From positions 16,397-80,396 of the forward strand of contig JAFUZP010000012.1 in assembly GCA_017476545.1 (NCBI GenBank): a stretch of DNA of 64,000 nucleotides. The letters are read 5' to 3'. Below are positions 1 through 64,000 of the stretch, in pieces; the stretch's first letter is position 1, and each line of letters starts with the position of its first letter. The translations under genes and the position numbers were made by a program. The notes under the pieces are model-generated. The model made no database searches and was not told the DNA's origin. It saw only the letters and a program-made list of their open reading frames with translations. This DNA comes from Alloprevotella sp. (GTDB lineage: Bacteria; Bacteroidota; Bacteroidia; Bacteroidales; Bacteroidaceae).

Positions 1-2
1 TG

Positions 3-2051
3 AACGATGCCGGCAAAGCCCGCTTCTATTGGGATTACGACGTGGCTTACTGCGATGAAGCCTCCTCTGCATCTGAAGCAGGCTTGTTCCTGCGGAAGAA
101 TTTGGCGGAGTTCGGGAATGAGCTACCCCCCGACCTTTTCAACAATCTGCTGCAAAAGAAAGACATCACCTTCGTGGCCGCACCTACTGAGAACGCCCAA
201 GCCTTTTCCATTGCACCGTGGCTGCAGAATATGGCCGCGCTCGGCGGCAATCCGCGCCGTACAGCCGTCGTCCTGTGCAACGAAGAATTAGTGGAACCCG
301 TTCTCCATACCATCCCGAGTGAAGTCACGAAACTGAATATCACTAAGGGATTTCCGCTCAGCCACACCCCGGCCTTCACCCTCATCGAAAGGGAACTGGC
401 CGACGAAGGAGGGCAGGAAGAGAGTAATGCGGACTTGTTGAAACGCCTCGTCGGGCTTGTCCGCACTGCCGCAGAGGAAGCCGAAGCACGGCTGCGCCCC
501 GAGCCCGACAAACTTTTGCCTGAAAACGCCCCGTGGCTACGTCTGCTCTATCTGGAGTCCTATTATGAAGCACATACCACGTTAGAGCGTTTCATCGCCC
601 TCACCGAGAACGGTTTCCTCAGCGTATCCGCCACAACGCTCCGACGCCTGCTTCTGCAAGTGCTGCGCCAGGCCAGCGTTCCCTTCCACGGCGATCCGGC
701 TGAAGGCATACAAGTGATGGGCGTACTTGAGACACGTAACCTGGACTTCGACAACGTGCTGATGCTCTCCGTAAACGAGGGTATGCTCCCGCGTCCGGCC
801 ACTACGAACTCATTCATCCCCTACCCGCTCCGCAAAGCTTATGGACTGACGGACATAGAACGGCAGACCGCTGTCTATGCCTACTACTTCTACCGCCTCA
901 TACAGCGCGCCAGCCGCTTGCGGATGCTATACAACAACACATCCTCAGGCGTGCGGACAGCCGAAATGTCCCGCTTCATGAGGCAGATGCTCCTGTCGGG
1001 AAAGTTCAACATCAGCACCCTCACGCTTACCGCCAAGCAGGAAATAACGGAAGCGACGCCCATCCGCATTGACAAACCCGCCGGGCTGCGCGCCATGCTC
1101 AACCCTCCCTGTAGCGAGCGGGGCGGGGCGGCGCGGAACAATGCCCTATCCCCCTCCGCACTAAACCGCTTTGTCAGCTGCCCTGTACAGTTCTATTTCA
1201 GCCGAATTGCCCGGCTGAAAGTGCCCGAGCCCGACTCCGGCGAAATCCAGAACACCACTTTCGGGGAACTCTTCCACAAGGCGGCGGAACTTTTCTATAC
1301 GGAAATTCCTGAAAAGGCGGGCTTCGTTCCACCCAGGAAGCTGGAGCAGTTCCTTGACCCGAAAGACAAGCTCCACCAATTGGAGCCTTACGTGAACCGG
1401 GCTTTCGCCGAATTGGGTATCCAGCGCGACGAAGTGGCCGCACTCACGGCACTGGAATGCCTCCGTAACCTCGTCCGTCACGACGCAAGCCTCTATGGCC
1501 TGCATATCATCGATACAGAGAAATTCTTCAGCTTGGAACTCCCCGTCCGCGCAACAGACGGCAGCGTGCACCCCTTCCGCGTAGGCGGTATCATTGACCG
1601 GCTGGACTGCATCACCGACCCGCAGACAGGCCAGCGTACCGTCCGCATTGTGGATTACAAGACCGGGGCGCATGAGCAGGAAGCCCGCACGATGGAAGCC
1701 ATCTTCACCCCCGCCGATCGCAGACCTTACTACTTCCTACAAACCTTTCTCTACGCGCTGGCCGTGCGTCAGTGGCTACCCGGCTCCCCCTTCGCCGACG
1801 CAAATATCAGCTGCTCGCTCTTCTATCCGTTCCTGGCCACGCACAAGGACTACGTTGCTTGGGTTAAGTTTGAAGGCGCGCCCCTCACCAGCTTCACCGA
1901 TGCCCTCGCCGAGGACTTCAGGAAGCGGCTGGCGGAAGTACTGGAAGACCTGCTGGACGAAAGTAAGCCTTTCGTCCAATGCGAGGGCAGGACGGGCTGC
2001 CGACACTGCGATTTCCGCGCCTTGTGCGGCTTGCCTGAGTCAGAGGAATAG
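3..2051 (+). CDS. PD-(D/E)XK nuclease, AddB/RecB-like C-terminal part (5' truncated by window edge)
   Basis: The reading frame is open from base 3, so the start lies upstream of the window; the GTG at 42 is internal. The downstream part has the layout of AddB-type helicase-nucleases: a helicase-like region, then a PD-(D/E)XK nuclease core with the Asp of GGIIDRLD (nt about 1590) and DYKTG (nt about 1655). Four cysteines fit the Fe-S staple of AddB and Cas4: one in SCPVQFYF (codon 1179-1181) and three in a CxxCx5C arrangement just before the stop. Family members process double-strand DNA ends for recombination with an AddA/RecB-like partner, which would be expected outside the window. In Bacteroidales this protein is usually annotated simply as PD-(D/E)XK nuclease family protein. 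The fold is clear; the AddB assignment is likely but not proven. Confidence 0.8.
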   Translation, partial: NDAGKARFYWDYDVAYCDEASSASEAGLFLRKNLAEFGNELPPDLFNNLLQKKDITFVAAPTENAQAFSIAPWLQNMAALGGNPRRTAVVLCNEELVEPVLHTIPSEVTKLNITKGFPLSHTPAFTLIERELADEGGQEESNADLLKRLVGLVRTAAEEAEARLRPEPDKLLPENAPWLRLLYLESYYEAHTTLERFIALTENGFLSVSATTLRRLLLQVLRQASVPFHGDPAEGIQVMGVLETRNLDFDNVLMLSVNEGMLPRPATTNSFIPYPLRKAYGLTDIERQTAVYAYYFYRLIQRASRLRMLYNNTSSGVRTAEMSRFMRQMLLSGKFNISTLTLTAKQEITEATPIRIDKPAGLRAMLNPPCSERGGAARNNALSPSALNRFVSCPVQFYFSRIARLKVPEPDSGEIQNTTFGELFHKAAELFYTEIPEKAGFVPPRKLEQFLDPKDKLHQLEPYVNRAFAELGIQRDEVAALTALECLRNLVRHDASLYGLHIIDTEKFFSLELPVRATDGSVHPFRVGGIIDRLDCITDPQTGQRTVRIVDYKTGAHEQEARTMEAIFTPADRRPYYFLQTFLYALAVRQWLPGSPFADANISCSLFYPFLATHKDYVAWVKFEGAPLTSFTDALAEDFRKRLAEVLEDLLDESKPFVQCEGRTGCRHCDFRALCGLPESEE

Positions 2052-2102
2052 CAGGAGTAGAAAACAAATATAACACTTTATAAACAAGACTACTACATCT
2101 GA

Positions 2103-2774
2103 ATGATAAAAGTAACGCTCAAGGAAGAAATCCGCACCGTAGCGCCCCGTTTCATCGGTGCCTACCTTGAGGCGGAAGTGCGCAACTGCCCCACCCCGTC
2201 CGCGCTATGGGAAGAAATCCGAAAAGCCGCCGAAGACCTCAGGGACAAATACGATACGGAAACCATCAAGGCACGCCCCGGCATCAGTGCCACGCGCAAC
2301 GCTTACAAGGCTGCGGGCAAAGACCCCAGCCGCTACCGTCCCTCCTGCGAGCAGCTCGCACGCCGCATCTTGCAGGGCAAGGAACTTTACAGCATAGACC
2401 TCCTCGTAGATCTCGGCAACCTCATCTCCCTCGTCAGCGGGTACTCCGTCGGCGTCATTGACCGCGACAAAGTGGAGGGCGACACGATAGAGTTAGGTAT
2501 CGGGTGCGAGGGAGAACCCTACGAAGGTATCGGACGAGGCCCGCTCAACATCGCCTCCATGCCTGTTTACCGCGACGACCGAGGCGCGTTCGCCACGCCG
2601 ACGAGCGACTCCGTGCGCACCATGTGCAGCGCAACCACACGCCACGTACTCATTATCATCAACGGGTACGACGGCGATACCGCAGCTGTCGAAGCTGCAG
2701 CCAACCGGGCTAGCCGCCTGCTCCGGGAGTACGGGGAGAGTGACGGCGGCATGGTGCAACTCATCGGGGGATGA
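2103..2774 (+). CDS. B3/B4 domain-containing protein (PheRS beta-like, possible trans-editing factor)
   Basis: This 223-residue protein matches the stand-alone B3/B4 domain, the module that forms the editing site in the beta subunit of phenylalanyl-tRNA synthetase. The recognisable parts are the N-terminal strand-helix region, GISATRNAYKAAGKDPSRYR at about residues 60-80, and the segment IDLLVDLGNLISLVSGYSV at about residues 99-117. Stand-alone copies are thought to hydrolyse mischarged aminoacyl-tRNA or bind tRNA; the substrate cannot be told from sequence. The gene starts 51 bp after the nuclease gene with no visible terminator between them, so co-transcription is possible. It ends before a 22-bp repeat array and a convergent gene. 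Confidence 0.75.
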   Translation: MIKVTLKEEIRTVAPRFIGAYLEAEVRNCPTPSALWEEIRKAAEDLRDKYDTETIKARPGISATRNAYKAAGKDPSRYRPSCEQLARRILQGKELYSIDLLVDLGNLISLVSGYSVGVIDRDKVEGDTIELGIGCEGEPYEGIGRGPLNIASMPVYRDDRGAFATPTSDSVRTMCSATTRHVLIIINGYDGDTAAVEAAANRASRLLREYGESDGGMVQLIGG

Positions 2775-2804
2775 GAAAAAACCCCCGACCGCCCCTTGCA
2801 CATT

Positions 2805-2892
2805 ATAGTCCTAGGGGTACAGAACACTAACCATAGGGTTACGATGAAGTATCCCTACGGTTACGAAGAACTAACCATAGGGATAGGAAAAG
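2805..2892. repeat. 22-bp quasi-palindromic repeat array 1
   Basis: About four degenerate units spaced exactly 22 bp (anchor positions near 2805, 2827, 2849, 2871). Each unit has a core of the type CTAACCNTAGGGTTACG and the array ends in GGATAGGAAAAGC. It lies between convergent genes. Five more arrays of the same family occur in this window. Confidence 0.85.
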
Positions 2893-2935
2893 CGGCCGCA
2901 CTGTGTGCCGTTATTTTGTACTGGGAGCTTCCCGC

Positions 2936-3385
2936 TTAGAAGAGAGGCATGAAGGAGTCGGAATAGACGTACTTCCGTTCAAAATCGTCTTGCTTCATCG
3001 TAAGCATCACGACACCTTGAACCAACATAAGTATGGGCCAAATGCCACAGGTGACTAAACTCAACAAGATGCAGACGATACCACCGCCCACCTTACCCAG
3101 GTAGAAGAAATGAACGCCGAGGCCGCCTAACAAGATGGCAAGGAGGGCGGCAACTCCACGGCTTTTCCCCGACGGGCCGTCATCGAACAGGCCCGGCTCT
3201 TGCGTCCCGTAAGGATTACCGGCCTGTTGGTTATTTTGAAAATTCTGACGCTGAGAAGGAGCTTCGGGAGGCACTGCCGTCCCGGCACTCTGGAATTCAC
3301 GCCCGCAGACGGGGCAATGGGCAGTTACTACCGGCGCGGGTAATGAAAACTGCTGGCGGCAAAAGGGGCATTGATACTGTTGCAT
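2936..3385 (-). CDS. TM2 domain protein with N-terminal zinc ribbon
   Basis: The 149-residue protein starts with MQQYQCPFC. I prefer this ATG (3383-3385) over one 27 codons upstream because the -7 box TATCTTTG sits between them at 3424-3431. The first 35 residues carry two CxxC pairs (CPFC and CPVCG), a predicted zinc ribbon. A polar linker follows, then a TM2 domain with two membrane segments (AALLAILLGGLGVHFFYLGK, then IVCILLSLVTCGIWPILMLV). TM2 proteins are small inner-membrane proteins of unknown biochemical role. The last residues resemble the usual TM2 tail that ends near an aromatic cluster. Confidence 0.85.
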   Translation of the reverse strand: MQQYQCPFCRQQFSLPAPVVTAHCPVCGREFQSAGTAVPPEAPSQRQNFQNNQQAGNPYGTQEPGLFDDGPSGKSRGVAALLAILLGGLGVHFFYLGKVGGGIVCILLSLVTCGIWPILMLVQGVVMLTMKQDDFERKYVYSDSFMPLF

Positions 3386-3423
3386 AATCAACGGACGCAG
3401 TATATTAATGATGTTTTGTGGGG

Positions 3424-3431
3424 CAAAGATA
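3424..3431 (-). promoter_or_regulatory. Bacteroidota -7 box for the TM2 gene
   Basis: The minus strand reads TATCTTTG, matching TAnnTTTG, about 40 nt upstream of the chosen ATG. It supports the downstream start of the TM2 gene. Confidence 0.6.
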
Positions 3432-3472
3432 TAAAATAGTACTGGATAAACGGCATTACTCCGCACCGCATT

Positions 3473-4321
3473 TTATGCTGAATGGTAGTGCTGCAGACCT
3501 TCTATCGGACTACGGAGAACTTGCCCCACGCGATAGCCGAGCCCGGACGCCACAGCACGCAGTTCCGCTTGCAGGAAGAAGGCGATGCTCCCCGTGAAGT
3601 GGACGGGCAAGTCCGGGCGGGCATACTGCGCCACATTGCGTTGGAAAAAACGGGCGAACTCGTTGCGGATGAGTTGCTGGAGGGCGGGATGCTCGCGGTG
3701 GCGGCCAAGGAAGGGGGCGAAGCTGGCCAGGAAGCGGTTAGGGAAAGGCTCGCGATAGACGCGGCGTATGGCCTCGGAAACCGTCAAGTCGGGGTATTCC
3801 TCCGCAAAGCGCGCGGCGACATCTGCGGGTAACTGCCCCTTGAAGAAATCGCCCAAGAGGCGGCGGCCCAGGACGGCACCGCTCCCCTCGTCGCCAAGGA
3901 CGTAACCGAGCGGCGAAACATTGCCGAGTATCACCGCCCCATCGTAAAGACAACTGTTAGACCCTGTGCCGAGGATGCAGGCAATGCCCGGCTCCGTGCC
4001 ACAGAGAGCGTGCGCCGCGCCAAGCAGGTCGGATGCCACGTGACAGACCGTAGGTGAAAGGGTGAAAGCCGCCTGCAAAGCGCGGCTAACGGCCTGCGCC
4101 GCTTCATCGCGACAACCGGCACCGTAAAAGTGGACGCAGGCCGGGAAGTGGGGAAGTCGGGGGACAAGGTCTGTACGCAGGAGGTTGAAAATTTCCGCCT
4201 CGGACATCATGAAAGGGTTGATGCCCGAAGTGGAGCAACGGACGGTCTCTCCCGCCTCAGTAAGGAGCAGCCAGTCGGTCTTCGTGCTGCCGCTGTCGGC
4301 TATCAGAATGGGATACGTCAT
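3473..4321 (-). CDS. BadF/BadG-type ATPase, probable N-acetylglucosamine kinase
   Basis: This 282-residue protein belongs to the ASKHA kinase superfamily. It has the phosphate-1 loop IADSGSTKTDW at residues 6-16, a central GTGSNSCLYDG phosphate-2 loop at about residue 117, and the LGDEGSGAVLGRRLL segment typical of GlcNAc kinase-like members. Known relatives phosphorylate N-acetylglucosamine or related amino sugars during salvage of host glycans or peptidoglycan; the acceptor is not readable from sequence. It is on the same strand as the YihY-type gene, 12 bp downstream of its stop, so the two probably share a transcript. Length is normal for the family. Confidence 0.8.
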   Translation of the reverse strand: MTYPILIADSGSTKTDWLLLTEAGETVRCSTSGINPFMMSEAEIFNLLRTDLVPRLPHFPACVHFYGAGCRDEAAQAVSRALQAAFTLSPTVCHVASDLLGAAHALCGTEPGIACILGTGSNSCLYDGAVILGNVSPLGYVLGDEGSGAVLGRRLLGDFFKGQLPADVAARFAEEYPDLTVSEAIRRVYREPFPNRFLASFAPFLGRHREHPALQQLIRNEFARFFQRNVAQYARPDLPVHFTGSIAFFLQAELRAVASGLGYRVGQVLRSPIEGLQHYHSA

Positions 4322-4333
4322 GGGGACTGGGAG

Positions 4334-5641
4334 TCAGATTTCTGTGAGTTCGTGAAGCGGCGTGGCAGCATATCCCCCTTCGTACAAAGCTGCACGGAAG
4401 CGGTTGTAGGCAGTGTCGGCCTTCTCGGCCGGAAGGGTCGCGCCACAGCGGTCGAGGGCGGCGAGTACGCTGCCGACAGTGAGGGAGGAAACGTCCCGGC
4501 GAAGGTAGTAGCGCACGACTTCCCTATTGTCGCTGCTAGGAACGGCGGCCTCTATTATCCCGGCATCGGAGAGGGTCGCAAGGATATCGGCTACGACAGG
4601 TTCCGGCGTGCCGATGGAGGCGGCCAGCTCAGGAAAGCTGTAGGCCTCTCCGCCCTCCCTTGCACGGAGACTGACGGCACGGAGGAGGCCGAGGGTACGG
4701 CGGTCAAACTCACTGCGACTCAGCTCAAGTTTGTCTTTCCCGTAGTAGAAGTTGCTGATATGCTGATCTACATAGCTCAGGGCGCACCCGTAAAGAATGA
4801 CGTACCATAGGATCTGCCCCCACAACATCAGGAGCGGGAGGGCGGCAAAGGAACCGTAAACGGCGTTATAGCTGGTCAGATAGACCTGCGAGTGGATATA
4901 CAAATACTGGAGAGCCTGCACAACGATGCCGACAGGGATTCCGGCCACGAGCGCGCTACGGAAGCGTACGTGGACATTAGGCATAAAGGCGTAAAGGAGG
5001 GAGCAGAACACCACCATCAACAGATAGGGCAGAAACTGCAACAGGGTCAGCAGGGAAGAATGCAGGAAGAATACGTCCGGAAGCGACTCCACGAAGCTTG
5101 AGAGAAAAATGGATAGCCCGGAACTGACTACCAGGAATATGGGCAAGAGGAAGAAAACCGTAGTGTAGTCGGTCACCTTGCGCGCCAGACGACGGTCGGC
5201 ACGCTGCTGCCAGATTTGGTTGAAGCTGGCTTCCACATTACCGCATAACGAGAAAAGGGAATACAACAGTAGCAGAATGCCGAAGCCGAGGAAGACTCCG
5301 CCTTGCGCACGGACCAGGTAGTGATCAACGAACCCTAGTAGCGTATCAGCCACCTCGGGCTGGGTCTCAAACGCCTGTCGGATGCGGCTTTCCAGAAACT
5401 CTGCCAGCCCGAAGCCCTTGGCTATGGCAAAGACGATAGCCAGTATGGGGACGATGGAAAACAACAGGGAATAAGTCAGTGCTGAAGCCCGGAACTGCAT
5501 CCGTTCACGGAGGAATACTTTCGTTGCCAACACCACACGCTGCATCACGGCACGGAAGAGCCTACCGCTGCGGGTATCCGCACGCTCCCACAACTCTTTA
5601 GTGAAATAACACCTGAGTGCGCTAAAAAAACGAGAGAACAT
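4334..5641 (-). CDS. YihY/BrkB-family inner-membrane protein with C-terminal winged helix
   Basis: The 435-residue protein has the YihY (formerly RNase BN-like) fold, with about six hydrophobic segments between residues 45 and 290, including a first helix at SALTYSLLFSIVPILAIVFA. After a short conserved stretch (HISNFYYGKDK) there is a soluble tail of about 130 residues that looks like a winged helix (FPELAASIGTPEPVVADIL). This tail is usual in Bacteroidota homologues. The function of the family is unknown; despite the old name it is not the tRNA-processing RNase. A minus-strand TAATTTCG box at 5667-5674 could be its promoter, divergent from that of the M64 gene. Confidence 0.85.
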   Translation of the reverse strand: MFSRFFSALRCYFTKELWERADTRSGRLFRAVMQRVVLATKVFLRERMQFRASALTYSLLFSIVPILAIVFAIAKGFGLAEFLESRIRQAFETQPEVADTLLGFVDHYLVRAQGGVFLGFGILLLLYSLFSLCGNVEASFNQIWQQRADRRLARKVTDYTTVFFLLPIFLVVSSGLSIFLSSFVESLPDVFFLHSSLLTLLQFLPYLLMVVFCSLLYAFMPNVHVRFRSALVAGIPVGIVVQALQYLYIHSQVYLTSYNAVYGSFAALPLLMLWGQILWYVILYGCALSYVDQHISNFYYGKDKLELSRSEFDRRTLGLLRAVSLRAREGGEAYSFPELAASIGTPEPVVADILATLSDAGIIEAAVPSSDNREVVRYYLRRDVSSLTVGSVLAALDRCGATLPAEKADTAYNRFRAALYEGGYAATPLHELTEI

Positions 5642-5666
5642 TGTATCTTTTTAATCGTTTGCGCCG

Positions 5667-5694
5667 CGAAATTACAAATAAATTCGTACTTTTG
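5667..5694. promoter_or_regulatory. Divergent promoter pair
   Basis: Minus strand TAATTTCG (5667-5674) faces the YihY gene; plus strand TACTTTTG (5687-5694) faces the M64 peptidase gene. Both fit TAnnTTTG, the first with one change. Confidence 0.55.
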
Positions 5695-5720
5695 CCTACT
5701 AATTCCCGATTCAGACACAA

Positions 5721-6989
5721 ATGAAGCAACTGATAACGACGCTTACAGCCCTGTTGCTGGGTACTGCCGCACTCGCACAAACGCCCGACTTCAGCCGCAC
5801 ATTGCGCTTGGACTACATCTTCACGGGCGATGTGGGGAAGCAGGAAATAGCACTGGCAGAAGCGACGTCCTTTGACGGGTGGGCAGGACGGCGCAACCGC
5901 TTGGACAGCATACCCCTGCGCGGCAACGGCATCCTCACCATGACGGACGCAAGGACGAATAAGGTGCTTTACAAGCACTCCTTCTCCACGCTCTTTCAAG
6001 AATGGCTCAACTCGGAAGAAGCGACCCGCACGCGCAAGGCTTTCGAGAACGTTTTTCTCGTCCCTATGCCCAAAGACTCCGTGCGCATCAGGCTCGTACT
6101 CTATGGCAACCATGATGCCGTACTGGCCGATTACACCCACGTAGTGAACCCCACGGATATCCTCATACGAAAACTTGACGGCCTGCCCGTACCGCCTCAC
6201 CGCCACCTGCTACAAAGCGGCAGCCCGGAGAACTGCATTGACGTTGCCATCGTAGCGGAAGGATACAAGGCCGAGGAAGCGGAAGCCTTCTACGCAAAAG
6301 CGCAAGAGTGTATGGATGCGCTCTTCGCCCACGCCCCCTTCAGCACGTTGAAGGACCGCTTCAACATCGTTGCTGTAGGCTTAGCCTCGCAGGACAGCGG
6401 TGTGAGCATCCCCAAGAAAGGCATTTGGAAACAGACCGCCCTCGGTAGCCAGTTCGACACGTTCTACTCCGACCGATATCTGACGACGCTCAATCTGCGC
6501 CGCCTCAACGACTATTTAGCCCCGCTTGCCTACGAACACATCATTATCATAGCGAACACGGACAACTATGGGGGCGGCGGCATCTACAACTCCTACACGC
6601 TGACGATGGCAAACCATAAGTATTTCCGCCCCGTAGCCGTACACGAGTTCGGTCACAGCTTCGCCGGCCTTGCGGACGAATACTTTTATGACGACCAATA
6701 CACGGAGTTTTTCTACCCAGATACCGAACCGTGGGAACAGAACCTGACGACGCTGCGCGACTTCTCCGCGAAGTGGCAGGATATGCTCCCCGAAGGGACA
6801 ACCATCCCGACACTCCCAGACCCACAACGCCCTGATGCGATCGGCGTATATGAGGGAGGAGGCTACCAGAGCAAAGGGGTGTATCGTCCCCACCAGGAGT
6901 GCCGGATGAAAATCAACGACTGGCCGGAATTCTGCTCCGTATGCCAGCGGGCAATTACCCGCCTCATTCAGTTTTATACCAACCCGTAA
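5721..6989 (+). CDS. M64 family metallopeptidase (IgA-peptidase-like), secreted
   Basis: The 422-residue precursor starts with a clear signal peptide that ends near ALAQ (residue 20). An N-terminal beta-rich Peptidase_M64 domain is followed by a catalytic domain with the zinc site HEFGHSFAGLADEY near residue 307, where two His and the distal Asp are expected metal ligands. Upstream, IDVAIVAEGYKAEEAEAFY is the conserved entry to the catalytic domain. Members are secreted or periplasmic zinc proteases; the founding member of the family cleaves IgA, but no substrate can be inferred here. The gene begins 27 bp after a TACTTTTG box and is the first of a run of closely spaced genes up to the NlpC/P60 lipoprotein. 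Confidence 0.9.
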   Translation: MKQLITTLTALLLGTAALAQTPDFSRTLRLDYIFTGDVGKQEIALAEATSFDGWAGRRNRLDSIPLRGNGILTMTDARTNKVLYKHSFSTLFQEWLNSEEATRTRKAFENVFLVPMPKDSVRIRLVLYGNHDAVLADYTHVVNPTDILIRKLDGLPVPPHRHLLQSGSPENCIDVAIVAEGYKAEEAEAFYAKAQECMDALFAHAPFSTLKDRFNIVAVGLASQDSGVSIPKKGIWKQTALGSQFDTFYSDRYLTTLNLRRLNDYLAPLAYEHIIIIANTDNYGGGGIYNSYTLTMANHKYFRPVAVHEFGHSFAGLADEYFYDDQYTEFFYPDTEPWEQNLTTLRDFSAKWQDMLPEGTTIPTLPDPQRPDAIGVYEGGGYQSKGVYRPHQECRMKINDWPEFCSVCQRAITRLIQFYTNP

Positions 6990-6996
6990 GCACGAA

Positions 6997-9480
6997 ATGG
7001 CAAGCAAGAAAAAAACACGTAAGCCCGCAAGGGCAAAGAAAAATACGGTGCCAAAGAAGAAAGTGGCGAAGACCAAGGGATTATTCAGCCCCGAAGGCGG
7101 CTGGAAAAACCTTCTCAGCGGGGAAACGCTACGCTTCGTCGTGGGGATGCTGCTGCTGATTGTCGCCGTGTTCATGCTCATCTCATTCGCCTCTACCCTA
7201 TTCGTCACGGGCGCATTCGACCAAGCTGCTACCGAGGCAGGCAACCTGACGAACGCAAAGAACTACGGCGGAAAACTCGGGGCCTACACCTCCGAGTTCT
7301 TCATCAATAAGAGCTTCGGAGTTTGCTCGGCCTTCATTCCGTTGTTCCTCCTCCTCCTGAGCATGAAACTGATGAATACCTACCGCATCCGCCTATGGAA
7401 ATGGTTCCTTAACTTCTCCATCCTTATGATATGGGGCTCCATCGCGCTGAGCATAGCGCAGCAGCACTTCTTCCCCGCCGAATGGAACCGCGTTCCTTTC
7501 CAATGGGGTGGCGGCCAAGGTAACTACATCCGCGACCTCCTCTGCAATAATATAGGTCTCGTTGGGGCTATCATACTGATGCTGGCACTCGCCATTCTCT
7601 ATCTCATTTACCTGACTGACGAGACAATTAACGTCATCCGCAAAATACTGAAAGCACCGGAGGCCATCAAGAATCACCGGAAGAAGAAAGAACCGCAAGA
7701 GGTACTGCCGGAAGAAGGCACGGATACACAAAATGAAACGCCCACTCCCCCGACCAAGGACGAAGAGGCCACCACCATTGACCTGACGGACCAGACGGAA
7801 GAAGCCCTCCCGGTTGAAGAGCTCCCTGAGGACGCGCCGCAAGATGACGGAGGTGGTAACGGGAAGGCAGAGGACGGTTCGGAAGAAACGATGGAAGTGA
7901 CAACGGGCATTGAGGAAGAGAAAGCCGATACCAAGACCCTCGCGGAACAGCATATCGCAGAGTTGCCGCCGTATGATCCGCGCAAGGAGTTGGAGTATTA
8001 CAAGTCCCCTCCCCTCTCGCTCCTACGGAAATACGAAGATGACGGCCCGACCATTGACATGGAAGAGCAGAGGGCGAACAAAGACCGCATCGTGAACGTA
8101 CTACGTGATTTCGGGGTGTCGATAACCGGCATCAAAGCCACTATCGGCCCGACCATCACCCTTTATGAAATAACTCCTGCGCCAGGCGTGAGAATCAGCC
8201 GGATCAGGAATCTCTCGGACGACCTTGCGCTCAACCTATCCGCCCTAGGCGTGCGTATCATCGCTCCCATACCGGGAAAAGGAACCATCGGTATCGAAGT
8301 GCCGAACCAAAAGCCGAAGATCGTATCCATGGAGAACGTGCTCAACTCGCGCCGTTTCCAAGAAACGACGTACGAGCTACCCATCGTTCTCGGCAAGACT
8401 ATCACCAACGAAGTCTTCATGGCCGACCTCGCTAAGATGCCCCACCTGCTCGTGGCCGGTGCTACGGGACAAGGTAAGTCCGTCGGACTGAACGCCATTA
8501 TTACCTCCCTGCTCTACAAGAAGCACCCCGCCGAGCTGAAGATTGTACTAGTGGACCCGAAGAAGGTAGAGTTCAGCAATTACGCCCCCATTGAGAACCA
8601 CTTCCTGGCCAAGCTGCCAGAGAACGAAGACCCCATCATCACCGACGTCACAAAGGTGGTGCAGACGCTCAAGAGCCTATGCCAACTGATGGACCACCGC
8701 TACGACCTGCTCAAGAAAGCCCGCGTGCGCAACATCAAGGAGTATAACCAGAAGTTCATATCCCGCCACCTCAATCCCGAGAACGGACACGACTTCATGC
8801 CTTACATTGTAATCATTATCGACGAGTTCGGCGACCTCATCATGACAGCGGGCAAGGAAGTTGAACTTCCCATCGCCCGCATCGCACAGCTTGCCCGGGC
8901 AGTCGGAATGCACATGGTCATCGCGACGCAACGCCCCACGACAAACATCATTACCGGCACCATCAAGGCTAACTTCCCCGCCCGCATGGCTTTCAAGGTC
9001 AGCTCCATGATAGACTCCCGCACCATCCTCGACCGCCCGGGTGCCAACCAGCTCATCGGGCGCGGCGACATGCTCTTCCTCAGCGGCGCGGAACCCGTGC
9101 GAGTCCAGTGCGCTTTCGTGGACACCCCGGAGGTTGATGCCATTAACAAGTACATTGCCGAACAACAGGGCTATACCTCCGCATTTGAGCTGCCCGAGGT
9201 GGCCAGTGAAGATATGGATGGTGGCGGAGGCGGCGGTGCGGACACCGGACCGCTTGACTCCATGTTCGCCGAGGCTGCCCGCCTCATTGTCATCCACCAA
9301 CAGGGCAGTACCTCCCTCATCCAGCGCAAGATGGGTCTCGGCTACAACCGTGCCGGGCGCATCATGGACCAGATGGAGCGTGTCGGCATCGTCGGTCCGG
9401 CACGCGGTTCCAAGCCCCGTGACGTGCTCGTGCAGGACGAAATGCAGCTTGATGAGATACTTGCTAACCTCAATTCATAG
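6997..9480 (+). CDS. ftsK: DNA translocase FtsK/SpoIIIE
   Basis: The 827-residue protein has four N-terminal membrane helices (residues about 45-70, 105-127, 133-152, 180-208). A charged Glu/Pro/Thr-rich linker spans about 220-310, then come the FtsK alpha and beta domains. Walker A is GATGQGKS near residue 489 and Walker B is IVIIIDEFGDLI near 605. The last 70 residues form the gamma winged helix (QGSTSLIQRKMGLGYNRAGR) that recognises polar KOPS-type sites. FtsK pumps DNA at the septum and activates dimer resolution by XerCD. The basic start (MASKKKTRKPARAKK) is cytoplasmic. It starts 7 bp after the M64 gene, so translation is probably linked. Confidence 0.95.
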   Translation: MASKKKTRKPARAKKNTVPKKKVAKTKGLFSPEGGWKNLLSGETLRFVVGMLLLIVAVFMLISFASTLFVTGAFDQAATEAGNLTNAKNYGGKLGAYTSEFFINKSFGVCSAFIPLFLLLLSMKLMNTYRIRLWKWFLNFSILMIWGSIALSIAQQHFFPAEWNRVPFQWGGGQGNYIRDLLCNNIGLVGAIILMLALAILYLIYLTDETINVIRKILKAPEAIKNHRKKKEPQEVLPEEGTDTQNETPTPPTKDEEATTIDLTDQTEEALPVEELPEDAPQDDGGGNGKAEDGSEETMEVTTGIEEEKADTKTLAEQHIAELPPYDPRKELEYYKSPPLSLLRKYEDDGPTIDMEEQRANKDRIVNVLRDFGVSITGIKATIGPTITLYEITPAPGVRISRIRNLSDDLALNLSALGVRIIAPIPGKGTIGIEVPNQKPKIVSMENVLNSRRFQETTYELPIVLGKTITNEVFMADLAKMPHLLVAGATGQGKSVGLNAIITSLLYKKHPAELKIVLVDPKKVEFSNYAPIENHFLAKLPENEDPIITDVTKVVQTLKSLCQLMDHRYDLLKKARVRNIKEYNQKFISRHLNPENGHDFMPYIVIIIDEFGDLIMTAGKEVELPIARIAQLARAVGMHMVIATQRPTTNIITGTIKANFPARMAFKVSSMIDSRTILDRPGANQLIGRGDMLFLSGAEPVRVQCAFVDTPEVDAINKYIAEQQGYTSAFELPEVASEDMDGGGGGGADTGPLDSMFAEAARLIVIHQQGSTSLIQRKMGLGYNRAGRIMDQMERVGIVGPARGSKPRDVLVQDEMQLDEILANLNS

Positions 9481-9490
9481 AAATAGTCAC

Positions 9491-10117
9491 ATGAAGAAGT
9501 TCCTCCTCCCCCTCCTGCTCCTTGCCTGCCTGCCTACGCTCTCGGCACAGACAGCCAAAGACATACTCGACCGCACAGCCGCCAAGCTCCAGCAAAGCAC
9601 GGGCGGCTACAGTGCCAAGTTCCAGGCCACCAGCTTCAACGGGACGCGCGAGGCGGGTAGCACGAACGGCACCATAGAAGTAAAGGGACAGAAGTTCAAG
9701 ATTACCTCCAACGGGATGACCACATGGTTTGACGGCCACACGCAATGGAGCCTGCTGGCCGGCAGCGACGAGGTAAACGTCAGCACGCCCTCCGCCGCCG
9801 AGGTGCAGCAGATGAACCCATACTACCTGCTCAACGCCTACAAGCAGGGCTACACCTGCACCATCAGGAACGCCGACAAGGGCGGATTGCAGCGGTGGGA
9901 GGTGACGCTCAGCGCCAAGCGGAAGGCCGACTTTCCCCGCATACTGCTCATCATTGACAGCAACTACACGCTACAGAACATCCGGCTGCGCGACGCTAAG
10001 GGCAACTGGATGCGCTTCCGCATTAGCGGGGTGAAGACCGGACTGAACCTCCCCGACTCCCGCTTCCGCTTCGAGAAGAAGGACTACCCCGGCATAGAAG
10101 TCATCGACTTACGGTAA
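9491..10117 (+). CDS. lolA: Outer-membrane lipoprotein carrier LolA
   Basis: The start MKKFLLPLLLLACLPTLSAQ (ATG 9491) gives a signal peptide ending at LSAQ, so longer in-frame readings overlapping ftsK are unlikely. The mature part (about 188 residues) has the LolA pattern: DILDRTAAKLQQSTGGYSAK at the front, NGTIEVKGQKF beta strands, and a tail SRFRFEKKDYPGIEVIDLR. LolA is the periplasmic chaperone that carries lipoproteins from the LolCDE exporter to the outer membrane. It lies 10 bp after ftsK, an arrangement I recall as common in Bacteroidota. A LolC/E-like permease gene is found elsewhere in the window at 59007. Confidence 0.88.
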   Translation: MKKFLLPLLLLACLPTLSAQTAKDILDRTAAKLQQSTGGYSAKFQATSFNGTREAGSTNGTIEVKGQKFKITSNGMTTWFDGHTQWSLLAGSDEVNVSTPSAAEVQQMNPYYLLNAYKQGYTCTIRNADKGGLQRWEVTLSAKRKADFPRILLIIDSNYTLQNIRLRDAKGNWMRFRISGVKTGLNLPDSRFRFEKKDYPGIEVIDLR

Positions 10118-10150
10118 AAACAGCATAACAGTATATAAGAAAAGAACGAC

Positions 10151-11089
10151 ATGGAACAGATCCGCTGCTTAATCCTGGGCTCCGGCCCCGCCGGCTACAC
10201 CGCCGGCATCTACGCAGGCCGCGCAGGCCTCAACCCCGTACTCTACGAAGGCCTCCAACCCGGCGGCCAGCTCACCACGACTACCGAGGTGGAGAACTTT
10301 CCCGGCTACCCGGAAGGCATCGACGCCAATGCCATGATGGACGACCTCCGCAGGCAAGCGCAGCGTTTCGGTACGGAAATCCGCCCGAACATAGCCGTCC
10401 GCGCCGACCTTTCCCAAGCCCCCTACACCATCACCTTTGACGATGAGAGCCAAGTGCAGTGCCACACGCTCATCATCGCCACAGGGGCTACGGCCAAGTA
10501 CCTCGGCCTCCCCGATGAAGAGAAGTACCGGGGGCAAGGTGTCAGTGCCTGTGCTACGTGTGACGGATTCTTCTATCGGAAAAAGACGGTGGCCGTTGTC
10601 GGCGGTGGAGACACGGCCTGCGAGGAAGCCAGTTACCTCGCCGGACTCGCCGAGAAGGTATATATGATTGTCCGCAAGCCCTTCCTCCGCGCCAGCCAGG
10701 CCATGCAGGAACGCGTGCTGAGCGACCCGAAAATTGAGGTTCTCTTTGAGACCAATACGCTCGGGCTCTTCGGTGAGAGCGGCGTAGAGGGCGCACACCT
10801 CGTACACAGAATGGGTGAGGCGGACGAGCGGCGGTACGACATCGCCATTGACGGGTTCTTCCTCGCCATCGGGCATAAGCCTAACAGCGAGCTCTTCCTG
10901 CCTTGGGTGAAGATTAACGGAGAAGGCTACATACTGACCGAGGGGCAGACCCCCCGCACAGGCCTTCCCGGCGTGTTCGCCGCCGGTGACGTGGCCGACC
11001 CACTCTACCGACAGGCCATTACCGCCGCCGCCAGCGGCTGCAAGGCAGCAATAGAAGCGCATCGGTACTTGCAGGAAAACGGACGCTGA
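10151..11089 (+). CDS. trxB: Thioredoxin-disulfide reductase
   Basis: The 312-residue protein shows the FAD-binding GSGPAGYTAGIYAGRAGL at residues 9-26, the redox-active CATC motif near residue 135 (SACATCDGFF), the NADPH-binding VGGGDTACEEA, and the C-terminal FAD segment GVFAAGDVADPLYRQAITA. Length and order of domains are those of low-molecular-weight bacterial TrxB. It reduces thioredoxin with NADPH in the cytoplasm. The gene is 33 bp after lolA and its stop is separated by one base from the next start, so it belongs to the same transcript. Confidence 0.95.
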   Translation: MEQIRCLILGSGPAGYTAGIYAGRAGLNPVLYEGLQPGGQLTTTTEVENFPGYPEGIDANAMMDDLRRQAQRFGTEIRPNIAVRADLSQAPYTITFDDESQVQCHTLIIATGATAKYLGLPDEEKYRGQGVSACATCDGFFYRKKTVAVVGGGDTACEEASYLAGLAEKVYMIVRKPFLRASQAMQERVLSDPKIEVLFETNTLGLFGESGVEGAHLVHRMGEADERRYDIAIDGFFLAIGHKPNSELFLPWVKINGEGYILTEGQTPRTGLPGVFAAGDVADPLYRQAITAAASGCKAAIEAHRYLQENGR

Positions 11090-11090
11090 C

Positions 11091-11741
11091 ATGCCCCTCC
11101 CCCACCGGACTCCGCAGGCAAAAGCCCTACGCAACCGCCTCCGCCCTGTGGCGGCCGTGCGGCTCGCACTCCTCCTGCTGGCCGCCGCCACGGCTTCCTG
11201 CACCTCCCAGCAACACTTGCGCAACCGCGAACGCTACGGCGACCTGCCCAACGAGGCCTACGTCGGCGCACTGCCATCCCACCCCGTAGTCCCGGCAGCA
11301 CGCCCCGCAGGCACCAAGCGGGCCCATGCCGCAGCCAGCGCGCTCGGCATACAGCACAGCCGTCACGACAACGCCAAGTTGCTCGAGGAGTGCGCCTCGT
11401 GGCTCGGAACTCCCTACGTCTATGGCGGGAACTCGCGCAGCGGCGTGGATTGTTCCGGCCTGACCTGCGCTATATATAATACGGTATATGGAAAGAAGCT
11501 CCACCGCCGCAGCCGTGACCAACACGCTAAGGACGCGCAGCCCCGGCAGCGCAGGAGCCTCAGGCAGGGCGACCTCGTATTCTTCACCTCCCCCCGCTCC
11601 GGCGGACAGTGCGGCCACGTCGGCATCTACCTCAAGGACGGAAAGTTCATACACGCCAGCAGCAGCCGGGGCGTAGTCGTGGACCACCTCGACCAACGCT
11701 ACTGGCAGCAGCATTGGCTGGGCGGCGGTAGCGTTCCCTGA
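11091..11741 (+). CDS. C40 (NlpC/P60) peptidase lipoprotein
   Basis: The 216-residue protein has a basic N-terminus followed by a hydrophobic stretch and a lipobox-like ATASC, which makes it a probable lipoprotein. The C-terminal half is an NlpC/P60 domain: the nucleophile is in GVDCSGL (near residue 122), the first His in CGHVGIYL (near 178) and the third polar residue is the His of FIHASSS (near 191). Family members cleave peptidoglycan stem peptides, typically the gamma-D-Glu to diamino acid bond. The start codon follows the trxB stop by one base. The first 20 residues are unusually basic for a lipoprotein signal, so a start slightly downstream is possible. Confidence 0.85.
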   Translation: MPLPHRTPQAKALRNRLRPVAAVRLALLLLAAATASCTSQQHLRNRERYGDLPNEAYVGALPSHPVVPAARPAGTKRAHAAASALGIQHSRHDNAKLLEECASWLGTPYVYGGNSRSGVDCSGLTCAIYNTVYGKKLHRRSRDQHAKDAQPRQRRSLRQGDLVFFTSPRSGGQCGHVGIYLKDGKFIHASSSRGVVVDHLDQRYWQQHWLGGGSVP

Positions 11742-11799
11742 CCCTCTCCGGACTGTCCCCAGCTACCACAAGTATAACCACACCAATACCTACAAGCAC

Positions 11800-12654
11800 A
11801 TGAAAAGGACACTATTACCCCTACTGCTACTCCTCGCCACGACCACGGCCACGGCGCAAGTGGCTGACCAAGCCTACATCGCCGCCAGCCTGACTAACGG
11901 ACTGCCCGTGGAGCTGGCTCTACAGACCGATAGCGAAGGTATCTGCGCCGGCTACGCCTACTACCGCGAATCGCAGCCGGAGCCCCTGCTCGTCGTGGGC
12001 TTCTGGGAGGAATATCCCGGCGAGGGAGACACGGAATCGTACCACAACATCCGCCTGTCGGAATTCCAACCCGACGGCCGGCTCTGCGGCAAGTACATCA
12101 TCCACCTGCGCCAGCCCGCCGGACAGAAGGCCCTCATATTCTGCGATGCTGAGCGCACCTACGCAGGTCCGGACGGCGATGCCGAGGAGATAGGCCCCCT
12201 GCGCGGCAACAACGGAGCGGGGGAACCCCGCGTGGAGAGCCGGATGCCCGGATGGTTCAGCACCGTGGAGCAGCCCCTCCAGCCCGCCACGGCGGACGAC
12301 CTGGGCGAAATCTACGAATACATCACCGGCGAGAGCAACGGAGGCTTCTTTGAACTGGTCATCAACGACGACGGGACACTCTATTTCGAAGTGACGGACA
12401 TGCCCGTCGGCCACGCCACGGCCTCCGCAACCAACGACCCGGACCGCCTAGCACGCCTCAGCGGAAACGTCATGGAATACCCCCGCGTGAACGACTGCGG
12501 CGACACGCTCCGCGCAACATTCTTCAAGCTATTCGCCATCGTACAGACGCTGCAAACGCCCGGCCCCGACCACGGATGCCGCGCCATCGATGCCGCCTTC
12601 ATCAAGAAGAGCTACCCCGACCACGAAGCAGACATAGACGAAGACGAAGAGTAA
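11800..12654 (+). CDS. Secreted protein of unknown function
   Basis: I do not recognise this 284-residue protein. It begins with a signal peptide (MKRTLLPLLLLLATTTATAQ). Two regions of repeated beta character follow, with phrases such as AYYRESQPEPLLVVGFW and EYITGESNGGFFELVINDD. The end is strongly acidic (EADIDEDEE). The signal peptide closely resembles that of the next gene, 20 bp downstream, and the two probably form an operon of periplasmic proteins. No catalytic motif is visible. It is not obviously a lipoprotein. Confidence 0.7.
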   Translation: MKRTLLPLLLLLATTTATAQVADQAYIAASLTNGLPVELALQTDSEGICAGYAYYRESQPEPLLVVGFWEEYPGEGDTESYHNIRLSEFQPDGRLCGKYIIHLRQPAGQKALIFCDAERTYAGPDGDAEEIGPLRGNNGAGEPRVESRMPGWFSTVEQPLQPATADDLGEIYEYITGESNGGFFELVINDDGTLYFEVTDMPVGHATASATNDPDRLARLSGNVMEYPRVNDCGDTLRATFFKLFAIVQTLQTPGPDHGCRAIDAAFIKKSYPDHEADIDEDEE

Positions 12655-12674
12655 TCCGAGAAAAAGTAACTATT

Positions 12675-13391
12675 ATGAAACGGACACTCTTAAGCCTGTT
12701 GGCTCTTACTGCCCTCACCGCCACGCAGGCACAGACGCTCCGAAGGGGCGACAAATACTTTGACGGGCGCACACTATTCACCGTTCAGGAAGTGCGCATG
12801 AACACCTATATCTATATGACCGGCGAGGACGAGAGCGGCAACGACTACGAAATGACGCTGGAAAAGGTGCCGGGAAAAACCGGCGAGTACAAACTCATTC
12901 CCAGCAGACAGGCCGATGATCCCTACGTGCTGATGGCCGGGTTCGGATGCCGCGTCCAGCACGTCCTCGAGGGCGGCACGGACTTTCTGGCTCACCGCAA
13001 AGCAGACGGCAGTGCCATGCACGTCATGGCACGCACCCGGGAAACCCTGCAGCAATGCAGGAAAAGGCAGCTCGCATTAGAGGCGGAACGCCCCGCAGGC
13101 ATCCTCCAGACAACCCTGCTCAACCAGGAATACCTCGCCATGATACCCCGTGAGGAACTGCGGCTGATGCGCAATGAGATACTGGCACGCCATGGCTACC
13201 GCTTCCAGTCTGCCGACCTGCAGGAGTACTTCGGCGGCATGGCCTGGTACACCCCGGGCGACGACAACGCTGCCATCCGCCTCACGACCGTAGAGCAGAC
13301 AAACATTGAACTCATCAGGAGTGAAGAGGCACTGCCCGGCGGCTTGCACCGCGCCGACGTGGCGGGCGACGTCGATCAGTCCGACTTCTGA
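12675..13391 (+). CDS. Secreted YARHG-domain protein
   Basis: The start at 12675 gives a signal peptide MKRTLLSLLALTALTATQAQ. Near residue 172 there is a clear YARHG domain: RNEILARHGYRFQS, then LQEYFGGMAWYTP. This is an extracytoplasmic domain of unknown function seen in Bacteroidota and Firmicutes and often joined to cell-surface modules. The front part (residues 20-110) has no recognised domain. It follows the preceding secreted-protein gene by 20 bp and is followed by a strong terminator, so the two genes form the end of a transcript. Confidence 0.8.
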   Translation: MKRTLLSLLALTALTATQAQTLRRGDKYFDGRTLFTVQEVRMNTYIYMTGEDESGNDYEMTLEKVPGKTGEYKLIPSRQADDPYVLMAGFGCRVQHVLEGGTDFLAHRKADGSAMHVMARTRETLQQCRKRQLALEAERPAGILQTTLLNQEYLAMIPREELRLMRNEILARHGYRFQSADLQEYFGGMAWYTPGDDNAAIRLTTVEQTNIELIRSEEALPGGLHRADVAGDVDQSDF

Positions 13392-13433
13392 AGTCCTCAC
13401 CCACACCCTACGGGAGGCGAACCACGCCTACCC

Positions 13434-13463
13434 AAAGGCTGTGCCCGGCGCACAGCCTTTTTT
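13434..13463 (+). terminator. Intrinsic terminator after the YARHG gene
   Basis: An 11-bp perfect stem (AAAGGCTGTGC with its complement, loop CCGGC) is followed by a T run at 13458-13463. Confidence 0.9.
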
Positions 13464-13987
13464 ATGGCCGCCCGCTCGCGCCATCTAAGGGTTTGAACAC
13501 TTCCAGCACTGGGCGGACGTAAGGGCGCTTCATTTTAGCGGGACGCCCGCCACCGCCGCACACTGCCTCAGCGACGGGCACGGCAGCCCGGCTGCACTGC
13601 GGCTTTTTCTTTTCTTCCTGTTTCATTTATTATAACGCTTGAATTAAGACGGATTTCCCCCGCCACTATACAAAGAAAGCGGGGTCGTATGCCACACCGC
13701 AGATGATGGTCCTAGGAAAACCGTGCAAGCAAATATGGAAATAGCAACCCACGCCTAGCGCAGGAACCGCCGTGCCACTCTTGCTCGCAATGGGAGAATT
13801 TCCTAGGTTCTCATCTGCAAGTCAGCAAAACGCTTCTTTTACAGTATGTCCGTGGAAGCCTCAGAGAGACCCACTTCGGCAGCAAAGATACAACTTATCC
13901 CCCATACGCCCAATAATCCCGCAAGGAAATCCATGCCAACGCGCGGCGAAAACGCTCCCGGGGCTGGGCTGGAAGCGGCGAAATGCC
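13464..13987. other. Gene-free spacer upstream of dinB
   Basis: About 520 bp without a convincing gene. Short frames here overlap dinB out of frame or lack family features. The stretch 13600-13650 is pyrimidine-rich, but I found no palindromic operator I could defend. Confidence 0.5.
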
Positions 13988-13995
13988 TACCTTTG
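13988..13995 (+). promoter_or_regulatory. -7 box TACCTTTG just before dinB
   Basis: TACCTTTG ends six bases before the ATG at 14002. If used, the transcript would start at or within a few bases of the start codon. Confidence 0.6.
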
Positions 13996-14001
13996 CATGG
14001 G

Positions 14002-15147
14002 ATGGACACCTACAGAAAGATTATACACATCGACATGGACGCTTTCTTCGCCGCCGTGGAACAGCGGGACAACCCGGCACTGCGCGGACTCCCCGTAGCC
14101 GTCGGCGGCAACGGGCCGCGCGGCGTCATCTCCACAGCGAGCTACGAAGCCCGCCGCTTCGGTGTACATTCCGCTCTCGCCACAGCCATCGCGCGCCGAC
14201 GCTGTCCGCAGCTCGTCCTACTGCAACCACGCTTCGACGTTTACAAAGGCGTAAACGCGCAGCTGGCGGAACTTTTCCATGAATACACCGACCTCGTAGA
14301 ATTCCTCAGCATAGACGAGGCCTTCCTCGACGTGACGGAGAACAAAGTCGGGGTGGAGCTCGCCTCGGACATCGCGCAGGATATCCGCCAACGCATCCGC
14401 GAGGAACTACAACTGACGGCCTCGGCAGGTGTGAGCTACTGCAAGTTCCTTGCTAAAATAGCCTCCGAACAGCGCAAGCCGGACGGCCTTTACACCATCC
14501 ACCCCGACCGCGCCGAGCACTTCATCGCCCGGCTACCCATTGACAAGTTCTGGGGAGTAGGCCCGAAAACGGCGGAACGGATGCGCTACATCGGCGTATT
14601 CAACGGCGGTGACCTGCGCAAACTCACCCTGCCCCAGCTTACGAGCCACTTCGGGAAGCAGGGACGGATGTTCTACGAGTTCGCACGAGGCATCGACCCA
14701 CGCCCCGTCGTAACAGAACACGAAGCCAAAAGCATCGGCTGCGAGCGTACCTTCGAAAAAGATCTGCGCACGGAGATGGGGGCTATCGTGGAACTCTACC
14801 ATGTCACCCTTGAACTGCTTGAACGACTGCAGCGCCACAAAGAATTCCAGGGGCGGACGCTGACCCTGAAAGTGAAGTACGAAGATTTTTCGCAAATCAC
14901 GCGCAGCGTTTCCCAAGACAAGCCGTTCAGCACCAAGGAGCAAATCCTCACAAAAGCCAAGGCACTCCTGAGCAAGGCCGACCGGACAAAAGGCATCCGC
15001 CTGATCGGACTCTCCGTATCCAACCCCGCCCCTGCCGAAACGGAGAACCACGACAGGCAATGGGTGCAGCTATCCTTTGATTTCACCGGACAAGGCACGG
15101 ATACCCCGTCCCCTAAGAAGGCGCGGTCAAGCCTCAGGAAAAACTAA
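14002..15147 (+). CDS. dinB: DNA polymerase IV
   Basis: The 381-residue Y-family polymerase starts MDTYRKIIHIDMDAFFAAVE; the N-terminal Asp pair and SIDEAFLDV near residue 103 carry the catalytic acids. The little-finger domain follows, and the protein ends with QLSFDF near residue 358, a good sliding-clamp binding motif. I reject an in-frame start 52 codons upstream because the -7 box TACCTTTG lies between the two and the added residues look non-coding. Pol IV bypasses lesions with low fidelity. No SOS operator was recognised. Confidence 0.93.
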   Translation: MDTYRKIIHIDMDAFFAAVEQRDNPALRGLPVAVGGNGPRGVISTASYEARRFGVHSALATAIARRRCPQLVLLQPRFDVYKGVNAQLAELFHEYTDLVEFLSIDEAFLDVTENKVGVELASDIAQDIRQRIREELQLTASAGVSYCKFLAKIASEQRKPDGLYTIHPDRAEHFIARLPIDKFWGVGPKTAERMRYIGVFNGGDLRKLTLPQLTSHFGKQGRMFYEFARGIDPRPVVTEHEAKSIGCERTFEKDLRTEMGAIVELYHVTLELLERLQRHKEFQGRTLTLKVKYEDFSQITRSVSQDKPFSTKEQILTKAKALLSKADRTKGIRLIGLSVSNPAPAETENHDRQWVQLSFDFTGQGTDTPSPKKARSSLRKN

Positions 15148-15195
15148 AATTGAGAAAAAAGGGAGGCAACGCTTGGCCATGTGAAAAGAATGCCG

Positions 15196-15203
15196 TACTT
15201 TTG
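15196..15203 (+). promoter_or_regulatory. -7 box TACTTTTG for the initiator tRNA
   Basis: A consensus -7 box 16 nt upstream of the tRNA 5' end. Confidence 0.65.
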
Positions 15204-15219
15204 CAGCCACAAACATGAC

Positions 15220-15295
15220 CGCGGAGTGGAGCAGTTGGTAGCTCGCCAGGCTCATAACCTGGAGGTCGCTCGTTCGAGTCGAGTCTCCGCAACCA
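15220..15295 (+). tRNA. Initiator tRNA-fMet (anticodon CAU), CCA encoded
   Basis: The cloverleaf closes with acceptor CGCGGAG against CTCCGCA, leaving C1 opposite A72. This mismatch is the hallmark of bacterial initiator tRNA. The D stem GAGC/GCTC has the A11:U24 purine:pyrimidine pair, the second initiator trait. The anticodon loop is CTCATAA, the T loop TTCGAGT, and AACCA closes the 3' end. The anticodon stem is CCAGG/CCTGG, so the three pairs next to the loop are A-U, G-C, G-C instead of three G-C pairs. Confidence 0.92.
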
Positions 15296-15300
15296 ATACA

Positions 15301-15337
15301 ACCGGGCTGGAAACGAGAATGTTTCCAGCCCGGTTCT
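15301..15337 (+). terminator. Terminator of tRNA-fMet
   Basis: A 14-bp perfect stem (15301-15314 with 15321-15334, loop GAGAAT) is followed by a T-rich stretch, 5 bp after the encoded CCA. Confidence 0.85.
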
Positions 15338-15404
15338 TATTACTACGCGCGCAAAAACGCAAGGATGCTCCGCAAGCCTTTTCCACCGACAGCCAAGATA
15401 TTTT

Positions 15405-15492
15405 CTAACCCAAGGGATAGGGAATACTAACCCTTGGGTTACGGGAAACTACCCATAGGGCTAAGGAGAACTAACCCTATGGGTAGGAAAAA
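15405..15492. repeat. 22-bp quasi-palindromic repeat array 2
   Basis: Four units at exactly 22-bp spacing (anchors 15405, 15427, 15449, 15471), each with a CTAACCCNNGGGNTA-type core. It ends with GGGTAGGAAAAAGCC and lies between convergent transcripts. Confidence 0.9.
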
Positions 15493-15527
15493 GCCTGCCA
15501 GACAAAAGACTGCGCCGAGCGCCTGGA

Positions 15528-16130
15528 CTAAGCGGGAACAGGGCAGGCCAGATGGCGCATCGGATGGGAGAACCATTCCGTATCGTTCTCCCAGCGGAAG
15601 CCCGCAGACAGGTAGATGCGCTCAGCCAGGGGATTGCCTTTATCCACAAGCAGCCCTACCTTGGAAAGACCCAGGCTGGCAGCGCGCCGCTTCACGGCCC
15701 AGAGCAATTCAACCCCGATACCCCGGCGGCGCAGATCAGCACGCACGGCAAAGCTGTCCAGGTAGAGCTCACCCGGCTGTGTCTCGTCAGCCATCGCTGA
15801 ATAGTCCTGCCCGAGGCGGGTACGCGCCGCCTCGATGAAAGGACGTCGCAGGCGATGGAGCTGGCCGCCATCGTAGCTCACGGCAATACCCGCGACACTT
15901 CCGTCCGCCACAACGGCAACAAGCGTGTTCCTATAGCTGTATTGGGACACTTCGGCACGGACAAGCTCCGTCAGCAGGGCGTGGAGCTCGTCCAGCGTGC
16001 GGTGCGGGCCACAGATGATGTGGCAGGAAGCCTCGGACATCGCCTCCATGATGAGATGCGCAATGGCGGGTGCTTCCTCGCGACGGGCGGGTCTTATTTC
16101 CACCGATATAGCCGTATCACACCTTTCCAT
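15528..16130 (-). CDS. GNAT-family N-acetyltransferase
   Basis: With the start at MERCDTAISVEIRPARREEA (16130) the protein has 200 residues; the longer in-frame version would run into the glutamine synthetase promoter. The GNAT fold shows as the N-terminal RPARREEAPAIAHLI helix, a central beta strand ELYLDSFAVRADLR, and the acetyl-CoA pyrophosphate loop RRRGIGVELL (Q/RxxGxG/A motif) near residue 136. A final YLSAGFRWE strand follows. GNAT enzymes transfer an acyl group to an amine; the acceptor cannot be inferred. It is a single gene, convergent with dinB and the tRNA, divergent from glutamine synthetase. Confidence 0.85.
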   Translation of the reverse strand: MERCDTAISVEIRPARREEAPAIAHLIMEAMSEASCHIICGPHRTLDELHALLTELVRAEVSQYSYRNTLVAVVADGSVAGIAVSYDGGQLHRLRRPFIEAARTRLGQDYSAMADETQPGELYLDSFAVRADLRRRGIGVELLWAVKRRAASLGLSKVGLLVDKGNPLAERIYLSAGFRWENDTEWFSHPMRHLACPVPA

Positions 16131-16187
16131 GCCCGCGAAGTTAAGACTTCTTTCCGTTACGCGTGCCTGTCGCGCGGATAATTTTTG

Positions 16188-16195
16188 TATCTTTG
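16188..16195 (+). promoter_or_regulatory. -7 box TATCTTTG for the glutamine synthetase gene
   Basis: Consensus -7 box 39 nt upstream of the ATG at 16235. Confidence 0.65.
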
Positions 16196-16234
16196 CACCA
16201 CACCGAACAAATGTCACACTAACAACTCAACCCC

Positions 16235-17758
16235 ATGGACAAGCTCATCGCAATGAACCCCAACGCCCTTGTGGCCTTCCTGCAGAAGCAACCCGAAGAA
16301 TTTACCAAGGCAGACATCCTCCGCTTCGTGGAAGAAAACGAAATCCTGATGGTGAATTTCATGTACCCCGGCGAGGACGGACGACTGAAGTCTCTCAATT
16401 TCGTCATTAACGACCGCCTCTACCTCGAAACCATCCTTACCGAAGGCGAACGCGTGGACGGCTCCAGCCTTTATCCCTCATTCGTGGAAGCGGGAAACAG
16501 CGACCTCTACGTCATACCGCGCTTCCGCACGGCCTTCGTGGACCCTTTCGCAGAAATACCCACCCTCTGCCTGCTCTGCTCCTTTTACACCAAAGACGGC
16601 AGCCCCTTTGACGGTGCTCCCTACGAGACGCTCCTGCGCTCCGCCGAGGCGTTCCGCCGCAAGACGGGCTTTGAGTTCGAAGCGATGGGCGAACTGGAAT
16701 ACTACGTCATCACCCCGGCCGAACCGCTCTTTCCCGCCACCGACCAGCGCGGCTACCACGAGTCCGCGCCATTTACCAAGCTCGGCGATTTCCGCCAGGA
16801 GTGCATGGACTACATCGCACGCACGGGTGGACAGATAAAATACGGGCACTCCGAAGTGGGTAACTTTACGCTTAACGACAAGGTGTACGAACAGAACGAG
16901 ATAGAGTTCCTCCCCTGCCCTGTCGCCACCGCCGCCGACCAGCTGCTCCTCGCCAAGTGGGTCATCCGCAACTTGGCCTACGAGTACGGTCTCGACATCA
17001 CCTTCGCTCCGAAAATCATCGTCGGCGAAGCGGGTAGCGGCCTGCACATCCACATGCGCCTTACGCGCGACGGCCACAACCTGATGCTTGACGAGCAGCG
17101 AAGCCTGAGCAAGGTCGCCCGACGCAGCATTGCCGGCATGATGCTCCTAGCCCCAGCCATCACCGCATTCGGCAACAAGAACCCCACAAGCTACTTCCGC
17201 CTCGTGCCGCATCAGGAAGCACCCACGAACGTATGCTGGGGCGACAGCAACCGCTCTGCCCTGGTACGCGTGCCGCTCGGCTGGACGAGTGGGCGCGACA
17301 TGTGCGCCGCAGCCAACCCGCTGGAGCAACCCGTCAGCGAGGCCGAAGACCGAACGCGCGAGAAGCAGACCTTCGAGATGCGCTCGCCCGACTGCTCGGC
17401 CGACATCTACCAGCTCATGGCCGGACTATGCGTGGCTGCCCGCGTGGGACTGGAGCTGCCCGAGGATGAAGCCCTCAGGATTACGGCCGGGAAGTATGTG
17501 GACGTGAACATCCACGCAGCAGAGAACGCACACCGCCTCGAACAACTTGACACACTGCCCGCCTCCTGCGCCGAAAGTGCAGACCGCCTGGAACAGATGC
17601 GCGCCTACTTTGAGGCCGAGGATGTGTTCCGTCCCCGGATGCTGGACGGCATCCTGCACGCCCTGCGCGCCCACGACGACCGCGACCTCCACGCCCGCGC
17701 CGCCGCCGACCCTCAGCTGATGCAACAGCTCGTGGACAAATTCTTCTACTGCGGATGA
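16235..17758 (+). CDS. glnA: Glutamine synthetase family protein (type I-like)
   Basis: The 507-residue protein has the beta-grasp N-terminal domain, with VDGSSLYPSFVEAGNSDLYV (residues 75-94) as the conserved entry, followed by the catalytic barrel. Within it are the glutamate motif GELEYYV, the GSGLHIHM metal-binding strand, the ATP-binding NKNPTSYFRLVP near residue 311, and the FEMRSPD segment that contributes to the active site. It is shorter than the GlnN (type III) enzymes also common in Bacteroidota, and I see no adenylylation-site consensus. The likely reaction is glutamate plus ammonia plus ATP to glutamine. Some members of this broad family use other amines, so the symbol is probable rather than certain. 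Single gene with its own promoter and terminator. Confidence 0.82.
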   Translation: MDKLIAMNPNALVAFLQKQPEEFTKADILRFVEENEILMVNFMYPGEDGRLKSLNFVINDRLYLETILTEGERVDGSSLYPSFVEAGNSDLYVIPRFRTAFVDPFAEIPTLCLLCSFYTKDGSPFDGAPYETLLRSAEAFRRKTGFEFEAMGELEYYVITPAEPLFPATDQRGYHESAPFTKLGDFRQECMDYIARTGGQIKYGHSEVGNFTLNDKVYEQNEIEFLPCPVATAADQLLLAKWVIRNLAYEYGLDITFAPKIIVGEAGSGLHIHMRLTRDGHNLMLDEQRSLSKVARRSIAGMMLLAPAITAFGNKNPTSYFRLVPHQEAPTNVCWGDSNRSALVRVPLGWTSGRDMCAAANPLEQPVSEAEDRTREKQTFEMRSPDCSADIYQLMAGLCVAARVGLELPEDEALRITAGKYVDVNIHAAENAHRLEQLDTLPASCAESADRLEQMRAYFEAEDVFRPRMLDGILHALRAHDDRDLHARAAADPQLMQQLVDKFFYCG

Positions 17759-17786
17759 GGCTGCCGGATTTACCTATATACATTAT

Positions 17787-17829
17787 GCAGTATGCCGCCG
17801 GACGCAATGGTCCGGCGGCATACTGCTTT
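17787..17829. terminator. Bidirectional terminator
   Basis: A 17-bp perfect stem (17787-17803 with 17810-17826, loop GCAATG) followed by TTTC, placed between the convergent glutamine synthetase and AraC-type genes. Confidence 0.85.
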
Positions 17830-17846
17830 CATCCTGGGACGGAGGG

Positions 17847-18752
17847 CTACTGCTCTCCCATCCTGTAGCTCCGTGGCGACTGCCCGAGCTGGCGGCGGCA
17901 GTACCTGCCGAAGAAGCTGATATTGGGGAATCCCAGGCGGTCCGCTATCTCCTTTATCGGCATGTCCGTGGAGCGGAGGAGGTAGCGTATGTCCTCGGTG
18001 ATGTACTCCTGTATCCACTGCAAGGCGGTCCGTCCGCTCTGCTGCCGACATACGGCACTGAGGTATTTGGCAGTGACGCTGAGGGCGCTGGCATAGTCCG
18101 CCACGCCACGGCGTTTTCGCTCCGTATCGGAAAGCAGTTGCAGGAAGTTGTTGAAGATGCGCGCGCCGCCCTGTCCCACGAACGTACCCGCCTCCGCTTC
18201 CTCCTCGCCGCCTTCCTGCTGGGTGAGTATCGTGCAGAGTTCGAGCAGCATGATGCGCAGGTAGGAGGTGCGTATCTCCCGGTGGAAGAGGCCGCGCCGC
18301 TCCGAGATGACGTACTGGCCGAGGGAGTAGAAGCCGCTGATGGCATTGCGGCTGGCGGGGGGCAGGGTGAGAACGCGCGTCCTGCGGATGAAGACGGCGC
18401 GGTTCCAGTAGTCAAGTTGGCGGAACATGAGGGAGCGGAGCAGGCGGTCGCTGATCAGGATGCCACGGCACTGCAGGTCGGAGCTCTTCGACTCCTGCTG
18501 CACGATGGTGCGCGGCGGGCAGATGACGAGCTGCCCGCTGTGGGCGCGGAAGCGTTCGCCACCCAGCGTGAACTGCAGGTCGCCCTTCGCGCAGAAGACG
18601 AGGGAGTAGCAGTCCATCTGCTTCGGATAGACGAAGGAAGTGTCGCCAAGGGTGGTGAAGAAGGCCACGTCGTCATCGGAGTAGGCCACCATGGGGTTGC
18701 CTGTCTCCACATCGCCGAGGCCGATGCGGGGTATGTCGGTTGTCGTTTCCAT
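17847..18752 (-). CDS. AraC-family transcriptional regulator
   Basis: The 301-residue protein has an N-terminal cupin-like sensing region (residues 30-130; DCYSLVFCAKGDLQFTLGGE, then SGQLVICPPRT) and a C-terminal pair of helix-turn-helix motifs. The first is at TAKYLSAVCRQQSGRTALQW and the second at IKEIADRLGFPNISFFGRYC, followed by the usual GQSPRSYR end. Such proteins bind DNA in response to a small ligand. The target is unknown; neighbours do not form an obvious regulon. A minus-strand TATATTTG box lies at 18776-18783, 24 nt upstream of the start. Confidence 0.88.
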   Translation of the reverse strand: METTTDIPRIGLGDVETGNPMVAYSDDDVAFFTTLGDTSFVYPKQMDCYSLVFCAKGDLQFTLGGERFRAHSGQLVICPPRTIVQQESKSSDLQCRGILISDRLLRSLMFRQLDYWNRAVFIRRTRVLTLPPASRNAISGFYSLGQYVISERRGLFHREIRTSYLRIMLLELCTILTQQEGGEEEAEAGTFVGQGGARIFNNFLQLLSDTERKRRGVADYASALSVTAKYLSAVCRQQSGRTALQWIQEYITEDIRYLLRSTDMPIKEIADRLGFPNISFFGRYCRRQLGQSPRSYRMGEQ

Positions 18753-18775
18753 AGGAAGGTTCTAATTTACGCGTA

Positions 18776-18783
18776 CAAATATA
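18776..18783 (-). promoter_or_regulatory. -7 box TATATTTG for the AraC-type gene
   Basis: Matches TAnnTTTG on the minus strand, 24 nt from the ATG. Confidence 0.6.
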
Positions 18784-18857
18784 AGGATTTTTCCCCACCC
18801 GCCGCATCCCGGAAGGACAAAACTGTGCGTTTTTTATCGGCGGCGGACGCTTTTTCG

Positions 18858-18865
18858 TACCTTTG
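18858..18865 (+). promoter_or_regulatory. -7 box TACCTTTG for map
   Basis: Consensus box 20 nt upstream of the ATG at 18885; it decides the start against longer in-frame readings that overlap the AraC-type gene. Confidence 0.65.
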
Positions 18866-18884
18866 CGGACAAATTCATATTGCA

Positions 18885-19748
18885 ATGGGAAGGAGAAAGA
18901 ACAAGAAGAACTGGGTGGTCCCGCGCGGTGCGGAACTGACGGAACTCGACCGCCGCGTGCTGGACTTTCAGGAGCGGGGATGCCTCGTGCCGCCGCGCCG
19001 CCTCGTGCTGGACGCGGAGCAGGTTGCGGGCATCAGGCGCTCCGGCGTAGTGAATACGGGCATACTGGACATGCTTGAAGGGGAGGTGCGTGCGGGCATG
19101 ACGACGGAGGACATCGACCGTCTCGTCCGCGAGTTTACGCTCTCGCACGGCGCGACGCCCGCCCCGCTGGGTTACGACGGCTTTCCGAAGAGCTGCTGCA
19201 CGAGCCTGAACGAGGTGGTCTGCCACGGCATACCCTCGGAGTTCGAGGTACTGGAGGAGGGCGACATCCTGAACGTGGACGTGTCCACCATACTCGGGGG
19301 CTACTACAGCGACGCATCGCGTATGTACATCGTCGGCGACAGCACGTCGCCGGAGAAGGAGCGGCTGGTGCGCGTGGCCAAGGAGTGCCTCGACATCGGC
19401 GCACAGGCCGCGCGGCCCTGGGGCTTCGTGCAGGACATAGGCCGCGCCATAGCCGCCCACGCCAACCGCAACGGGTACAGCGTGGTGCGCGACTTGTGCG
19501 GCCACGGCGTGGGGCTCAAGTTCCACGACGAGCCGGACGTGGACCACTACGACACGGGGGAGCAGGGGATGCTCCTCGTGCCCGGCATGGTGTTCACCAT
19601 CGAGCCGATGATTAACATGGGCACGTGGGAAGTCTTCGTAGATGAGGAGGACGGCTGGACCGTAGTCACGGAGGACGAGCTGCCGTCCGCCCAGTGGGAG
19701 CACACTTTCCTCATGACGGAGGACGGCGCGGAGGCCCTCACCTGGTAG
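18885..19748 (+). CDS. map: Type I methionine aminopeptidase
   Basis: The 287-residue enzyme has all metal ligands of the family: the Asp pair in NVDVSTILGGYYSDASR, His in CGHGVGLKFHDEP, Glu in FTIEPMI and Glu in WEHTFLMTEDG. It removes the initiator Met from nascent proteins. Compared with the minimal 250-residue enzyme it has an N-terminal extension of about 40 residues (basic start MGRRKNKKNW) that is usual in one Bacteroidota subgroup; I see no SEC-C zinc motif in it. The gene is single, ahead of a 23-bp repeat array that ends in a terminator. Confidence 0.93.
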   Translation: MGRRKNKKNWVVPRGAELTELDRRVLDFQERGCLVPPRRLVLDAEQVAGIRRSGVVNTGILDMLEGEVRAGMTTEDIDRLVREFTLSHGATPAPLGYDGFPKSCCTSLNEVVCHGIPSEFEVLEEGDILNVDVSTILGGYYSDASRMYIVGDSTSPEKERLVRVAKECLDIGAQAARPWGFVQDIGRAIAAHANRNGYSVVRDLCGHGVGLKFHDEPDVDHYDTGEQGMLLVPGMVFTIEPMINMGTWEVFVDEEDGWTVVTEDELPSAQWEHTFLMTEDGAEALTW

Positions 19749-19791
19749 CCCGGACGCACCCTGCGGAAGCCCCGGCGCAAGTGAGCCGCGA

Positions 19792-19884
19792 GTTGACATA
19801 GCACTCAACTTATAGTTGACATATAACTCAACTGCCAGTTGACATAGCACTCAACTATGAGTTGAGTGCTATGTCAACTTTTTT
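19792..19884. repeat. 23-bp quasi-palindromic repeat array with terminal inverted copy (terminator)
   Basis: Four units begin at 19792, 19815, 19838 and 19861, exactly 23 bp apart. Units 1 and 3 share GTTGACATAGCACTCAAC; unit 4 is its exact reverse complement and is followed by T6 (19879-19884). Units 3 and 4 form an 18-bp perfect hairpin with loop TATGA, a textbook intrinsic terminator for map; unit 1 can pair with unit 4 equally well. Confidence 0.93.
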
Positions 19885-19885
19885 C

Positions 19886-22135
19886 TCACTCCCGCAGGCC
19901 CGGCAGATAGCGCGCGCAAAGTTCCCGCACGAGGGCTATTTCATCCCCCTGCGGCGCGGCGCGGAACGTCCCGTAAGCAGGGTCCGTCGCGCCCGGCGGC
20001 AGATCGCTCCGGGGCACGGGCGCGCCGGTGGCGAAGGGCCACTCGTACTCTTCGAACCAAGCCTGCTCCCTGCAGCCCCGGCTGAAGAAGGCGTGCCAGC
20101 GCGGATAATAGTAAGCGGCCAGCAGCCCCTGCCACTCACGGTTGGCATAGTCGTGCAGCCCGCCCGCCTCGCACTGCGCCCGTCCGCCCCACGTTGTGAG
20201 CAGCATCCGCGCGTTACGCTCGTACAAGTCGGCCTCCGCCGCCGTCGTGCCGAGGGAGCGCGCCTGCTCCGTCCACGTACCGAGTCGGAACTCGCGGCGC
20301 GTGCCGAGCAGGCGGTCCTGGTCCAGGATGAGGCGCAGGAAGCGGTCCTCCAGCCTGCCGCGCTCCGCCTCCGTAGCGGCCGTGCGCAGGGAGTCCAGCG
20401 TCAGCTTGCCCAAGTCGGCCATAGCCTGCCGCATCACGTCCACGAGGTCGTAGCGGAAATTGTCGCAGCCCCGCAGCCCGTCCGCCACGGAGAGCATCCC
20501 GCCCAGCGCGGCGCGCACGTCGGCAAAGTCCCAATACCACGTTGAGCCCGCCCAGCTGCTCACCGTGCCCGGAACGAGGGAGGGCCGCATGAGGAAGACG
20601 CTCTCCGTCGTGCCCTGCTGCCCATCGTTCGGGCAGTTGTATATACCCCGCCCGAGCCGTTGCCACGCTGCCTCCAGCGCACGCCACGCCCGCGTGCCGC
20701 GCCGCACGCCATACCGTATATATATATAGTCCCTCAGCCAGCCCTCGCGACTGTACTCCCCCACCTCCGTCCAGGGCAGCGCATAGAGCAGGTCGTAGAG
20801 CACCTCGTTGTTCCCAATGCCCTCCGGCAGCGCGCCGATGCCCGCCAGCCCGTTCTTACCCGCCCCGGCCCGAGCCTTATAGAAGCAACTGATGAGGCGG
20901 TCCATGCGGCCGAAGAGCCCCACGTTGCCGCCGAAGTTGGACACCTGCCCCCACACCCAGCGGTGCGGCGCGCCGTCAGCCGCCGTGCTGTGCCCTCCGC
21001 AGACCGTGTCGCCACGGTTGTCGCCGTGCAGGTCCAGGATGAGCAGCCTGCCGCGCGGCACGCTGTGCGTCACGATGGGCGTCGGGTTATCCTGCCAGTG
21101 CTGGCACACCCACACCGCACCCGGCTCGTGGTGCAGCAGCGCAGCGTACATGGCGCGCACCGACGCGGCGGCATCCGTCACCCCGCTGGGAACGCCGCCC
21201 TCGTGGAACGGGTCAATAGCGAAGAAGCGCGGGCGGCACACATCGCCATAGAGGCGGTCAAAGGCCGCATAGTACTCGGCGGCGAACTCCCGGAGCCGCA
21301 GCGTATCGTTCACGAAGGCGGGCCGCTCAAAGGAGTTCCAGCGGCCACCCGGCACGATGTCCACCGCCCGCCATTCCCGCACCCGAGCCCCGTCGGCCTG
21401 CGCGAGGAAGTCGCCCGGCACCATGCCCACGTAGCCCGGCACCACGGGATCCATCCCCAGCTCCGCCATGCGCCGGAAGATGCGCCGCGCCAGTTCCCGC
21501 CGACTCTCGTACCACGCCCCGGACTGCGGACCGCCCCAGCCCGTCAGGTTGTTCATGAAGAACCAGCCGTAGTACGCCGCGCCCGCCACGAAGGCATCGG
21601 CCCGCGCGGTGTCAGCGTAGCCATAGCCCCGCACCAACACGTCGCGCCAGACGCACTCCTGCCCCGTGATGACAAGCGGCAGGTTCACGCCGTGTAGTGC
21701 CATCCAGTCAATCTCCCGCTCCCAGCGCGCCCAGTCCCAGAAAGCCATTGAGTAGCTGTGCGTGCAGAAGTTCAGGTAGTAGCGGAAGTCCACTCCCGCC
21801 CGCCGCGTCTCCCCGGCCACCACAGGCAGACGGCGCGGCAGCCGCCCCACGGGGCAGTTCCACGAGATGTCCACCCCCGCATAACGCTGCAGGAACCAGT
21901 TCACGCCAGCCGCCACGGCCACCGTCGTCGTGCCCGTCACACGGACGCGCCGCCCGTCCGAAGCCACTGTGAAGCGCTCCCCCTCACCCGCTCCGCCGGG
22001 TATCACGGAGCAGTGGAAGCGCGAAGCGTCCGAGCCGTAGGGCAGCACGCGCCGCAGCAGGTCATCAACCGCACCGGCCCGCGCACAGAGCGCGCCCAGC
22101 GTCAGAAGGAGCAAGGTAAAAAGTCGTCTCATCAT
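19886..22135 (-). CDS. GH89 alpha-N-acetylglucosaminidase, secreted
   Basis: Start MMRRLFTLLLLTLGALCARA gives a signal peptide; an in-frame ATG 20 codons upstream adds a hydrophilic stretch and is less likely. The 749-residue protein follows NAGLU/GH89 throughout: the small N-terminal alpha/beta domain, then RYYLNFCTHSYSMAFWDWAR, GVNLPLVITGQECVW, the proposed general-acid segment DPFHEGG, and SNFGGNVGLFGRMDRL. GH89 enzymes release terminal alpha-linked GlcNAc, for example from mucin or heparan glycans. At the position where human NAGLU has its second catalytic Glu, I read LDLHGDNRG, with Asp. No polysaccharide-utilisation genes adjoin it. Confidence 0.88.
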   Translation of the reverse strand: MMRRLFTLLLLTLGALCARAGAVDDLLRRVLPYGSDASRFHCSVIPGGAGEGERFTVASDGRRVRVTGTTTVAVAAGVNWFLQRYAGVDISWNCPVGRLPRRLPVVAGETRRAGVDFRYYLNFCTHSYSMAFWDWARWEREIDWMALHGVNLPLVITGQECVWRDVLVRGYGYADTARADAFVAGAAYYGWFFMNNLTGWGGPQSGAWYESRRELARRIFRRMAELGMDPVVPGYVGMVPGDFLAQADGARVREWRAVDIVPGGRWNSFERPAFVNDTLRLREFAAEYYAAFDRLYGDVCRPRFFAIDPFHEGGVPSGVTDAAASVRAMYAALLHHEPGAVWVCQHWQDNPTPIVTHSVPRGRLLILDLHGDNRGDTVCGGHSTAADGAPHRWVWGQVSNFGGNVGLFGRMDRLISCFYKARAGAGKNGLAGIGALPEGIGNNEVLYDLLYALPWTEVGEYSREGWLRDYIYIRYGVRRGTRAWRALEAAWQRLGRGIYNCPNDGQQGTTESVFLMRPSLVPGTVSSWAGSTWYWDFADVRAALGGMLSVADGLRGCDNFRYDLVDVMRQAMADLGKLTLDSLRTAATEAERGRLEDRFLRLILDQDRLLGTRREFRLGTWTEQARSLGTTAAEADLYERNARMLLTTWGGRAQCEAGGLHDYANREWQGLLAAYYYPRWHAFFSRGCREQAWFEEYEWPFATGAPVPRSDLPPGATDPAYGTFRAAPQGDEIALVRELCARYLPGLRE

Positions 22136-22417
22136 GAAGTCGCTGAAGATGAAGTGAACTGAACATTTCCGCCCGTACGAAGGGGGGCGGCGCAAAGGTC
22201 AGGATAACTGGCGGATAGTCCTTTACAACGGCTGGGCTAAACATTGCCTACTGTCTGCTCGCCCTACCCTGGAGGACGGGAGGTGACTCCCTACTGCGCC
22301 AGCACCGCGCTCCTCATCGGGGATGCGGCGCAAACGCCTTGCGGGCATGGCGGCGGAAAGTCCGAGCCGCCATGCGGTATGTCTCCACGCCGTGCGCGGC
22401 CGGCACGTGCGGTGCGG
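22136..22417. other. Spacer between the GH89 and OadA-like genes
   Basis: About 280 bp without a gene. It contains a 10-bp inverted repeat (GCATGGCGGC, 22345-22354 with 22366-22375) that may end the minus-strand OadA-like transcript, although no T run follows it. Confidence 0.45.
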
Positions 22418-24196
22418 CTACTGCGCCCGCTCAATCCATGCCAGCACGTCGCCTTTCTGTACATGGCCGCCCTGCTTGGCTGCAATTTCTACGAGTTTGC
22501 CGCCGAGGGCAGCGGGAATTTCCTTAATCTGGCCGTAGCGGTTTTCGATGTAGCAGAAGAAGTCCCCTTCCCTGTACTCTTTGCCGATGAAGGGCTCGAT
22601 GCTCGTTTCGGCTTCGGCTTCGCCGTTGATTTCCCAGAGCACTATGCCGGCTTCGGGAGCCACGACGGCATCGGCCTTGGCGTGCTTCAGGGCGAGGGCT
22701 TCTTCGGGCTTGATGCCCGTGCCGAGCGCTTTGTCTTTAGCCGCCTGCAGGTCGGCGAGGAACTGCTTCTTGGCCTGTCCGCTCTTGTAGGCGCGGTACT
22801 GCACTTCGTGCATGGCGAACTCGTAGAGCTCTTCCTCGTCGGGGCCGAGGTCCCAGCCGTTCTCTTCCATTTCCCCCCGGAACTTGTCGAGGCAGTCGGG
22901 GTAGAGCGTGCGAGGGTCGCCTTCAAAGAATTCGCGGCCCTGTTCCTTGGCGAGGGCTTTGATTTCGGGAGCGAGCTCACCGGGCAGCTTGCCGCTCTTG
23001 CCGAGTATCATGCCCCACATGTTCTCGTCCATCATGGAGAAGCGCGGTTTGTCCATCGACTCCGTGAGGAGGTTCATCAGGGCGATGTTCTTCACATACT
23101 GCGAGAAGGGTGTCACGAGGGGAGGATAGCCGACGCGCGGCCATACGTAGCCCACTTCGTCGAAGAGCTTGATGAGCAGTTCGTCCTCGCTGAGGGGTTC
23201 CTCGCCTTTCTTCGCGCGGTTGTTGTTGATGGCACCCATCGCGCCCTTCAAGTCGGCCATCATGCTGCCCATCATGCCGCCAGGCAGGCCGCAGCCGAGG
23301 AGCAGGGACGACATGAGGTGGTTCTGCTTGTTCATGAAGTAGCCCAGGAAGTCGTCGATGAATTCCTGCGTCAGCTTGCGGGCTTCCATGTAGGCCTGCA
23401 TGTTGATTTCGGGTACGTCAAAGCCGTAGTTTTTCAGCATACTCTGTACGCTGAGAACGTCGGCGTGGCCTTTACCCCAGGAGAGGGGTTCGATGGCGGT
23501 GTCGATGACGTCGGCACCGTTCTGGCACACTTCGAGGATGCTGGCCATGTTGAGGCCGGGGCCGCTGTGGCTGTGGTACTGGATGATGATGTCGGGATGC
23601 TTCTCCTTTATCATGCGTGTCAGCTTGCCGAGCAGGGCGGGCTGGCCGATGCCGGCCATGTCTTTCAGGCAGATTTCGGGAGCGCCTGCGGCGATGAGCT
23701 GGTCGGCGATGTCGCTGTAGTACTCCGCCGTGTGGACGGGGGAGTTCGTGATGCAGAGCGTGGCCTGCGGCGTCATGCCGGCCTCGAGTGCCCACTTGAT
23801 GCTGGGGATGATGTTGCGCACGTCGTTGAGACCGCAGAAGATGCGGGGGATGTCCACGCCCTGCGCGTGCTTCACCTTGTACTGCAGGCGGCGCAGGTCG
23901 TCGGAGCAGGGGAACATGCGGAGAGCGTTGAGGCCGCGGTCGAGCATGTGGGTCTTGATGCCTGCTTCGTTAAAGGGCTTCGTGAACGCACGCACGGCAT
24001 CGTTGGGGTTCTCACCGTACATGAGGTTCACCTGCTCGAAGGCACCGCCGTTGGTTTCCACGCGGGCGAAGCAGCCCATCTTGATAATCACGGGAGCTAT
24101 GCGCTCCAGCTGGTCCTTGCGGGGCTGGAACTTGCCGTAGCTCTGGAACATGTCTCGATAGACGAGACTGAATTGTATTTTGCGTTTAGTTGCCAT
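22418..24196 (-). CDS. OadA-like carboxyltransferase with C-terminal biotinyl-like domain
   Basis: The 592-residue protein has the alpha-subunit layout of oxaloacetate decarboxylase and pyruvate carboxylase subunit B. It contains a TIM-barrel carboxyltransferase (LVYRDMFQSYGKF at the start, metal-site motifs EICLKDMAG and YHSHSGPG), a PYC_OADA middle domain, and a C-terminal beta-sandwich like a biotin carrier (VVAPEAGIVLWEINGEAEAE to KGDVLAWIERAQ). The usual biotin-acceptor motif (A/V)MKM is missing: the hairpin position reads ENRYGQIKE. Partner genes (biotin carboxylase, membrane beta subunit) are not adjacent. The carboxyltransferase fold is firm; the reaction and biotin dependence are open. 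Confidence 0.8.
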   Translation of the reverse strand: MATKRKIQFSLVYRDMFQSYGKFQPRKDQLERIAPVIIKMGCFARVETNGGAFEQVNLMYGENPNDAVRAFTKPFNEAGIKTHMLDRGLNALRMFPCSDDLRRLQYKVKHAQGVDIPRIFCGLNDVRNIIPSIKWALEAGMTPQATLCITNSPVHTAEYYSDIADQLIAAGAPEICLKDMAGIGQPALLGKLTRMIKEKHPDIIIQYHSHSGPGLNMASILEVCQNGADVIDTAIEPLSWGKGHADVLSVQSMLKNYGFDVPEINMQAYMEARKLTQEFIDDFLGYFMNKQNHLMSSLLLGCGLPGGMMGSMMADLKGAMGAINNNRAKKGEEPLSEDELLIKLFDEVGYVWPRVGYPPLVTPFSQYVKNIALMNLLTESMDKPRFSMMDENMWGMILGKSGKLPGELAPEIKALAKEQGREFFEGDPRTLYPDCLDKFRGEMEENGWDLGPDEEELYEFAMHEVQYRAYKSGQAKKQFLADLQAAKDKALGTGIKPEEALALKHAKADAVVAPEAGIVLWEINGEAEAETSIEPFIGKEYREGDFFCYIENRYGQIKEIPAALGGKLVEIAAKQGGHVQKGDVLAWIERAQ

Positions 24197-24230
24197 AGTC
24201 GTTCGCTATAATATAATATATGTATATGTG

Positions 24231-24845
24231 TTAGAAATCCAGACCGACGCTGCAGACATACCAGCCGTCCGCTGCGCGCCCCTCGAAGGTGAGCATGAAC
24301 TCCGGCCGGCGGTACTGCGCGCCGGACTCTCCCGTGAGGGCAGCGAAGAGCTCCGCGTTCGTCACCCGGCGCACCTTCCCGCCGGGCAGCGGTTCCTCGG
24401 TAACATAGTAGGTGTCTTCGCCGCCGCCTTCCTCCTGCAGCAGGCCGTATGCCACAGCCTCGCGGAAGAAGCGGTCGTAGTCCCCCTTGTCGGAGAAGCG
24501 GATGTCCCCGCCGCTGCTCGTGGCGGCCTCGATGCCCAGTACGCAGGCATGGCTGCCCGTCTTCTCCGTCTTGCGGCACATGCTCTCTTCGTCATACTCG
24601 GCCATCACGTTGGCGTTACGCGAATAGTAGATGGCCGAGGAATCAAACTCGCCCTCATCGTAGCAGGAGTAAAACACCAAGCGCAGCCCGCTTGCGTCCA
24701 CCACATCGGCAGGCGCAGGGTTCCAGTGCGCCACCGTCTGGCGCAATACGGCCAACACACCACGGAAAGTCACTGCCTCCGCCGTCTGCGCCGACACGCT
24801 GAGGCCGCATAAGGCCATGAAGCAGATAAAGAACGTCCTTTTCAT
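24231..24845 (-). CDS. Secreted protein of unknown function
   Basis: The 204-residue protein starts with a signal peptide (MKRTFFICFMALCGLSVSAQ). The mature part is acidic and rich in short beta stretches (LRLVFYSCYDEGEFDSSAIY, then EFMLTFEGRAADGWYVCSVG) and contains four cysteines. I recognise no family. It lies 34 bp upstream of the OadA-like gene on the same strand, so the two could be co-transcribed, although their functions look unrelated. Confidence 0.65.
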   Translation of the reverse strand: MKRTFFICFMALCGLSVSAQTAEAVTFRGVLAVLRQTVAHWNPAPADVVDASGLRLVFYSCYDEGEFDSSAIYYSRNANVMAEYDEESMCRKTEKTGSHACVLGIEAATSSGGDIRFSDKGDYDRFFREAVAYGLLQEEGGGEDTYYVTEEPLPGGKVRRVTNAELFAALTGESGAQYRRPEFMLTFEGRAADGWYVCSVGLDF

Positions 24846-24904
24846 ACGCTTATCACTATCTGATTATCTAACATTACAAGTATCCTGCCACTTTTTCTCT
24901 CTAT

Positions 24905-24941
24905 GCAAAGAGGATGCGCCCTTTGAGCGCACCCTCTTTGC
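24905..24941 (-). terminator. Terminator of tRNA-Pro(CGG)
   Basis: A 15-bp stem with one wobble (24905-24919 with 24927-24941) just downstream of the tRNA on the minus strand. Confidence 0.75.
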
Positions 24942-24948
24942 TTGCGGG

Positions 24949-25021
24949 TCGGGATGAGGCGACTCGAACGCCCGACCCCTACGTCCCGAACGTAGTGCGC
25001 TACCAACTGCGCTACATCCCG
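24949..25021 (-). tRNA. tRNA-Pro (anticodon CGG)
   Basis: On the minus strand the acceptor CGGGATG pairs with CATCCCG, discriminator A at 24949. D stem GCGC/GCGC, anticodon stem CTACG/CGTAG with loop TTCGGGA, T loop TTCGAGT. CCA is not encoded. Confidence 0.93.
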
Positions 25022-25033
25022 ATTTTGCGGTTG

Positions 25034-25041
25034 CAAAGGTA
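25034..25041 (-). promoter_or_regulatory. -7 box TACCTTTG for tRNA-Pro(CGG)
   Basis: Minus-strand TACCTTTG 12 nt upstream of the tRNA 5' end. Confidence 0.65.
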
Positions 25042-25327
25042 ACACATGGCAGGAGAAGTTCCAAATTTCCGCGCCGCTTTTTTCATGCAGCGTGATGCCG
25101 GAGCTGAGAACTGGGCTCTGGGAGAAGTCGGACGAACCATAGAGATAAACATTACGGCCGCAGCCCTAACGGCTCCTTATGCGGGACGGGGGATGCGCCG
25201 TACCTCGTAGGGACGGCAGAGACCCGCCTCGTAGGAGACCTCACCAGGAGCGACGTGCGGGGAGGGGGTTGTCCTCCAAAAGGAACGGGTAAGTGTGCAG
25301 GATGCGGAAGTCCCGACCAAGCCTAAA
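25042..25327. other. Gene-free spacer
   Basis: Nearly 290 bp between tRNA-Pro and a 23-bp array, with no gene, hairpin or promoter that I can support. Confidence 0.45.
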
Positions 25328-25412
25328 GTTGAGTGCCTACTCAACTATGTGTTGAGTACCACTGTACTGGCAGTATAGTGGTATTGTGCTATGAGCAGAA
25401 TAGGCACTCAAC
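25328..25412. repeat. 23-bp quasi-palindromic repeat array with nested inverted repeats
   Basis: Units begin at 25328, 25351, 25374 and 25397 (23-bp steps). The outer arms GTTGAGTGCCTA (25328-25339) and TAGGCACTCAAC (25401-25412) are exact complements; the inner arms ACCACTGTACT and AGTATAGTGGT pair with one wobble. It lies just 3' of leader-cassette gene A and may serve as its terminator. Confidence 0.85.
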
Positions 25413-25449
25413 TCCTTCAGCACACCCGACTCCCCGCAACCAACGCCCG

Positions 25450-26154
25450 TTAAAAAGTATCCCGAAGGGTCGGGGAATCCAGTATCGTACCCTCGAACCT
25501 GCGCCCGTTATACGTCCCGCTGAAGGTGGTGGCATCCTCTGCGGAACACGCGTCAAACCTCGCGTTGTCAAAGAAGTCCTCCACGTCCCAGTCCGCCCCT
25601 GCGAAAGTGGCAACAACAGTAAGGCCCGGTGTCGGGAGATAGCCGATGCCACAGTTTACTTCCAAGAAGGTACCGGAGGGATACCAGTAGTAACCATGTT
25701 TGTCCTTGGTGCAGTTTCCCTCAGCAAAGTAGTCGCAGTTGGTCACTTCGTCCGCATAGTCGCGTATGGCCTGCGCCTTGGCAGCATACTGGCTCAGGAA
25801 CGAGGTACCGTCGTTTACGTCGGCACATCCGAAGTCCCAGCCGACATGCTGCACGTCAAACCCCATCCAACCGGCATAGCAGTGACTAGGAATTAGTGAT
25901 GAAGGACCGCTATACAAAAAATCTTCGCGAGAACGCACTATCCAATAGTAGTCAATACCGGGCATCCTACTCAGAGTCACCTGCACGGGCGGCCCCGATA
26001 CCCCGCTCCCCGCCAGCAGCTGGCAGTTCAGCGGGAAGACCTGCATCGTGGGCTTCACATAGGGTTTCTTCGCCTTCGGCGCGGCGTCCGCGCACGGTTC
26101 CACTGCCTGCATATCGGCGGGCAGCGCAGCGTTCAGTTCTTTTCTTTTTTTCAT
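25450..26154 (-). CDS. Leader-cassette protein A: common leader, strongly diverged body, unknown function
   Basis: The 234-residue protein has no signal peptide or membrane helix. Residues about 26-51 carry APKAKKPYVKPTMQV and FPLNCQLLAGSG, a leader shared almost exactly with the protein at 51646-52248. The body is Cys-, Trp- and Tyr-rich (six or more Cys after the leader) and unlike that of the partner, except for a weakly shared end (GADW..EDFFDN, then TFSGTYNG). The leader ends in LLAGSG, a form reminiscent of the leader peptides of small exported or processed Bacteroidales peptides, but I cannot name a family. The promoter, a 5' UTR of about 340 nt and the leader codons are duplicated as a unit. 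No maturation or transport gene is adjacent. Confidence 0.65.
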   Translation of the reverse strand: MKKRKELNAALPADMQAVEPCADAAPKAKKPYVKPTMQVFPLNCQLLAGSGVSGPPVQVTLSRMPGIDYYWIVRSREDFLYSGPSSLIPSHCYAGWMGFDVQHVGWDFGCADVNDGTSFLSQYAAKAQAIRDYADEVTNCDYFAEGNCTKDKHGYYWYPSGTFLEVNCGIGYLPTPGLTVVATFAGADWDVEDFFDNARFDACSAEDATTFSGTYNGRRFEGTILDSPTLRDTF

Positions 26155-26515
26155 TTCTTAATACTTTAATTTATTTATAATAGCATTTGTTTATTACCGC
26201 TCACACCATCCCCAGGCCTCCCCCTCTCGGGGGGACGGGAGGGGGGCTGGAGGGGCTGCGGGGCATGGGCTGGTACATACACGCCAAGCGGCGCACCGCA
26301 CCCCACCGAAGGGGGCGCGATGCGCCGCTCAATACGTACTTGTATTTCTGTAACTACTTGATTTCCAGAGCGTGAGGGGGGGTAATTCGGGCACTTCCCG
26401 CCCCGCAGATACGGGCAGAGCCGGCCTCCGCTGCTGCGCAGGCCGCTATACCGTTATTATATATATACGCGTAAGGCATAATCAAGTTGCTGATTTCCGA
26501 TGCAAAGGTAGGCAA
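26011..26515 (-). repeat. Duplicated promoter-UTR-leader cassette, copy A
   Basis: This 505-bp segment is nearly identical to 52105-52608 at a constant offset of 26093-26094. It spans about 48 leader codons, the start codon, the 5' UTR and the -7 box TACCTTTG (minus strand, 26503-26510). Homology fades at both ends. No target-site duplication or transposase is visible. Confidence 0.93.
26155..26510 (-). promoter_or_regulatory. Promoter and structured long 5' UTR of leader-cassette gene A
   Basis: Transcription from the -7 box at 26503-26510 would give a leader of about 340 nt. It contains a long hairpin at 26288-26328 (GCGGCGCA arms extended by about nine further pairs) and a G/C-run hairpin around 26222-26255. 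The last 45 nt before the ATG are AT-rich and unstructured. All parts recur in copy B. Confidence 0.75.
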
Positions 26516-26566
26516 ATATTTCCGGAAGGCCAAGGCCGGGAGAGGAAATAACAAGGCCGGGGAAAA

Positions 26567-26654
26567 CTGACCGTAGGGGTAGGAAGAACTAACCGTAGGG
26601 TTACGGTGCACCGACCATAGGGTTACGACTCCGTACCCCAAGGGCGGAGAAAAT
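26567..26654. repeat. 22-bp quasi-palindromic repeat array 3
   Basis: Four units at 22-bp spacing (anchors 26567, 26589, 26611, 26633), degenerate CTAACCGTAGGGTTACGG type. This one lies between divergent genes, unlike most of the others. Confidence 0.85.
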
Positions 26655-26692
26655 GAGCCGGGGGGGAAATTTGATTTTCCACAAAAGAATGT

Positions 26693-26700
26693 TATCTTCG
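26693..26700 (+). promoter_or_regulatory. -7 box TATCTTCG for purF
   Basis: One change from TAnnTTTG; 22 nt before the ATG at 26723. Confidence 0.5.
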
Positions 26701-26722
26701 CAACCGCAATCATAGTACACAG

Positions 26723-28540
26723 ATGGAACAACTGAAACACGAATGCGGGGTGGCCATGGTACGCCTGCGGAAGCCGCTGGCATATTACGAGCGGAAGTAT
26801 GGCACGTGGCAGTACGGCTTGCAGAAACTCTACCTGCTGATGGAGAAACAGCACAACCGGGGGCAGGAGGGTGCCGGACTGGCTTGCGTGAAGATGTACG
26901 CCGCGCCGGGCGAGGAGATCATCTACCGCGAACGGGAAGAGGGCACCGGTGCCATCGAGAAAATCTTCGGCAGCGTGGCGAAGAAGCTACAGGCGTTCGC
27001 TCCCGAGACGTTGCACGGCATTGACCATGCCTATCACCAGCTCCCTTATGCAGGAGAGATTTATATGGGCCACCTCCGGTACTCAACGACCGGCAAGAGT
27101 GGCCTTTCTTATGTGCATCCGTTCATGCGCCGTTCGAACTGGAAGGCAAAGGACCTCTGCGTCTGTGCGAACTTCAACATGACGAACGTGCCTGAGATTT
27201 TCGAGAGCATAGCCTCGAAAGGACAGCATCCGCGCATGATGTCGGACACGTACATTTTGCTTGAGCAACTGGGGCACCGCCTGGACCGCGAGAGCGAGCG
27301 TTGCTTCCAGGATGCCATCGCCCAGGGCTTGCAAGACTTGGACATCACACGCTACATCGAGGAGCACATCGAAGTGGCGAACATCCTGCGACAGGCGGCT
27401 CCCGTATGGGACGGCGGCTACGTCGTGATGGGTGTGACGGGTTCGGGCGAAACCTTCGTACTGCGCGACCCTTGGGGCATACGTCCTGCCTTCTGGTACG
27501 CCGACGAAGATGTGATGGCTGTAGCTTCCGAGCGCCCTGTCCTACAAACGGCATTCGCCCGGGAATGTGAGGATATCCACGAAATCCGTCCCGGCGAAGC
27601 GTTGCTGATGCGCCGCGACGGCACGCTGCGCACGGAGCAAATACTTGAACCCAAGGGGTTCAGCGCATGCTCCTTTGAACGCATATACTTCAGTCGCGGC
27701 AACGACCGCGACATCTACCTGGAGCGCAAGCGTCTGGGACGCCAGCTTGTCCCCGCCGTGCTCAAGGCCATCAACAACGAGGTGGACGACACGGTGTTCT
27801 CCTACATCCCCAACACGGCGGAAACGGCTTACTACGGCATGGTGGAAGCGTTGGAAACGATAGCCCCCCACCACATCCGCACGGAGAAGGTGGTGTGGAA
27901 AGACATCAAAATGCGCACGTTCATTGCCGAGGGCAACAGTCGCAACGACCTGGCGGGGCACGTTTACGACATCACTTACGACAGCATACGCCGCAACAAG
28001 GACAACCTCGTGGTCATCGACGACAGCATCGTGCGTGGTACCACCCTGCGCGAGAGCATCATACGCATCCTGGACCGCCTGCATCCGAAGCGCATCGTCA
28101 TCGTATCCTCTTCGCCACAGGTGCGCTTCCCCGACTTCTACGGCATCGACATGTCTGCCATGGACGAGTTTATCGCTTTCCGCGCAGCCGTTGAACTGCT
28201 CCGCAAGACGGGGCAGCAGGACCGCCTGCGGAGCATCTACGAACGCTGCAAGGCGCAGCAGTACCTGCCCAAGGAGCAAATGGTGAACTACGTGCGAGAG
28301 GTGTACGACGGTTTCACGGACGAAGAAATATCCGAAGAGATGGCGGACATGCTCCGTCCCGAGGGCGTGGAAACGGAAATCCGCATTGTTTACCAGACAC
28401 TCGAAGGACTCCACACGGCATGTCCACAGACACCAGGCGACTGGTACTTCTCGGGCAACTACCCCACGCCAGGCGGCGTGATGCGCGTGAATGAGGCTTA
28501 CATCAATTTCTACGAGAGATTCACCCCCACCCTATTCTGA
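26723..28540 (+). CDS. purF: Amidophosphoribosyltransferase, long Bacteroidales form
   Basis: The 605-residue protein starts MEQLKHECGVAM. The Cys at residue 8 would be the Ntn nucleophile once the propeptide is removed, and the N-terminal half is a class II glutaminase (GQEGAGLAC, MGHLRYSTTGKS, DPWGIRPAFW). The second half is a phosphoribosyltransferase with the PRPP loop LVVIDDSIVRGTT near residue 430. Enzymes of this type make 5-phosphoribosylamine, the first step of purine synthesis. It is about 100 residues longer than E. coli PurF, with insertions in the glutaminase half and a C-terminal tail. Bacteroidales often have a second, shorter PurF. It precedes the carbamoyl-phosphate synthase gene by 44 bp, a purine-pyrimidine pairing that suggests shared transcription. 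Confidence 0.85.
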   Translation: MEQLKHECGVAMVRLRKPLAYYERKYGTWQYGLQKLYLLMEKQHNRGQEGAGLACVKMYAAPGEEIIYREREEGTGAIEKIFGSVAKKLQAFAPETLHGIDHAYHQLPYAGEIYMGHLRYSTTGKSGLSYVHPFMRRSNWKAKDLCVCANFNMTNVPEIFESIASKGQHPRMMSDTYILLEQLGHRLDRESERCFQDAIAQGLQDLDITRYIEEHIEVANILRQAAPVWDGGYVVMGVTGSGETFVLRDPWGIRPAFWYADEDVMAVASERPVLQTAFARECEDIHEIRPGEALLMRRDGTLRTEQILEPKGFSACSFERIYFSRGNDRDIYLERKRLGRQLVPAVLKAINNEVDDTVFSYIPNTAETAYYGMVEALETIAPHHIRTEKVVWKDIKMRTFIAEGNSRNDLAGHVYDITYDSIRRNKDNLVVIDDSIVRGTTLRESIIRILDRLHPKRIVIVSSSPQVRFPDFYGIDMSAMDEFIAFRAAVELLRKTGQQDRLRSIYERCKAQQYLPKEQMVNYVREVYDGFTDEEISEEMADMLRPEGVETEIRIVYQTLEGLHTACPQTPGDWYFSGNYPTPGGVMRVNEAYINFYERFTPTLF

Positions 28541-28584
28541 CAAAACAACCTACCCTACCCATAACACACAACAAAGCTAACGCG

Positions 28585-31500
28585 ATGGACAACAACGAAA
28601 TGATAAAAGGGAGAGCTTGCACGCTGCTCCTCTCCGACGGCACGAAGTTTCACGGTACTTCATTCGGATATGAAGCTCCCGTGGCAGGCGAAGTGGTGTT
28701 CAACACGGCCATGACGGGTTATCCCGAAAGCCTCACTGACCCCAGCTATGCCGGACAGATTATGACGCTGACGTTTCCGCTCGTAGGAAACTACGGCGTA
28801 CCGCCCTTCACGCTGGAGGAGAACGGCTTGGCCACGTTCATGGAAAGCGAGCGCATACACGCTGCCGCCATCGTCGTGAGCGACTACAGCGAGATGGAGT
28901 CCCACTGGAACAGCCGCGAAAGCCTCTCGGAATGGCTCCGTCGCGAAAAGGTGCCGGGCATCACGGGTATCGATACGCGCGAACTGACAAAGGTGCTCAG
29001 GGAACATGGCGTGATGATGGGAAAGATTCTCTTCGACGATATGCCGGACGAGGTGCCCGAGGCACAATACGAAGGAATCAACTGGGTAGCGAAGGTGAGC
29101 TGCAAGGAGGTCGTCACCTACAACAAAGGCGCAGGAAAGCGCGTCGTACTGGTGGACTGCGGCGTGAAGCACAACATCATCCGCAACCTGCTGCGTCGCG
29201 GTCTCGAGGTGGTACGCGTGCCTTGGGACTATGACTTCAACGACATGGAGTTCGATGGTCTTTTCTTGGCCAACGGTCCGGGCGACCCCGACACCTGCCA
29301 GGCAGCAGTGGACAACATTCGCCGTTTCCTCGCCGCACCCAACGTGCGCCCTTGCATGGGTATCTGCATGGGTAACCAACTGTTGTCCAAAGCTGCTGGT
29401 GCCACCATTTACAAGTTGAAATACGGCCATCGCAGTCACAACCAGCCCGTCCGCATGGTGGGCACAAACCGCTGCTTCATCACAAGCCAGAACCACGGCT
29501 ACGCAGTAGATACGGCTACGTTGCCCGAAGACTGGGAACCGCTCTTCGTAAACATGAACGACGGCTCGAACGAGGGTGTGCGCCACAAGACCAACCCTTG
29601 GTTCAGCGCGCAGTTCCATCCCGAAGCCGCCAGCGGCCCGCTGGACACGGAATTCCTCTTCGACATGTTTGTGGACTGCCTAAACGCCAAAACCTTAAAA
29701 TACCCTAACACCCCTAACCACCCTAACAACTCCAACCACCCCCATAAAAAAGTACTCCTCCTCGGTTCCGGAGCTTTGAAGATTGGCGAAGCGGGAGAGT
29801 TCGACTACTCTGGCTCTCAAGCCCTAAAAGCCCTTCACGAAGAGGGCATTGAGACGGTGCTCATCAATCCCAACATCGCCACCGTGCAGACCTCGGAAGG
29901 CGTGGCAGACAAGATATATTTCCTACCCGTGACGCCTTTCTTCGTGGAACGCGTCATAGAAAAGGAGCGTCCTGACGGCATCCTGCTGGCTTTCGGCGGC
30001 CAAACGGCATTGAACTGTGGCGTAGAGCTCCATCGCACTGGCGTACTGGAGAAATATGGAGTCCGCGTACTTGGCACACCCGTACAGGCCATCATGGACA
30101 CAGAGGACCGCGAACTTTTCGTGGAACGCCTGAACGAGATTGACGTTAAGACCATCAAGAGCGAAGCCTGCGAAAGCATGGAAGACGCCCGTCGGGCCGC
30201 ACGCGAACTGGGCTATCCAGTCATCGTGCGCGCCGCCTACGCCCTTGGAGGCTTGGGCAGCGGATTCTGCGACAACGAGGAGGAACTGGACCGCACCTGT
30301 GAGAAGGCATTCTCGTTCTCGCCGCAAGTGCTCGTGGAAAAGAGTCTGAAGGGTTGGAAAGAGATAGAATACGAAGTGGTGCGCGACAAGTATGACAACT
30401 GCATCACGGTCTGCAACATGGAAAACTTTGACCCGCTGGGGATTCACACAGGCGAAAGCATCGTCATCGCCCCCTCGCAGACCTTGACAAATGCGGAATA
30501 CCACAAACTTCGCTCGCTGGCCATTAAAATCGTGCGCCACATCGGCATCGTGGGAGAGTGCAACGTGCAGTATGCCCTCGACCCGAACTCTGAGGACTAT
30601 CGCGTCATCGAGGTGAACGCACGCCTGTCACGATCCTCGGCTCTCGCCAGCAAGGCGACAGGCTACCCCTTGGCATTTGTCGCCGCAAAACTTGGCCTCG
30701 GATATGGTCTCTTCGAACTGAAAAACTCTGTAACAAAGGAGACCTCCGCTTTCTTTGAACCCGCGCTGGACTACGTGGTGTGCAAGATTCCGCGTTGGGA
30801 CCTCGGAAAGTTCCGTGGCGTGAACCGCGAACTGGGTTCTTCCATGAAGAGCGTCGGCGAGGTGATGGCCATCGGTCGCACCTTCGAAGAAGCTATCCAG
30901 AAGGGCATCCGCATGGTAGGACAAGGTCTGCACGGCTTTGTAGGCAACAAGGAACTGAAAATTGAAGACATCCGCACAAGCCTCGCCGCACCTACGGATA
31001 AACGAATTCTCGTCATCGAGAAAGCCTTCTTCGACGGTATGACGGTGGACGAGATTCATGAACTTACGAAGATTGACAAATGGTTCCTCCACAAGCTGGA
31101 ACACATATATAATATAAATAAGGCGTTAAAAGCCCTACCCTCCTGGGGAGTGCTGAACAAGGCGCTGCTGCGCTGTGCAAAAGTGTACGGTTTCACGGAC
31201 TTCCAGATTGCCCGCGCCCTCGGCATGGAAAAGGAAATGGAGATGGAACAGGCACAGCTCCAAGTTCGCGAAAAGCGCAAGGCACTTGGCGTGATGCCGT
31301 ACATCAAGCAGATCGACACGCTGGCCGCAGAATATCCTGCGCAGACCAACTACCTCTACCTCACCTATAATGCCGTGGCGCACGACGTGCATTTCACGCA
31401 CGGAGAAAGCACTACGCCGAGTACTCAGTCCGTCGTCGTACTGGGTTCTGGGGCCTATCGCATCGGCTCCAGTGTGGAATTTGACTGGTGTGGTGTGCAG

Positions 31501-32967
31501 GCGCTCAACACCATCCGTAAGGAAGGCTATCAGAGCGTGATGATCAACTACAACCCCGAGACGGTGAGCACGGACTACGACATGTGCGACCGCCTCTACT
31601 TTGACGAGCTCACGTTTGAGCGCGTAATGGACATCCTTGACCTTGAGAATCCGCATGGCGTCATCGTTTCCACAGGCGGACAAATCCCCAACAACCTTGC
31701 CATGCGCCTCGATGCACAGCGGGTTCCCATCCTGGGCACGGCGGCGAAATACATCGACAACGCCGAGGACCGCGAAAAGTTCTCCGCCATGCTGGGACGC
31801 ATCGGTGTGGACCAGCCCGAGTGGAGCGCGCTCACGACGATGGAGGACATCAAGGAGTTCATCGCCAAGGTAGGCTTCCCCGTCCTCGTGCGTCCAAGCT
31901 ACGTCCTCTCCGGGGCCGCCATGAACGTATGCTCCAACGAGGAGGAATTGGAACGCTTCCTCACGCTTGCCGCCAACGTTTCCAAGAAGCACCCCGTCGT
32001 GGTCAGCAAATTCTTGCAGCACGCAAAAGAAGTGGAAATGGATGCCGTGGCGAAAGATGGCGAGATTATCGCCTACGCCATCAGCGAGCACATAGAGTAC
32101 GCCGGCGTACACTCCGGCGACGCCACCATACAGTTTCCGCCGCAAAAGCTTTACATTGAGACAGCTCGCCGCATCAAGCGCATCACGCGCGCCATCGCCC
32201 GCGAACTGCACATCAGCGGACCGTTCAACATCCAGTTCCTCGCAAAGGAGAATGACATCAAGGTCATCGAGTGCAACCTGCGCGCCAGCCGCTCCTTCCC
32301 CTTCGTGTCGAAAGTACTGAAGATAAACCTCATCGAACTTGCCACGCGCATCATGCTGGGCCTCCCCGTAGAGAAACCACACAAGAACCTCTTCGACTTG
32401 GACTACGTGGGCGTAAAGGCTTCGCAGTTCTCCTTCAACCGTTTGCAGAATGCCGACCCTGTACTGGGCGTGGACATGGCCAGCACGGGCGAAGTAGGCT
32501 GTCTTGGCGAAGACCCCCGCAGTGCACTCATCAAGGCCCTGCTCTCCGTGGGTCTGCGCGTACCTGAGCGCAGCGTGTTGCTGTCCTCCGGCGATGCCAA
32601 ACAGAAAGCCGAGATGCTGGCAGCTTCGCAGATGCTGGCCGAAAGAGGCTTCAAGCTCTATGCCACGGAACACACGAGTCGCTACCTCACGGAGAACGGC
32701 ATTGAGAACACACGCGTCTATTGGCCCGACCAACAGGGCGAGCCGCAAGTGCTCCAGCTGCTCCACGAGAAGCAAATAGACATGGTGGTCAACATGCCGC
32801 GCGACCTGTCAAACCGCGAAATCACTAACGGTTACCGCATACGCCGTGCCGCCATTGACCTGAACATACCGTTGCTGACCAATGCCCGCCTGGCTTCCGC
32901 CTTCATCAGCGCTTTCTGCACGCTGCCACTGGAGGAAGTGGACATAAAGAGTTGGGACGAATATTGA
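28585..32967 (+). CDS. carAB: Carbamoyl-phosphate synthase, CarA-CarB fusion (glutamine-hydrolysing)
   Basis: A single 1460-residue frame holds both subunits. Residues 1-370 are the small chain: an N-terminal CPSase domain followed by a class I glutaminase with nucleophile Cys in CMGICMGNQLL and the His/Glu pair in AQFHPEAASGP. A linker of about 20 residues, rich in Asn, Pro and His (nt 29694-29745), leads straight into the large chain at KKVLLLGSGALKIGEAGEF. That chain has two ATP-grasp halves (the second begins near SVVVLGSGAYRIGSSVEFDW, residue 950) and a C-terminal MGS-like regulatory domain. The product feeds pyrimidine and arginine synthesis. In most bacteria carA and carB are separate; fused forms are best known from eukaryotes. 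Confidence 0.93.
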   Translation: MDNNEMIKGRACTLLLSDGTKFHGTSFGYEAPVAGEVVFNTAMTGYPESLTDPSYAGQIMTLTFPLVGNYGVPPFTLEENGLATFMESERIHAAAIVVSDYSEMESHWNSRESLSEWLRREKVPGITGIDTRELTKVLREHGVMMGKILFDDMPDEVPEAQYEGINWVAKVSCKEVVTYNKGAGKRVVLVDCGVKHNIIRNLLRRGLEVVRVPWDYDFNDMEFDGLFLANGPGDPDTCQAAVDNIRRFLAAPNVRPCMGICMGNQLLSKAAGATIYKLKYGHRSHNQPVRMVGTNRCFITSQNHGYAVDTATLPEDWEPLFVNMNDGSNEGVRHKTNPWFSAQFHPEAASGPLDTEFLFDMFVDCLNAKTLKYPNTPNHPNNSNHPHKKVLLLGSGALKIGEAGEFDYSGSQALKALHEEGIETVLINPNIATVQTSEGVADKIYFLPVTPFFVERVIEKERPDGILLAFGGQTALNCGVELHRTGVLEKYGVRVLGTPVQAIMDTEDRELFVERLNEIDVKTIKSEACESMEDARRAARELGYPVIVRAAYALGGLGSGFCDNEEELDRTCEKAFSFSPQVLVEKSLKGWKEIEYEVVRDKYDNCITVCNMENFDPLGIHTGESIVIAPSQTLTNAEYHKLRSLAIKIVRHIGIVGECNVQYALDPNSEDYRVIEVNARLSRSSALASKATGYPLAFVAAKLGLGYGLFELKNSVTKETSAFFEPALDYVVCKIPRWDLGKFRGVNRELGSSMKSVGEVMAIGRTFEEAIQKGIRMVGQGLHGFVGNKELKIEDIRTSLAAPTDKRILVIEKAFFDGMTVDEIHELTKIDKWFLHKLEHIYNINKALKALPSWGVLNKALLRCAKVYGFTDFQIARALGMEKEMEMEQAQLQVREKRKALGVMPYIKQIDTLAAEYPAQTNYLYLTYNAVAHDVHFTHGESTTPSTQSVVVLGSGAYRIGSSVEFDWCGVQALNTIRKEGYQSVMINYNPETVSTDYDMCDRLYFDELTFERVMDILDLENPHGVIVSTGGQIPNNLAMRLDAQRVPILGTAAKYIDNAEDREKFSAMLGRIGVDQPEWSALTTMEDIKEFIAKVGFPVLVRPSYVLSGAAMNVCSNEEELERFLTLAANVSKKHPVVVSKFLQHAKEVEMDAVAKDGEIIAYAISEHIEYAGVHSGDATIQFPPQKLYIETARRIKRITRAIARELHISGPFNIQFLAKENDIKVIECNLRASRSFPFVSKVLKINLIELATRIMLGLPVEKPHKNLFDLDYVGVKASQFSFNRLQNADPVLGVDMASTGEVGCLGEDPRSALIKALLSVGLRVPERSVLLSSGDAKQKAEMLAASQMLAERGFKLYATEHTSRYLTENGIENTRVYWPDQQGEPQVLQLLHEKQIDMVVNMPRDLSNREITNGYRIRRAAIDLNIPLLTNARLASAFISAFCTLPLEEVDIKSWDEY

Positions 32968-33018
32968 AGCCTTGGGCGGACGGCACACACGCCCGGATAC
33001 CAGTGCCGGAAGGGAACT

Positions 33019-33051
33019 AAGCGCGGCGGGAGTGATGCTCCCGCCGCGCTT
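33019..33051 (+). terminator. Terminator hairpin after carAB
   Basis: A 14-bp perfect GC-rich stem (AAGCGCGGCGGGAG and its complement, loop TGATG). The T run is poor, so termination may be partial or factor-aided. Confidence 0.7.
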
Positions 33052-33208
33052 GCCGTTCCCCGGCTGCACAAACCGCCCCGCCCTCCATCTAATCCTCGGT
33101 TTGAGAAAATTTCAGCAAGCACAGGAACTGTCCTCCACAGGCATAGGAGCAGGAACACCATGGAGTACCAAAAGAACAAATATAGGTATATTACTAAGAA
33201 ACAGGTTA

Positions 33209-33952
33209 TTATTTCTTTCTGCTACAAGCTGATTTAGCGACAACAAAGATACTCCCCTCGTAGAGCAACCATACGGGAACGGCCACCAGGAAGAGCGTGA
33301 AAGCGTCCGTTGTGGGCGTGATGACAGCGGAAAGGGCGAGGATGGCGACAAAGGCATGGCGGCGGAAAAAGCGCATCCGTGCCGCCGTGAGCCACCCCGC
33401 TCGCGCCAGAAGCCAGCAAAGCACGGGCAGCTCGAACACAACGCCGAGCACGAGGGTCATGCCCAACAGGGTATCAACATAGGACTGCAGGGTCAGCATA
33501 TTCGCCACATCGGGGCTGACCTGGTAAGTGCCCAAGAAGCAGACGGTCAGGGGGAAGAGGAGGAAATAATTCACCAACGCGCCGAGCAGGAACATCACGT
33601 AGGCACTGCCAACCAAGCGCACACCCAACCTGCGCTCCCCGGCGTAGAGGCCGGGCGATACGAAGCGGAACAGAGCATAAAGGGCATAAGGCGATGCACA
33701 CAACAGTCCGGCGAAGAAAGCCGTCCTGACATGTACGGCGAACTGCTCCGTCAGCCCGGTATTCATCAGGTGCAGGGTGAACGGCTCCGCCCCGAACACG
33801 CGGTAGGTGACAAATGCGGCATCGCGTGGCGCAAGCACTAGGGAAAAGAGCGGCTCCTTCAGGCAGAACGCCACAACAGAGCAGGCCGCCACAACAGCCA
33901 GCACGCGCAGCAGGACGCCACGCAGTTCGTCAAGATGGTCCCAGAAAGTCAC
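33209..33952 (-). CDS. tatC: Twin-arginine translocase subunit TatC
   Basis: The 247-residue protein begins MTFWDHLDELRGVLLRVLAV, the conserved cytoplasmic N-terminus of TatC that binds twin-arginine signal peptides. Six membrane segments follow, with the family phrases LYAGERRLGVRLV after the second segment, QSYVDTLLGMTLVLGVVFELPV, and AVITPTTDAFTLFLVAVPVW. TatC is the receptor of the Tat system for folded proteins. tatA lies 70 bp upstream on the same strand; no tatB is seen, in line with a TatAC-type system. Confidence 0.93.
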   Translation of the reverse strand: MTFWDHLDELRGVLLRVLAVVAACSVVAFCLKEPLFSLVLAPRDAAFVTYRVFGAEPFTLHLMNTGLTEQFAVHVRTAFFAGLLCASPYALYALFRFVSPGLYAGERRLGVRLVGSAYVMFLLGALVNYFLLFPLTVCFLGTYQVSPDVANMLTLQSYVDTLLGMTLVLGVVFELPVLCWLLARAGWLTAARMRFFRRHAFVAILALSAVITPTTDAFTLFLVAVPVWLLYEGSIFVVAKSACSRKK

Positions 33953-34022
33953 TCAGACGCACAGAAAACCGTCACGGGAAGCACCGGCCCTACGGACGGA
34001 CACACCCCAAGGCAGCACGCAT

Positions 34023-34232
34023 TTAAACTTCGGATGATTTATCCTTATTCAACTCATCACCAGACTTTTCATCAGTCTCGTTCAAGCCTTCCTTGAAGCT
34101 GCGGACACCGCGTCCTAACCCCCGCATCAGTTCAGGAATTTTCCGTCCGCCAAAAAGCAGCAACACGATGAAAGCGATGACGAGAATCTCCTGCAAGCCG
34201 AGGCCGAACAATGGGTAAATGATTGCAAGCAT
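34023..34232 (-). CDS. tatA: Twin-arginine translocase subunit TatA
   Basis: The start [20 protein letters not shown] (34232) gives a normal 69-residue TatA. A longer in-frame reading adds 42 residues that do not fit the family. One membrane helix (residues 14-28) leads to the [20 protein letters not shown] amphipathic helix, then a charged tail. TatA oligomers form the pathway for folded proteins. It is followed by tatC. Confidence 0.9.
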
Positions 34233-34345
34233 AAGATAAAATGAATTTGGTTCGTGCGGCAAATGTACACATAAAAGCCGAAAGCATGCCGCACCGCGCG
34301 CAAGAATTTCGGGACCAATGGGACAAAGCGGTACGGAGGAGGGAC

Positions 34346-34380
34346 GGAAAAAGCGCACCCGGCAATGACTGGGTGCGCTT
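34346..34380 (-). terminator. Intrinsic terminator of clpX
   Basis: A perfect 10-bp stem (34351-34360 with 34371-34380). On the minus strand it is followed by TTTTTCC, 30 bp after the clpX stop. Confidence 0.85.
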
Positions 34381-34409
34381 CGGTTGGTGTCTGCGGACGG
34401 GGCGGCGTG

Positions 34410-35660
34410 TCAGGCCACTTCGTGCCCGTTACGCTCATACTCGCGGCGGGCGTAATCCGCCGTTACCTCAAAGGTATTCTTTCCTGAAGAGGGCATCTCG
34501 AACATTGCGTCCGTCATGATGCTTTCCATTATACTCCGCAGCCCGCGCGCACCGAGCTTGTACTCCACGGCCTTGTCCACCACGAAATCCAATGCCTCCG
34601 GCGCGAAAGTGAGCGTCACACCGTCCATGGCAAACAATTTCTCATACTGTTTGACCAGCGAGTTGCGCGGCTCTGTGAGGATACGGTGCAGGGCTTCGCG
34701 ATCCAAAGGCTGCAAGTAGGTGAGTACCGGCAGGCGGCCTATGATCTCGGGAATGAGGCCGAAACTCTTCAGATCCGTCGGGTCAATGTACCGCATCAGG
34801 TTCTTCGGGTCAATGCGCTTGGCCTGCCGCACGTTGTCATAGCCAATGGTATGCATGTTCAGGCGCTGGGCTATCCGCGCTTCGATGCCGTCGAAAGCGC
34901 CGCCACATATAAAAAGGATATTGCGCGTGTCCACCTGCACGTAGTCCTGGTCGGGATGTTTGCGTCCGCCCTTGGGGGGGACGTTCACAACGCTCCCCTC
35001 AAGCAGTTTCAAGAGTCCCTGCTGTACGCCCTCCCCGCTCACGTCCCGCGTGATACTGGGATTATCGCTCTTCCGCGCTATCTTGTCGATTTCGTCGATA
35101 AAGACGATGCCCCGCTGCGCACGCGCCACGTCATAGTCCGCCGCTTGCAGGAGTCGGGAAAGAATACTCTCCACGTCCTCGCCGACGTAGCCGGCCTCAG
35201 TGAATACCGTCGCATCGACTATGGAAAAGGGCACGTCAAGCAGGTGGGCGATGGTGCGGGCCAGGAGCGTCTTACCCGTACCCGTAGCCCCGACCATGAT
35301 GATGTTGGACTTCTCGATGTCGGCATCGTTCACCTCCCGCCCGGAGGCCGTTTCCTGCGCGAGGCGCTTGTAGTGGTTATAGACGCTGACGCTGAGGTAG
35401 CGCTTAGCCGTGTCCTGCCCGATGACATACTGATCCAGGTATTCCTTCATCTCCCTCGGTTTGGGTACCTGCCCCAGGTTGATGTCGGGTTGTGCCGCCT
35501 TTTTCCGAACCGGGGTGGCCACCCCGGCCTCCTGCAACACCTCGTAGCTGCGCTCCACGCAGTCGCCGCAGACGCAGCCCTGCAGGCCCTGCAGCATCAG
35601 GCCCACTTCCGCTTCCTCGCGCCCGCAAAGGGCGCAATGCCGCTTTGTCGTCTTAGCCAT
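34410..35660 (-). CDS. clpX: ATP-dependent protease ATPase subunit ClpX
   Basis: The 416-residue AAA+ unfoldase has an N-terminal zinc-binding domain (HCALCGRE and CVCGDC, four Cys), Walker A GATGTGKT, Walker [13 protein letters not shown], sensor-2 [10 protein letters not shown], and the IGF-like loop region used to dock onto ClpP. It unfolds tagged proteins and feeds them to ClpP. It begins 3 bp after the clpP stop, in the common tig-clpP-clpX order. Confidence 0.95.
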
Positions 35661-35663
35661 TTC

Positions 35664-36365
35664 TTACTGTGCTTCCTGTGTCTCCGGGGCTTCGTCCGCT
35701 TTGTCGCTCTTCAGGAGCACCTTGTCAATCATACCGTACTCTTTCGCTTCCTGAGCTGTCATCCAGTAGTCGCGGTCGCTGTCCGCCCACACCTTGTCAA
35801 AGGACTGGTGGCTGTGATCCGCAATGATGGTGTAGAGTTCCTGTTTGAGTTTTTGGATCTCACGCGCCGTTATCTCGATGTCGCTGGCCTGTCCCTGCGC
35901 ACCGCCCATGGGCTGGTGTATCATGACGCGGCTGTGGGTGAGCGCGCTGCGCTTCCCTGCGGTTCCCGCCACGAGCAGCACAGCCGCCATGGAGGCAGCC
36001 ATACCTGTGCAGATGGTCGTCACGTCGGACGAAACCAGTTGCATGGTGTCGTAGATACCGAGTCCGGCGTAAACGCTTCCGCCCGGCGAGTTGATATAGA
36101 TGCTGATGTCCTTCCCCGGATCGGCGTTGTCAAGATAGAGAAGCTGGGCTTGCAAGGTGTTAGCCGTATAGTCGTCAATCTGGGTACCGAGAAAAATGAT
36201 TCGGTCCATCATCAGACGGGAGAACACGTCCATCTGCGTGACGTTCAGCTGGCGTTCCTCGAGAATGTAGGGGTTGAGGTACTGGCTCTGCACACGGGCG
36301 ATGCTGTCAAGCGTCAGCGAGCTGATGCCCCGGCTGAGTGCGAACTTTTGGAAATCGGTCTGCAT
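35664..36365 (-). CDS. clpP: ATP-dependent Clp protease proteolytic subunit
   Basis: The 233-residue serine protease has the catalytic Ser in TGMAASMAA, His in HQPMGGAQG and Asp in the DSDRDYWM segment. Compared with E. coli ClpP it has a longer N-terminus (about 40 residues before MMDRIIFLG) and an acidic C-terminal tail, both usual in Bacteroidota. It forms the tetradecameric proteolytic chamber used with ClpX, encoded directly downstream. There is a 130-bp spacer after tig that contains an 11-bp inverted repeat. Confidence 0.95.
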   Translation of the reverse strand: MQTDFQKFALSRGISSLTLDSIARVQSQYLNPYILEERQLNVTQMDVFSRLMMDRIIFLGTQIDDYTANTLQAQLLYLDNADPGKDISIYINSPGGSVYAGLGIYDTMQLVSSDVTTICTGMAASMAAVLLVAGTAGKRSALTHSRVMIHQPMGGAQGQASDIEITAREIQKLKQELYTIIADHSHQSFDKVWADSDRDYWMTAQEAKEYGMIDKVLLKSDKADEAPETQEAQ

Positions 36366-36402
36366 ATCGGTTTGATTCTTTAGTGTTGTCGGTTTGATTA
36401 AG

Positions 36403-36467
36403 CGGACTTCCGCACGTCACGAACAAGCAAACACTGTGCCATTGCTGCCGTGGCGGGCGGAAGTCCG
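36403..36467. repeat. Inverted repeat in the tig-clpP spacer
   Basis: CGGACTTCCGC (36403-36413) and its exact complement (36457-36467) frame a 43-nt interior. It could be a partial terminator or attenuator that lowers clpPX transcription relative to tig; no T run is present. Confidence 0.55.
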
Positions 36468-36495
36468 GTAGGGAAAATGTCGGGATACGGTTGCG

Positions 36496-37857
36496 TTAGG
36501 CCTCAAAAAGCTTCTGGAAATCCTCCACACTGATACGCTTTCGGGTGAGCTTCACGACATTCTTCAGCGCGGCAGTCAGCTTCTGGTCAATCACACGCTC
36601 CGCGAGCTGGTTCACCTGCTCCTGCTTCTTGAGCATTTCGGAGGCGTACTGCTCCAAATACTCGTCGGGGATGTTGTTCATACCGTACTGGGCAAACTGG
36701 AACCGCGTGGCACCGATGGCGGCCTGGCGCAGGTCCTGCTCCTCCACCTTGATGCCGTGAGCCTGTGCCAGCTGCTCGCGGATGAGGTGCCAACGGAGCT
36801 CCTCGATGCTCTTGTCGAAGTGTTCGTCCACGTATTCCTCGCCCTTGTCCTTATTGTTGGAAAGCATAAGGCGGCGCAGCTCGGCCTTGGGGAACTCCAA
36901 GTCGCCCACTTTTTTCTCGGCATAGGCGCGCAGGTCGATGAGGAAGCGGTAGTCGGCATCTGCCTCGTGCTGCCGCTGTATCTGCTCGCGCACCTTGGCG
37001 CGGAAGTCCTCCTCGCTCTTCACGCCGCCGTCCTTGCCATATACGGCATCGAAGAACTCCTGGTTGAGCTCGGCGGGCACATAACGGCTGATTTCCTCTA
37101 CTTGGAAAGAGAAGTTTCCGGCGTGCTGGGCCACTTCCTCGCGCTTCACCTTCAGCAAGGCAGCCAGTTCGGACTCGTTACCCGCATAGGCAGTCGTGGG
37201 GTTGAAGGTGAGGACGTCGTTCTTATGCGCCTTTTCGAAGAGTTTCTGCTGCTTCTCGTCCTTGAAATAGTTCGGCATAAGGCTGGCTTGCTCTACGCGG
37301 ATTCCGCCTTCCTCCAAAGGCATACCGTCCTCGCCCAGCTCCGCGAGCAGCCCGCGCAGGATGTCGCCCTGCGCATAGGCTTCGGCTTCCTCGTGGTGCC
37401 CCATCTGGCTGCGCATGGAGGTAACCTGACGGTCCACCTGTTCGTCGGCCACGTCGATGTCGTAGTACACCACCTTGTCCTTTGCTGTGAGGTCTATCTT
37501 GAATTCCGGCGCGAGAGCCAGATCGAACTGGAAGGTGAAATCGTCCTGATGCTCGATGTCCTGCGGTTCCTGCGACTCGTGGGGGAGCGGCTCGCCGAGC
37601 ACGTTAAGTTTTTCCTCGCGGATATAGCCGAACAACTTCTCGCTGAGGAGCTTATTGACCTCATCCAACTTGGCCTGCGGCCCGTAGAGTTTTTTCACGA
37701 GCCCCATAGGTACTTTTCCAGGACGGAAGCCTGGCATTTGCGCCTTGCGGGCGAATTTCTTGAGGGACTCTGTCAGTTGCTGCTCGTAGTCGGCCTTTTC
37801 CATCTTCAGGGTGATGACGGCACTGACGGCAGTAGGCTTTTCAATTGAAATGTTCAT
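36496..37857 (-). CDS. tig: Trigger factor
   Basis: The 453-residue chaperone has the N-terminal ribosome-binding domain with the signature-like stretch FARKAQMPGFRPGKVPMGLV (residues 35-54), a central PPIase-like region and a long helical C-terminal domain. Trigger factor binds nascent chains at the ribosome exit and may deliver substrates to ClpXP, encoded downstream. A minus-strand -7 box TATTTTTG lies at 37948-37955. Confidence 0.92.
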   Translation of the reverse strand: MNISIEKPTAVSAVITLKMEKADYEQQLTESLKKFARKAQMPGFRPGKVPMGLVKKLYGPQAKLDEVNKLLSEKLFGYIREEKLNVLGEPLPHESQEPQDIEHQDDFTFQFDLALAPEFKIDLTAKDKVVYYDIDVADEQVDRQVTSMRSQMGHHEEAEAYAQGDILRGLLAELGEDGMPLEEGGIRVEQASLMPNYFKDEKQQKLFEKAHKNDVLTFNPTTAYAGNESELAALLKVKREEVAQHAGNFSFQVEEISRYVPAELNQEFFDAVYGKDGGVKSEEDFRAKVREQIQRQHEADADYRFLIDLRAYAEKKVGDLEFPKAELRRLMLSNNKDKGEEYVDEHFDKSIEELRWHLIREQLAQAHGIKVEEQDLRQAAIGATRFQFAQYGMNNIPDEYLEQYASEMLKKQEQVNQLAERVIDQKLTAALKNVVKLTRKRISVEDFQKLFEA

Positions 37858-37947
37858 GCGTTACGAAAGGTTATGCCCGGGCGGAGGGACAGTTTTTCCT
37901 GCCACAGACAACCCGGTGCTGATAGTTTTGTCCGTTTTTAGCGGACG

Positions 37948-37955
37948 CAAAAATA
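37948..37955 (-). promoter_or_regulatory. -7 box TATTTTTG for tig
   Basis: Minus-strand TAnnTTTG match about 90 nt upstream of the ATG, preceding a short GTCCG/CGGAC hairpin in the leader. Confidence 0.55.
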
Positions 37956-38084
37956 CGAACTCCAGCGTGAAGCGCAAAGCGAAAGCCCGTTTATTTTCCT
38001 GCCACGCCCACCGCAGGAGGACGTTACGGTGCCTGCCGGAGCAAAAAGGCAGCGGGCGTGCTTTGCCCCGTTCGGGGATTTGCG

Positions 38085-38092
38085 TAACTTCG
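38085..38092 (+). promoter_or_regulatory. -7 box TAACTTCG four bases before the DUF5715 gene
   Basis: One change from consensus; only CCGC separates it from the ATG at 38097, which would make the mRNA practically leaderless. Confidence 0.5.
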
Positions 38093-38096
38093 CCGC

Positions 38097-38795
38097 ATGA
38101 AAAAGAAAAAGCGCAAGCTCTCGCCGAGAAAGATTGGGCGGCTGGCGATTATCCTCGCTGCCATACCGCTCTTTATATATATAACTAAATGCAGCCATAC
38201 CCGGGGACGGGCCGTTCCCGCCGAACTGGCACTCACGCCCGGCCCCTACGACCTGGCCTTCAACGACAGCAACGCCCTCCACATGGCCGCAGCCGAGGCG
38301 TTCGGCCTGCCACGCGCCATTGCCGACCGCGACGAGGCTGCACGCGATGTGGGCGAACTGGTAGAAATCCGCGACAGCGAGTTCGCCACCATCGACCGCC
38401 TGTCCCACTCCATCCCCTACCTCACACCAAACGCTGCAGACCTACTGGAACGCATCGGGCGAAACTTCCGCGACTCGCTACAGAACCGGGGCATAAGGCC
38501 GCACAAGATTATCGTCACGTCCGTACTGCGCACGGAGGAGGACGTGGCACGGCTGCGCCGCGTGAACCGCAACGCATCGGACAACTCCGCCCATCGCTAC
38601 GGAACGACGTTCGACATATCCACCCTGCGCTACAACACCCTGACATCCGACAGCATACCCCGGCAGGAATGCCACGACACGCCGCGCCTGAGGCAAGTGC
38701 TGGAATACGTCCTGCGCGACCTACGGCACGAGGGCTGGTGCTACGTCGTCAAGGAACGACGGCAGCACTGCTACCACATCACAGCACGCTACTGA
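38097..38795 (+). CDS. DUF5715 family protein, VanY/M15-like fold
   Basis: The 232-residue protein has a basic N-terminus and one membrane anchor (residues 14-30). The body resembles DUF5715 of Bacteroidota, with conserved phrases YLTPNAADLLERIGRNF, VTSVLRTEEDVARLRR, SAHRYGTTFDIS and CYHITARY. The spacing of SxHRxGxxxDI, a downstream acid and HxT recalls zinc D,D-carboxypeptidases of the M15 type, so a peptidoglycan role is plausible but inferred. It stands alone, with tig divergent and the sigma-factor operon downstream. Confidence 0.75.
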   Translation: MKKKKRKLSPRKIGRLAIILAAIPLFIYITKCSHTRGRAVPAELALTPGPYDLAFNDSNALHMAAAEAFGLPRAIADRDEAARDVGELVEIRDSEFATIDRLSHSIPYLTPNAADLLERIGRNFRDSLQNRGIRPHKIIVTSVLRTEEDVARLRRVNRNASDNSAHRYGTTFDISTLRYNTLTSDSIPRQECHDTPRLRQVLEYVLRDLRHEGWCYVVKERRQHCYHITARY

Positions 38796-38807
38796 GGCCC
38801 GGAATGA

Positions 38808-38896
38808 TTAACCATAGGGGGACGGGAAACTAACGCTAGGGCTACGGAGAACTAACCCTGCGGTTACGGAGAACTAACCCTATGGGTAAGGAAAAG
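38808..38896. repeat. 22-bp quasi-palindromic repeat array 4
   Basis: Four units at exact 22-bp spacing (anchors 38808, 38830, 38852, 38874), ending GGGTAAGGAAAAGGC, between two plus-strand transcription units. Confidence 0.9.
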
Positions 38897-39063
38897 GCTG
38901 CCGCCAGAAAAAAGCGGCAGCAGAGGGACAGGTGCAACCGACTGACGGACAAGTGACTGCCAAGATGCACGAAAAATCGTTTCCGCACCGCGAAAAAAAG
39001 TTCGTCTCCCGGCGACATATTCTCGTCATGCCCTCGTATATATAAGTAGAAGGACATGAATTT

Positions 39064-39621
39064 ATGAACGCTCCGAGCATCGAAACAGCCATCAGCGCAG
39101 CCCGCGCCGGACGCGAAGAGGGCTTCCGGCAACTCTTCGCGGCACATAGCGCGGCGGTGTTCGCCCTCGTGCAACACTTCGTGCCGGACGTGGCAGAAGC
39201 GGAGGAACTGACGCAGGACACATTCCTGCGGGCGTTCGCGGCACTGGAGCAGTTCGACAGCAGCAGGGGGAGCTTCCTGGCATGGCTACGCCGCATCGCC
39301 TACAACTTGGCCATCGACCAGCTGCGCCAAAACAGGCCGAAGGAAATATCCCTCGAAGGGATGGCGGAACGAAAGGAAGAGGCTGGGATACTGGATCCCG
39401 AGGACTTCGCCGACGAGACGCAGGAAAGGGTGGAAGCCCTCATGCAGGCAGTGGGTCTTCTGCCTGCCGAAGAACAGACGCTACTGACGCTCTACTACTT
39501 CGATAACCTGCCGCAGGAAGAAATCGCCTACATCGTCGGGGCAACAGCCAATGCCGTAGCCAACCGGCTACGCCGCATCAGAAAGAAACTACATAACCAG
39601 TTAGACAACAAAAACGCATAA
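39064..39621 (+). CDS. ECF-type RNA polymerase sigma factor
   Basis: The 185-residue protein has region 2 (FRQLFAAHSAAVFALVQHF, then EAEELTQDTFLRAF, then WLRRIAYNLAIDQLR) and region 4 (LPAEEQTLLTLYYFDNLPQE, EIAYIVGATANAVANRLRRI). Region 3 is missing, as in ECF factors. It likely directs a small regulon under control of the membrane protein encoded next, 12 bp downstream. No autoregulatory promoter could be identified. Confidence 0.92.
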   Translation: MNAPSIETAISAARAGREEGFRQLFAAHSAAVFALVQHFVPDVAEAEELTQDTFLRAFAALEQFDSSRGSFLAWLRRIAYNLAIDQLRQNRPKEISLEGMAERKEEAGILDPEDFADETQERVEALMQAVGLLPAEEQTLLTLYYFDNLPQEEIAYIVGATANAVANRLRRIRKKLHNQLDNKNA

Positions 39622-39633
39622 CGCTGAAAAGAA

Positions 39634-40398
39634 ATGGACAAAAGCAGGAGAAAAACAACGGGACCGTCAGGCCAAACGGACATGAGCCCCGCTACATACC
39701 AAGGCGGGCATCCGGCTGACGTCCACCAGACGGACGCCGCCCTGCGCACCGCCATAGCATGCAGGCAGGAAGGGCGTCCCGCGCCACCCGCAGGCATGGA
39801 GGAACGCTTCATGGCACGGCTCGCAAAAGAGCGGAGCACGGGTGCGGAGAAGCCAAGGCACCGTGCCGCCATCTGGATTACCGCCGCCATTGCGGCTGCA
39901 GCAGCCGTGGCCATCGCCATCCTGCCGATACCGAGGACGGAGGCGGACACCGCACCGGGAATTGCCAGTGTGGAACGGACCGCCCCCGCACCTGTAAAGG
40001 AAACGCTACCAGGCACGCCAGAACACACCCCCGCACCCGCGCGCACTATAAATAAGGTGTCACCCTCTCCTACGCCAGCCAGGACGCACCCCCGCCCCAA
40101 GCCTCAGGTGCTCATCGCCGCCACGCAACCCGCTCCCGCCCCGTCTGTCGCCTCCCCCGCTCCGTCTGTCACCTCTCCCTCCCCCGTCCCGTCTGTTGCG
40201 ACTGCGTCGCAACCCCAGCCCGCCTTTACGGCCGAGGAGATCCGCCTCATGGAGCGCGCCGAAGAGATGCGCCCGCAGGCCCTGCTCTACGCCGCAGAAA
40301 TCCTGCAATGCGCCCGCATCGAAGCCCGCGAGCGGCAGCAAGCCATCTTTGCCAGACAAGAAACCTCCGACCATAAACAAATAATCACAAGCATATAA
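39634..40398 (+). CDS. Single-span, Pro/Ala-rich protein; probable anti-sigma partner
   Basis: The 254-residue protein has a hydrophilic N-terminal part of about 82 residues, one membrane helix (AIWITAAIAAAAAVAIAIL, about 83-102), and a Pro/Ala/Ser/Thr-rich periplasmic stretch (about 105-200). A short helical tail ends it (FTAEEIRLMERAEEMRPQAL). Position and topology fit an anti-sigma factor of the adjacent ECF gene, but no zinc anti-sigma motif (HxxxCxxC) is visible. The Pro-rich stretch contains imperfect repeats of PSVASPAPSVTSPSP type. Function is inferred from context. Confidence 0.6.
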   Translation: MDKSRRKTTGPSGQTDMSPATYQGGHPADVHQTDAALRTAIACRQEGRPAPPAGMEERFMARLAKERSTGAEKPRHRAAIWITAAIAAAAAVAIAILPIPRTEADTAPGIASVERTAPAPVKETLPGTPEHTPAPARTINKVSPSPTPARTHPRPKPQVLIAATQPAPAPSVASPAPSVTSPSPVPSVATASQPQPAFTAEEIRLMERAEEMRPQALLYAAEILQCARIEARERQQAIFARQETSDHKQIITSI

Positions 40399-40401
40399 GC
40401 T

Positions 40402-41478
40402 ATGAAAAAAGTTCTCACATCCCTCACGCTCCTCGCGCTGGCGGCCTCCATGCCCCTCATGGCGCAGGAAAAAATTGAGAAGCTCTACCAGCGCATGGCC
40501 TCCGACCCGAAGGTCAGCATCAATCAGAGCATCCAGGTGGACCGCAAGCCCGGTGCGGAAGTGACGGGCAAGACCTCCATGTGCGAAGTCAACAGCTTCG
40601 CCATCCACAAGCCCGACAAGAAGAACCGCTACCGCTACGCCGAATACGGCCGCCTGTACGTCACGGACCTTGCCGCCGCCATACAGGCCGAGGCCCCCAA
40701 TCCGCAGTGCTACCGCGTAGCCTCCTATAACGTCACTGACCGCGGAAAACCCCGCCAATGGAGACTCATCTACGGCGACGACGCTTCGCAGTACATCATG
40801 CTCGGCGAACACCGCACCAAGAACTACATCTTCGCCTGCTTTGCCGACAAAGAGAACCCCGGCTACCGCTGGTGCTACGCCCTGGAGTGGTACGAGATGG
40901 GCTACAAGGGCGACATCTTCGGCCGCTACATACGCCTTTATGCCAAGATGCCCGAGGAGACAAGCAGCACGCCAAAAGTCCAGGGCATAGTCAGAGACAA
41001 CGACGCATACGACCCTTTCTCCATGTTCGGTGACGGCAAGTTCGGCACCGGCCTTACCATCAACGCGAAAGACCGCACCTTCACGCTGAACGGCAAGACG
41101 CTGCCGCTTGACAGCCTGACCTCGGTCTATAAGGAACTGAGGGAACTCTCGCCACTTGAAGCCGAATTGCAGACGGGAGGACTCGTTTCGGCTATCCAAA
41201 AGAGCAAGGCCGAGCGCGTAAAGCGATTCCTGCAAAACCTCAACGCCATGCGCGCACGCTGGGCTAACGGCGACTACCAGACCGACCCCACCCTGCCCGT
41301 CAGCATCTACACGCTCGTGAAGGAGGCCGTGGAGGCCGACATCCTTGACAAGGACGAAAAGGAACTCGTCAACACCCAGCTGGTTTCCATGGCCGAACAA
41401 ACCGAAACAGGCTACGGCCACACGGATGCCTGCGCCTACCTCGGTCTGGCGCAGAAGCTACTCCAGCGAAGCAAATGA
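40402..41478 (+). CDS. Secreted protein, third gene of the ECF sigma operon
   Basis: The 358-residue precursor has a signal peptide MKKVLTSLTLLALAASMPLM with cleavage near LMAQ. The first part repeats basic-aromatic beta stretches (KKNRYRYAEYGRLYVTDLAA, RWCYALEWYEMGYKGDIFG); the last third is helical. It may belong to the Bacteroidales family DUF6108, but I am not certain. It starts 3 bp after the anti-sigma-like gene, so it is very likely part of the same envelope-related circuit. Confidence 0.65.
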   Translation: MKKVLTSLTLLALAASMPLMAQEKIEKLYQRMASDPKVSINQSIQVDRKPGAEVTGKTSMCEVNSFAIHKPDKKNRYRYAEYGRLYVTDLAAAIQAEAPNPQCYRVASYNVTDRGKPRQWRLIYGDDASQYIMLGEHRTKNYIFACFADKENPGYRWCYALEWYEMGYKGDIFGRYIRLYAKMPEETSSTPKVQGIVRDNDAYDPFSMFGDGKFGTGLTINAKDRTFTLNGKTLPLDSLTSVYKELRELSPLEAELQTGGLVSAIQKSKAERVKRFLQNLNAMRARWANGDYQTDPTLPVSIYTLVKEAVEADILDKDEKELVNTQLVSMAEQTETGYGHTDACAYLGLAQKLLQRSK

Positions 41479-41531
41479 AGACGCATTGATTTTTATAGAG
41501 AATAGATTTGGATTCAGTTAAACATGAAAGT

Positions 41532-41564
41532 AGCCGGGCCACCCGCGAGGGCAGTCCGGCTTTT
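41532..41564 (+). terminator. Candidate terminator after the ECF sigma operon
   Basis: AGCCGG and CCGGCT arms (41532-41537, 41556-41561) with an inner CCACCC-GCGA-GGG stem and a TTTT end. Confidence 0.55.
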
Positions 41565-41583
41565 CCGTTAGCGATAGTTTTCG

Positions 41584-41591
41584 TATCTTTG
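41584..41591 (+). promoter_or_regulatory. -7 box TATCTTTG four bases before tcdA
   Basis: Consensus box ending four bases before the ATG at 41596, predicting a nearly leaderless transcript. Confidence 0.65.
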
Positions 41592-41595
41592 CGCC

Positions 41596-42354
41596 ATGCA
41601 GCACACGTTCTCCCGTACACAACTCCTGCTCGGCGAGGCCGCCATGAAGACGCTCCAGGCCAGCCGCGTCGCCGTTTTCGGCGTGGGTGGCGTTGGCGGC
41701 TACGTAGTCGAAGCGCTTGTCCGCAGCGGCATCGGCGCGCTTGACATCGTGGACGACGACCGCGTATGCCCTACGAACCTGAACCGTCAGATTATAGCCC
41801 TGCATTCCACTGTGGGGCAGTACAAGGTCGATGTAGCCGAGGCACGCATCCGCGACATCAACCCGCACTGCCGTGTCACGAAGCACCAGCAGTTCTACCT
41901 GCCCGAAAACGCCGATGCCATAGACCTCTCGCCGTTCGATTACGTGGTGGACTGCATCGACACGGTGACGGCAAAGCTGGAACTCATCCGCCGCTGCCAC
42001 GCACTCGGCGTACCCATTATTTCCTGTATGGGTGCGGCTAACAAGATGGATGCCACAGCCTTCCGCGTTACGGACATCACGAAAACGAAGATGGACCCCT
42101 TGGCGAAAGTCATCCGCCGCAAGCTCCGCCAGCTACGCATCCCCCGGTTGAAATGTGTATGGAGCGAGGAAGAGCCGCTGCAACCGCTCACCCCGGCGGA
42201 GAACTCCCCCGAAGAAGAAACAGGGCTGCACGCCAAACGCCGCAGCATCCCGGCCTCCAACGCTTTCGTACCCGCTACGGCAGGCCTCATCACCGGCGGG
42301 GAAGTTGTGAAAGACCTCCTCCGGAAAGCCGGCACCTACCGCCTTACGACATAA
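41596..42354 (+). CDS. tcdA: tRNA threonylcarbamoyladenosine dehydratase
   Basis: The 252-residue E1-like enzyme has the nucleotide-binding loop GVGGVGGYVVEALVRSGIG near residue 29, the DxNRQ segment NLNRQIIAL, and the acidic YVVDCIDTVTAK strand. The CxxC zinc pairs of MoeB and ThiF are absent, as in TcdA (CsdL/YgdL), which cyclises t6A37 of ANN-decoding tRNAs. LKCVWSEEEP near residue 187 is also a typical TcdA segment. Single gene with a promoter very close to its start. Confidence 0.9.
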   Translation: MQHTFSRTQLLLGEAAMKTLQASRVAVFGVGGVGGYVVEALVRSGIGALDIVDDDRVCPTNLNRQIIALHSTVGQYKVDVAEARIRDINPHCRVTKHQQFYLPENADAIDLSPFDYVVDCIDTVTAKLELIRRCHALGVPIISCMGAANKMDATAFRVTDITKTKMDPLAKVIRRKLRQLRIPRLKCVWSEEEPLQPLTPAENSPEEETGLHAKRRSIPASNAFVPATAGLITGGEVVKDLLRKAGTYRLTT

Positions 42355-42480
42355 GTTCCCCCGCCATACGCCACCGCTCCCTCCCCGCGCCGCAAACCGC
42401 TGCCAGGGGGAGAGAACGCCGCAAAGCCGGCGGGCGGGTAAAAAAGCTGGGCAAGTCTTGCGCCTTAGGGAGTAAATCCT

Positions 42481-42488
42481 TACCTTTG
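42481..42488 (+). promoter_or_regulatory. -7 box TACCTTTG for the metallophosphoesterase gene
   Basis: Consensus box 73 nt upstream of the ATG at 42562. Confidence 0.65.
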
Positions 42489-42561
42489 CACGGGAACACC
42501 CGTGCGGCGCACCGCCGACCGGCCTGTATGTATTCATGTTTAACCAAATAACACTAGCACC

Positions 42562-45450
42562 ATGAGACAGAAGTACTTCTACTCTTTGCTCTTCGTCCTA
42601 TTCAGTTTTTTCGGGACGAACACGTTTGCGCAGGAGACGGTAGAGGACGAGAAGCCGGTAATGACCATCGGCTGCCTCTCCGACCTGCATAACGAGTTGG
42701 GCCTCATCAGCGGAGGCGTGGACAACGTCCGGCTGCGCGGCACTATCCTCAACACCGTAAACAAAATGCGCGAGGATGAGGAAATCGACCTCATCGTCCT
42801 GGGTGGCGACTACACCAGTGACGTCACCATTCCCGAAGCCAACTGGGAGCGCATCCGCGACCTGATGGCCGACGCGCTCCGCAGTGCTTTCAAGCCCGAA
42901 CGCGAGAAACGCCCCGTTATCTACGTGACAGGTAACCACGACTACGAGGTGGCTAATTTCGACAACCTGCCGAAGCCGTACAATGCCGCGCGTTACTATG
43001 ACTTCATCATGAAGGACGACATCGGCGAGCTTACCGAAAAGGACGCTTTCTACGAGACTGCGGACAACGGCGACCTAGGTACGACGGACCTGCTCGCCGC
43101 GTTCCACTACGAAATCAACGGCTTTGACTTCATCGCCCTCAACTGCGGTAAATTTTATTTCAAGAGTGCGTGGGACTACAGCTACTCGCTGGAGTCCGTA
43201 GAATGGGTCGGGCAGAAACTGGCCGAGCTCTATGCCGACGACCCCGACCGCACCGTATTCTTCCTGCTGCACGTCCCCTTCATGGACAGCAACAGTATCA
43301 GCAACGTAAACAAAGGCATGGGCGGACGCGGTTCGGCGGAAGGTGTGAAGAGTGCCGAACGGCTGAAGGAAATCCTCGCCCAGTACCCCAACCTCATCAT
43401 GCTCTACGGCCACGACCACGGCTCGGACAACGCCTACTTCCGCAGCAAGACGTCGCAGCGCGTGACGCGTTATAACACCTTCGGCAATGTCATCGCCACC
43501 ACCGATGAGACACACGTGGACGAGATACTCGACGATGAAGGCGGAGAGACAGAAGAGTACACACCCGAGGCCGGCGTAGTGAAGGGCTACTTCAAGAGCT
43601 ACAGCGGCGACGGCTACATGAGCTACCTCAGCACAAGCGACAACTTGCAGTGCGGAACGGCAAAGACGGAAGCCACTATCGCGGCCTCCGCGACCATGGC
43701 CGACCGCTATACCATCCTGCTCAACGGCGGTTACACGCACCTGGGCAGCACGGCACACTTCACGGGCAATACGGCCATCACACAGTACTCCTCGCCCTTC
43801 ATTTACAAGGTGGAGGACCCCACGGCCGAGACCGTAAAGGCACGCCGCGTCAAGACGCTGGCCGAGTTCAACGGGGGCGGCTACTACACCATCGTGGGCT
43901 ACGCCAAGAAGGACGGCCAGTACTACATGATGGGCAGCGAGAACGTCACCATCACCTACCCCGGTCTGGCCGGTTTGTTCCTCAGCGAGGAAGAACCCGG
44001 TGATGAAATAACCTTTGAGGCAGGTACCCACAGCCCCATCTGGGAGTTTGAGTGCACCACGCCTTGGGAGAGCACAACTCCCGTGGAGGACGAGCCTACC
44101 TCCGTCAAGGGTAACCTTGAGAGCTTCTCCGGCGACGGCTTCATGAGCTACCTCAGCACGGACATCAACTTACAGTGCGGCGAGGCTAAGAGCGATGTTG
44201 TCATCGCACACGCCAGCGCATATGCCGGACGCTACACCCTCTTTGTAAACAACAGCGCCTACACCCACTGCGGCAGCACGGCTCACTTCACGGGCAACAC
44301 AGCCATCTCCGAATACTCCACACCGTACATCTACCGCGTTGAGAAAGCCGAAACGGGCACCACGGCCACGGCGAAGCGCATCGCGGACCTGCGCGACATC
44401 AAGAACGGCGGGCTCTATGCCTTCGTGGGACACGCCAAGAAGGACGGTAACTGGTACCTCATCGGCAGCGAGAACGTCACCATCACCTACCCCGGCCTGG
44501 CAGGCATCTTGGTTAGCGAGACGGAACCCGGCGACGAAATCGAGATAGAGGTCGGCGAACATGCCCCCGTATGGCGCTTCGTCACGGAAGAAGGCGGCGG
44601 AGGCGGTGAAGAACCCGCAGGGGACATCACCGGCACGCTCCAGAGCAAGGCCGACGGCAAGTACATGACCGTCACCAGCAATGCAGGAACGGGCTCCTCA
44701 CCCGCACCGGTCAAGATCAGCGCCACAGCCAATGAAGGTGTTTACAACGTGCTCCTCCCCGACGGACGCTACCTCTACTGCGGCACGAAGGGCTATTTCT
44801 CCGCCAACTCCGCCGCTACGGACATCTGGTTCTACGACGCTGGGGACGGCGCACTCGCCACGCAATTGGAAATGGGCAAGGACTACGTACTCGTAGGCCT
44901 CAAGAACGGCGCGTACTACGCCGTCAGCTCCGAAGTCATCAACCCCGGTCTCGAAGGCCAGCGGATGCTCAACCTCGAAGTAACCGTCGAGGACGGCAAG
45001 ATTACCGTACCCGAGGACGACAAGTTCATCTGGACGCTCGGCGAAATGCCCGAAGGCGAGCCTTCCTTCTTCTCCGCGTTCATGGGTTCCATGCGCTACT
45101 ACAGCAACTCCATCGAGGGTGATGTCAGCGTGAGCAACTCCAAGATTGTGCAGGCGTTAGTCGTGTACATCTACAAAGACCGCGTCGTACTCAAGATTAA
45201 GAACTACGGTAGCAGCGGAAACTTCGGCGGCATACAGATCAACCCCGAGATTGCTGCGTACACCGTTTACCGAACCGTGCGCAACGCGCAAGGCGAGCTG
45301 GGTGAAGACGAAGGCCCGGTTGATGCCATCCAGACGGGCAGCATCCTGCCGCAGACCGGCAAGAAGAAGTACCACGACCTCGCCGGCCGCCGCATCAGCA
45401 AGCCCGGCAAAGGTGTGTACATCGTGAACGGCAAGAAAGTGCTGCGGTAA
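42562..45450 (+). CDS. Secreted metallophosphoesterase with three beta-repeat modules and a C-terminal sorting-like tail
   Basis: The 962-residue precursor has a signal peptide (cleavage near FAQE). The catalytic domain (about 30-315) has all five calcineurin-type motifs: SDLHNE, GGDYTSD, GNHDYE, LLHVPF and GHDHG. Two near-identical modules follow (about residues 335-510 and 515-680), each with SGDGxMSYLST, GSTAHFTGNTAI and ENVTITYPGLAG, and then a third more distant one (about 690-830). The last 30 residues (DLAGRRISKPGKGVYIVNGK) match the short conserved tail common on exported proteins of Prevotella and Bacteroides. Substrate unknown; the modules could bind ligands. Single gene with promoter and terminator. 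Confidence 0.85.
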   Translation: MRQKYFYSLLFVLFSFFGTNTFAQETVEDEKPVMTIGCLSDLHNELGLISGGVDNVRLRGTILNTVNKMREDEEIDLIVLGGDYTSDVTIPEANWERIRDLMADALRSAFKPEREKRPVIYVTGNHDYEVANFDNLPKPYNAARYYDFIMKDDIGELTEKDAFYETADNGDLGTTDLLAAFHYEINGFDFIALNCGKFYFKSAWDYSYSLESVEWVGQKLAELYADDPDRTVFFLLHVPFMDSNSISNVNKGMGGRGSAEGVKSAERLKEILAQYPNLIMLYGHDHGSDNAYFRSKTSQRVTRYNTFGNVIATTDETHVDEILDDEGGETEEYTPEAGVVKGYFKSYSGDGYMSYLSTSDNLQCGTAKTEATIAASATMADRYTILLNGGYTHLGSTAHFTGNTAITQYSSPFIYKVEDPTAETVKARRVKTLAEFNGGGYYTIVGYAKKDGQYYMMGSENVTITYPGLAGLFLSEEEPGDEITFEAGTHSPIWEFECTTPWESTTPVEDEPTSVKGNLESFSGDGFMSYLSTDINLQCGEAKSDVVIAHASAYAGRYTLFVNNSAYTHCGSTAHFTGNTAISEYSTPYIYRVEKAETGTTATAKRIADLRDIKNGGLYAFVGHAKKDGNWYLIGSENVTITYPGLAGILVSETEPGDEIEIEVGEHAPVWRFVTEEGGGGGEEPAGDITGTLQSKADGKYMTVTSNAGTGSSPAPVKISATANEGVYNVLLPDGRYLYCGTKGYFSANSAATDIWFYDAGDGALATQLEMGKDYVLVGLKNGAYYAVSSEVINPGLEGQRMLNLEVTVEDGKITVPEDDKFIWTLGEMPEGEPSFFSAFMGSMRYYSNSIEGDVSVSNSKIVQALVVYIYKDRVVLKIKNYGSSGNFGGIQINPEIAAYTVYRTVRNAQGELGEDEGPVDAIQTGSILPQTGKKKYHDLAGRRISKPGKGVYIVNGKKVLR

Positions 45451-45480
45451 GCGCTGCGCAACCACAGCATCTCAAGAAAC

Positions 45481-45516
45481 GAAGCAGGCGGGAGCAATTC
45501 CCGCCTGCTTCTTCTG
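45481..45516 (+). terminator. Intrinsic terminator of the metallophosphoesterase gene
   Basis: A 13-bp perfect stem (GAAGCAGGCGGGA, loop GCAAT) followed by TTC TTC. Confidence 0.85.
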
Positions 45517-45547
45517 TTCCCGACGGCTAAGGCCATGGCTGTTCTTC

Positions 45548-45652
45548 TTAACCCTATGGGTAGTTTTTCGTAACCATAGGGATAGTCCGCCGTAACCATA
45601 GGGATAGTCCGCCGTAACCCTTGGGTTAAGAATTAGTATCCCCAGGGGGAGC
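45548..45652. repeat. 22-bp quasi-palindromic repeat array 5
   Basis: Five units at exact 22-bp spacing (anchors 45548, 45570, 45592, 45614, 45636). Two central units are identical (CCGTAACCATAGGGATAGTC). It lies between convergent genes with a terminator on each side. Confidence 0.9.
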
Positions 45653-45752
45653 GCGATGCCGCTCACGGGATAGTAAAAACTGCCCGATGTCCTCTTTTAT
45701 TCCTACCCCAGTTCTGACATGCTGCGGCCAACCGGCGGCGCAAGAAAACGCC

Positions 45753-45787
45753 AACTCCCCCGAAGCAATAGTCTTCGGGGGAGTTTT
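45753..45787. terminator. Hairpin between convergent genes, probable terminator of the aspartate aminotransferase gene
   Basis: Arms AACTCCCCCGAAG and its complement enclose CAATAGT; A-rich on one side and TTTT on the other, so it can act in both directions. Confidence 0.75.
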
Positions 45788-45814
45788 CCGTATCAAGCTG
45801 GCAGCTGCGCCGTA

Positions 45815-47014
45815 TCAGCCGAGGCGGGCGAGGGCGAGGCCGATGCGGCGCATGGCCTCGCGGATGTTCTCGTCGCTGGTGGCATAACTCATGCGGAAAC
45901 AATCGGGCGCGCCGAACGCCGCGCCGCCCACAGTGGCGACATGAGCCTGCTCCAGGAGGTAGAGGGCGAGGCTGTCGGAGTCCGTCACGCGGTGTCCCTG
46001 CGCATCTGCCTTACCGTAAAAACTATTGCAACGGGGGAAGAGGTAGAAAGCCCCCTGCGGCACGTTCACGTCAAGCCCGGGCACCTGCCGCGCGAGCTCC
46101 ACGATAAGGTCGCGACGCCGCTGGAAGGCCTGCCGCATCTCCTCCACGCAGTCCTGCGGGGCAGTATAGGCAGCAAGGGCTGCGCGCTGGCTGACAGAGC
46201 AGGGACCGCTGGTATGCTGGCCCTGAAGCTTGTTGCAGCCACGCACAAGCCACTCCGGACCAGCCATGAAGCCGATGCGCCAGCCTGTCATGGCATAGGC
46301 CTTGGATACGCCGTTAATGAGTACGGTGCGCGCCTGCATTCCCTCGCAACGGGCGATGGAGGCGTGCGCGCCTGCATAACGGATGTGTTCGTAAATCTCA
46401 TCGGATATGACGACAACTTGCGGATGGCGGCGCAGGACTTCGGCAAGGGCTTCCAGTTCCTGTTGCGTATAGACGGAGCCGGTCGGGTTCGAGGGCGAGC
46501 AAAGGATGATGGCGCGCGTCTTCGGAGTGAGGGCGGCCTCAAGCTGTGCGGGGGTCATCTTGAAGTCCTGCTCGATGGTAGCCGTGACGATGACGGGCTT
46601 GGCCCCGGCGAGCAGCACCATCTGCGGATAACTCACCCAGTAGGGGGCGGGAATGATGACTTCCTCGTCCGGACGCTCCACAAGAGCCATTACGGCGTTG
46701 CATACGCTCTGCTTCGCGCCGTTCGCCACGGAGATTTCCGCCGGCGTATAAGTCAGGCCGTTCTCGCGAAGGAGCTTTGCACAGATAGCCTCGCGCAGGT
46801 CGGCATAACCGGCTACGGGGCTGTAAGTGGTGTAACCCTCCTCCATGGCGCGCGCGGCGGCCTGCCGGATGTACGGCGGCGTGGGGAAGTCGGGCTCACC
46901 GACGGAAAGGTTGATGACATCCACGCCCTGTGCTTTCAGTTCGGCACTCTTCTGGGACATGGCCAGCGTGGCGGAGGGCTGGAGGCGGTTGATGCGGTCA
47001 GATAGAACTTGCAT
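45815..47014 (-). CDS. aspC: Class I aminotransferase, probable aspartate aminotransferase
   Basis: The 399-residue PLP enzyme has the subgroup I-gamma pattern: VINLSVGEPDFPTPPYI at the start, NGAKQSVCNAVMAL, NPTGSVY, the PLP Lys in SKAYAMTGWRIG (near residue 240), and the carboxylate-binding Arg in FRMSYATSDENI. Such enzymes transfer the amino group of aspartate to 2-oxoglutarate, some also using prephenate. It is the last gene of a minus-strand run (LptF/G-like, ribBA, CapA-like, this gene) with spacings of 12, -4 and 5 bp. Confidence 0.85.
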   Translation of the reverse strand: MQVLSDRINRLQPSATLAMSQKSAELKAQGVDVINLSVGEPDFPTPPYIRQAAARAMEEGYTTYSPVAGYADLREAICAKLLRENGLTYTPAEISVANGAKQSVCNAVMALVERPDEEVIIPAPYWVSYPQMVLLAGAKPVIVTATIEQDFKMTPAQLEAALTPKTRAIILCSPSNPTGSVYTQQELEALAEVLRRHPQVVVISDEIYEHIRYAGAHASIARCEGMQARTVLINGVSKAYAMTGWRIGFMAGPEWLVRGCNKLQGQHTSGPCSVSQRAALAAYTAPQDCVEEMRQAFQRRRDLIVELARQVPGLDVNVPQGAFYLFPRCNSFYGKADAQGHRVTDSDSLALYLLEQAHVATVGGAAFGAPDCFRMSYATSDENIREAMRRIGLALARLG

Positions 47015-47019
47015 ACGAA

Positions 47020-48174
47020 TTATTTATAGGTTGGTACTTCTCTGATGTCACCCACGTTGTGCTTCGCGAAGAGGGCTCGGGCGTTGGCTGCGAAACGCCC
47101 CATAAGGCGGCGCTCCTCGGCATTGAGGCTGTCCTGCGGATAGCTCACGGGGTAGAGGCGGTGGTTCTTACGCCGCGAAACGGGTGGGCGTGACACCCAT
47201 TGCAGGGAATAGGAACAGTCGGCGAGGCGCACGGCGGTGTCCTTCTCCAGGGTGAGTGCCACCATCAGGCCGCCGTCGCAATTCTCCATCCATTGGTTAG
47301 AGATGAAGTTGCCGAGGGAATAGGCCAGGAAGTGGCGCCCGCCGAGGGAGTCCGTGCGCACCTCCATCGGCTGTACCACGTGGGGATGCCCGCCTATGAC
47401 GTGCGTCACACCGTTCTGGAAGAGCCAGTCGGCCAACTCACGCTGCTCTCCTGTTGGTAACAAGGCGTATTCTATGCCCCAGTGCATGAGGGCGATGATG
47501 CAGTCCGGCCGCATAGCACGGGCTGCGCGGATGTCCGTAAGGATTTGGGCGCGGTCGATGAGGTTCACCACATTACCGCGCGGCACGGGGATGCCGTTCG
47601 TGCCGTAGGTATAGCAAAGGAAGGCGATGCGGAAGCCGTTCTTCTCAACGAGGAGCGGGTAGTCGCGGCGGCGCGAGGCGGTGTCGGCATACGTTCCGAC
47701 ATGAGCCAGACCGAGGCTGTCCAGCATCCGGATGGTGCGCTCCACGCCCCGGCGTCCCGTATCGCAGCAGTGGTTGTTGGCAGTGGAAAGGACATCAAAA
47801 CCCGCGTCACGGATAGCATAAATATAGGGGTCGGGAGCACAGAACTGGGGGTAGCCGCTATAGGGCTTTCCGCCGAGCGTCACTTCGAGGTTGGCCACTG
47901 CAAGGTCGAAGCCACGGATATAGTCCGCCAATTTGTCGAAGTAGGAAGAATAATCGTAAGTACCGTCAGCGGTACGCGCGGCGTTGATCTGCGTGACGTG
48001 CTGCATCAGGTCGCCCGCGAAGAGCAGGGTGATGCGTCGCGTCGTGTCCGCCCCGTCAGCGGAAACCGTACTGTCCCCTGTCCCTGACCCACCCCGCTGG
48101 CAGGCGGCAAGGAGCAAGAGCAATACGGAAGCAAGGAGCAGGCGACAGGAAAGGTGGGGCATGCGTCCGTTCAT
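47020..48174 (-). CDS. CapA-family metallophosphoesterase-like lipoprotein
   Basis: The 384-residue protein has a lipobox LLLAACQRG (Cys near residue 25), so the mature protein is probably membrane-anchored. The domain is of the CapA/PgsA type: [72 protein letters not shown]. CapA proteins take part in poly-gamma-glutamate capsule synthesis in Bacillus, but many Bacteroidota members occur without capB or capC, as here. The start overlaps the ribBA stop by 4 bp. Confidence 0.85.
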
Positions 48175-49385
48175 TTCTTCAAGTGTAACGTATGTCCCAT
48201 GCGCTCCTGCTTGGTCTGCAGGTAGCGCTCGTTATAGCGGTTGGGCTCCACCTCTATCGGCACGTTCTCCGTAATTTCCAGGCCGTAAGCCTCCAGTCCG
48301 ACACGCTTCACGGGGTTGTTCGTCATGAGCCGCATTTTGCGCACACCGAGTTGGCTGAGAATCTGCGCACCCACACCGTAGTCGCGCTCATCGGGGTCGT
48401 AGCCGAGGTGCACGTTCGCGTCCACCGTGTCGTAGCCCTGCTCCTGCAGCTTATACGCGGCAATCTTCGCCATCAGGCCGATGCCGCGCCCCTCCTGGTT
48501 GAGATAGAGAATGATGCCGCGCCCCTCCTGCTCCACCATCTGCATGGCGCGGTGGAGCTGGTCGCCGCAATCGCAGCGCTGGCTACCGAAGATGTCGCCC
48601 GTCATGCACGATGAGTGGACGCGCACCAGCACGGCGTCCTCGGGACTCCAGCTGCCCTTGATGAGCGCGATGTGCTCCTTACCGCCCATCTTTTGGCGGA
48701 AGGGTATCAGGTGAAAGTGCCCGTAAGCCGTCGGCATGTCCACCTCCTCACCGCGCTCCACGAGGCTCTCCGTGCGCAGACGGTAGGCGATGAGGTCACG
48801 GATGGTCAGGATGCGCAGGCCGTGCTCACGGGCGAACTCCCGTAGCTGCGGCATACGCGCCATCGTCCCGTCCGGATTGAGGATTTCAATCAGGCAGGCT
48901 GCAGGCTGCAATCCCGCGAGGCGGGCCAGATCGACCGCCGCCTCCGTATGCCCCGCACGGACGAGTACGCCACGGTCCTGGGCATATAGGGGACTGATAT
49001 GGCCGGGACGCCCGAACGTTTCCGGCGTGCTCTGCGGGTCGGCAAGGGCACGGATGGTGGCCGCACGGTCGTGGCAGCTCACCCCGGTCGTGCATCCCTC
49101 CAGCTTATCCACCGTGACGGTGAAGGGCGTGCCGAGCATACTCGTATTCTCGTCCACCTGGTGTTGCAGGCGGAGCTGGCGGCAGCGCTCGATAGTAACA
49201 GGGGCGCAGAGCACCCCACGCCCATACTGCATCATGAAATTGACGCTCTCGGGCGTGGCGAACTCGGCAGCCATGACCAAGTCGCCCTCGTTCTCGCGGT
49301 CTTCATCGTCCACAACGACGACGAACTTGCCGGCCTTGATATCTTCCAATGCTTCCTCTACGGTAGCAAGACGGATGGTTTCCAT
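48171..49385 (-). CDS. ribBA: Bifunctional DHBP synthase / GTP cyclohydrolase II
   Basis: The 404-residue enzyme joins RibB (residues 1-200: [20 protein letters not shown], then [17 protein letters not shown]) to RibA (about 205-404: zinc Cys in [17 protein letters not shown], then [11 protein letters not shown] and [13 protein letters not shown]). It supplies both branches of riboflavin synthesis: 3,4-dihydroxy-2-butanone 4-phosphate from ribulose 5-phosphate, and the pyrimidine intermediate from GTP. No FMN riboswitch was seen; it is inside an operon, 12 bp after the permease gene and overlapping the next. Confidence 0.95.
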
Positions 49386-49397
49386 ACGTATGATGTG

Positions 49398-51293
49398 TTA
49401 TGTCGTTTGTTCTTGTTCTATTAGCGGTATCAGCTCGTCCAGCCCTTTCACGATCTGCTTCATGTCGCGGAACAGCCGCAGGCGGAAGCGCCAGATGCGC
49501 AGCCACAGGATGGCTCCCACCGGCAGCAGTATGCCGCAGATTACATTGAGGCGGTGGCTCTCGAACGGGGCGGTATGCGCGCGGACATAGATGACGGGGA
49601 AACTGTTGAGCACGTGCAGGATGGCAGGCGTGCGGGTGTTGGAGAGTTCCTCGATGATGTCCTCCAGGCGGTCACTGATGCGTGCCGCGAGGCGGTCCGG
49701 GCGGGAGCGGAAGAAGACGTGCAGGTAGTTCGGCGCGCGGTAGAGCTTGCGGCGGCGGCTGTAGTCCTCCGTGTCGGCGCGCAAGGCGGCCAGCTCAGGT
49801 GCGAGCCGTTCGTAGTCCGGCTCCTGAATGATGACCTCCTTGCGGAAGATGTGCCGCGCGGAGCGGAAGCCCAGCAGGCGCTTGAGCGTACCGAGATAGG
49901 CATCGAGGTTGAATACGACAGAGTCGCTGTTGGCCTTATACGTAAGGAAGACGCCCACCGGGGCCAGCACGGCGGAGGACATCCACATACCCACCACCAT
50001 GTTGAGCGAACCGTCGCGCGCCATCTTCATGCAGCCCGTGTCGATGATGTAGTATATAATGAATATGATGACGCTGATGACCGCCGGCAGCCCCAGCCCC
50101 CCCTTGCGGATGATGGAGCCGAGCGGCGCGCCGATGAAGAAGAAGAACAGGCAGGCCAGCGACAGCGTGAACTTCTGGTGCCATTCCTTCCAGTGGCGCC
50201 GGATGAAGTATTCGTTCTCCTTCATCACCACGCTCTTCCACTCCAGTTCCGCCGCATAGGACGAGGCGTTCGCATGGGCCAGCTGGGCCGCCGTCTGCAC
50301 CCGCTCGGGGGGCAGCGCGGCCAGTAGCGAGTCGAAGTCGGCCGTCCGGGCGCCCTTCCCTGCGGCAGCCGCAGCCTTCGGGAGCGGCTTGAAGAAGCGG
50401 GCGCGCGCCTCGCGGTAGTAGTCCCGGCCTACACTGTCCAGCTCCGCGCTGACGGAGTCGATGTCCGCCTCTATCTGCCGCAGGTTCTTTGCCTGCGCCA
50501 TGCCGCGCAGCTGCTCCTCGTCCATCTTCTCGAAGTTGCTGTCAAAGTCTATGATGAAACGCTTGTAGCCGAACGTTTCCCTGTCGTAAGGCTGGTTCGC
50601 CGCACCGAGCGCCCGCGTCTGGTCGCCGCGCAGGTTCTCGAACTGTTCGCCCTGCCAGATGTCCAGCACCAGGTGCAGCTTGTCCTCCGTCATCTCCATG
50701 CGTCCCGAGTCCGCCACCACGATCTGCGCCCTGTCGAAGCCCTCGTTGTTCTTGTATATCATCAGCCCGTAGAGCATCCCCGTCCCCACGTCCTTCCGGT
50801 CCACGTAGAGGTTGAAGCCCGGCACGCCGTTGTAGAACACCCCTTCCGGTATCTCCAGCGCCGGCGACGTCTGCCGCATGCTGAGCAGCAGCGTCCGCAG
50901 TTTCAGTTGGGCCTCCGGCGCAGTCTTGTTCTGGAAGTAGAACGATGTGCCCGACAGCCCCGCAGCCAGCAGCAGCACAGGCAGCATGATCCGCACCAGC
51001 GGAACGCCCGCCGCCTTCATCGACAGCAGCTCCAGCCGCTCGCCCATGTTGCCGAACGAAATCAGCGAGGCAAGCAGCACCGACAGCGGGAGCGACATCG
51101 GCACCAGCGTAATCGCCATGTACCAGAAGAACTCCGCCAGCACGTCCACCGTCAGTCCCTTGCCGATAAGCTCGTCCACATACCGCCACGTGAACTGCAT
51201 CATGAAGACGAAGAGCGTGATGAAGAACGCCCCGAGGAAGACCAGAAGGAACTTCTTCAGGACAAACACGTCCAACTTCTTAACCAGTACCAT
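49398..51293 (-). CDS. LptF/LptG-family (YjgP/YjgQ) permease
   Basis: The 631-residue protein has the LptF/G start (KLDVFVLKKFLLVFLGAFFI), a first bundle of three helices with RLELLSMKAAGVPLVRIMLP, a long periplasmic beta-jellyroll region, and a second bundle near residues 375-470 (FTLSLACLFFFFIGAPLGSI). A C-terminal soluble part with one or two more hydrophobic stretches follows; this makes it much longer than the 360 residues of E. coli LptF, but similar in size to other Bacteroidota members as I recall them. It is expected to move lipopolysaccharide out of the inner membrane with LptB. First gene of its operon; -7 box at 51330-51337. Confidence 0.88.
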   Translation of the reverse strand: MVLVKKLDVFVLKKFLLVFLGAFFITLFVFMMQFTWRYVDELIGKGLTVDVLAEFFWYMAITLVPMSLPLSVLLASLISFGNMGERLELLSMKAAGVPLVRIMLPVLLLAAGLSGTSFYFQNKTAPEAQLKLRTLLLSMRQTSPALEIPEGVFYNGVPGFNLYVDRKDVGTGMLYGLMIYKNNEGFDRAQIVVADSGRMEMTEDKLHLVLDIWQGEQFENLRGDQTRALGAANQPYDRETFGYKRFIIDFDSNFEKMDEEQLRGMAQAKNLRQIEADIDSVSAELDSVGRDYYREARARFFKPLPKAAAAAGKGARTADFDSLLAALPPERVQTAAQLAHANASSYAAELEWKSVVMKENEYFIRRHWKEWHQKFTLSLACLFFFFIGAPLGSIIRKGGLGLPAVISVIIFIIYYIIDTGCMKMARDGSLNMVVGMWMSSAVLAPVGVFLTYKANSDSVVFNLDAYLGTLKRLLGFRSARHIFRKEVIIQEPDYERLAPELAALRADTEDYSRRRKLYRAPNYLHVFFRSRPDRLAARISDRLEDIIEELSNTRTPAILHVLNSFPVIYVRAHTAPFESHRLNVICGILLPVGAILWLRIWRFRLRLFRDMKQIVKGLDELIPLIEQEQTT

Positions 51294-51329
51294 GCGCGTC
51301 AGTGCCGAGCCATTTTAGCGTTACAGGCG

Positions 51330-51337
51330 CGAAGATA
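51330..51337 (-). promoter_or_regulatory. -7 box TATCTTCG for the LptF/G-ribBA operon
   Basis: Minus-strand box, one change from consensus, 36 nt before the ATG at 51293. Confidence 0.55.
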
Positions 51338-51594
51338 ACCTTTTATTCCCGAAGCGGAAAATTTCACGCCACGCCATCCGCACCCGCGCACACATATTTA
51401 TATAATACGCGCGCGGGGAAGGGCGGATTGCAGGCTGCGGGCTGTGGGGTAGTTGGTAGATGGTTCCCGGCTTGCTGCCACCGGCTCACATCTATCAGCC
51501 CACAGCCAACTCCACACACCCCCCTTAAGCGGGCTTCGTAAATGCACTTTACGGCCAGGATGTACGCCCCCGCTATTTAGCAATATGTTACAAA
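51338..51594. other. Gene-free spacer between two minus-strand units
   Basis: Roughly 260 bp with no supported gene; it holds a TATAT-rich stretch near 51390-51410 and nothing else I can define. Confidence 0.4.
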
Positions 51595-51635
51595 AAGCCC
51601 CGCCTTACCCGCTTAAAACCGGCAAGGCGGGGGCT
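51595..51635 (-). terminator. Intrinsic terminator of leader-cassette gene B
   Basis: Arms AGCCCCGCCTT and AAGGCGGGGGCT (one bulged G). On the minus strand the stem is followed by TTTTTG, 11 bp after the stop codon. Confidence 0.8.
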
Positions 51636-51645
51636 GCAGAGACAC

Positions 51646-52248
51646 TCAACCCTGATATGGAACGACATTAAGCACAAACGTCACCTTAACTGGAACGCCG
51701 TTATGCGTCCCACTAACCGTTTTCTCCACCTCTTCAGATAGAGGGCCGCTAACAAACACACCGTCGCCTTCCAGCTCTACATTGGCAAGGAAGTCCGCCT
51801 CACTCCAACCTTCACCGCCCGGGCCGAATTGAACTAACGGACCCCAAGCTTTTCTTACATTTTGGTATCCATAAACCCTATTTATTTTGTCTACATGTTC
51901 GTCGCTATAATAACACATGTCTGTGAAGGACGTGGGGTTTGGCGTTGTAAACATATAGCCACTGTTCGTAAGACGCGAAAAAGAAGGCGAAGTGAGAAAG
52001 TCATCCACCGTTATATCGCCACGCCGCTCATAGCAGTATTTGTCCATCGATGAGTTATACATAGAAAATCCGCCACTGATGGCGACCTGAACAGGACCGC
52101 TCGCCGCCAGCAGCTGGCAGTTCAGCGGGAAGACCTGCATCGTGGGCTTCACATAGGGTTTCTTTGCCTTCGGCGCGGACTCCGCGCCCGTTTCCGCTGC
52201 CCGCATATCGGCGCACGGCGCAGCGTTCTCATTCATTCTTTCGTCCAT
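51646..52248 (-). CDS. Leader-cassette protein B: common leader, strongly diverged body, unknown function
   Basis: The 200-residue protein has no signal peptide. Residues about 24-48 carry APKAKKPYVKPTMQV and FPLNCQLLAASG, as in the protein at 25450-26154. The following 150 residues share little with that paralogue; the middle part (about 50-130) is aromatic and Ser/Thr-rich (GGFSMYNSSMDKYCYERR, GYMFTTPNPTSFTDMCYY). Near the end both have GxxW, DFxxN and SGTxNG, so they are diverged homologues and not unrelated proteins behind a swapped leader. Promoter, 5' UTR and leader codons are the duplicated unit. No enzyme motif is visible and I cannot name a family. Confidence 0.65.
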   Translation of the reverse strand: MDERMNENAAPCADMRAAETGAESAPKAKKPYVKPTMQVFPLNCQLLAASGPVQVAISGGFSMYNSSMDKYCYERRGDITVDDFLTSPSFSRLTNSGYMFTTPNPTSFTDMCYYSDEHVDKINRVYGYQNVRKAWGPLVQFGPGGEGWSEADFLANVELEGDGVFVSGPLSEEVEKTVSGTHNGVPVKVTFVLNVVPYQG

Positions 52249-52608
52249 TTCTTAATACTTTAATTTATTTATAATAGCATTTGTTTATTACCGCTCACAC
52301 CATCTCCAAGCATCCCCCTCTCGGGGGGACGGGAGGGGGGCTGGAGGGGCTTCGGGGCATGGGCTGGTACATACACGCCAAGGGCGCACCACACCCCACC
52401 GATGGGAGCGCAATGCGCCGCTCAATACGTACTCGTATGTCTGTAACTAATTGATAACCAAAGCGCGAGGGGGGGTAATTCGGGCACTTCCCGCCCCGTA
52501 GATACGGGCGAAGCCAGCCTCCGCAACGGCGGAAGCGGCTATACCGTTATTATATATACACGCGTAAGGCATAATCAAGTTGCTGATTTCCGCTGCAAAG
52601 GTAGGGAA
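52105..52608 (-). repeat. Duplicated promoter-UTR-leader cassette, copy B
   Basis: Matches 26011-26515 nearly base for base, including the -7 box TACCTTTG (minus strand, 52596-52603), the G/C-run hairpin, the AT-rich stretch before the ATG and the leader codons. Differences are scattered substitutions and a few small indels. Confidence 0.93.
52249..52603 (-). promoter_or_regulatory. Promoter and structured long 5' UTR of leader-cassette gene B
   Basis: Predicted leader of about 340 nt. The hairpin at 52383-52419 corresponds to 26288-26328 of copy A. Several A-copy Watson-Crick pairs are G-U pairs here, so pairing is kept although bases changed. Confidence 0.75.
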
Positions 52609-52713
52609 ACATTCCTGTTCCGCCAAGCCGAAGGGCGGGAAAAATGCGCCGCCAGCCCTGAAGCGGCCACGCACAAAGCGGAAAAAAGATTTTGTCCTAT
52701 GGAGACTTTGTCC

Positions 52714-52721
52714 TAAATTTG
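52714..52721 (+). promoter_or_regulatory. -7 box TAAATTTG just before the TPR-like gene
   Basis: Consensus box; the first ATG (52725) is three bases downstream, predicting a leaderless or nearly leaderless mRNA at the head of the oxidoreductase operon. Confidence 0.6.
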
Positions 52722-52724
52722 CCC

Positions 52725-52997
52725 ATGATGACAGCGGACACAGTGAAAGCCCTGCTCGCGGCAGGACGCATAGACGAGGCCGACCGCATGGCGGAAGACG
52801 CGCTGCGGCGCAATCCACAATGCGCCGAACTGCTCTACCTGCGCGGACAGGCAGCCATGAAACGCTCCGCATGGGGCGAGGCCATCTCCCTGTTCCTGCA
52901 GGCGGAGGCTCTGGAGCCTGAGGGACCGGCGCGCGAGGCGCGTGAGATGTTGGACGACATCATGGCGTTCTATAATAAAGATATGTATAATCAGTAG
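52725..52997 (+). CDS. Small TPR-like protein at the head of the 2-oxoacid oxidoreductase operon
   Basis: The 90-residue protein is helical with the TPR-like pattern AAGRIDEADRMAEDALRRNP, then LLYLRGQAAMKRSAWGEAIS, about two and a half repeats. Two adjacent ATG codons (52725, 52728) are possible starts. It precedes the ferredoxin-type subunit by 75 bp. A small TPR gene ahead of the vor/kor genes may be a usual Bacteroidales arrangement; the role is presumably in assembly or regulation, but this is inference. Confidence 0.7.
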   Translation: MMTADTVKALLAAGRIDEADRMAEDALRRNPQCAELLYLRGQAAMKRSAWGEAISLFLQAEALEPEGPAREAREMLDDIMAFYNKDMYNQ

Positions 52998-53072
52998 TTT
53001 CCGCTCGCCCGGCAAGCATCTTGCTGAGGGGCGGGAAAATGCTGATAAACTTAATACCATAAAACGACTGAT

Positions 53073-53303
53073 ATGGGAAAAATAAAAGGTGCTGTAGTGG
53101 TGGACGAAGGCCGCTGCAAGGGGTGTAACCTCTGCGTTGTGGCTTGTCCCACCAAATGCCTCGCGCTCAGTGTGGGCGAGGTGAACCACCGGGGCTATGC
53201 TTTCTGCCGCCAGACGGACATGGACGCCTGCATCGGCTGTGCCAGCTGCGCCATCGTGTGCCCCGACGGATGTATAACTGTTTACAAGAAAAGGGAGGAA
53301 TAA
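53073..53303 (+). CDS. 2-oxoacid:ferredoxin oxidoreductase, ferredoxin-like (delta) subunit
   Basis: The 76-residue protein has two 4Fe-4S motifs, CKGCNLCVVACPTKC and CIGCASCAIVCPDGC, and nothing else. It passes electrons from the thiamine-dependent catalytic subunits to an external ferredoxin. It is followed after 4 bp by the alpha subunit gene. It is the small subunit of the four-part enzyme encoded by this operon. Confidence 0.92.
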   Translation: MGKIKGAVVVDEGRCKGCNLCVVACPTKCLALSVGEVNHRGYAFCRQTDMDACIGCASCAIVCPDGCITVYKKREE

Positions 53304-53307
53304 GCAC

Positions 53308-54393
53308 ATGGAAGAAAGAGAAGTTCTCCTTATGAAAGGAAATGAAGCCATCGCCCACGCGGCCATCCGCTGCGGTTGCGACGGCTACTTCGGCTATCCC
53401 ATCACTCCGCAGTCGGAAGTCCTCGAGACGCTGGCCGCCGAGAAGCCCTGGGAAACAACGGGCATGGTGGTGCTGCAGGCCGAAAGCGAAACGGCCAGTA
53501 TCAATATGATCTACGGTGGCGGCGGCTGCGGCAAGCGCGTCATGACAAGTTCCTCCAGCCCGGGCGTAGCCCTGATGCAGGAGGGCCTGGCCTACATGGC
53601 CGGCGCGGAAGTGCCGGGACTCATCGTGAACGTGCAGCGTGGCGGCCCCGGACTGGGCACCATCCAGCCTTCGCAGAGCGACTACAACCAGGCCACCCGC
53701 GGCGGCGGCAACGGCGACTATCACCTCATCGTGCTGGCACCGAACTCCGTGCAGGAAATGGCAGACTTCGTGGACCTCGCCTTCGAGCTCTCGTTCAAGT
53801 ACCGCAATCCCGCCATGATACTCTCCGACGGCGTCATCGGACAGATGATGGAGAAGGTGGTGCTCCCGCCCTTCAAACCCCGCCGCACGGAGGAGGAAAT
53901 CATGAAGGAGTGCCCCTGGGCTGCTACCGGAAGCGGACTGAAGAGCCGCCAGCCCAACGTCATCACCAGCCTGGAACTCCAGAGCGAAGTGATGGAACAG
54001 CGCAACCTGCACCTCCAGCGCAAGTACAAGGAGATTCAGGAGAAGGAAGTGCGCTACGAGATGCAGCATTGCGACGATGCCGACTACGTCATCGTGGCCT
54101 TCGGCTCGGCAAGCCGCATTTCGCAGAAAGCCATGGACATGATGCGCGCACGCGGCGAGAAGGTGGGCCTCTTCCGCCCCATCACGCTCTGGCCCTTCCC
54201 CGAGAAGGAAATCCGCGAGCTGGCAGGACGCGTGAAGGGCATCCTCGTCGTGGAAATCAACGCCGGCATGATGGTCTATGACGTCCGCGCCGCAGCGCAG
54301 TACTCCGTACCCATCGAACAGTTCGGCCGCCTCGGAGGCATCGTCCCCGATCCCGACGAGATCATCGAAGCAATGGAGAAACTAAAGAAATGA
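53308..54393 (+). CDS. vorB: 2-oxoacid:ferredoxin oxidoreductase alpha subunit (VorB-type)
   Basis: The 361-residue protein has the pyrimidine-binding domain of pyruvate:ferredoxin oxidoreductase relatives (KGNEAIAHAAIRCGCDGYFG, YPITPQSEVLETLA) and domain II (VIVAFGSASRISQKAMDMMR, GLFRPITLWPFPEKEI). The VorB assignment (branched-chain 2-oxoacids to acyl-CoA) follows the usual annotation of this gene order; a 2-oxoglutarate specificity is also possible. Its stop overlaps the next start by 4 bp (ATGA). Confidence 0.88.
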   Translation: MEEREVLLMKGNEAIAHAAIRCGCDGYFGYPITPQSEVLETLAAEKPWETTGMVVLQAESETASINMIYGGGGCGKRVMTSSSSPGVALMQEGLAYMAGAEVPGLIVNVQRGGPGLGTIQPSQSDYNQATRGGGNGDYHLIVLAPNSVQEMADFVDLAFELSFKYRNPAMILSDGVIGQMMEKVVLPPFKPRRTEEEIMKECPWAATGSGLKSRQPNVITSLELQSEVMEQRNLHLQRKYKEIQEKEVRYEMQHCDDADYVIVAFGSASRISQKAMDMMRARGEKVGLFRPITLWPFPEKEIRELAGRVKGILVVEINAGMMVYDVRAAAQYSVPIEQFGRLGGIVPDPDEIIEAMEKLKK

Positions 54394-54710
54394 CACGCGA
54401 AGAACAAGACTTCCTGGAACGGCTGAACAATCCCGAGGCAGCACAGCAGCGGGATACGGCGACGGAGAAAGAACGCCGCCTGCTCTTCCTGCGCAACGTG
54501 CTGAACGGCCTGTTTATCCTACTGGCTTGCGCGGCCATGGGCTGCATAGCATACTCATGGTTCAGCGAAGCCTCGCAGGTGCGCCTCTACGGCATCGGCA
54601 TCGGCATTGCCGCCGTGCTGCTGAAGATGGTGGAAGCCACGATGCGCATGACGACGATGCTGCAGAAACCGAAAGGACTGTCGCACGGAAGGACACGGTC
54701 AAGACAATAA
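54390..54710 (+). CDS. Small two-helix membrane protein inside the oxidoreductase operon
   Basis: The 106-residue protein has a charged N-terminus (MTREEQDFLERLNNPEAAQQ) and two hydrophobic helices (about 38-57 and 68-84, GIGIGIAAVLLKMVEATMRM), with a basic end. I recognise no family. Its start overlaps the alpha-subunit stop and the beta subunit follows after 16 bp, so it is translated within the enzyme operon. It might tether the otherwise soluble enzyme to the membrane, but this is a guess from position alone. Confidence 0.7.
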   Translation: MTREEQDFLERLNNPEAAQQRDTATEKERRLLFLRNVLNGLFILLACAAMGCIAYSWFSEASQVRLYGIGIGIAAVLLKMVEATMRMTTMLQKPKGLSHGRTRSRQ

Positions 54711-54726
54711 GAAGAAAGAACAGATT

Positions 54727-55485
<759 letters not shown>

Positions 55486-55509
55486 TAATCGGCAAACAAG
55501 ACAAGTATT

Positions 55510-56052
55510 ATGAAAGAAGAAATAATCATCAGCGGTTTCGGCGGACAGGGCGTCCTCTCCATGGGGAAGATTCTCGCCTACGCCGGACTTATGGAAGGCA
55601 AGGAAGTGACGTGGATGCCTGCCTACGGTCCTGAACAGCGCGGCGGTACTGCCAACGTGACGGTCATCGTCTCGGACGAAAAGATTTCCTCGCCCATCCT
55701 CAGCACCTACGACACGGCCATCCTCCTCAACCAGCCCTCGCTGGACAAGTTCCAACCGAAGGTGAAGGCGGGCGGCACCATCATCTACGACAGTTTCGGC
55801 ATCCTCGACCGCCCCACGCGAACCGACGTGCAGGCCTATGAGATAGACGCCATGAACACGGCGGCTGAAATGAAGATGATGAAGACGTTCAACATGATGA
55901 TTCTGGGTGGCTTCCTGAAGCTCCACCCCATCGTGTCCATCGAGAGCGTCATGAAAGCACTCAAGAAGTCCCTCCCCGAGCGGCACTGGAATCTTCTACC
56001 TATGAACGAAGACGCCATCCGTAAGGGCATGGACATCATCAAGAGCCAATAG
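55510..56052 (+). CDS. 2-oxoacid:ferredoxin oxidoreductase gamma subunit
   Basis: The 180-residue protein has the gamma-domain pattern: GFGGQGVLSMGKILAYAG, the conserved YGPEQRGGTANVTVIVS, and LLNQPSLDKF. It binds CoA in characterised relatives. Last structural gene of the operon, 24 bp after the beta subunit. Confidence 0.92.
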   Translation: MKEEIIISGFGGQGVLSMGKILAYAGLMEGKEVTWMPAYGPEQRGGTANVTVIVSDEKISSPILSTYDTAILLNQPSLDKFQPKVKAGGTIIYDSFGILDRPTRTDVQAYEIDAMNTAAEMKMMKTFNMMILGGFLKLHPIVSIESVMKALKKSLPERHWNLLPMNEDAIRKGMDIIKSQ

Positions 56053-56157
56053 ACTGGAGCGGTATGCGCAAGAGACGCGCGGAAACGCGCGCGTGTCCCC
56101 TTGTGCGGACGGCTTAGCGCACCGGAAACAAATCAGAAACCAACCAATTATACAATT

Positions 56158-56424
56158 ATGGCAAATAAGAAAGACCTCAAGAAAGCCGTGAAAAACATTT
56201 GCGGCGAGTTATTCGCGGACTGCGTAGCACTCAGCATGACGGAGCTGGCAGACAAGGAGAAGCTCCAAGGCCTCATGGCGGAAGTTGCCAACACGTACGG
56301 CGATTTCGTCGCGCGCATCAACCACGTTGAACCCGGCCTTTCCCCTCGCAAATTCTTCCAGAAACTCCGCGCGGACTTTACCGAAAAGGCCAACCAACTC
56401 TCCGACGAAATCATCAAAGCATAG
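56158..56424 (+). CDS. Small conserved Bacteroidales protein, unknown function
   Basis: The 88-residue, mostly helical protein starts MANKKDLKKAVKNICGELFA and ends EKANQLSDEIIKA. I recall near-identical N-termini in other Bacteroidales hypothetical proteins, but no domain name. The gene is followed after 25 bp by a strong terminator, and it may be the last gene of the preceding operon or have its own promoter. No DNA-binding motif is clear. Confidence 0.75.
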   Translation: MANKKDLKKAVKNICGELFADCVALSMTELADKEKLQGLMAEVANTYGDFVARINHVEPGLSPRKFFQKLRADFTEKANQLSDEIIKA

Positions 56425-56449
56425 CCGCGAAACGAAGCGACCGTGCGGA

Positions 56450-56483
56450 ATATTGGCAGCTGGAAGGCTGCCAATATCTTTTT
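56450..56483 (+). terminator. Intrinsic terminator
   Basis: An 11-bp perfect stem (ATATTGGCAGC, loop TGGAAG) followed by CTTTTTG. Confidence 0.92.
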
Positions 56484-56568
56484 GTGTCCGCACAGGAATT
56501 TCCTGCCCGCCGCGAGGGAAAAAGTCCGAATTGCGGGCGAAAGACTTGCCTATTCCAAAAAGAATGCA

Positions 56569-56576
56569 TAACTTCG
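56569..56576 (+). promoter_or_regulatory. -7 box TAACTTCG for rpsP
   Basis: One change from consensus, 70 nt upstream of the rpsP ATG at 56647. Confidence 0.5.
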
Positions 56577-56646
56577 CGCCGCCGTTACGGGATAGCGGCA
56601 CGAATTAACAATATTCACACAACTAAAACAAAAAGACCAAACACTA

Positions 56647-57309
56647 ATGGCAACCAGACTCAGATTGCAACGCCGCGGCCGCAAGGGGTATGCTTTTTAC
56701 AGCATCGTAGCCGCCGACGCCAGAGCGCCACGCGATGGCAGATTTATCGAGAAGGTAGGGACCTACAACCCCAACACGGATCCCGCCACTGTAGACCTTA
56801 ACTTCGACCGGGCTCTGTACTGGATGGAAGTAGGTGCACAGCCGACGGACACCGTACGCAACATCCTCTCCCGCGAGGGCGTGCTCCTCATGAAGCACCT
56901 GCGCGGTGGTGTCCGCAAGGGCGCCCTGACCGAGGAGCAGGCACAGGCCAAGTTCGACGCATGGAAAGCCGAGCACGACAAGAAGGTGCAGGCCGTGGTC
57001 GATAAGGGCAGTGCCGCAAAAGCCGCAGCACTCAAGGAACGCCTTGATGCCGAGCGTGAAATAAACAAGAAGATTGCCGAGCGCGTAGCCGACAAGAAGG
57101 CCGCCGAAGCAGCAGCAAAGGCCGAGGCCGAAGCAGCCGAGGCTGCCGAGACGGCAACGGAAGAAGCCGCCGAAGAGGCCGTAGCCGAAGTGCAGGAAGA
57201 AGCGCCCGCAGCAGAGCAGCCCGCAGAAGAAACTCCTGCCGCAGAGGAAGCTCCCGCAGCAGAAGAGGAAGCTCCCGCAGCAGAAGAAGCACCAGCGGCT
57301 GAGGCATAA
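56647..57309 (+). CDS. rpsP: 30S ribosomal protein S16 with long Ala/Glu-rich tail
   Basis: Residues 1-80 are a standard S16 ([20 protein letters not shown], then GTYNPNTDP and [19 protein letters not shown]). The protein then continues to 220 residues: a helical Lys/Ala/Glu part (about 105-160) and a low-complexity Ala/Glu/Pro end with repeats of the EEAPAAE type. S16 is an assembly protein of the 30S subunit. Extended S16 tails are usual in Bacteroidota, though this one is long. Single gene with its own terminator. Confidence 0.93.
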
Positions 57310-57349
57310 CGACCGCCCTGCAAGCCCAAAAGGCTGCAACAAGTAAGAG

Positions 57350-57384
57350 AAGAGCCTCCGAGCGCAATGCCCGGAGGCTCTTTT
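57350..57384 (+). terminator. Intrinsic terminator of rpsP
   Basis: An 11-bp perfect stem (AAGAGCCTCCG and complement) followed by TTTT. Confidence 0.9.
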
Positions 57385-57436
57385 GTATGCCCCCAGCTTG
57401 CGCTCAGGGACGAACGCGCTTCAATGATACGGGAAA

Positions 57437-57568
57437 CTAACCCTAGGGGTAAGGAGAACTAACCACAGGGATAAGAAGAACTAACCCTAGGGATAAGGAG
57501 AGCTAACCACAGGGGTAAGAAGGACTAACCCTATAGGTACAGAGAGCTAACCCCAGGGCAAGAAAACG
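57437..57568. repeat. 22-bp quasi-palindromic repeat array 6 (longest)
   Basis: Six units at exact 22-bp spacing (anchors 57437, 57459, 57481, 57503, 57525, 57547). Cores alternate between CTAACCCTAGGG and CTAACCACAGGG. It ends GGGCAAGAAAACGCC. Confidence 0.95.
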
Positions 57569-57692
57569 CCCCGCAGGCCAGGGCTCGGTAACAGGCGGGG
57601 ACGACGACGATGCAGGCATGTCCCCGGACACCCCGATGCCGAAGAACGCAAGGATTTTGCGCCCATGTGCTAGCATTGCCAGAGATAAATGT

Positions 57693-57700
57693 TATCTTTG
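57693..57700 (+). promoter_or_regulatory. -7 box TATCTTTG for the aminotransferase at 57766
   Basis: Consensus box 65 nt upstream of the chosen ATG; it argues against a longer in-frame start at 57610. Confidence 0.65.
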
Positions 57701-57765
57701 CCCCTATAAAAACGATGCAGGCCGCCCCGTCCGGGAGGTCGAAGTCTAGAAACGCAAGAATAATC

Positions 57766-58974
57766 ATGCTGGAAATTTCCAAACGGGCACAGCTCATGCC
57801 CCTGTCCCCCATACGCAAATTGGCTCCGCTTGCCATTGAAGCCATCAGGCGGGGCGTAAAGGTGTACCACCTGAACATCGGCCAGCCCGACCTACCTACC
57901 CCCGCAACAGGATTGGAAGCCCTGAAACACATCGACCGCCGCACGCTGGAGTACAGCCCCTCGCAGGGCTTCGCCTCCTACCGCGAGCGGTTGGTGGACT
58001 ACTATGCGGGCTATAACATCAGCCTGACCCCGGACGACATCATCGTCACCACGGGCGGCAGCGAGGCCGTGCTCTTTGCCTTCATGGCCTGCCTCAACCC
58101 CGGCGACGAAATCATCATGCCCGAGCCCGGCTATGCCAACTACAAGAGCTTTGCCATCGCAGCCGGAGCGGAAATCAAGACGATAGCCACCACCATTGAG
58201 GAAGGCTTCGCCCTGCCGAAAGTGGAGGAGTTCGAACGGCTCATCGGGCCGCGCACGCGCGCCGTCATGATCTGCAACCCGAACAACCCCACCGGCTACC
58301 TCTACACACGCCGTGAGATGAACCAGATTCGCGACCTCGTGAAGAAGTACGGCCTCTACCTCTTCAGCGACGAGGTGTACCGCGAGTTCATCTACACGGG
58401 CTCACCCTACATCTCTGCCTTCCACCTGGACGGCATTGAGGAGAACGTAATACTCATCGACTCCGTATCGAAGCGCTACAGCGAGTGCGGTATCCGCATC
58501 GGCGCCCTCGTCACGAAGAACGCCGCCGTGCGCGAAGCCGTGATGAAGTTCTGCCAGGCACGCCTCAGCCCGCCGCTCTTGGGGCAGATCGTGGCGGAAG
58601 CCTCCATGGACGCAGGCGAAGAATACGCCATGGCCTGCTACGAAGAATACGTAGAGCGGCGCAAGTGCCTCATAGACGGGCTCAATCGCATCCCCGGCGT
58701 GTATTCGCCCATCCCGATGGGAGCCTTCTACACCGTGGCGCGCCTGCCCGTGGACGATGCGGAACGCTTCTGCGCATGGTGCCTCACGGACTTCCAATAC
58801 GAAGGAGCCACGCTCATGATGGCACCCGCCGCAGGCTTCTACATCACGCCCGGCTCCGGGCGCGATGAGGTGCGCATCGCCTATGTCCTGAACACCGCCG
58901 ACCTCGAGCGCGCCCTCGTCATCCTGGAAAAAGCCCTCGCGGCCTACCCCGGCCGGACGGTGCAACAAGCCTGA
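57766..58974 (+). CDS. PLP-dependent class I/II aminotransferase
   Basis: The 402-residue enzyme starts MLEISKRAQLMPLSPIRKLA. It has HLNIGQPDLPTP, TTGGSEAVLFAFMACLNPGD, CNPNNPTGYLYTRREM, SDEVYREFIY, the PLP Lys in SVSKRYSECGIRIGALV (near residue 235), and VRIAYVLN near the end. It is about as long as the aspartate aminotransferase at 45815 but only distantly similar, and belongs to the broad subgroup annotated as PLP-dependent aminotransferase in Bacteroidales. Substrate is not inferable. The permease gene follows after 32 bp. Confidence 0.88.
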   Translation: MLEISKRAQLMPLSPIRKLAPLAIEAIRRGVKVYHLNIGQPDLPTPATGLEALKHIDRRTLEYSPSQGFASYRERLVDYYAGYNISLTPDDIIVTTGGSEAVLFAFMACLNPGDEIIMPEPGYANYKSFAIAAGAEIKTIATTIEEGFALPKVEEFERLIGPRTRAVMICNPNNPTGYLYTRREMNQIRDLVKKYGLYLFSDEVYREFIYTGSPYISAFHLDGIEENVILIDSVSKRYSECGIRIGALVTKNAAVREAVMKFCQARLSPPLLGQIVAEASMDAGEEYAMACYEEYVERRKCLIDGLNRIPGVYSPIPMGAFYTVARLPVDDAERFCAWCLTDFQYEGATLMMAPAAGFYITPGSGRDEVRIAYVLNTADLERALVILEKALAAYPGRTVQQA

Positions 58975-59006
58975 GCATCCCACACCAGCCATTCCCCCAA
59001 CGCAGC

Positions 59007-60269
59007 ATGAACCTGTTCCTGGCACGCCGCCTCTACCAAGGATACGGCAACGACAAGCGGAAACGCGCCTCGGCTCCGGCCACACGCATCGCAACGGTCG
59101 GAGTCGCCGTCGGGCTGGCCGTGATGCTGCTGTCCGCATGTATCGTGCGCGGTTTCCAGCGGGAAGTGAGCCGCAAAGTCACTGGATTCGCCGCACACGC
59201 CGAGTTGCTGGACCTCGGTAGCTTCAGCTCGCCGGAAAACTTCCCGATTGTGGCCGGCGACAGCCTGCTCAAAGCCCTCAAAAACCAGCCCGGCATAGCC
59301 TCAGCACAACGCTACTCACAGAAGATCGGCATACTCAAGACCGAGGAAGACTTCCAGGCCATCTCCCTCAAAGGCGTGGACAGCGACTACGACATGAGCT
59401 TCATCGGGCAGCACATCGTGGCCGGGACACTTCCCTCCTTCGCCCGGTCCGCCGACACGACGGCTACCACCACCCGCATCGTCATATCGCAGCCGACGGC
59501 CGATGCCCTGCGCCTCGCCGCCGGCGACCGCGTTTACGCCTACTTCTTCGAAGACGCGGTAAAGATGCGCCGCTTCGAAATCGCGGCCATATACAAGACG
59601 AACCTGAAACAGTTCGACAAGACATTCGCCTTCACGGACAAGCGCACCGTGGACCGCCTCAACGGATGGGACACCGCGCAGGTCAGCGGCGTAGAACTCC
59701 ACGTAAGCGACTTCGGCCGCCTCGCCGAGACCACGGCAGCTCTGCGCGAACAGCTCCAAGGCCGCACGGACAGCCTCGGCGGCACCTACTCCCTACTCAG
59801 CGTCAGGGAGAACCCGAGGACCGAGGGCGTGTTCCACTGGCTCGACCTGCTCGACATGAACGTCTGGGTCATCCTCATCCTGCTCCTGTGCGTAGCCGGA
59901 TTCTCCATGATCAGCGGGCTGCTCATCCTCATTCTGGAACAAACGAACACCATCGGCCTGCTCAAAGCCCTCGGCGCGACAAACACGCGCATCCGCCACA
60001 TCTTCCTCTACTACGCAGCCCTCATCATCGGGCGCGGCCTGCTCCTCGGCGACGCGATAGCCCTAAGCCTGCTACTGCTGCAACAGCAGACGGGACTCTT
60101 CAAACTGAACCCGGAAACCTACTACGTCAGCACCGTCCCCGTAGAACTCAGCCCCGCCATCATCCTGGGCCTCAATATCGGGACACTGGCCATAACAATG
60201 CTCGCCCTCATCACCCCCAGTTTCATGATTTCCCGCATACAACCTGCCAAAGCTCTCCGCTTCGACTAA
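59007..60269 (+). CDS. FtsX-like permease, LolC/LolE-type
   Basis: The 420-residue protein has a first membrane helix at about residues 28-48 (RIATVGVAVGLAVMLLSACI), a long MacB-type periplasmic domain, and three C-terminal helices (starting ILILLLCVAGFSMISGLLIL). It has the conserved TNTIGLLKALGATNTRIRHI loop that contacts the ATPase. In the Lol system such proteins extract lipoproteins from the inner membrane for LolA, encoded here at 9491. The ATPase gene (lolD) is not adjacent. The end SRIQPAKALRFD is the typical LolC/E end. Confidence 0.88.
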   Translation: MNLFLARRLYQGYGNDKRKRASAPATRIATVGVAVGLAVMLLSACIVRGFQREVSRKVTGFAAHAELLDLGSFSSPENFPIVAGDSLLKALKNQPGIASAQRYSQKIGILKTEEDFQAISLKGVDSDYDMSFIGQHIVAGTLPSFARSADTTATTTRIVISQPTADALRLAAGDRVYAYFFEDAVKMRRFEIAAIYKTNLKQFDKTFAFTDKRTVDRLNGWDTAQVSGVELHVSDFGRLAETTAALREQLQGRTDSLGGTYSLLSVRENPRTEGVFHWLDLLDMNVWVILILLLCVAGFSMISGLLILILEQTNTIGLLKALGATNTRIRHIFLYYAALIIGRGLLLGDAIALSLLLLQQQTGLFKLNPETYYVSTVPVELSPAIILGLNIGTLAITMLALITPSFMISRIQPAKALRFD

Positions 60270-60309
60270 AAAATTACATCCCGCCCCCACCCTTTCCAAG
60301 ATATTTGAT

Positions 60310-60317
60310 TACCTTTG
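60310..60317 (+). promoter_or_regulatory. -7 box TACCTTTG for tRNA-Pro(UGG)
   Basis: Consensus box 20 nt upstream of the tRNA 5' end. Confidence 0.65.
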
Positions 60318-60337
60318 CGCCGCCCGGAAAGGGAGAA

Positions 60338-60411
60338 CGGGGCGTAGCGCAGTCCGGTAGCGCACCTGGTTTGGGACCAGGGAGTCGCAGGTTCGAATCC
60401 TGTCGCCCCGA
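60338..60411 (+). tRNA. tRNA-Pro (anticodon UGG)
   Basis: Acceptor CGGGGCG/CGCCCCG with discriminator A, D stem GCGC/GCGC, anticodon stem CCTGG/CCAGG with loop TTTGGGA, T loop TTCGAAT. CCA is not encoded. Single gene between the permease gene and a terminator. Confidence 0.95.
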
Positions 60412-60420
60412 CAGATAAAC

Positions 60421-60466
60421 AGTCAGCGTTGTCCGCCATGTCATCGGCAGACAACGCTGACTTCTT
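60421..60466 (+). terminator. Terminator of tRNA-Pro(UGG)
   Basis: A 13-bp perfect stem (60421-60433 with 60450-60462), 9 bp after the tRNA, followed by TCTTC. Confidence 0.8.
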
Positions 60467-60734
60467 CATAACATACCCCACCGCACAAAAAGCAGGAGCG
60501 GCACGCCGCACAGAAACTCCCGGACTGCGGAACAGCAGTAGCAGAACGGAAAGCAGCACCATGCCGCACAACCATATATGTAAAGAAAAACGAAAGAATA
60601 ACACCACGCCCATACAAAAAAAAACAGCCCAAAGGAACGTGCACCCAGACACGCGAATCCTGCACATTAGGAACACTGGACAGAAAATCAGCAACTTAGA
60701 AGAAAAAGGGGGCGCGCACTCGGACTTTACACTA
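60467..60734. other. Gene-free spacer
   Basis: About 270 bp with no supported gene. A minus-strand frame through here is the familiar artefact of translating antisense to a tRNA-Pro gene. Confidence 0.5.
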
Positions 60735-60830
60735 AATTTGATGCGCATAACCATTACAAAATGAGTGCCTAACTTTATACAAATGAAGGCACAACTTGAA
60801 TAAAACAAGTGCTTAACTCAGACAGAATGA
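60735..60830. repeat. Degenerate 23-bp repeat array
   Basis: Four units at 60735, 60758, 60781 and 60804 (23-bp steps) with a common theme AANNGANGTGCNTAACTT; the most regular unit contains AATGAGTGCCTAACTT. Related in sequence to the GTTGAGTGC units of the arrays at 19792 and 25328. Confidence 0.65.
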
Positions 60831-61000
60831 CCGCATCATTTCCTCACGACCACCACACCGCACGCAGAAAGGCACCCCAAAACGCCACCCCCACCCTCCC
60901 GAAACCGATATTACGAAAAACCGATATGTCAAGAACGGCGCACCGCAACCCGCCAAATCTACTCCCCTCTCCCACAACACTCCGTACAACCCCCAAAAAG

Positions 61001-61111
61001 TAGTGCGCACACCTCACTTCAAGGTAAGCGCAAAGCTCACTCCAAGGTAAGCGCACATCTCACTCTGAGGTGTGCGCTTATCTCAAGTCGAGGTGTGCGC
61101 ACACCTTTTTT
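61001..61111. repeat. 23-bp repeat array with GTGTGCGC core, ending in T6
   Basis: Five starts at 23-bp steps (61001, 61024, 61047, 61070, 61093). Units have the form GTAAGCGCACATCTCACTCTGAG or its near-inverse, so neighbouring units form hairpins such as AAGCGCACATCT with AGGTGTGCGCTT. The last copy is followed by six T, giving a plus-strand terminator upstream of the methyltransferase module. Confidence 0.9.
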
Positions 61112-61222
61112 GGAGCATACAGGGAAGCCTTGGGAAAGGCGACAGCCATGGCTCTTCATCCCGGCGTACTTGCCGCGACGAGAAAAATGCCGCTTTTCTT
61201 TGCCATCTTTGCCTAAAAAACA

Positions 61223-61230
61223 TAACTTTG
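61223..61230 (+). promoter_or_regulatory. -7 box TAACTTTG for the methyltransferase module
   Basis: Consensus box about 270 nt upstream of the ATG at 61503; a transcript from here would include the structured element at 61361-61512. Confidence 0.55.
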
Positions 61231-61360
61231 CACCGACATAAGCCTGCGCAGCGGCGCGGGCAAAACAATCATAACGAGCGTTTGCTTCGTATTCGGATTG
61301 CTCTAAGAATCTACCACATTCAAAAGAACAGAACCGAAGAATAAGTCGCAAGCGTCTGTG

Positions 61361-61512
61361 CGTTAGGCATGGACGTGACTTATCTGGTTTTGTGGGCTTG
61401 TGGTAGAGCCTTTAGAGCATGGATAGGAAACCGTCCATGCTTTATTTGTGCTCTGCCGTGCCTACTTCCCGAAGATAAGCAATACGCCATAAACCTTAGC
61501 GTATGCCTAACG
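61361..61512 (+). promoter_or_regulatory. Nested inverted-repeat element (probable structured leader RNA) covering the methyltransferase start
   Basis: Five nested stems: CGTTAGGCAT (61361-61370) with 61503-61512; CTTATCT (61379-61385) with 61473-61479; GTGGGC (61392-61397) with 61460-61465, one wobble; GGTAGAGC (61402-61409) with 61450-61457, one wobble; AGCATGGA (61416-61423) with 61434-61441. The outer 3' arm contains the ATG at 61503. About 39 pairs in 152 nt form one rod. No known riboswitch class was recognised. Confidence 0.8.
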
Positions 61513-62588
61513 AAAACCTTACGCAGGCTCGTCTGCGCAGAAAGGACGAGTTCTACACGCAACTGACTGACATTGAGCGCGAGCTGCAACACTACTGGCC
61601 GCACTTTCGTGGCAAGACGGTGCTGTGCAACTGCGACGACCCCTACGAGAGCAACTTCTTCAAGTACTTTGCCCTTCGCTTCAACCAACTTGGGCTGAAG
61701 AAACTCATCTGCACCTGCTTCGACGGATCGCCCGTCGTGGGTACGGAGCTCCAACTTCCCTTTGAAGAGGAAGAAGCTGGAGACATGGCATTAGCGGCGG
61801 AAGCCTCCCCGCAATATGGCACGCACCCCAGAGGCGCTTACAAAGTGGAGATTACGGAGGTGCGCGACATGAACGGCGACGGAGCGGTGGACCTCTCGGA
61901 CGTGCGCATACTCTTGCAGAACGACCACAACGTCATCTCCAAGTTGAAACAACATGGCGATTTCCGTTCGCAGGAGTGTATAGAACTGCTCAAAGAAGCC
62001 GACATCGTAGTTACCAACCCGCCTTTCTCTCTCTTCCGCGAATACTTGGCACAACTGGTCCAGTACGAGAAGAAGTTCTTGATTATTGGCCATCAAAATG
62101 CAATTACCTATAAGGAAGTATTCCCGCTCATTAAAGAAAATCGGATTTGGTTGGGATATGGATTTAAGGGAAATGCCGCCCACTTCAAGTCTCCTTACGA
62201 AGACGTTGCTGCTGCGGGTGACCATCGCGAAGGAATGATTAGGGTTTCTGGAGTTAATTGGTTCACCAACCTTGACCACAGCAAACGTCATGAGGAGTTG
62301 GATTTGGTCTGCCACTACTCTCCCGAAGAGTATCCACACTATGACAATTACGATGCAATAGAAGTTGGAAAGACCTCAGACATACCTTGCGACTTTGATG
62401 GTATTATGGGTGTACCTATTACTTTTATGGACAAATACAATCCAAATCAATTTGAACTTATTTGGACTACGGATAGAGGTGGGGACGGAATGTTAGAATC
62501 AATTAAAAAGCCACATACCCGTTTTGATGCTCCTGTCGTAAAAGGGAAAGGATTGTACAAACGCATCCTCATCCGTCGCAAACGATAA
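61503..62588 (+). CDS. Adenine-specific DNA methyltransferase, EcoRI family
   Basis: The 361-residue protein starts in the family manner (LRRKDEFYTQLTDIERELQH). Features are an S-adenosylmethionine-domain strand with CNCDDPYESNFFKYF (about 42-56), the catalytic NPPF at 172-175 (IVVTNPPFSLFREYL), and a C-terminal part with GVNWFTNLDH and KYNPNQFELIW. M.EcoRI-type enzymes make N6-methyladenine. Residues 122-130 (DMNGDGAVD) fit a dockerin-type calcium loop; I recall this insertion in other Bacteroidota members. Codons are GC-rich up to about nt 62085 and then clearly AT-rich to the stop, unlike the next gene. The DUF262-HNH gene starts 14 bp later. Confidence 0.88.
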   Translation: MPNENLTQARLRRKDEFYTQLTDIERELQHYWPHFRGKTVLCNCDDPYESNFFKYFALRFNQLGLKKLICTCFDGSPVVGTELQLPFEEEEAGDMALAAEASPQYGTHPRGAYKVEITEVRDMNGDGAVDLSDVRILLQNDHNVISKLKQHGDFRSQECIELLKEADIVVTNPPFSLFREYLAQLVQYEKKFLIIGHQNAITYKEVFPLIKENRIWLGYGFKGNAAHFKSPYEDVAAAGDHREGMIRVSGVNWFTNLDHSKRHEELDLVCHYSPEEYPHYDNYDAIEVGKTSDIPCDFDGIMGVPITFMDKYNPNQFELIWTTDRGGDGMLESIKKPHTRFDAPVVKGKGLYKRILIRRKR

Positions 62589-62602
62589 AACCTACATTCC
62601 CC

Positions 62603-63727
62603 ATGATGACAATTAAACAAATAGAAGTAAGCGTCCGCGACATTACGGCGGGCTACGTGAACAACGACGAACAGGGCGTGCGCGGCTTCGGCGGGCAGCT
62701 GGACATTCGTCCCCCTTACCAACGCGAGTTCATATACAACGAGCGCGAGCAGCAGGCCGTCATCACTACCGTGCTGCGCGGCTATCCGCTGAACGTGATG
62801 TACTGGGTGCGCAGAAGCGACGACGCCGAAGTGCCCTACGAGGTGATGGACGGACAGCAGCGCACGCTATCGCTCTGCGAATACGTGGCAGGCAAGTTCT
62901 CCTACGACTTCAAGAACTTCTTCAACCAGCCCGAGGACGTGCAACGGAAGATACTGGACTACCGCCTGACGGTCTATGTATGCGAGGGCGAGCCGAGCGA
63001 GAAGTTGGAGTGGTTCAAGACCATCAACATAGCCGGCAAGCCGCTCAACGAGCAGGAGATAAACAACGCCGTCTATGCCGGTCCCTTCGTCTCGGACGCG
63101 AAGCGGCACTTCTCAAAGTCCAACTGCGGCGCGTTCCGCCTGGGCAAAGACCTCGTGAACGGCACGCCCATACGTCAGGACTTCCTGAAGAAAGCCCTGG
63201 AATGGATGGCCGACCACGAAACGCGCGGCGGCAAGCGACAGACGGCCGTGGGCTACATGGCCGAGCACCAGCACGACGCGAGTGCCAGCCCGCTGTGGAC
63301 CTACTTCCAGACGGTGCTGAACTGGGCGCAGACGAACTTCGACATGCGCCGCTTCCGCAAAATCATGAAGGGGTTGGACTGGGCCGAGCTCTACGACCGC
63401 TTCGGCACGGAAGCCCTCAACACCAAGGAGCTGGGCGAACGCATCTCCGCCCTGATGCGCGACAGCGAGATACAACGGCAGTCGGGCATCATCCCCTACG
63501 TGCTGACCGGCGACGAGCACTACCTGGACCTGCGCGCCTTCCCCGAAGACATCAAACTGGCAAAATGGGAGGAACAGGGGCACAGATGCGTGCTTTGCGG
63601 CAAGGAGTTCGACCTGGAGTTCATGGAGGGCGACCACATCACGCCCTGGGCGGAAGGCGGCCGCACCGTGCTGGAAAACTGCCAGATGCTCTGCCGCGAC
63701 TGCAACAGGCGAAAGGGGAAGAAATAA
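62603..63727 (+). CDS. DUF262 (GmrSD-like/ParB-related) protein with C-terminal HNH nuclease
   Basis: The 374-residue protein has an N-terminal DUF262 domain: DIRPPYQREFIYNEREQQAV near residue 34, the invariant DGQQRTLSL near residue 86, and FKTINIAGKPLNEQEINNAV. A helical middle follows, then a complete HNH nuclease: CVLCGKEF, the DHI of EGDHITPW, NCQMLCRDCNRRKGKK. DUF262 is the nucleotide-hydrolysing half of GmrSD-type type IV restriction enzymes, which use a DUF1524 nuclease; here a classical HNH replaces it. Pairing with a methyltransferase 14 bp upstream suggests a restriction or anti-phage role. The first Met pair (MM) leaves the start uncertain by one codon. Confidence 0.85.
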   Translation: MMTIKQIEVSVRDITAGYVNNDEQGVRGFGGQLDIRPPYQREFIYNEREQQAVITTVLRGYPLNVMYWVRRSDDAEVPYEVMDGQQRTLSLCEYVAGKFSYDFKNFFNQPEDVQRKILDYRLTVYVCEGEPSEKLEWFKTINIAGKPLNEQEINNAVYAGPFVSDAKRHFSKSNCGAFRLGKDLVNGTPIRQDFLKKALEWMADHETRGGKRQTAVGYMAEHQHDASASPLWTYFQTVLNWAQTNFDMRRFRKIMKGLDWAELYDRFGTEALNTKELGERISALMRDSEIQRQSGIIPYVLTGDEHYLDLRAFPEDIKLAKWEEQGHRCVLCGKEFDLEFMEGDHITPWAEGGRTVLENCQMLCRDCNRRKGKK

Positions 63728-63771
63728 GGAGAGTCCCACCGAAACGCATACCACGGCGTGCGCTCACGCGA

Positions 63772-63818
63772 AAAGCAAGCGCGCACACATCTCAGACGGA
63801 TGTGTGCGCGCTTGCTTT
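63772..63818. repeat. Perfect 20-bp inverted repeat after the DUF262-HNH gene
   Basis: AAAGCAAGCGCGCACACATC (63772-63791) and its exact complement (63799-63818) with a 7-nt loop. The inner part repeats the GCGCACAC/GTGTGCGC theme of the array at 61001-61111. It can end the module transcript, though only TTT closes the right arm. Confidence 0.9.
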
Positions 63819-64000
63819 GGGAACGTAGCTCAGGAAGAAGCGTCCAAGATGCAACGAAAGGATTTCGAAGCTGAGCGGAAAAAGTTTCAGACGCACATCG
63901 CATTGTTTTTACCCAATAGTGTCCTAAATAATTTTCAAAAAAGTGAAGGAAGTTGTTTCCATTAAGGCAAATAATGCTTACCTTAGTGGTTGCTCAAAAA
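63819..64000. other. Window end, no gene recognised
   Basis: AT-rich end of the window; no start codon with family-like sequence and no further repeat is seen. Confidence 0.4.

What the first reader, a model, noticed from the sequence alone, without database searches (positions are those of the whole stretch)
25450..52608. Two strongly diverged proteins behind one duplicated 500-bp promoter-UTR-leader cassette
Segments 26011-26515 and 52105-52608 (minus strand) are almost the same, base for base: -7 box, a 5' UTR of about 340 nt, start codon and about 48 codons. After the leader the proteins (234 and 200 residues) share little but a weak end pattern. Conservation of the non-coding leader together with divergence of the product is the reverse of ordinary paralogue decay. 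It suggests either recent gene conversion of the front, or a family of cassettes in which expression and leader are fixed while the body diversifies, as in surface antigens, secreted effectors or peptide precursors.
Basis: partly seen in the sequence, partly recalled or inferred. Interest (0 to 1): 0.85.

Follow-up and report, generated by a model that had tools for sequence, protein, structure and literature searches.

The report
Shuffled family of leader-body gene cassettes
One Alloprevotella-like bacterium carries more than forty scattered copies of a gene whose promoter, regulatory leader and first 50 amino acids are kept alike while the rest of the protein diversifies, and the fronts and bodies have been reshuffled against each other.

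Summary
The duplicated front is real (517 bp, 90% identical). It belongs to a family of 42 complete genes plus 11 partial or degenerate places in this 1.98-Mb draft genome, an Alloprevotella relative. Layout: promoter, leader RNA of ~220-390 nt, ~50-residue protein leader, body of 109-184 residues. No body match in 57 same-genus genomes or 398 of the family. Most leader RNAs hold a conserved ~41-codon frame and a GC hairpin. Bodies are acidic, with even cysteine numbers in 35 of 42, as in exported disulfide proteins. Synonymous divergence is lower in leader than body in 53 of 53 comparable pairs. Leader type hardly follows body descent (9 changes for 13 type-2 genes; 42 of 300 shuffles as few; Mantel r = 0.05), while UTR and leader travel together (r = 0.57). 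New: an HU-HIG DNA-binding gene, or its stump, follows 12 of 42 copies; 6 of the genome's 7 strong HU-HIG genes sit there. Best reading: exported, diversifying proteins under one shared regulatory front, exchanged by recombination. Function and export route are unproven.

The parts
26503..26545 (-). promoter of copy 1: -33 region and -7 box TACCTTTG (26510-26503)
   Evidence: 37 of 37 copies with enough upstream sequence have TAnnTTTG 250-400 nt before the start; homology starts at about -33
26354..26479 (-). small ORF in the leader RNA of copy 1, 41 codons, MPYAYIYNNGIAACAAAEAG...TPPHALEIK, stop TAG
   Evidence: a frame of 38-42 codons with TAG stop in 32 of 33 copies with this UTR type; coding test suggestive only
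26286..26329 (-). strong GC hairpin AGCGGC...GCCGCTT of copy 1 (no U-run in this copy)
26005..26154 (-). protein leader of copy 1, residues 1-50, ending ...KPYVKPTMQVFPLNCQLLAGS
25450..26004 (-). body of copy 1 (group with IDYY...DWDVEDFFDNARF...GTYNGRRFEGTI) and stop codon
52596..52638 (-). promoter of copy 2: -33 region and -7 box TACCTTTG (52603-52596)
52447..52572 (-). small ORF in the leader RNA of copy 2, 41 codons, MPYACIYNNGIAASAVAEAG...TPPRALVIN, stop TAG
52379..52422 (-). strong GC hairpin of copy 2 (no U-run in this copy)
52099..52248 (-). protein leader of copy 2, residues 1-50, ending ...KPYVKPTMQVFPLNCQLLAAS
51646..52098 (-). body of copy 2 (group with GGFSMY...GEGWSEADFLANVEL...SGTHNGVPVKVTF) and stop codon

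Best explanation
A genome-wide, lineage-restricted family of more than forty one-gene cassettes. Each has its own Bacteroidetes promoter (-33/-7), a structured leader RNA (usually with a frame of about 41 codons and a GC hairpin), an N-terminal leader of about 50 residues ending in a YxxP...V...LLAxS motif, and a body. The shared front sets common expression and targeting. The body is the working part: a cysteine-paired, acidic, probably exported protein that diversifies. Homologous recombination between dispersed copies keeps fronts alike and has repeatedly paired fronts with other bodies. The original unit probably also had a downstream HU-HIG DNA-binding gene, since lost in most copies. SHOWN: copy number, layout, absence of body matches in the other genomes searched, lower leader than body divergence, largely uncoupled histories, HU-HIG genes and stumps. 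INFERRED: translation of the small ORF, regulation by the leader RNA, export through the leader, disulfides, gene conversion as the exact mechanism, the ancestral HU-HIG, and any antigen- or effector-like role.
For: 42 complete ORFs with the leader; 53 places in all. 37 of 37 copies with enough upstream sequence carry a -7 box at 250-400 nt. Leader pS below body pS in 53 of 53 pairs (of 861) that pass my body-alignment cut, medians 0.32 and 0.58. Body tree of 32 genes: the 8 type-2-leader genes need 8 changes, the most possible, reached by 80 of 200 label shuffles; AU p = 4.4e-10 against one clade. Body tree of all 42: 13 type-2 genes need 9 changes, 42 of 300 shuffles as few; AU p = 3e-68. 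Mantel over 32 genes: UTR-leader r = 0.57 (0 of 1000 permutations), leader-body r = 0.05 (191 of 1000). Body swap between kept parts: L024 and L060 have HU-HIG genes 90% identical (dS 0.40) but bodies 31% identical with saturated synonymous sites. Body Cys number even in 35 of 42, mean net charge -10.6. HU-HIG: 6 intact plus 6 stumps behind 42 copies.
Against: No expression, secretion or strain data. In the three closest body pairs leader and body pS hardly differ (0.13/0.21, 0.30/0.31, 0.22/0.26), as in plain duplicates. Some association of leader and body remains: L062, L069 and L070 form a body clade with type-2 leaders only (left out of the 32-gene tree by my pattern); nearest body neighbours share leader type in 15 of 21 (about 11 expected, my arithmetic); UTR-body r = 0.20 (15 of 1000). 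The body trees have long branches and many open forks. The leader protein itself changes fast in the closest pairs (dN/dS 0.75, 1.14, 0.90; bodies 0.57, 1.02, 0.84), and HU-HIG is constrained in some pairs (0.14-0.26) but not others (0.73-1.24), so body diversification by selection is not shown. Leaders lack a classical signal peptide by hydropathy, so export rests on cysteine parity and composition. The small-ORF test is weak (pN/pS 0.59, 5 of 60 shuffles as low; another frame is nearly as good). RNA covariation is slight (-1.6 kcal/mol; 5 of 42 pairs). One draft MAG, 80% complete.
Confidence: 0.66

Rival explanations
1. No exchange: the family arose by ordinary amplification, and strong selection on promoter, leader RNA and leader peptide keeps fronts alike while bodies evolve fast.
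For: The hairpin and the small frame are kept. In the three closest pairs leader and body pS are similar. One body clade has type-2 leaders only.
Against: Synonymous sites of the leader are less diverged than those of the body in 53 of 53 pairs. Leader types do not form one body clade (AU p = 4.4e-10 for 32 genes, 3e-68 for 42). Related bodies (L024-L019, 61%) carry leaders only 40% alike, while L024-L002 share 84% leaders with 48% bodies. Selection at RNA level could lower leader pS but does not cause the incongruence.
Confidence: 0.14
2. Mobile element: the cassette, or the cassette plus HU-HIG, is a transposing unit and the matching DNA is its border.
For: Sharp 5' start of homology at about -33 and single genes set among diverse neighbours. 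In a same-genus genome nearly identical HU-HIG units sit at unrelated loci (15 of 17 loci examined).
Against: No shared 3' end in an ungapped profile of 42 copies. No neighbour family recurs in more than 2 of 70 flanking ORFs scanned, and no transposase is among the 25 of 65 families shown; the 40 families not shown are unknown to me. No empty site could be shown.
Confidence: 0.15
3. Polymorphic toxins or effectors: a conserved trafficking leader with exchangeable toxin bodies.
For: Fixed N-terminus with exchanged bodies; probable export.
Against: 32 of 42 bodies share one end pattern rather than being unrelated domains; no convincing Pfam, NCBIfam or PHROG match; no recurring neighbour other than HU-HIG seen.
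Confidence: 0.08

Closest known systems
Variable multigene families with alike 5' ends (vlhA of Mycoplasma gallisepticum, opa of Neisseria; recalled, not tested)
   Same: tens of dispersed copies, each with its own promoter; conserved 5' region and N-terminus; variable, probably exported body; a C tract of varied length among copies in the front
   Different: no sequence relation known; leader RNA with a small ORF; HU-HIG partner; no evidence of one-at-a-time expression
Polymorphic toxin systems (PMC3482391; seen as a search listing with the start of its abstract)
   Same: conserved N-terminal part, exchanged C-terminal part
   Different: most bodies share one end pattern; no immunity genes seen; no known trafficking domain
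HU-HIG lineage-specific expansions of Bacteroidetes (Pfam PF18291; Burroughs et al. 2017 recalled, paper not held)
   Same: HU-HIG genes follow 6 of 42 cassettes and stumps follow 6 more
   Different: here tied to a variable-protein cassette; no leader-body gene was seen before HU-HIG in up to 21 loci of relatives (some of those ORF calls are wrong)
Short Bacteroidales proteins with the same leader motif (14 hits in G477, 3 each in G532 and G712)
   Same: YxxP...V...LLAxS motif followed by a variable tail; in G477 a hairpin plus U-run precedes the ORF in 9 of 9 read by eye (9 of 14 hits fetched)
   Different: G477 tails are about 15-25 residues and a lipoprotein gene follows as a separate gene in 8 of 9; of 6 G532/G712 loci only 2 could be read and neither has a lipoprotein behind

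Membership tests
Homogenised-front multigene family (works like) | many copies with alike fronts and diverged bodies | tested here: met
   42 complete ORFs, 53 places
Homogenised-front multigene family (works like) | exchange between copies | tested here: met
   incongruent leader and body histories; mechanism inferred
Homogenised-front multigene family (works like) | exclusive or switching expression; surface location | not testable with these tools
   no RNA or protein data
Polymorphic toxin system | unrelated toxin domains with cognate immunity genes | tested here: not met
   most bodies share one pattern; no recurring neighbour except HU-HIG among 70 of 79 flanking ORFs scanned
Diversity-generating retroelement | reverse transcriptase gene | tested here: not met
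   no RVT_1 match in the genome, which is 80% complete
Transposable element or MITE | defined ends, target duplication, transposase | tested here: inconclusive
   5' start at about -33, no shared 3' end; empty site not testable
Transcription attenuator with leader peptide | translated small ORF in the leader | tested here: inconclusive
   frame kept in 32 of 33 copies of this UTR type; codon test 5 of 60
Transcription attenuator with leader peptide | intrinsic terminator (hairpin plus U-run) before the gene | tested here: inconclusive
   consensus hairpin over 31 aligned copies; four or more T in a row after it in 12 of 31, not in the two window copies
Sec-exported protein with classical signal peptide | hydrophobic h-region near the N-terminus | tested here: inconclusive
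   peak hydropathy over 12 residues: median 1.33, range 0.71-2.12, against 2.37-2.58 in four presumed signal sequences; no signal-peptide predictor available
Any curated family (Pfam, NCBIfam, PHROGs, PDB chains) | profile match | tested here: not met
   only single-member weak hits (best: one PHROG of unknown function, E = 7e-4, in 1 of 42)

The most novel reading that the evidence does not exclude
A self-spreading gene-cassette system: a promoter-to-HU-HIG unit disperses through one species' genome, the HU-HIG protein helps copies recombine or be co-regulated, and bodies are swapped behind one front so that the cell fields some forty variants of an exported protein under a single leader-RNA switch.
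Probability: 0.17. Interest if true: 0.9.

Novelty: new variant of a known kind. Interest (0 to 1): 0.72.

Why it matters
Roughly 2% of a small bacterial genome (my estimate: 42 genes of about 1 kb in 1.98 Mb) is given to one orphan family whose bodies were not found in the other genomes searched, with front and body modules reshuffled. It offers a natural test of how bacteria can keep regulation alike while the product diversifies, of what HU-HIG proteins do (they sit directly behind these genes), and of a leader motif shared by other Bacteroidales that matched no curated family here.

Tried and rejected
Chance or a two-copy duplication: rejected. Phage origin: A1 in viral contigs gave no relative. 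Named relatives: none in genome contigs. Both of those scans used the leader motif alone as pattern, so body-only relatives would be missed, and records near the window's genome may be left out. Known family: none convincing. Known RNA in the window or its two fronts: none but tRNA above the cut-off. DGR: no RVT_1. The C-rich repeat of the UTR in viral contigs: none. Empty-site test at the copy-2 locus: the TPR and ferredoxin neighbours were not found within up to 1,500 nt before LptG in 29 of 29 relatives' loci, four or more of them cut short. HU-HIG neighbours in relatives: of 29 loci L251-L279 my script called no ORF in 8; in the other 21 (some plainly the wrong ORF) I saw no leader-body gene in front. 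Literature: (full-text term searches, up to 8 papers listed each) showed no description of such a family; of PMC8040213 I saw passages only and took nothing from it. That is the whole basis for 'not found in print'.

Rows dropped before counts: of the 45 ORFs I dropped L065 (degenerate), L066 (cut by a contig start) and L068 (low-complexity outlier); L016 (truncated) was below the cut-off; 42 remain. The label counts use leader types 1 and 2 only (36 of 42; 6 genes are neither). That the leader tree needs 1 change follows from how the types were named. The Mantel test used 32 of 42; fold A4 used 31.
Full report
OBSERVATION. The 548-bp query window:52097-52644 matches the other copy at 90% over 517 bp, 706 bits. 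They are similar, not identical. The query gives 47 match rows in the genome in which the window lies (G000, 1.98 Mb, 46 contigs, 80% complete), which are 40 distinct places (40 of 105 candidates were scored), and none in 36 same-genus and 24 same-order genomes. DNA and protein matches together mark 53 places. Several contigs end inside a cassette (for example C4, C12, C14, C42, C46), so some end fragments may be halves of one gene and the true number is uncertain.

FAMILY. A leader profile recovered 45 ORFs from the fetched loci; 42 are complete and make alignment A1. Invariant residues are M1, Y32, P35, V39, L47 and S50. By my labels 23 leaders are type 1 (like YVKPxMQVFPLGCGLLAASG), 13 type 2 (like YVPPTMQVIPLGPQRMLATSG) and 6 neither. 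With the A1 profile there are 49 matches in G000. In the 57 other genomes of the genus there are 7 short hits in 5 genomes, all in the leader part (E <= 1e-3). None in 398 other genomes of the family (E <= 1e-5). Among 392 others of the order only G477, six hits that are leader-motif ORFs of 58-78 aa. Genome contigs and viral contigs gave no relative, searched by the leader motif only. The nearest named relatives of a conserved window protein are an uncultured Prevotellaceae (77%) and Alloprevotella (74%).

ANATOMY. 37 of 37 copies with enough upstream sequence have a TAnnTTTG box 250-400 nt before the start; the other 5 are cut by contig ends. Mean pairwise identity among 32 copies is 0.3-0.4 upstream of about -40 from the box and 0.5-0.7 from there to the box. 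In 33 copies the leader RNA is of one type. In 32 of them it holds a frame of 38-42 codons ending in TAG, starting 20-23 nt after the box, in spite of insertions and deletions between copies; L070 has lost the frame. Among 29 copies of equal length pN/pS is 0.59 against 0.87 (sd 0.23) for shuffled columns, 5 of 60 as low, and frame 2 is nearly as good as the true frame: suggestive, not proof. A 16-pair GC hairpin follows. Four or more T in a row follow it in 12 of 31 copies, not in the two window copies, so a terminator role is possible only for part of the family. Four copies (L049, L055, L064, L067) have other UTRs; L049 carries the Rfam cis-regulatory RNA DUF805b just before its start.

BODIES. 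No curated family or solved chain matches convincingly. 32 of 42 match an end pattern (W..xDF...GxYxG); the rest are more diverged or different. Cysteine number is even in 35 of 42, 4 or 6 in 29; net charge averages -10.6; lysine is rare and tyrosine and tryptophan are common against 11 other window ORFs. This points to an exported, disulfide-bonded protein. The leader's hydropathy is below that of four presumed signal sequences, so the route is unknown.

EXCHANGE. In the 53 of 861 pairs that pass my cut for body alignment the leader pS is below the body pS in all 53 (medians 0.32 and 0.58); pairs are not independent, and in the three closest pairs the two hardly differ. L024 and L002 share leaders at 84% (pS 0.05) but bodies at 48% (pS 0.62); L024 and L019 share bodies at 61% but leaders at 40%; L002 and L049 have leaders 64% and bodies 48% alike but unrelated UTRs. 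On a body tree of 32 genes the 8 with type-2 leaders need 8 changes, as do 80 of 200 shuffles; p-AU against one clade 4.4e-10. On the tree of all 42 the 13 type-2 genes need 9 changes, 42 of 300 shuffles as few; p-AU 3e-68. Three bodies (L062, L069, L070) form a clade with type-2 leaders only, so the uncoupling is strong but not total. Mantel tests agree: UTR-leader r = 0.57, leader-body r = 0.05, UTR-body r = 0.20. L024 and L060 keep HU-HIG genes 90% identical behind bodies that are 31% identical. UTR, leader, body and HU-HIG therefore have partly separate histories. Gene conversion between dispersed copies is the simplest mechanism; it is inferred. dN/dS of the closest bodies is 0.57, 1.02 and 0.84, but that of their leaders is as high (0.75, 1.14, 0.90), and HU-HIG ranges from 0.14 to 1.24 between pairs, so positive selection on bodies is not shown.

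HU-HIG. Six copies (L019, L024, L027, L060, L061, L070) are followed on the same strand within 11-67 nt by an HU-HIG gene; six more (L014, L017, L021, L028, L062, L072) by a stump of its start, weaker in L021 and L072. PF18291 has 10 matches over its cut-off in the genome, 7 of them strong (E <= 1e-10); 6 of these 7 are here. The original unit probably had it. In another genome of the genus, G080, PF18291 has 25 strong matches; in 15 of 17 loci examined (20 fetched) the gene is nearly the same, and similarity falls off near the promoter and soon after the stop. HU-HIG units thus disperse in this genus without the cassette. That HU-HIG expansions in Bacteroidetes were described and linked to invading elements is recalled (Burroughs et al. 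2017), not read.

PARALLEL. In G477 the leader core has 14 hits; 9 were read. By eye 9 of 9 have a hairpin and U-run some 40-60 nt before the start, and 8 of 9 are followed by a lipoprotein gene. Three of the upstream regions hold a sigma-54-like TTGGCACnnnnnTTGC (motif recalled). The leader motif with a structured leader RNA and a variable follow-on product may be a wider Bacteroidales theme.

VERDICT. What the proteins do is open. I rate it a new variant of a known kind (homogenised-front, variable-body multigene family), of high interest.

Noticed in passing
L049:1439-1473: Rfam DUF805b RNA (44 bits, cut-off 35.6) shortly before the start of one family member that has an unrelated UTR.
   Followed up: partly
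L162 (C8:64000-71047), front at about 2320-2680: A cassette front is followed by AT-rich, foreign-looking DNA with a ClpP-like gene and an IS1595-type transposase (names from reading the sequence, recalled): an insertion or a chimeric contig.
   Followed up: no
G080, for example L280-L295: A same-genus genome has 25 strong HU-HIG matches, many nearly identical and dispersed as promoter-to-stop units.
   Followed up: partly
L111-L116, L167-L195 (G477): Independent family of short leader-motif genes, behind a hairpin plus U-run and mostly before a lipoprotein gene.
   Followed up: partly
L029 (C9:91628-91878), L160 (C18:7063 on), L016 (C23:13000-13626): Degenerate copies: a front with a vestigial leader before a PAP2-like gene (name recalled), a solo front without gene, and a front with a truncated body.
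   Followed up: partly
window 57416-57575, 38787-38902, 15406-15499, 26568-26661, 2806-2899: Dispersed repeats of about 22-nt units like TAACCCTAGGGGTAAGGAGAAC.
   Followed up: no
window 43579-44540: Internal repeats 525-531 nt apart, 76-77% alike, inside the 962-aa ORF 42562-45450.
   Followed up: no
L055, L064, L067: Another UTR type with a strong predicted fold and, before the start codon, a GTATAGG...CCTATAC complement that could hide the start region.
   Followed up: no
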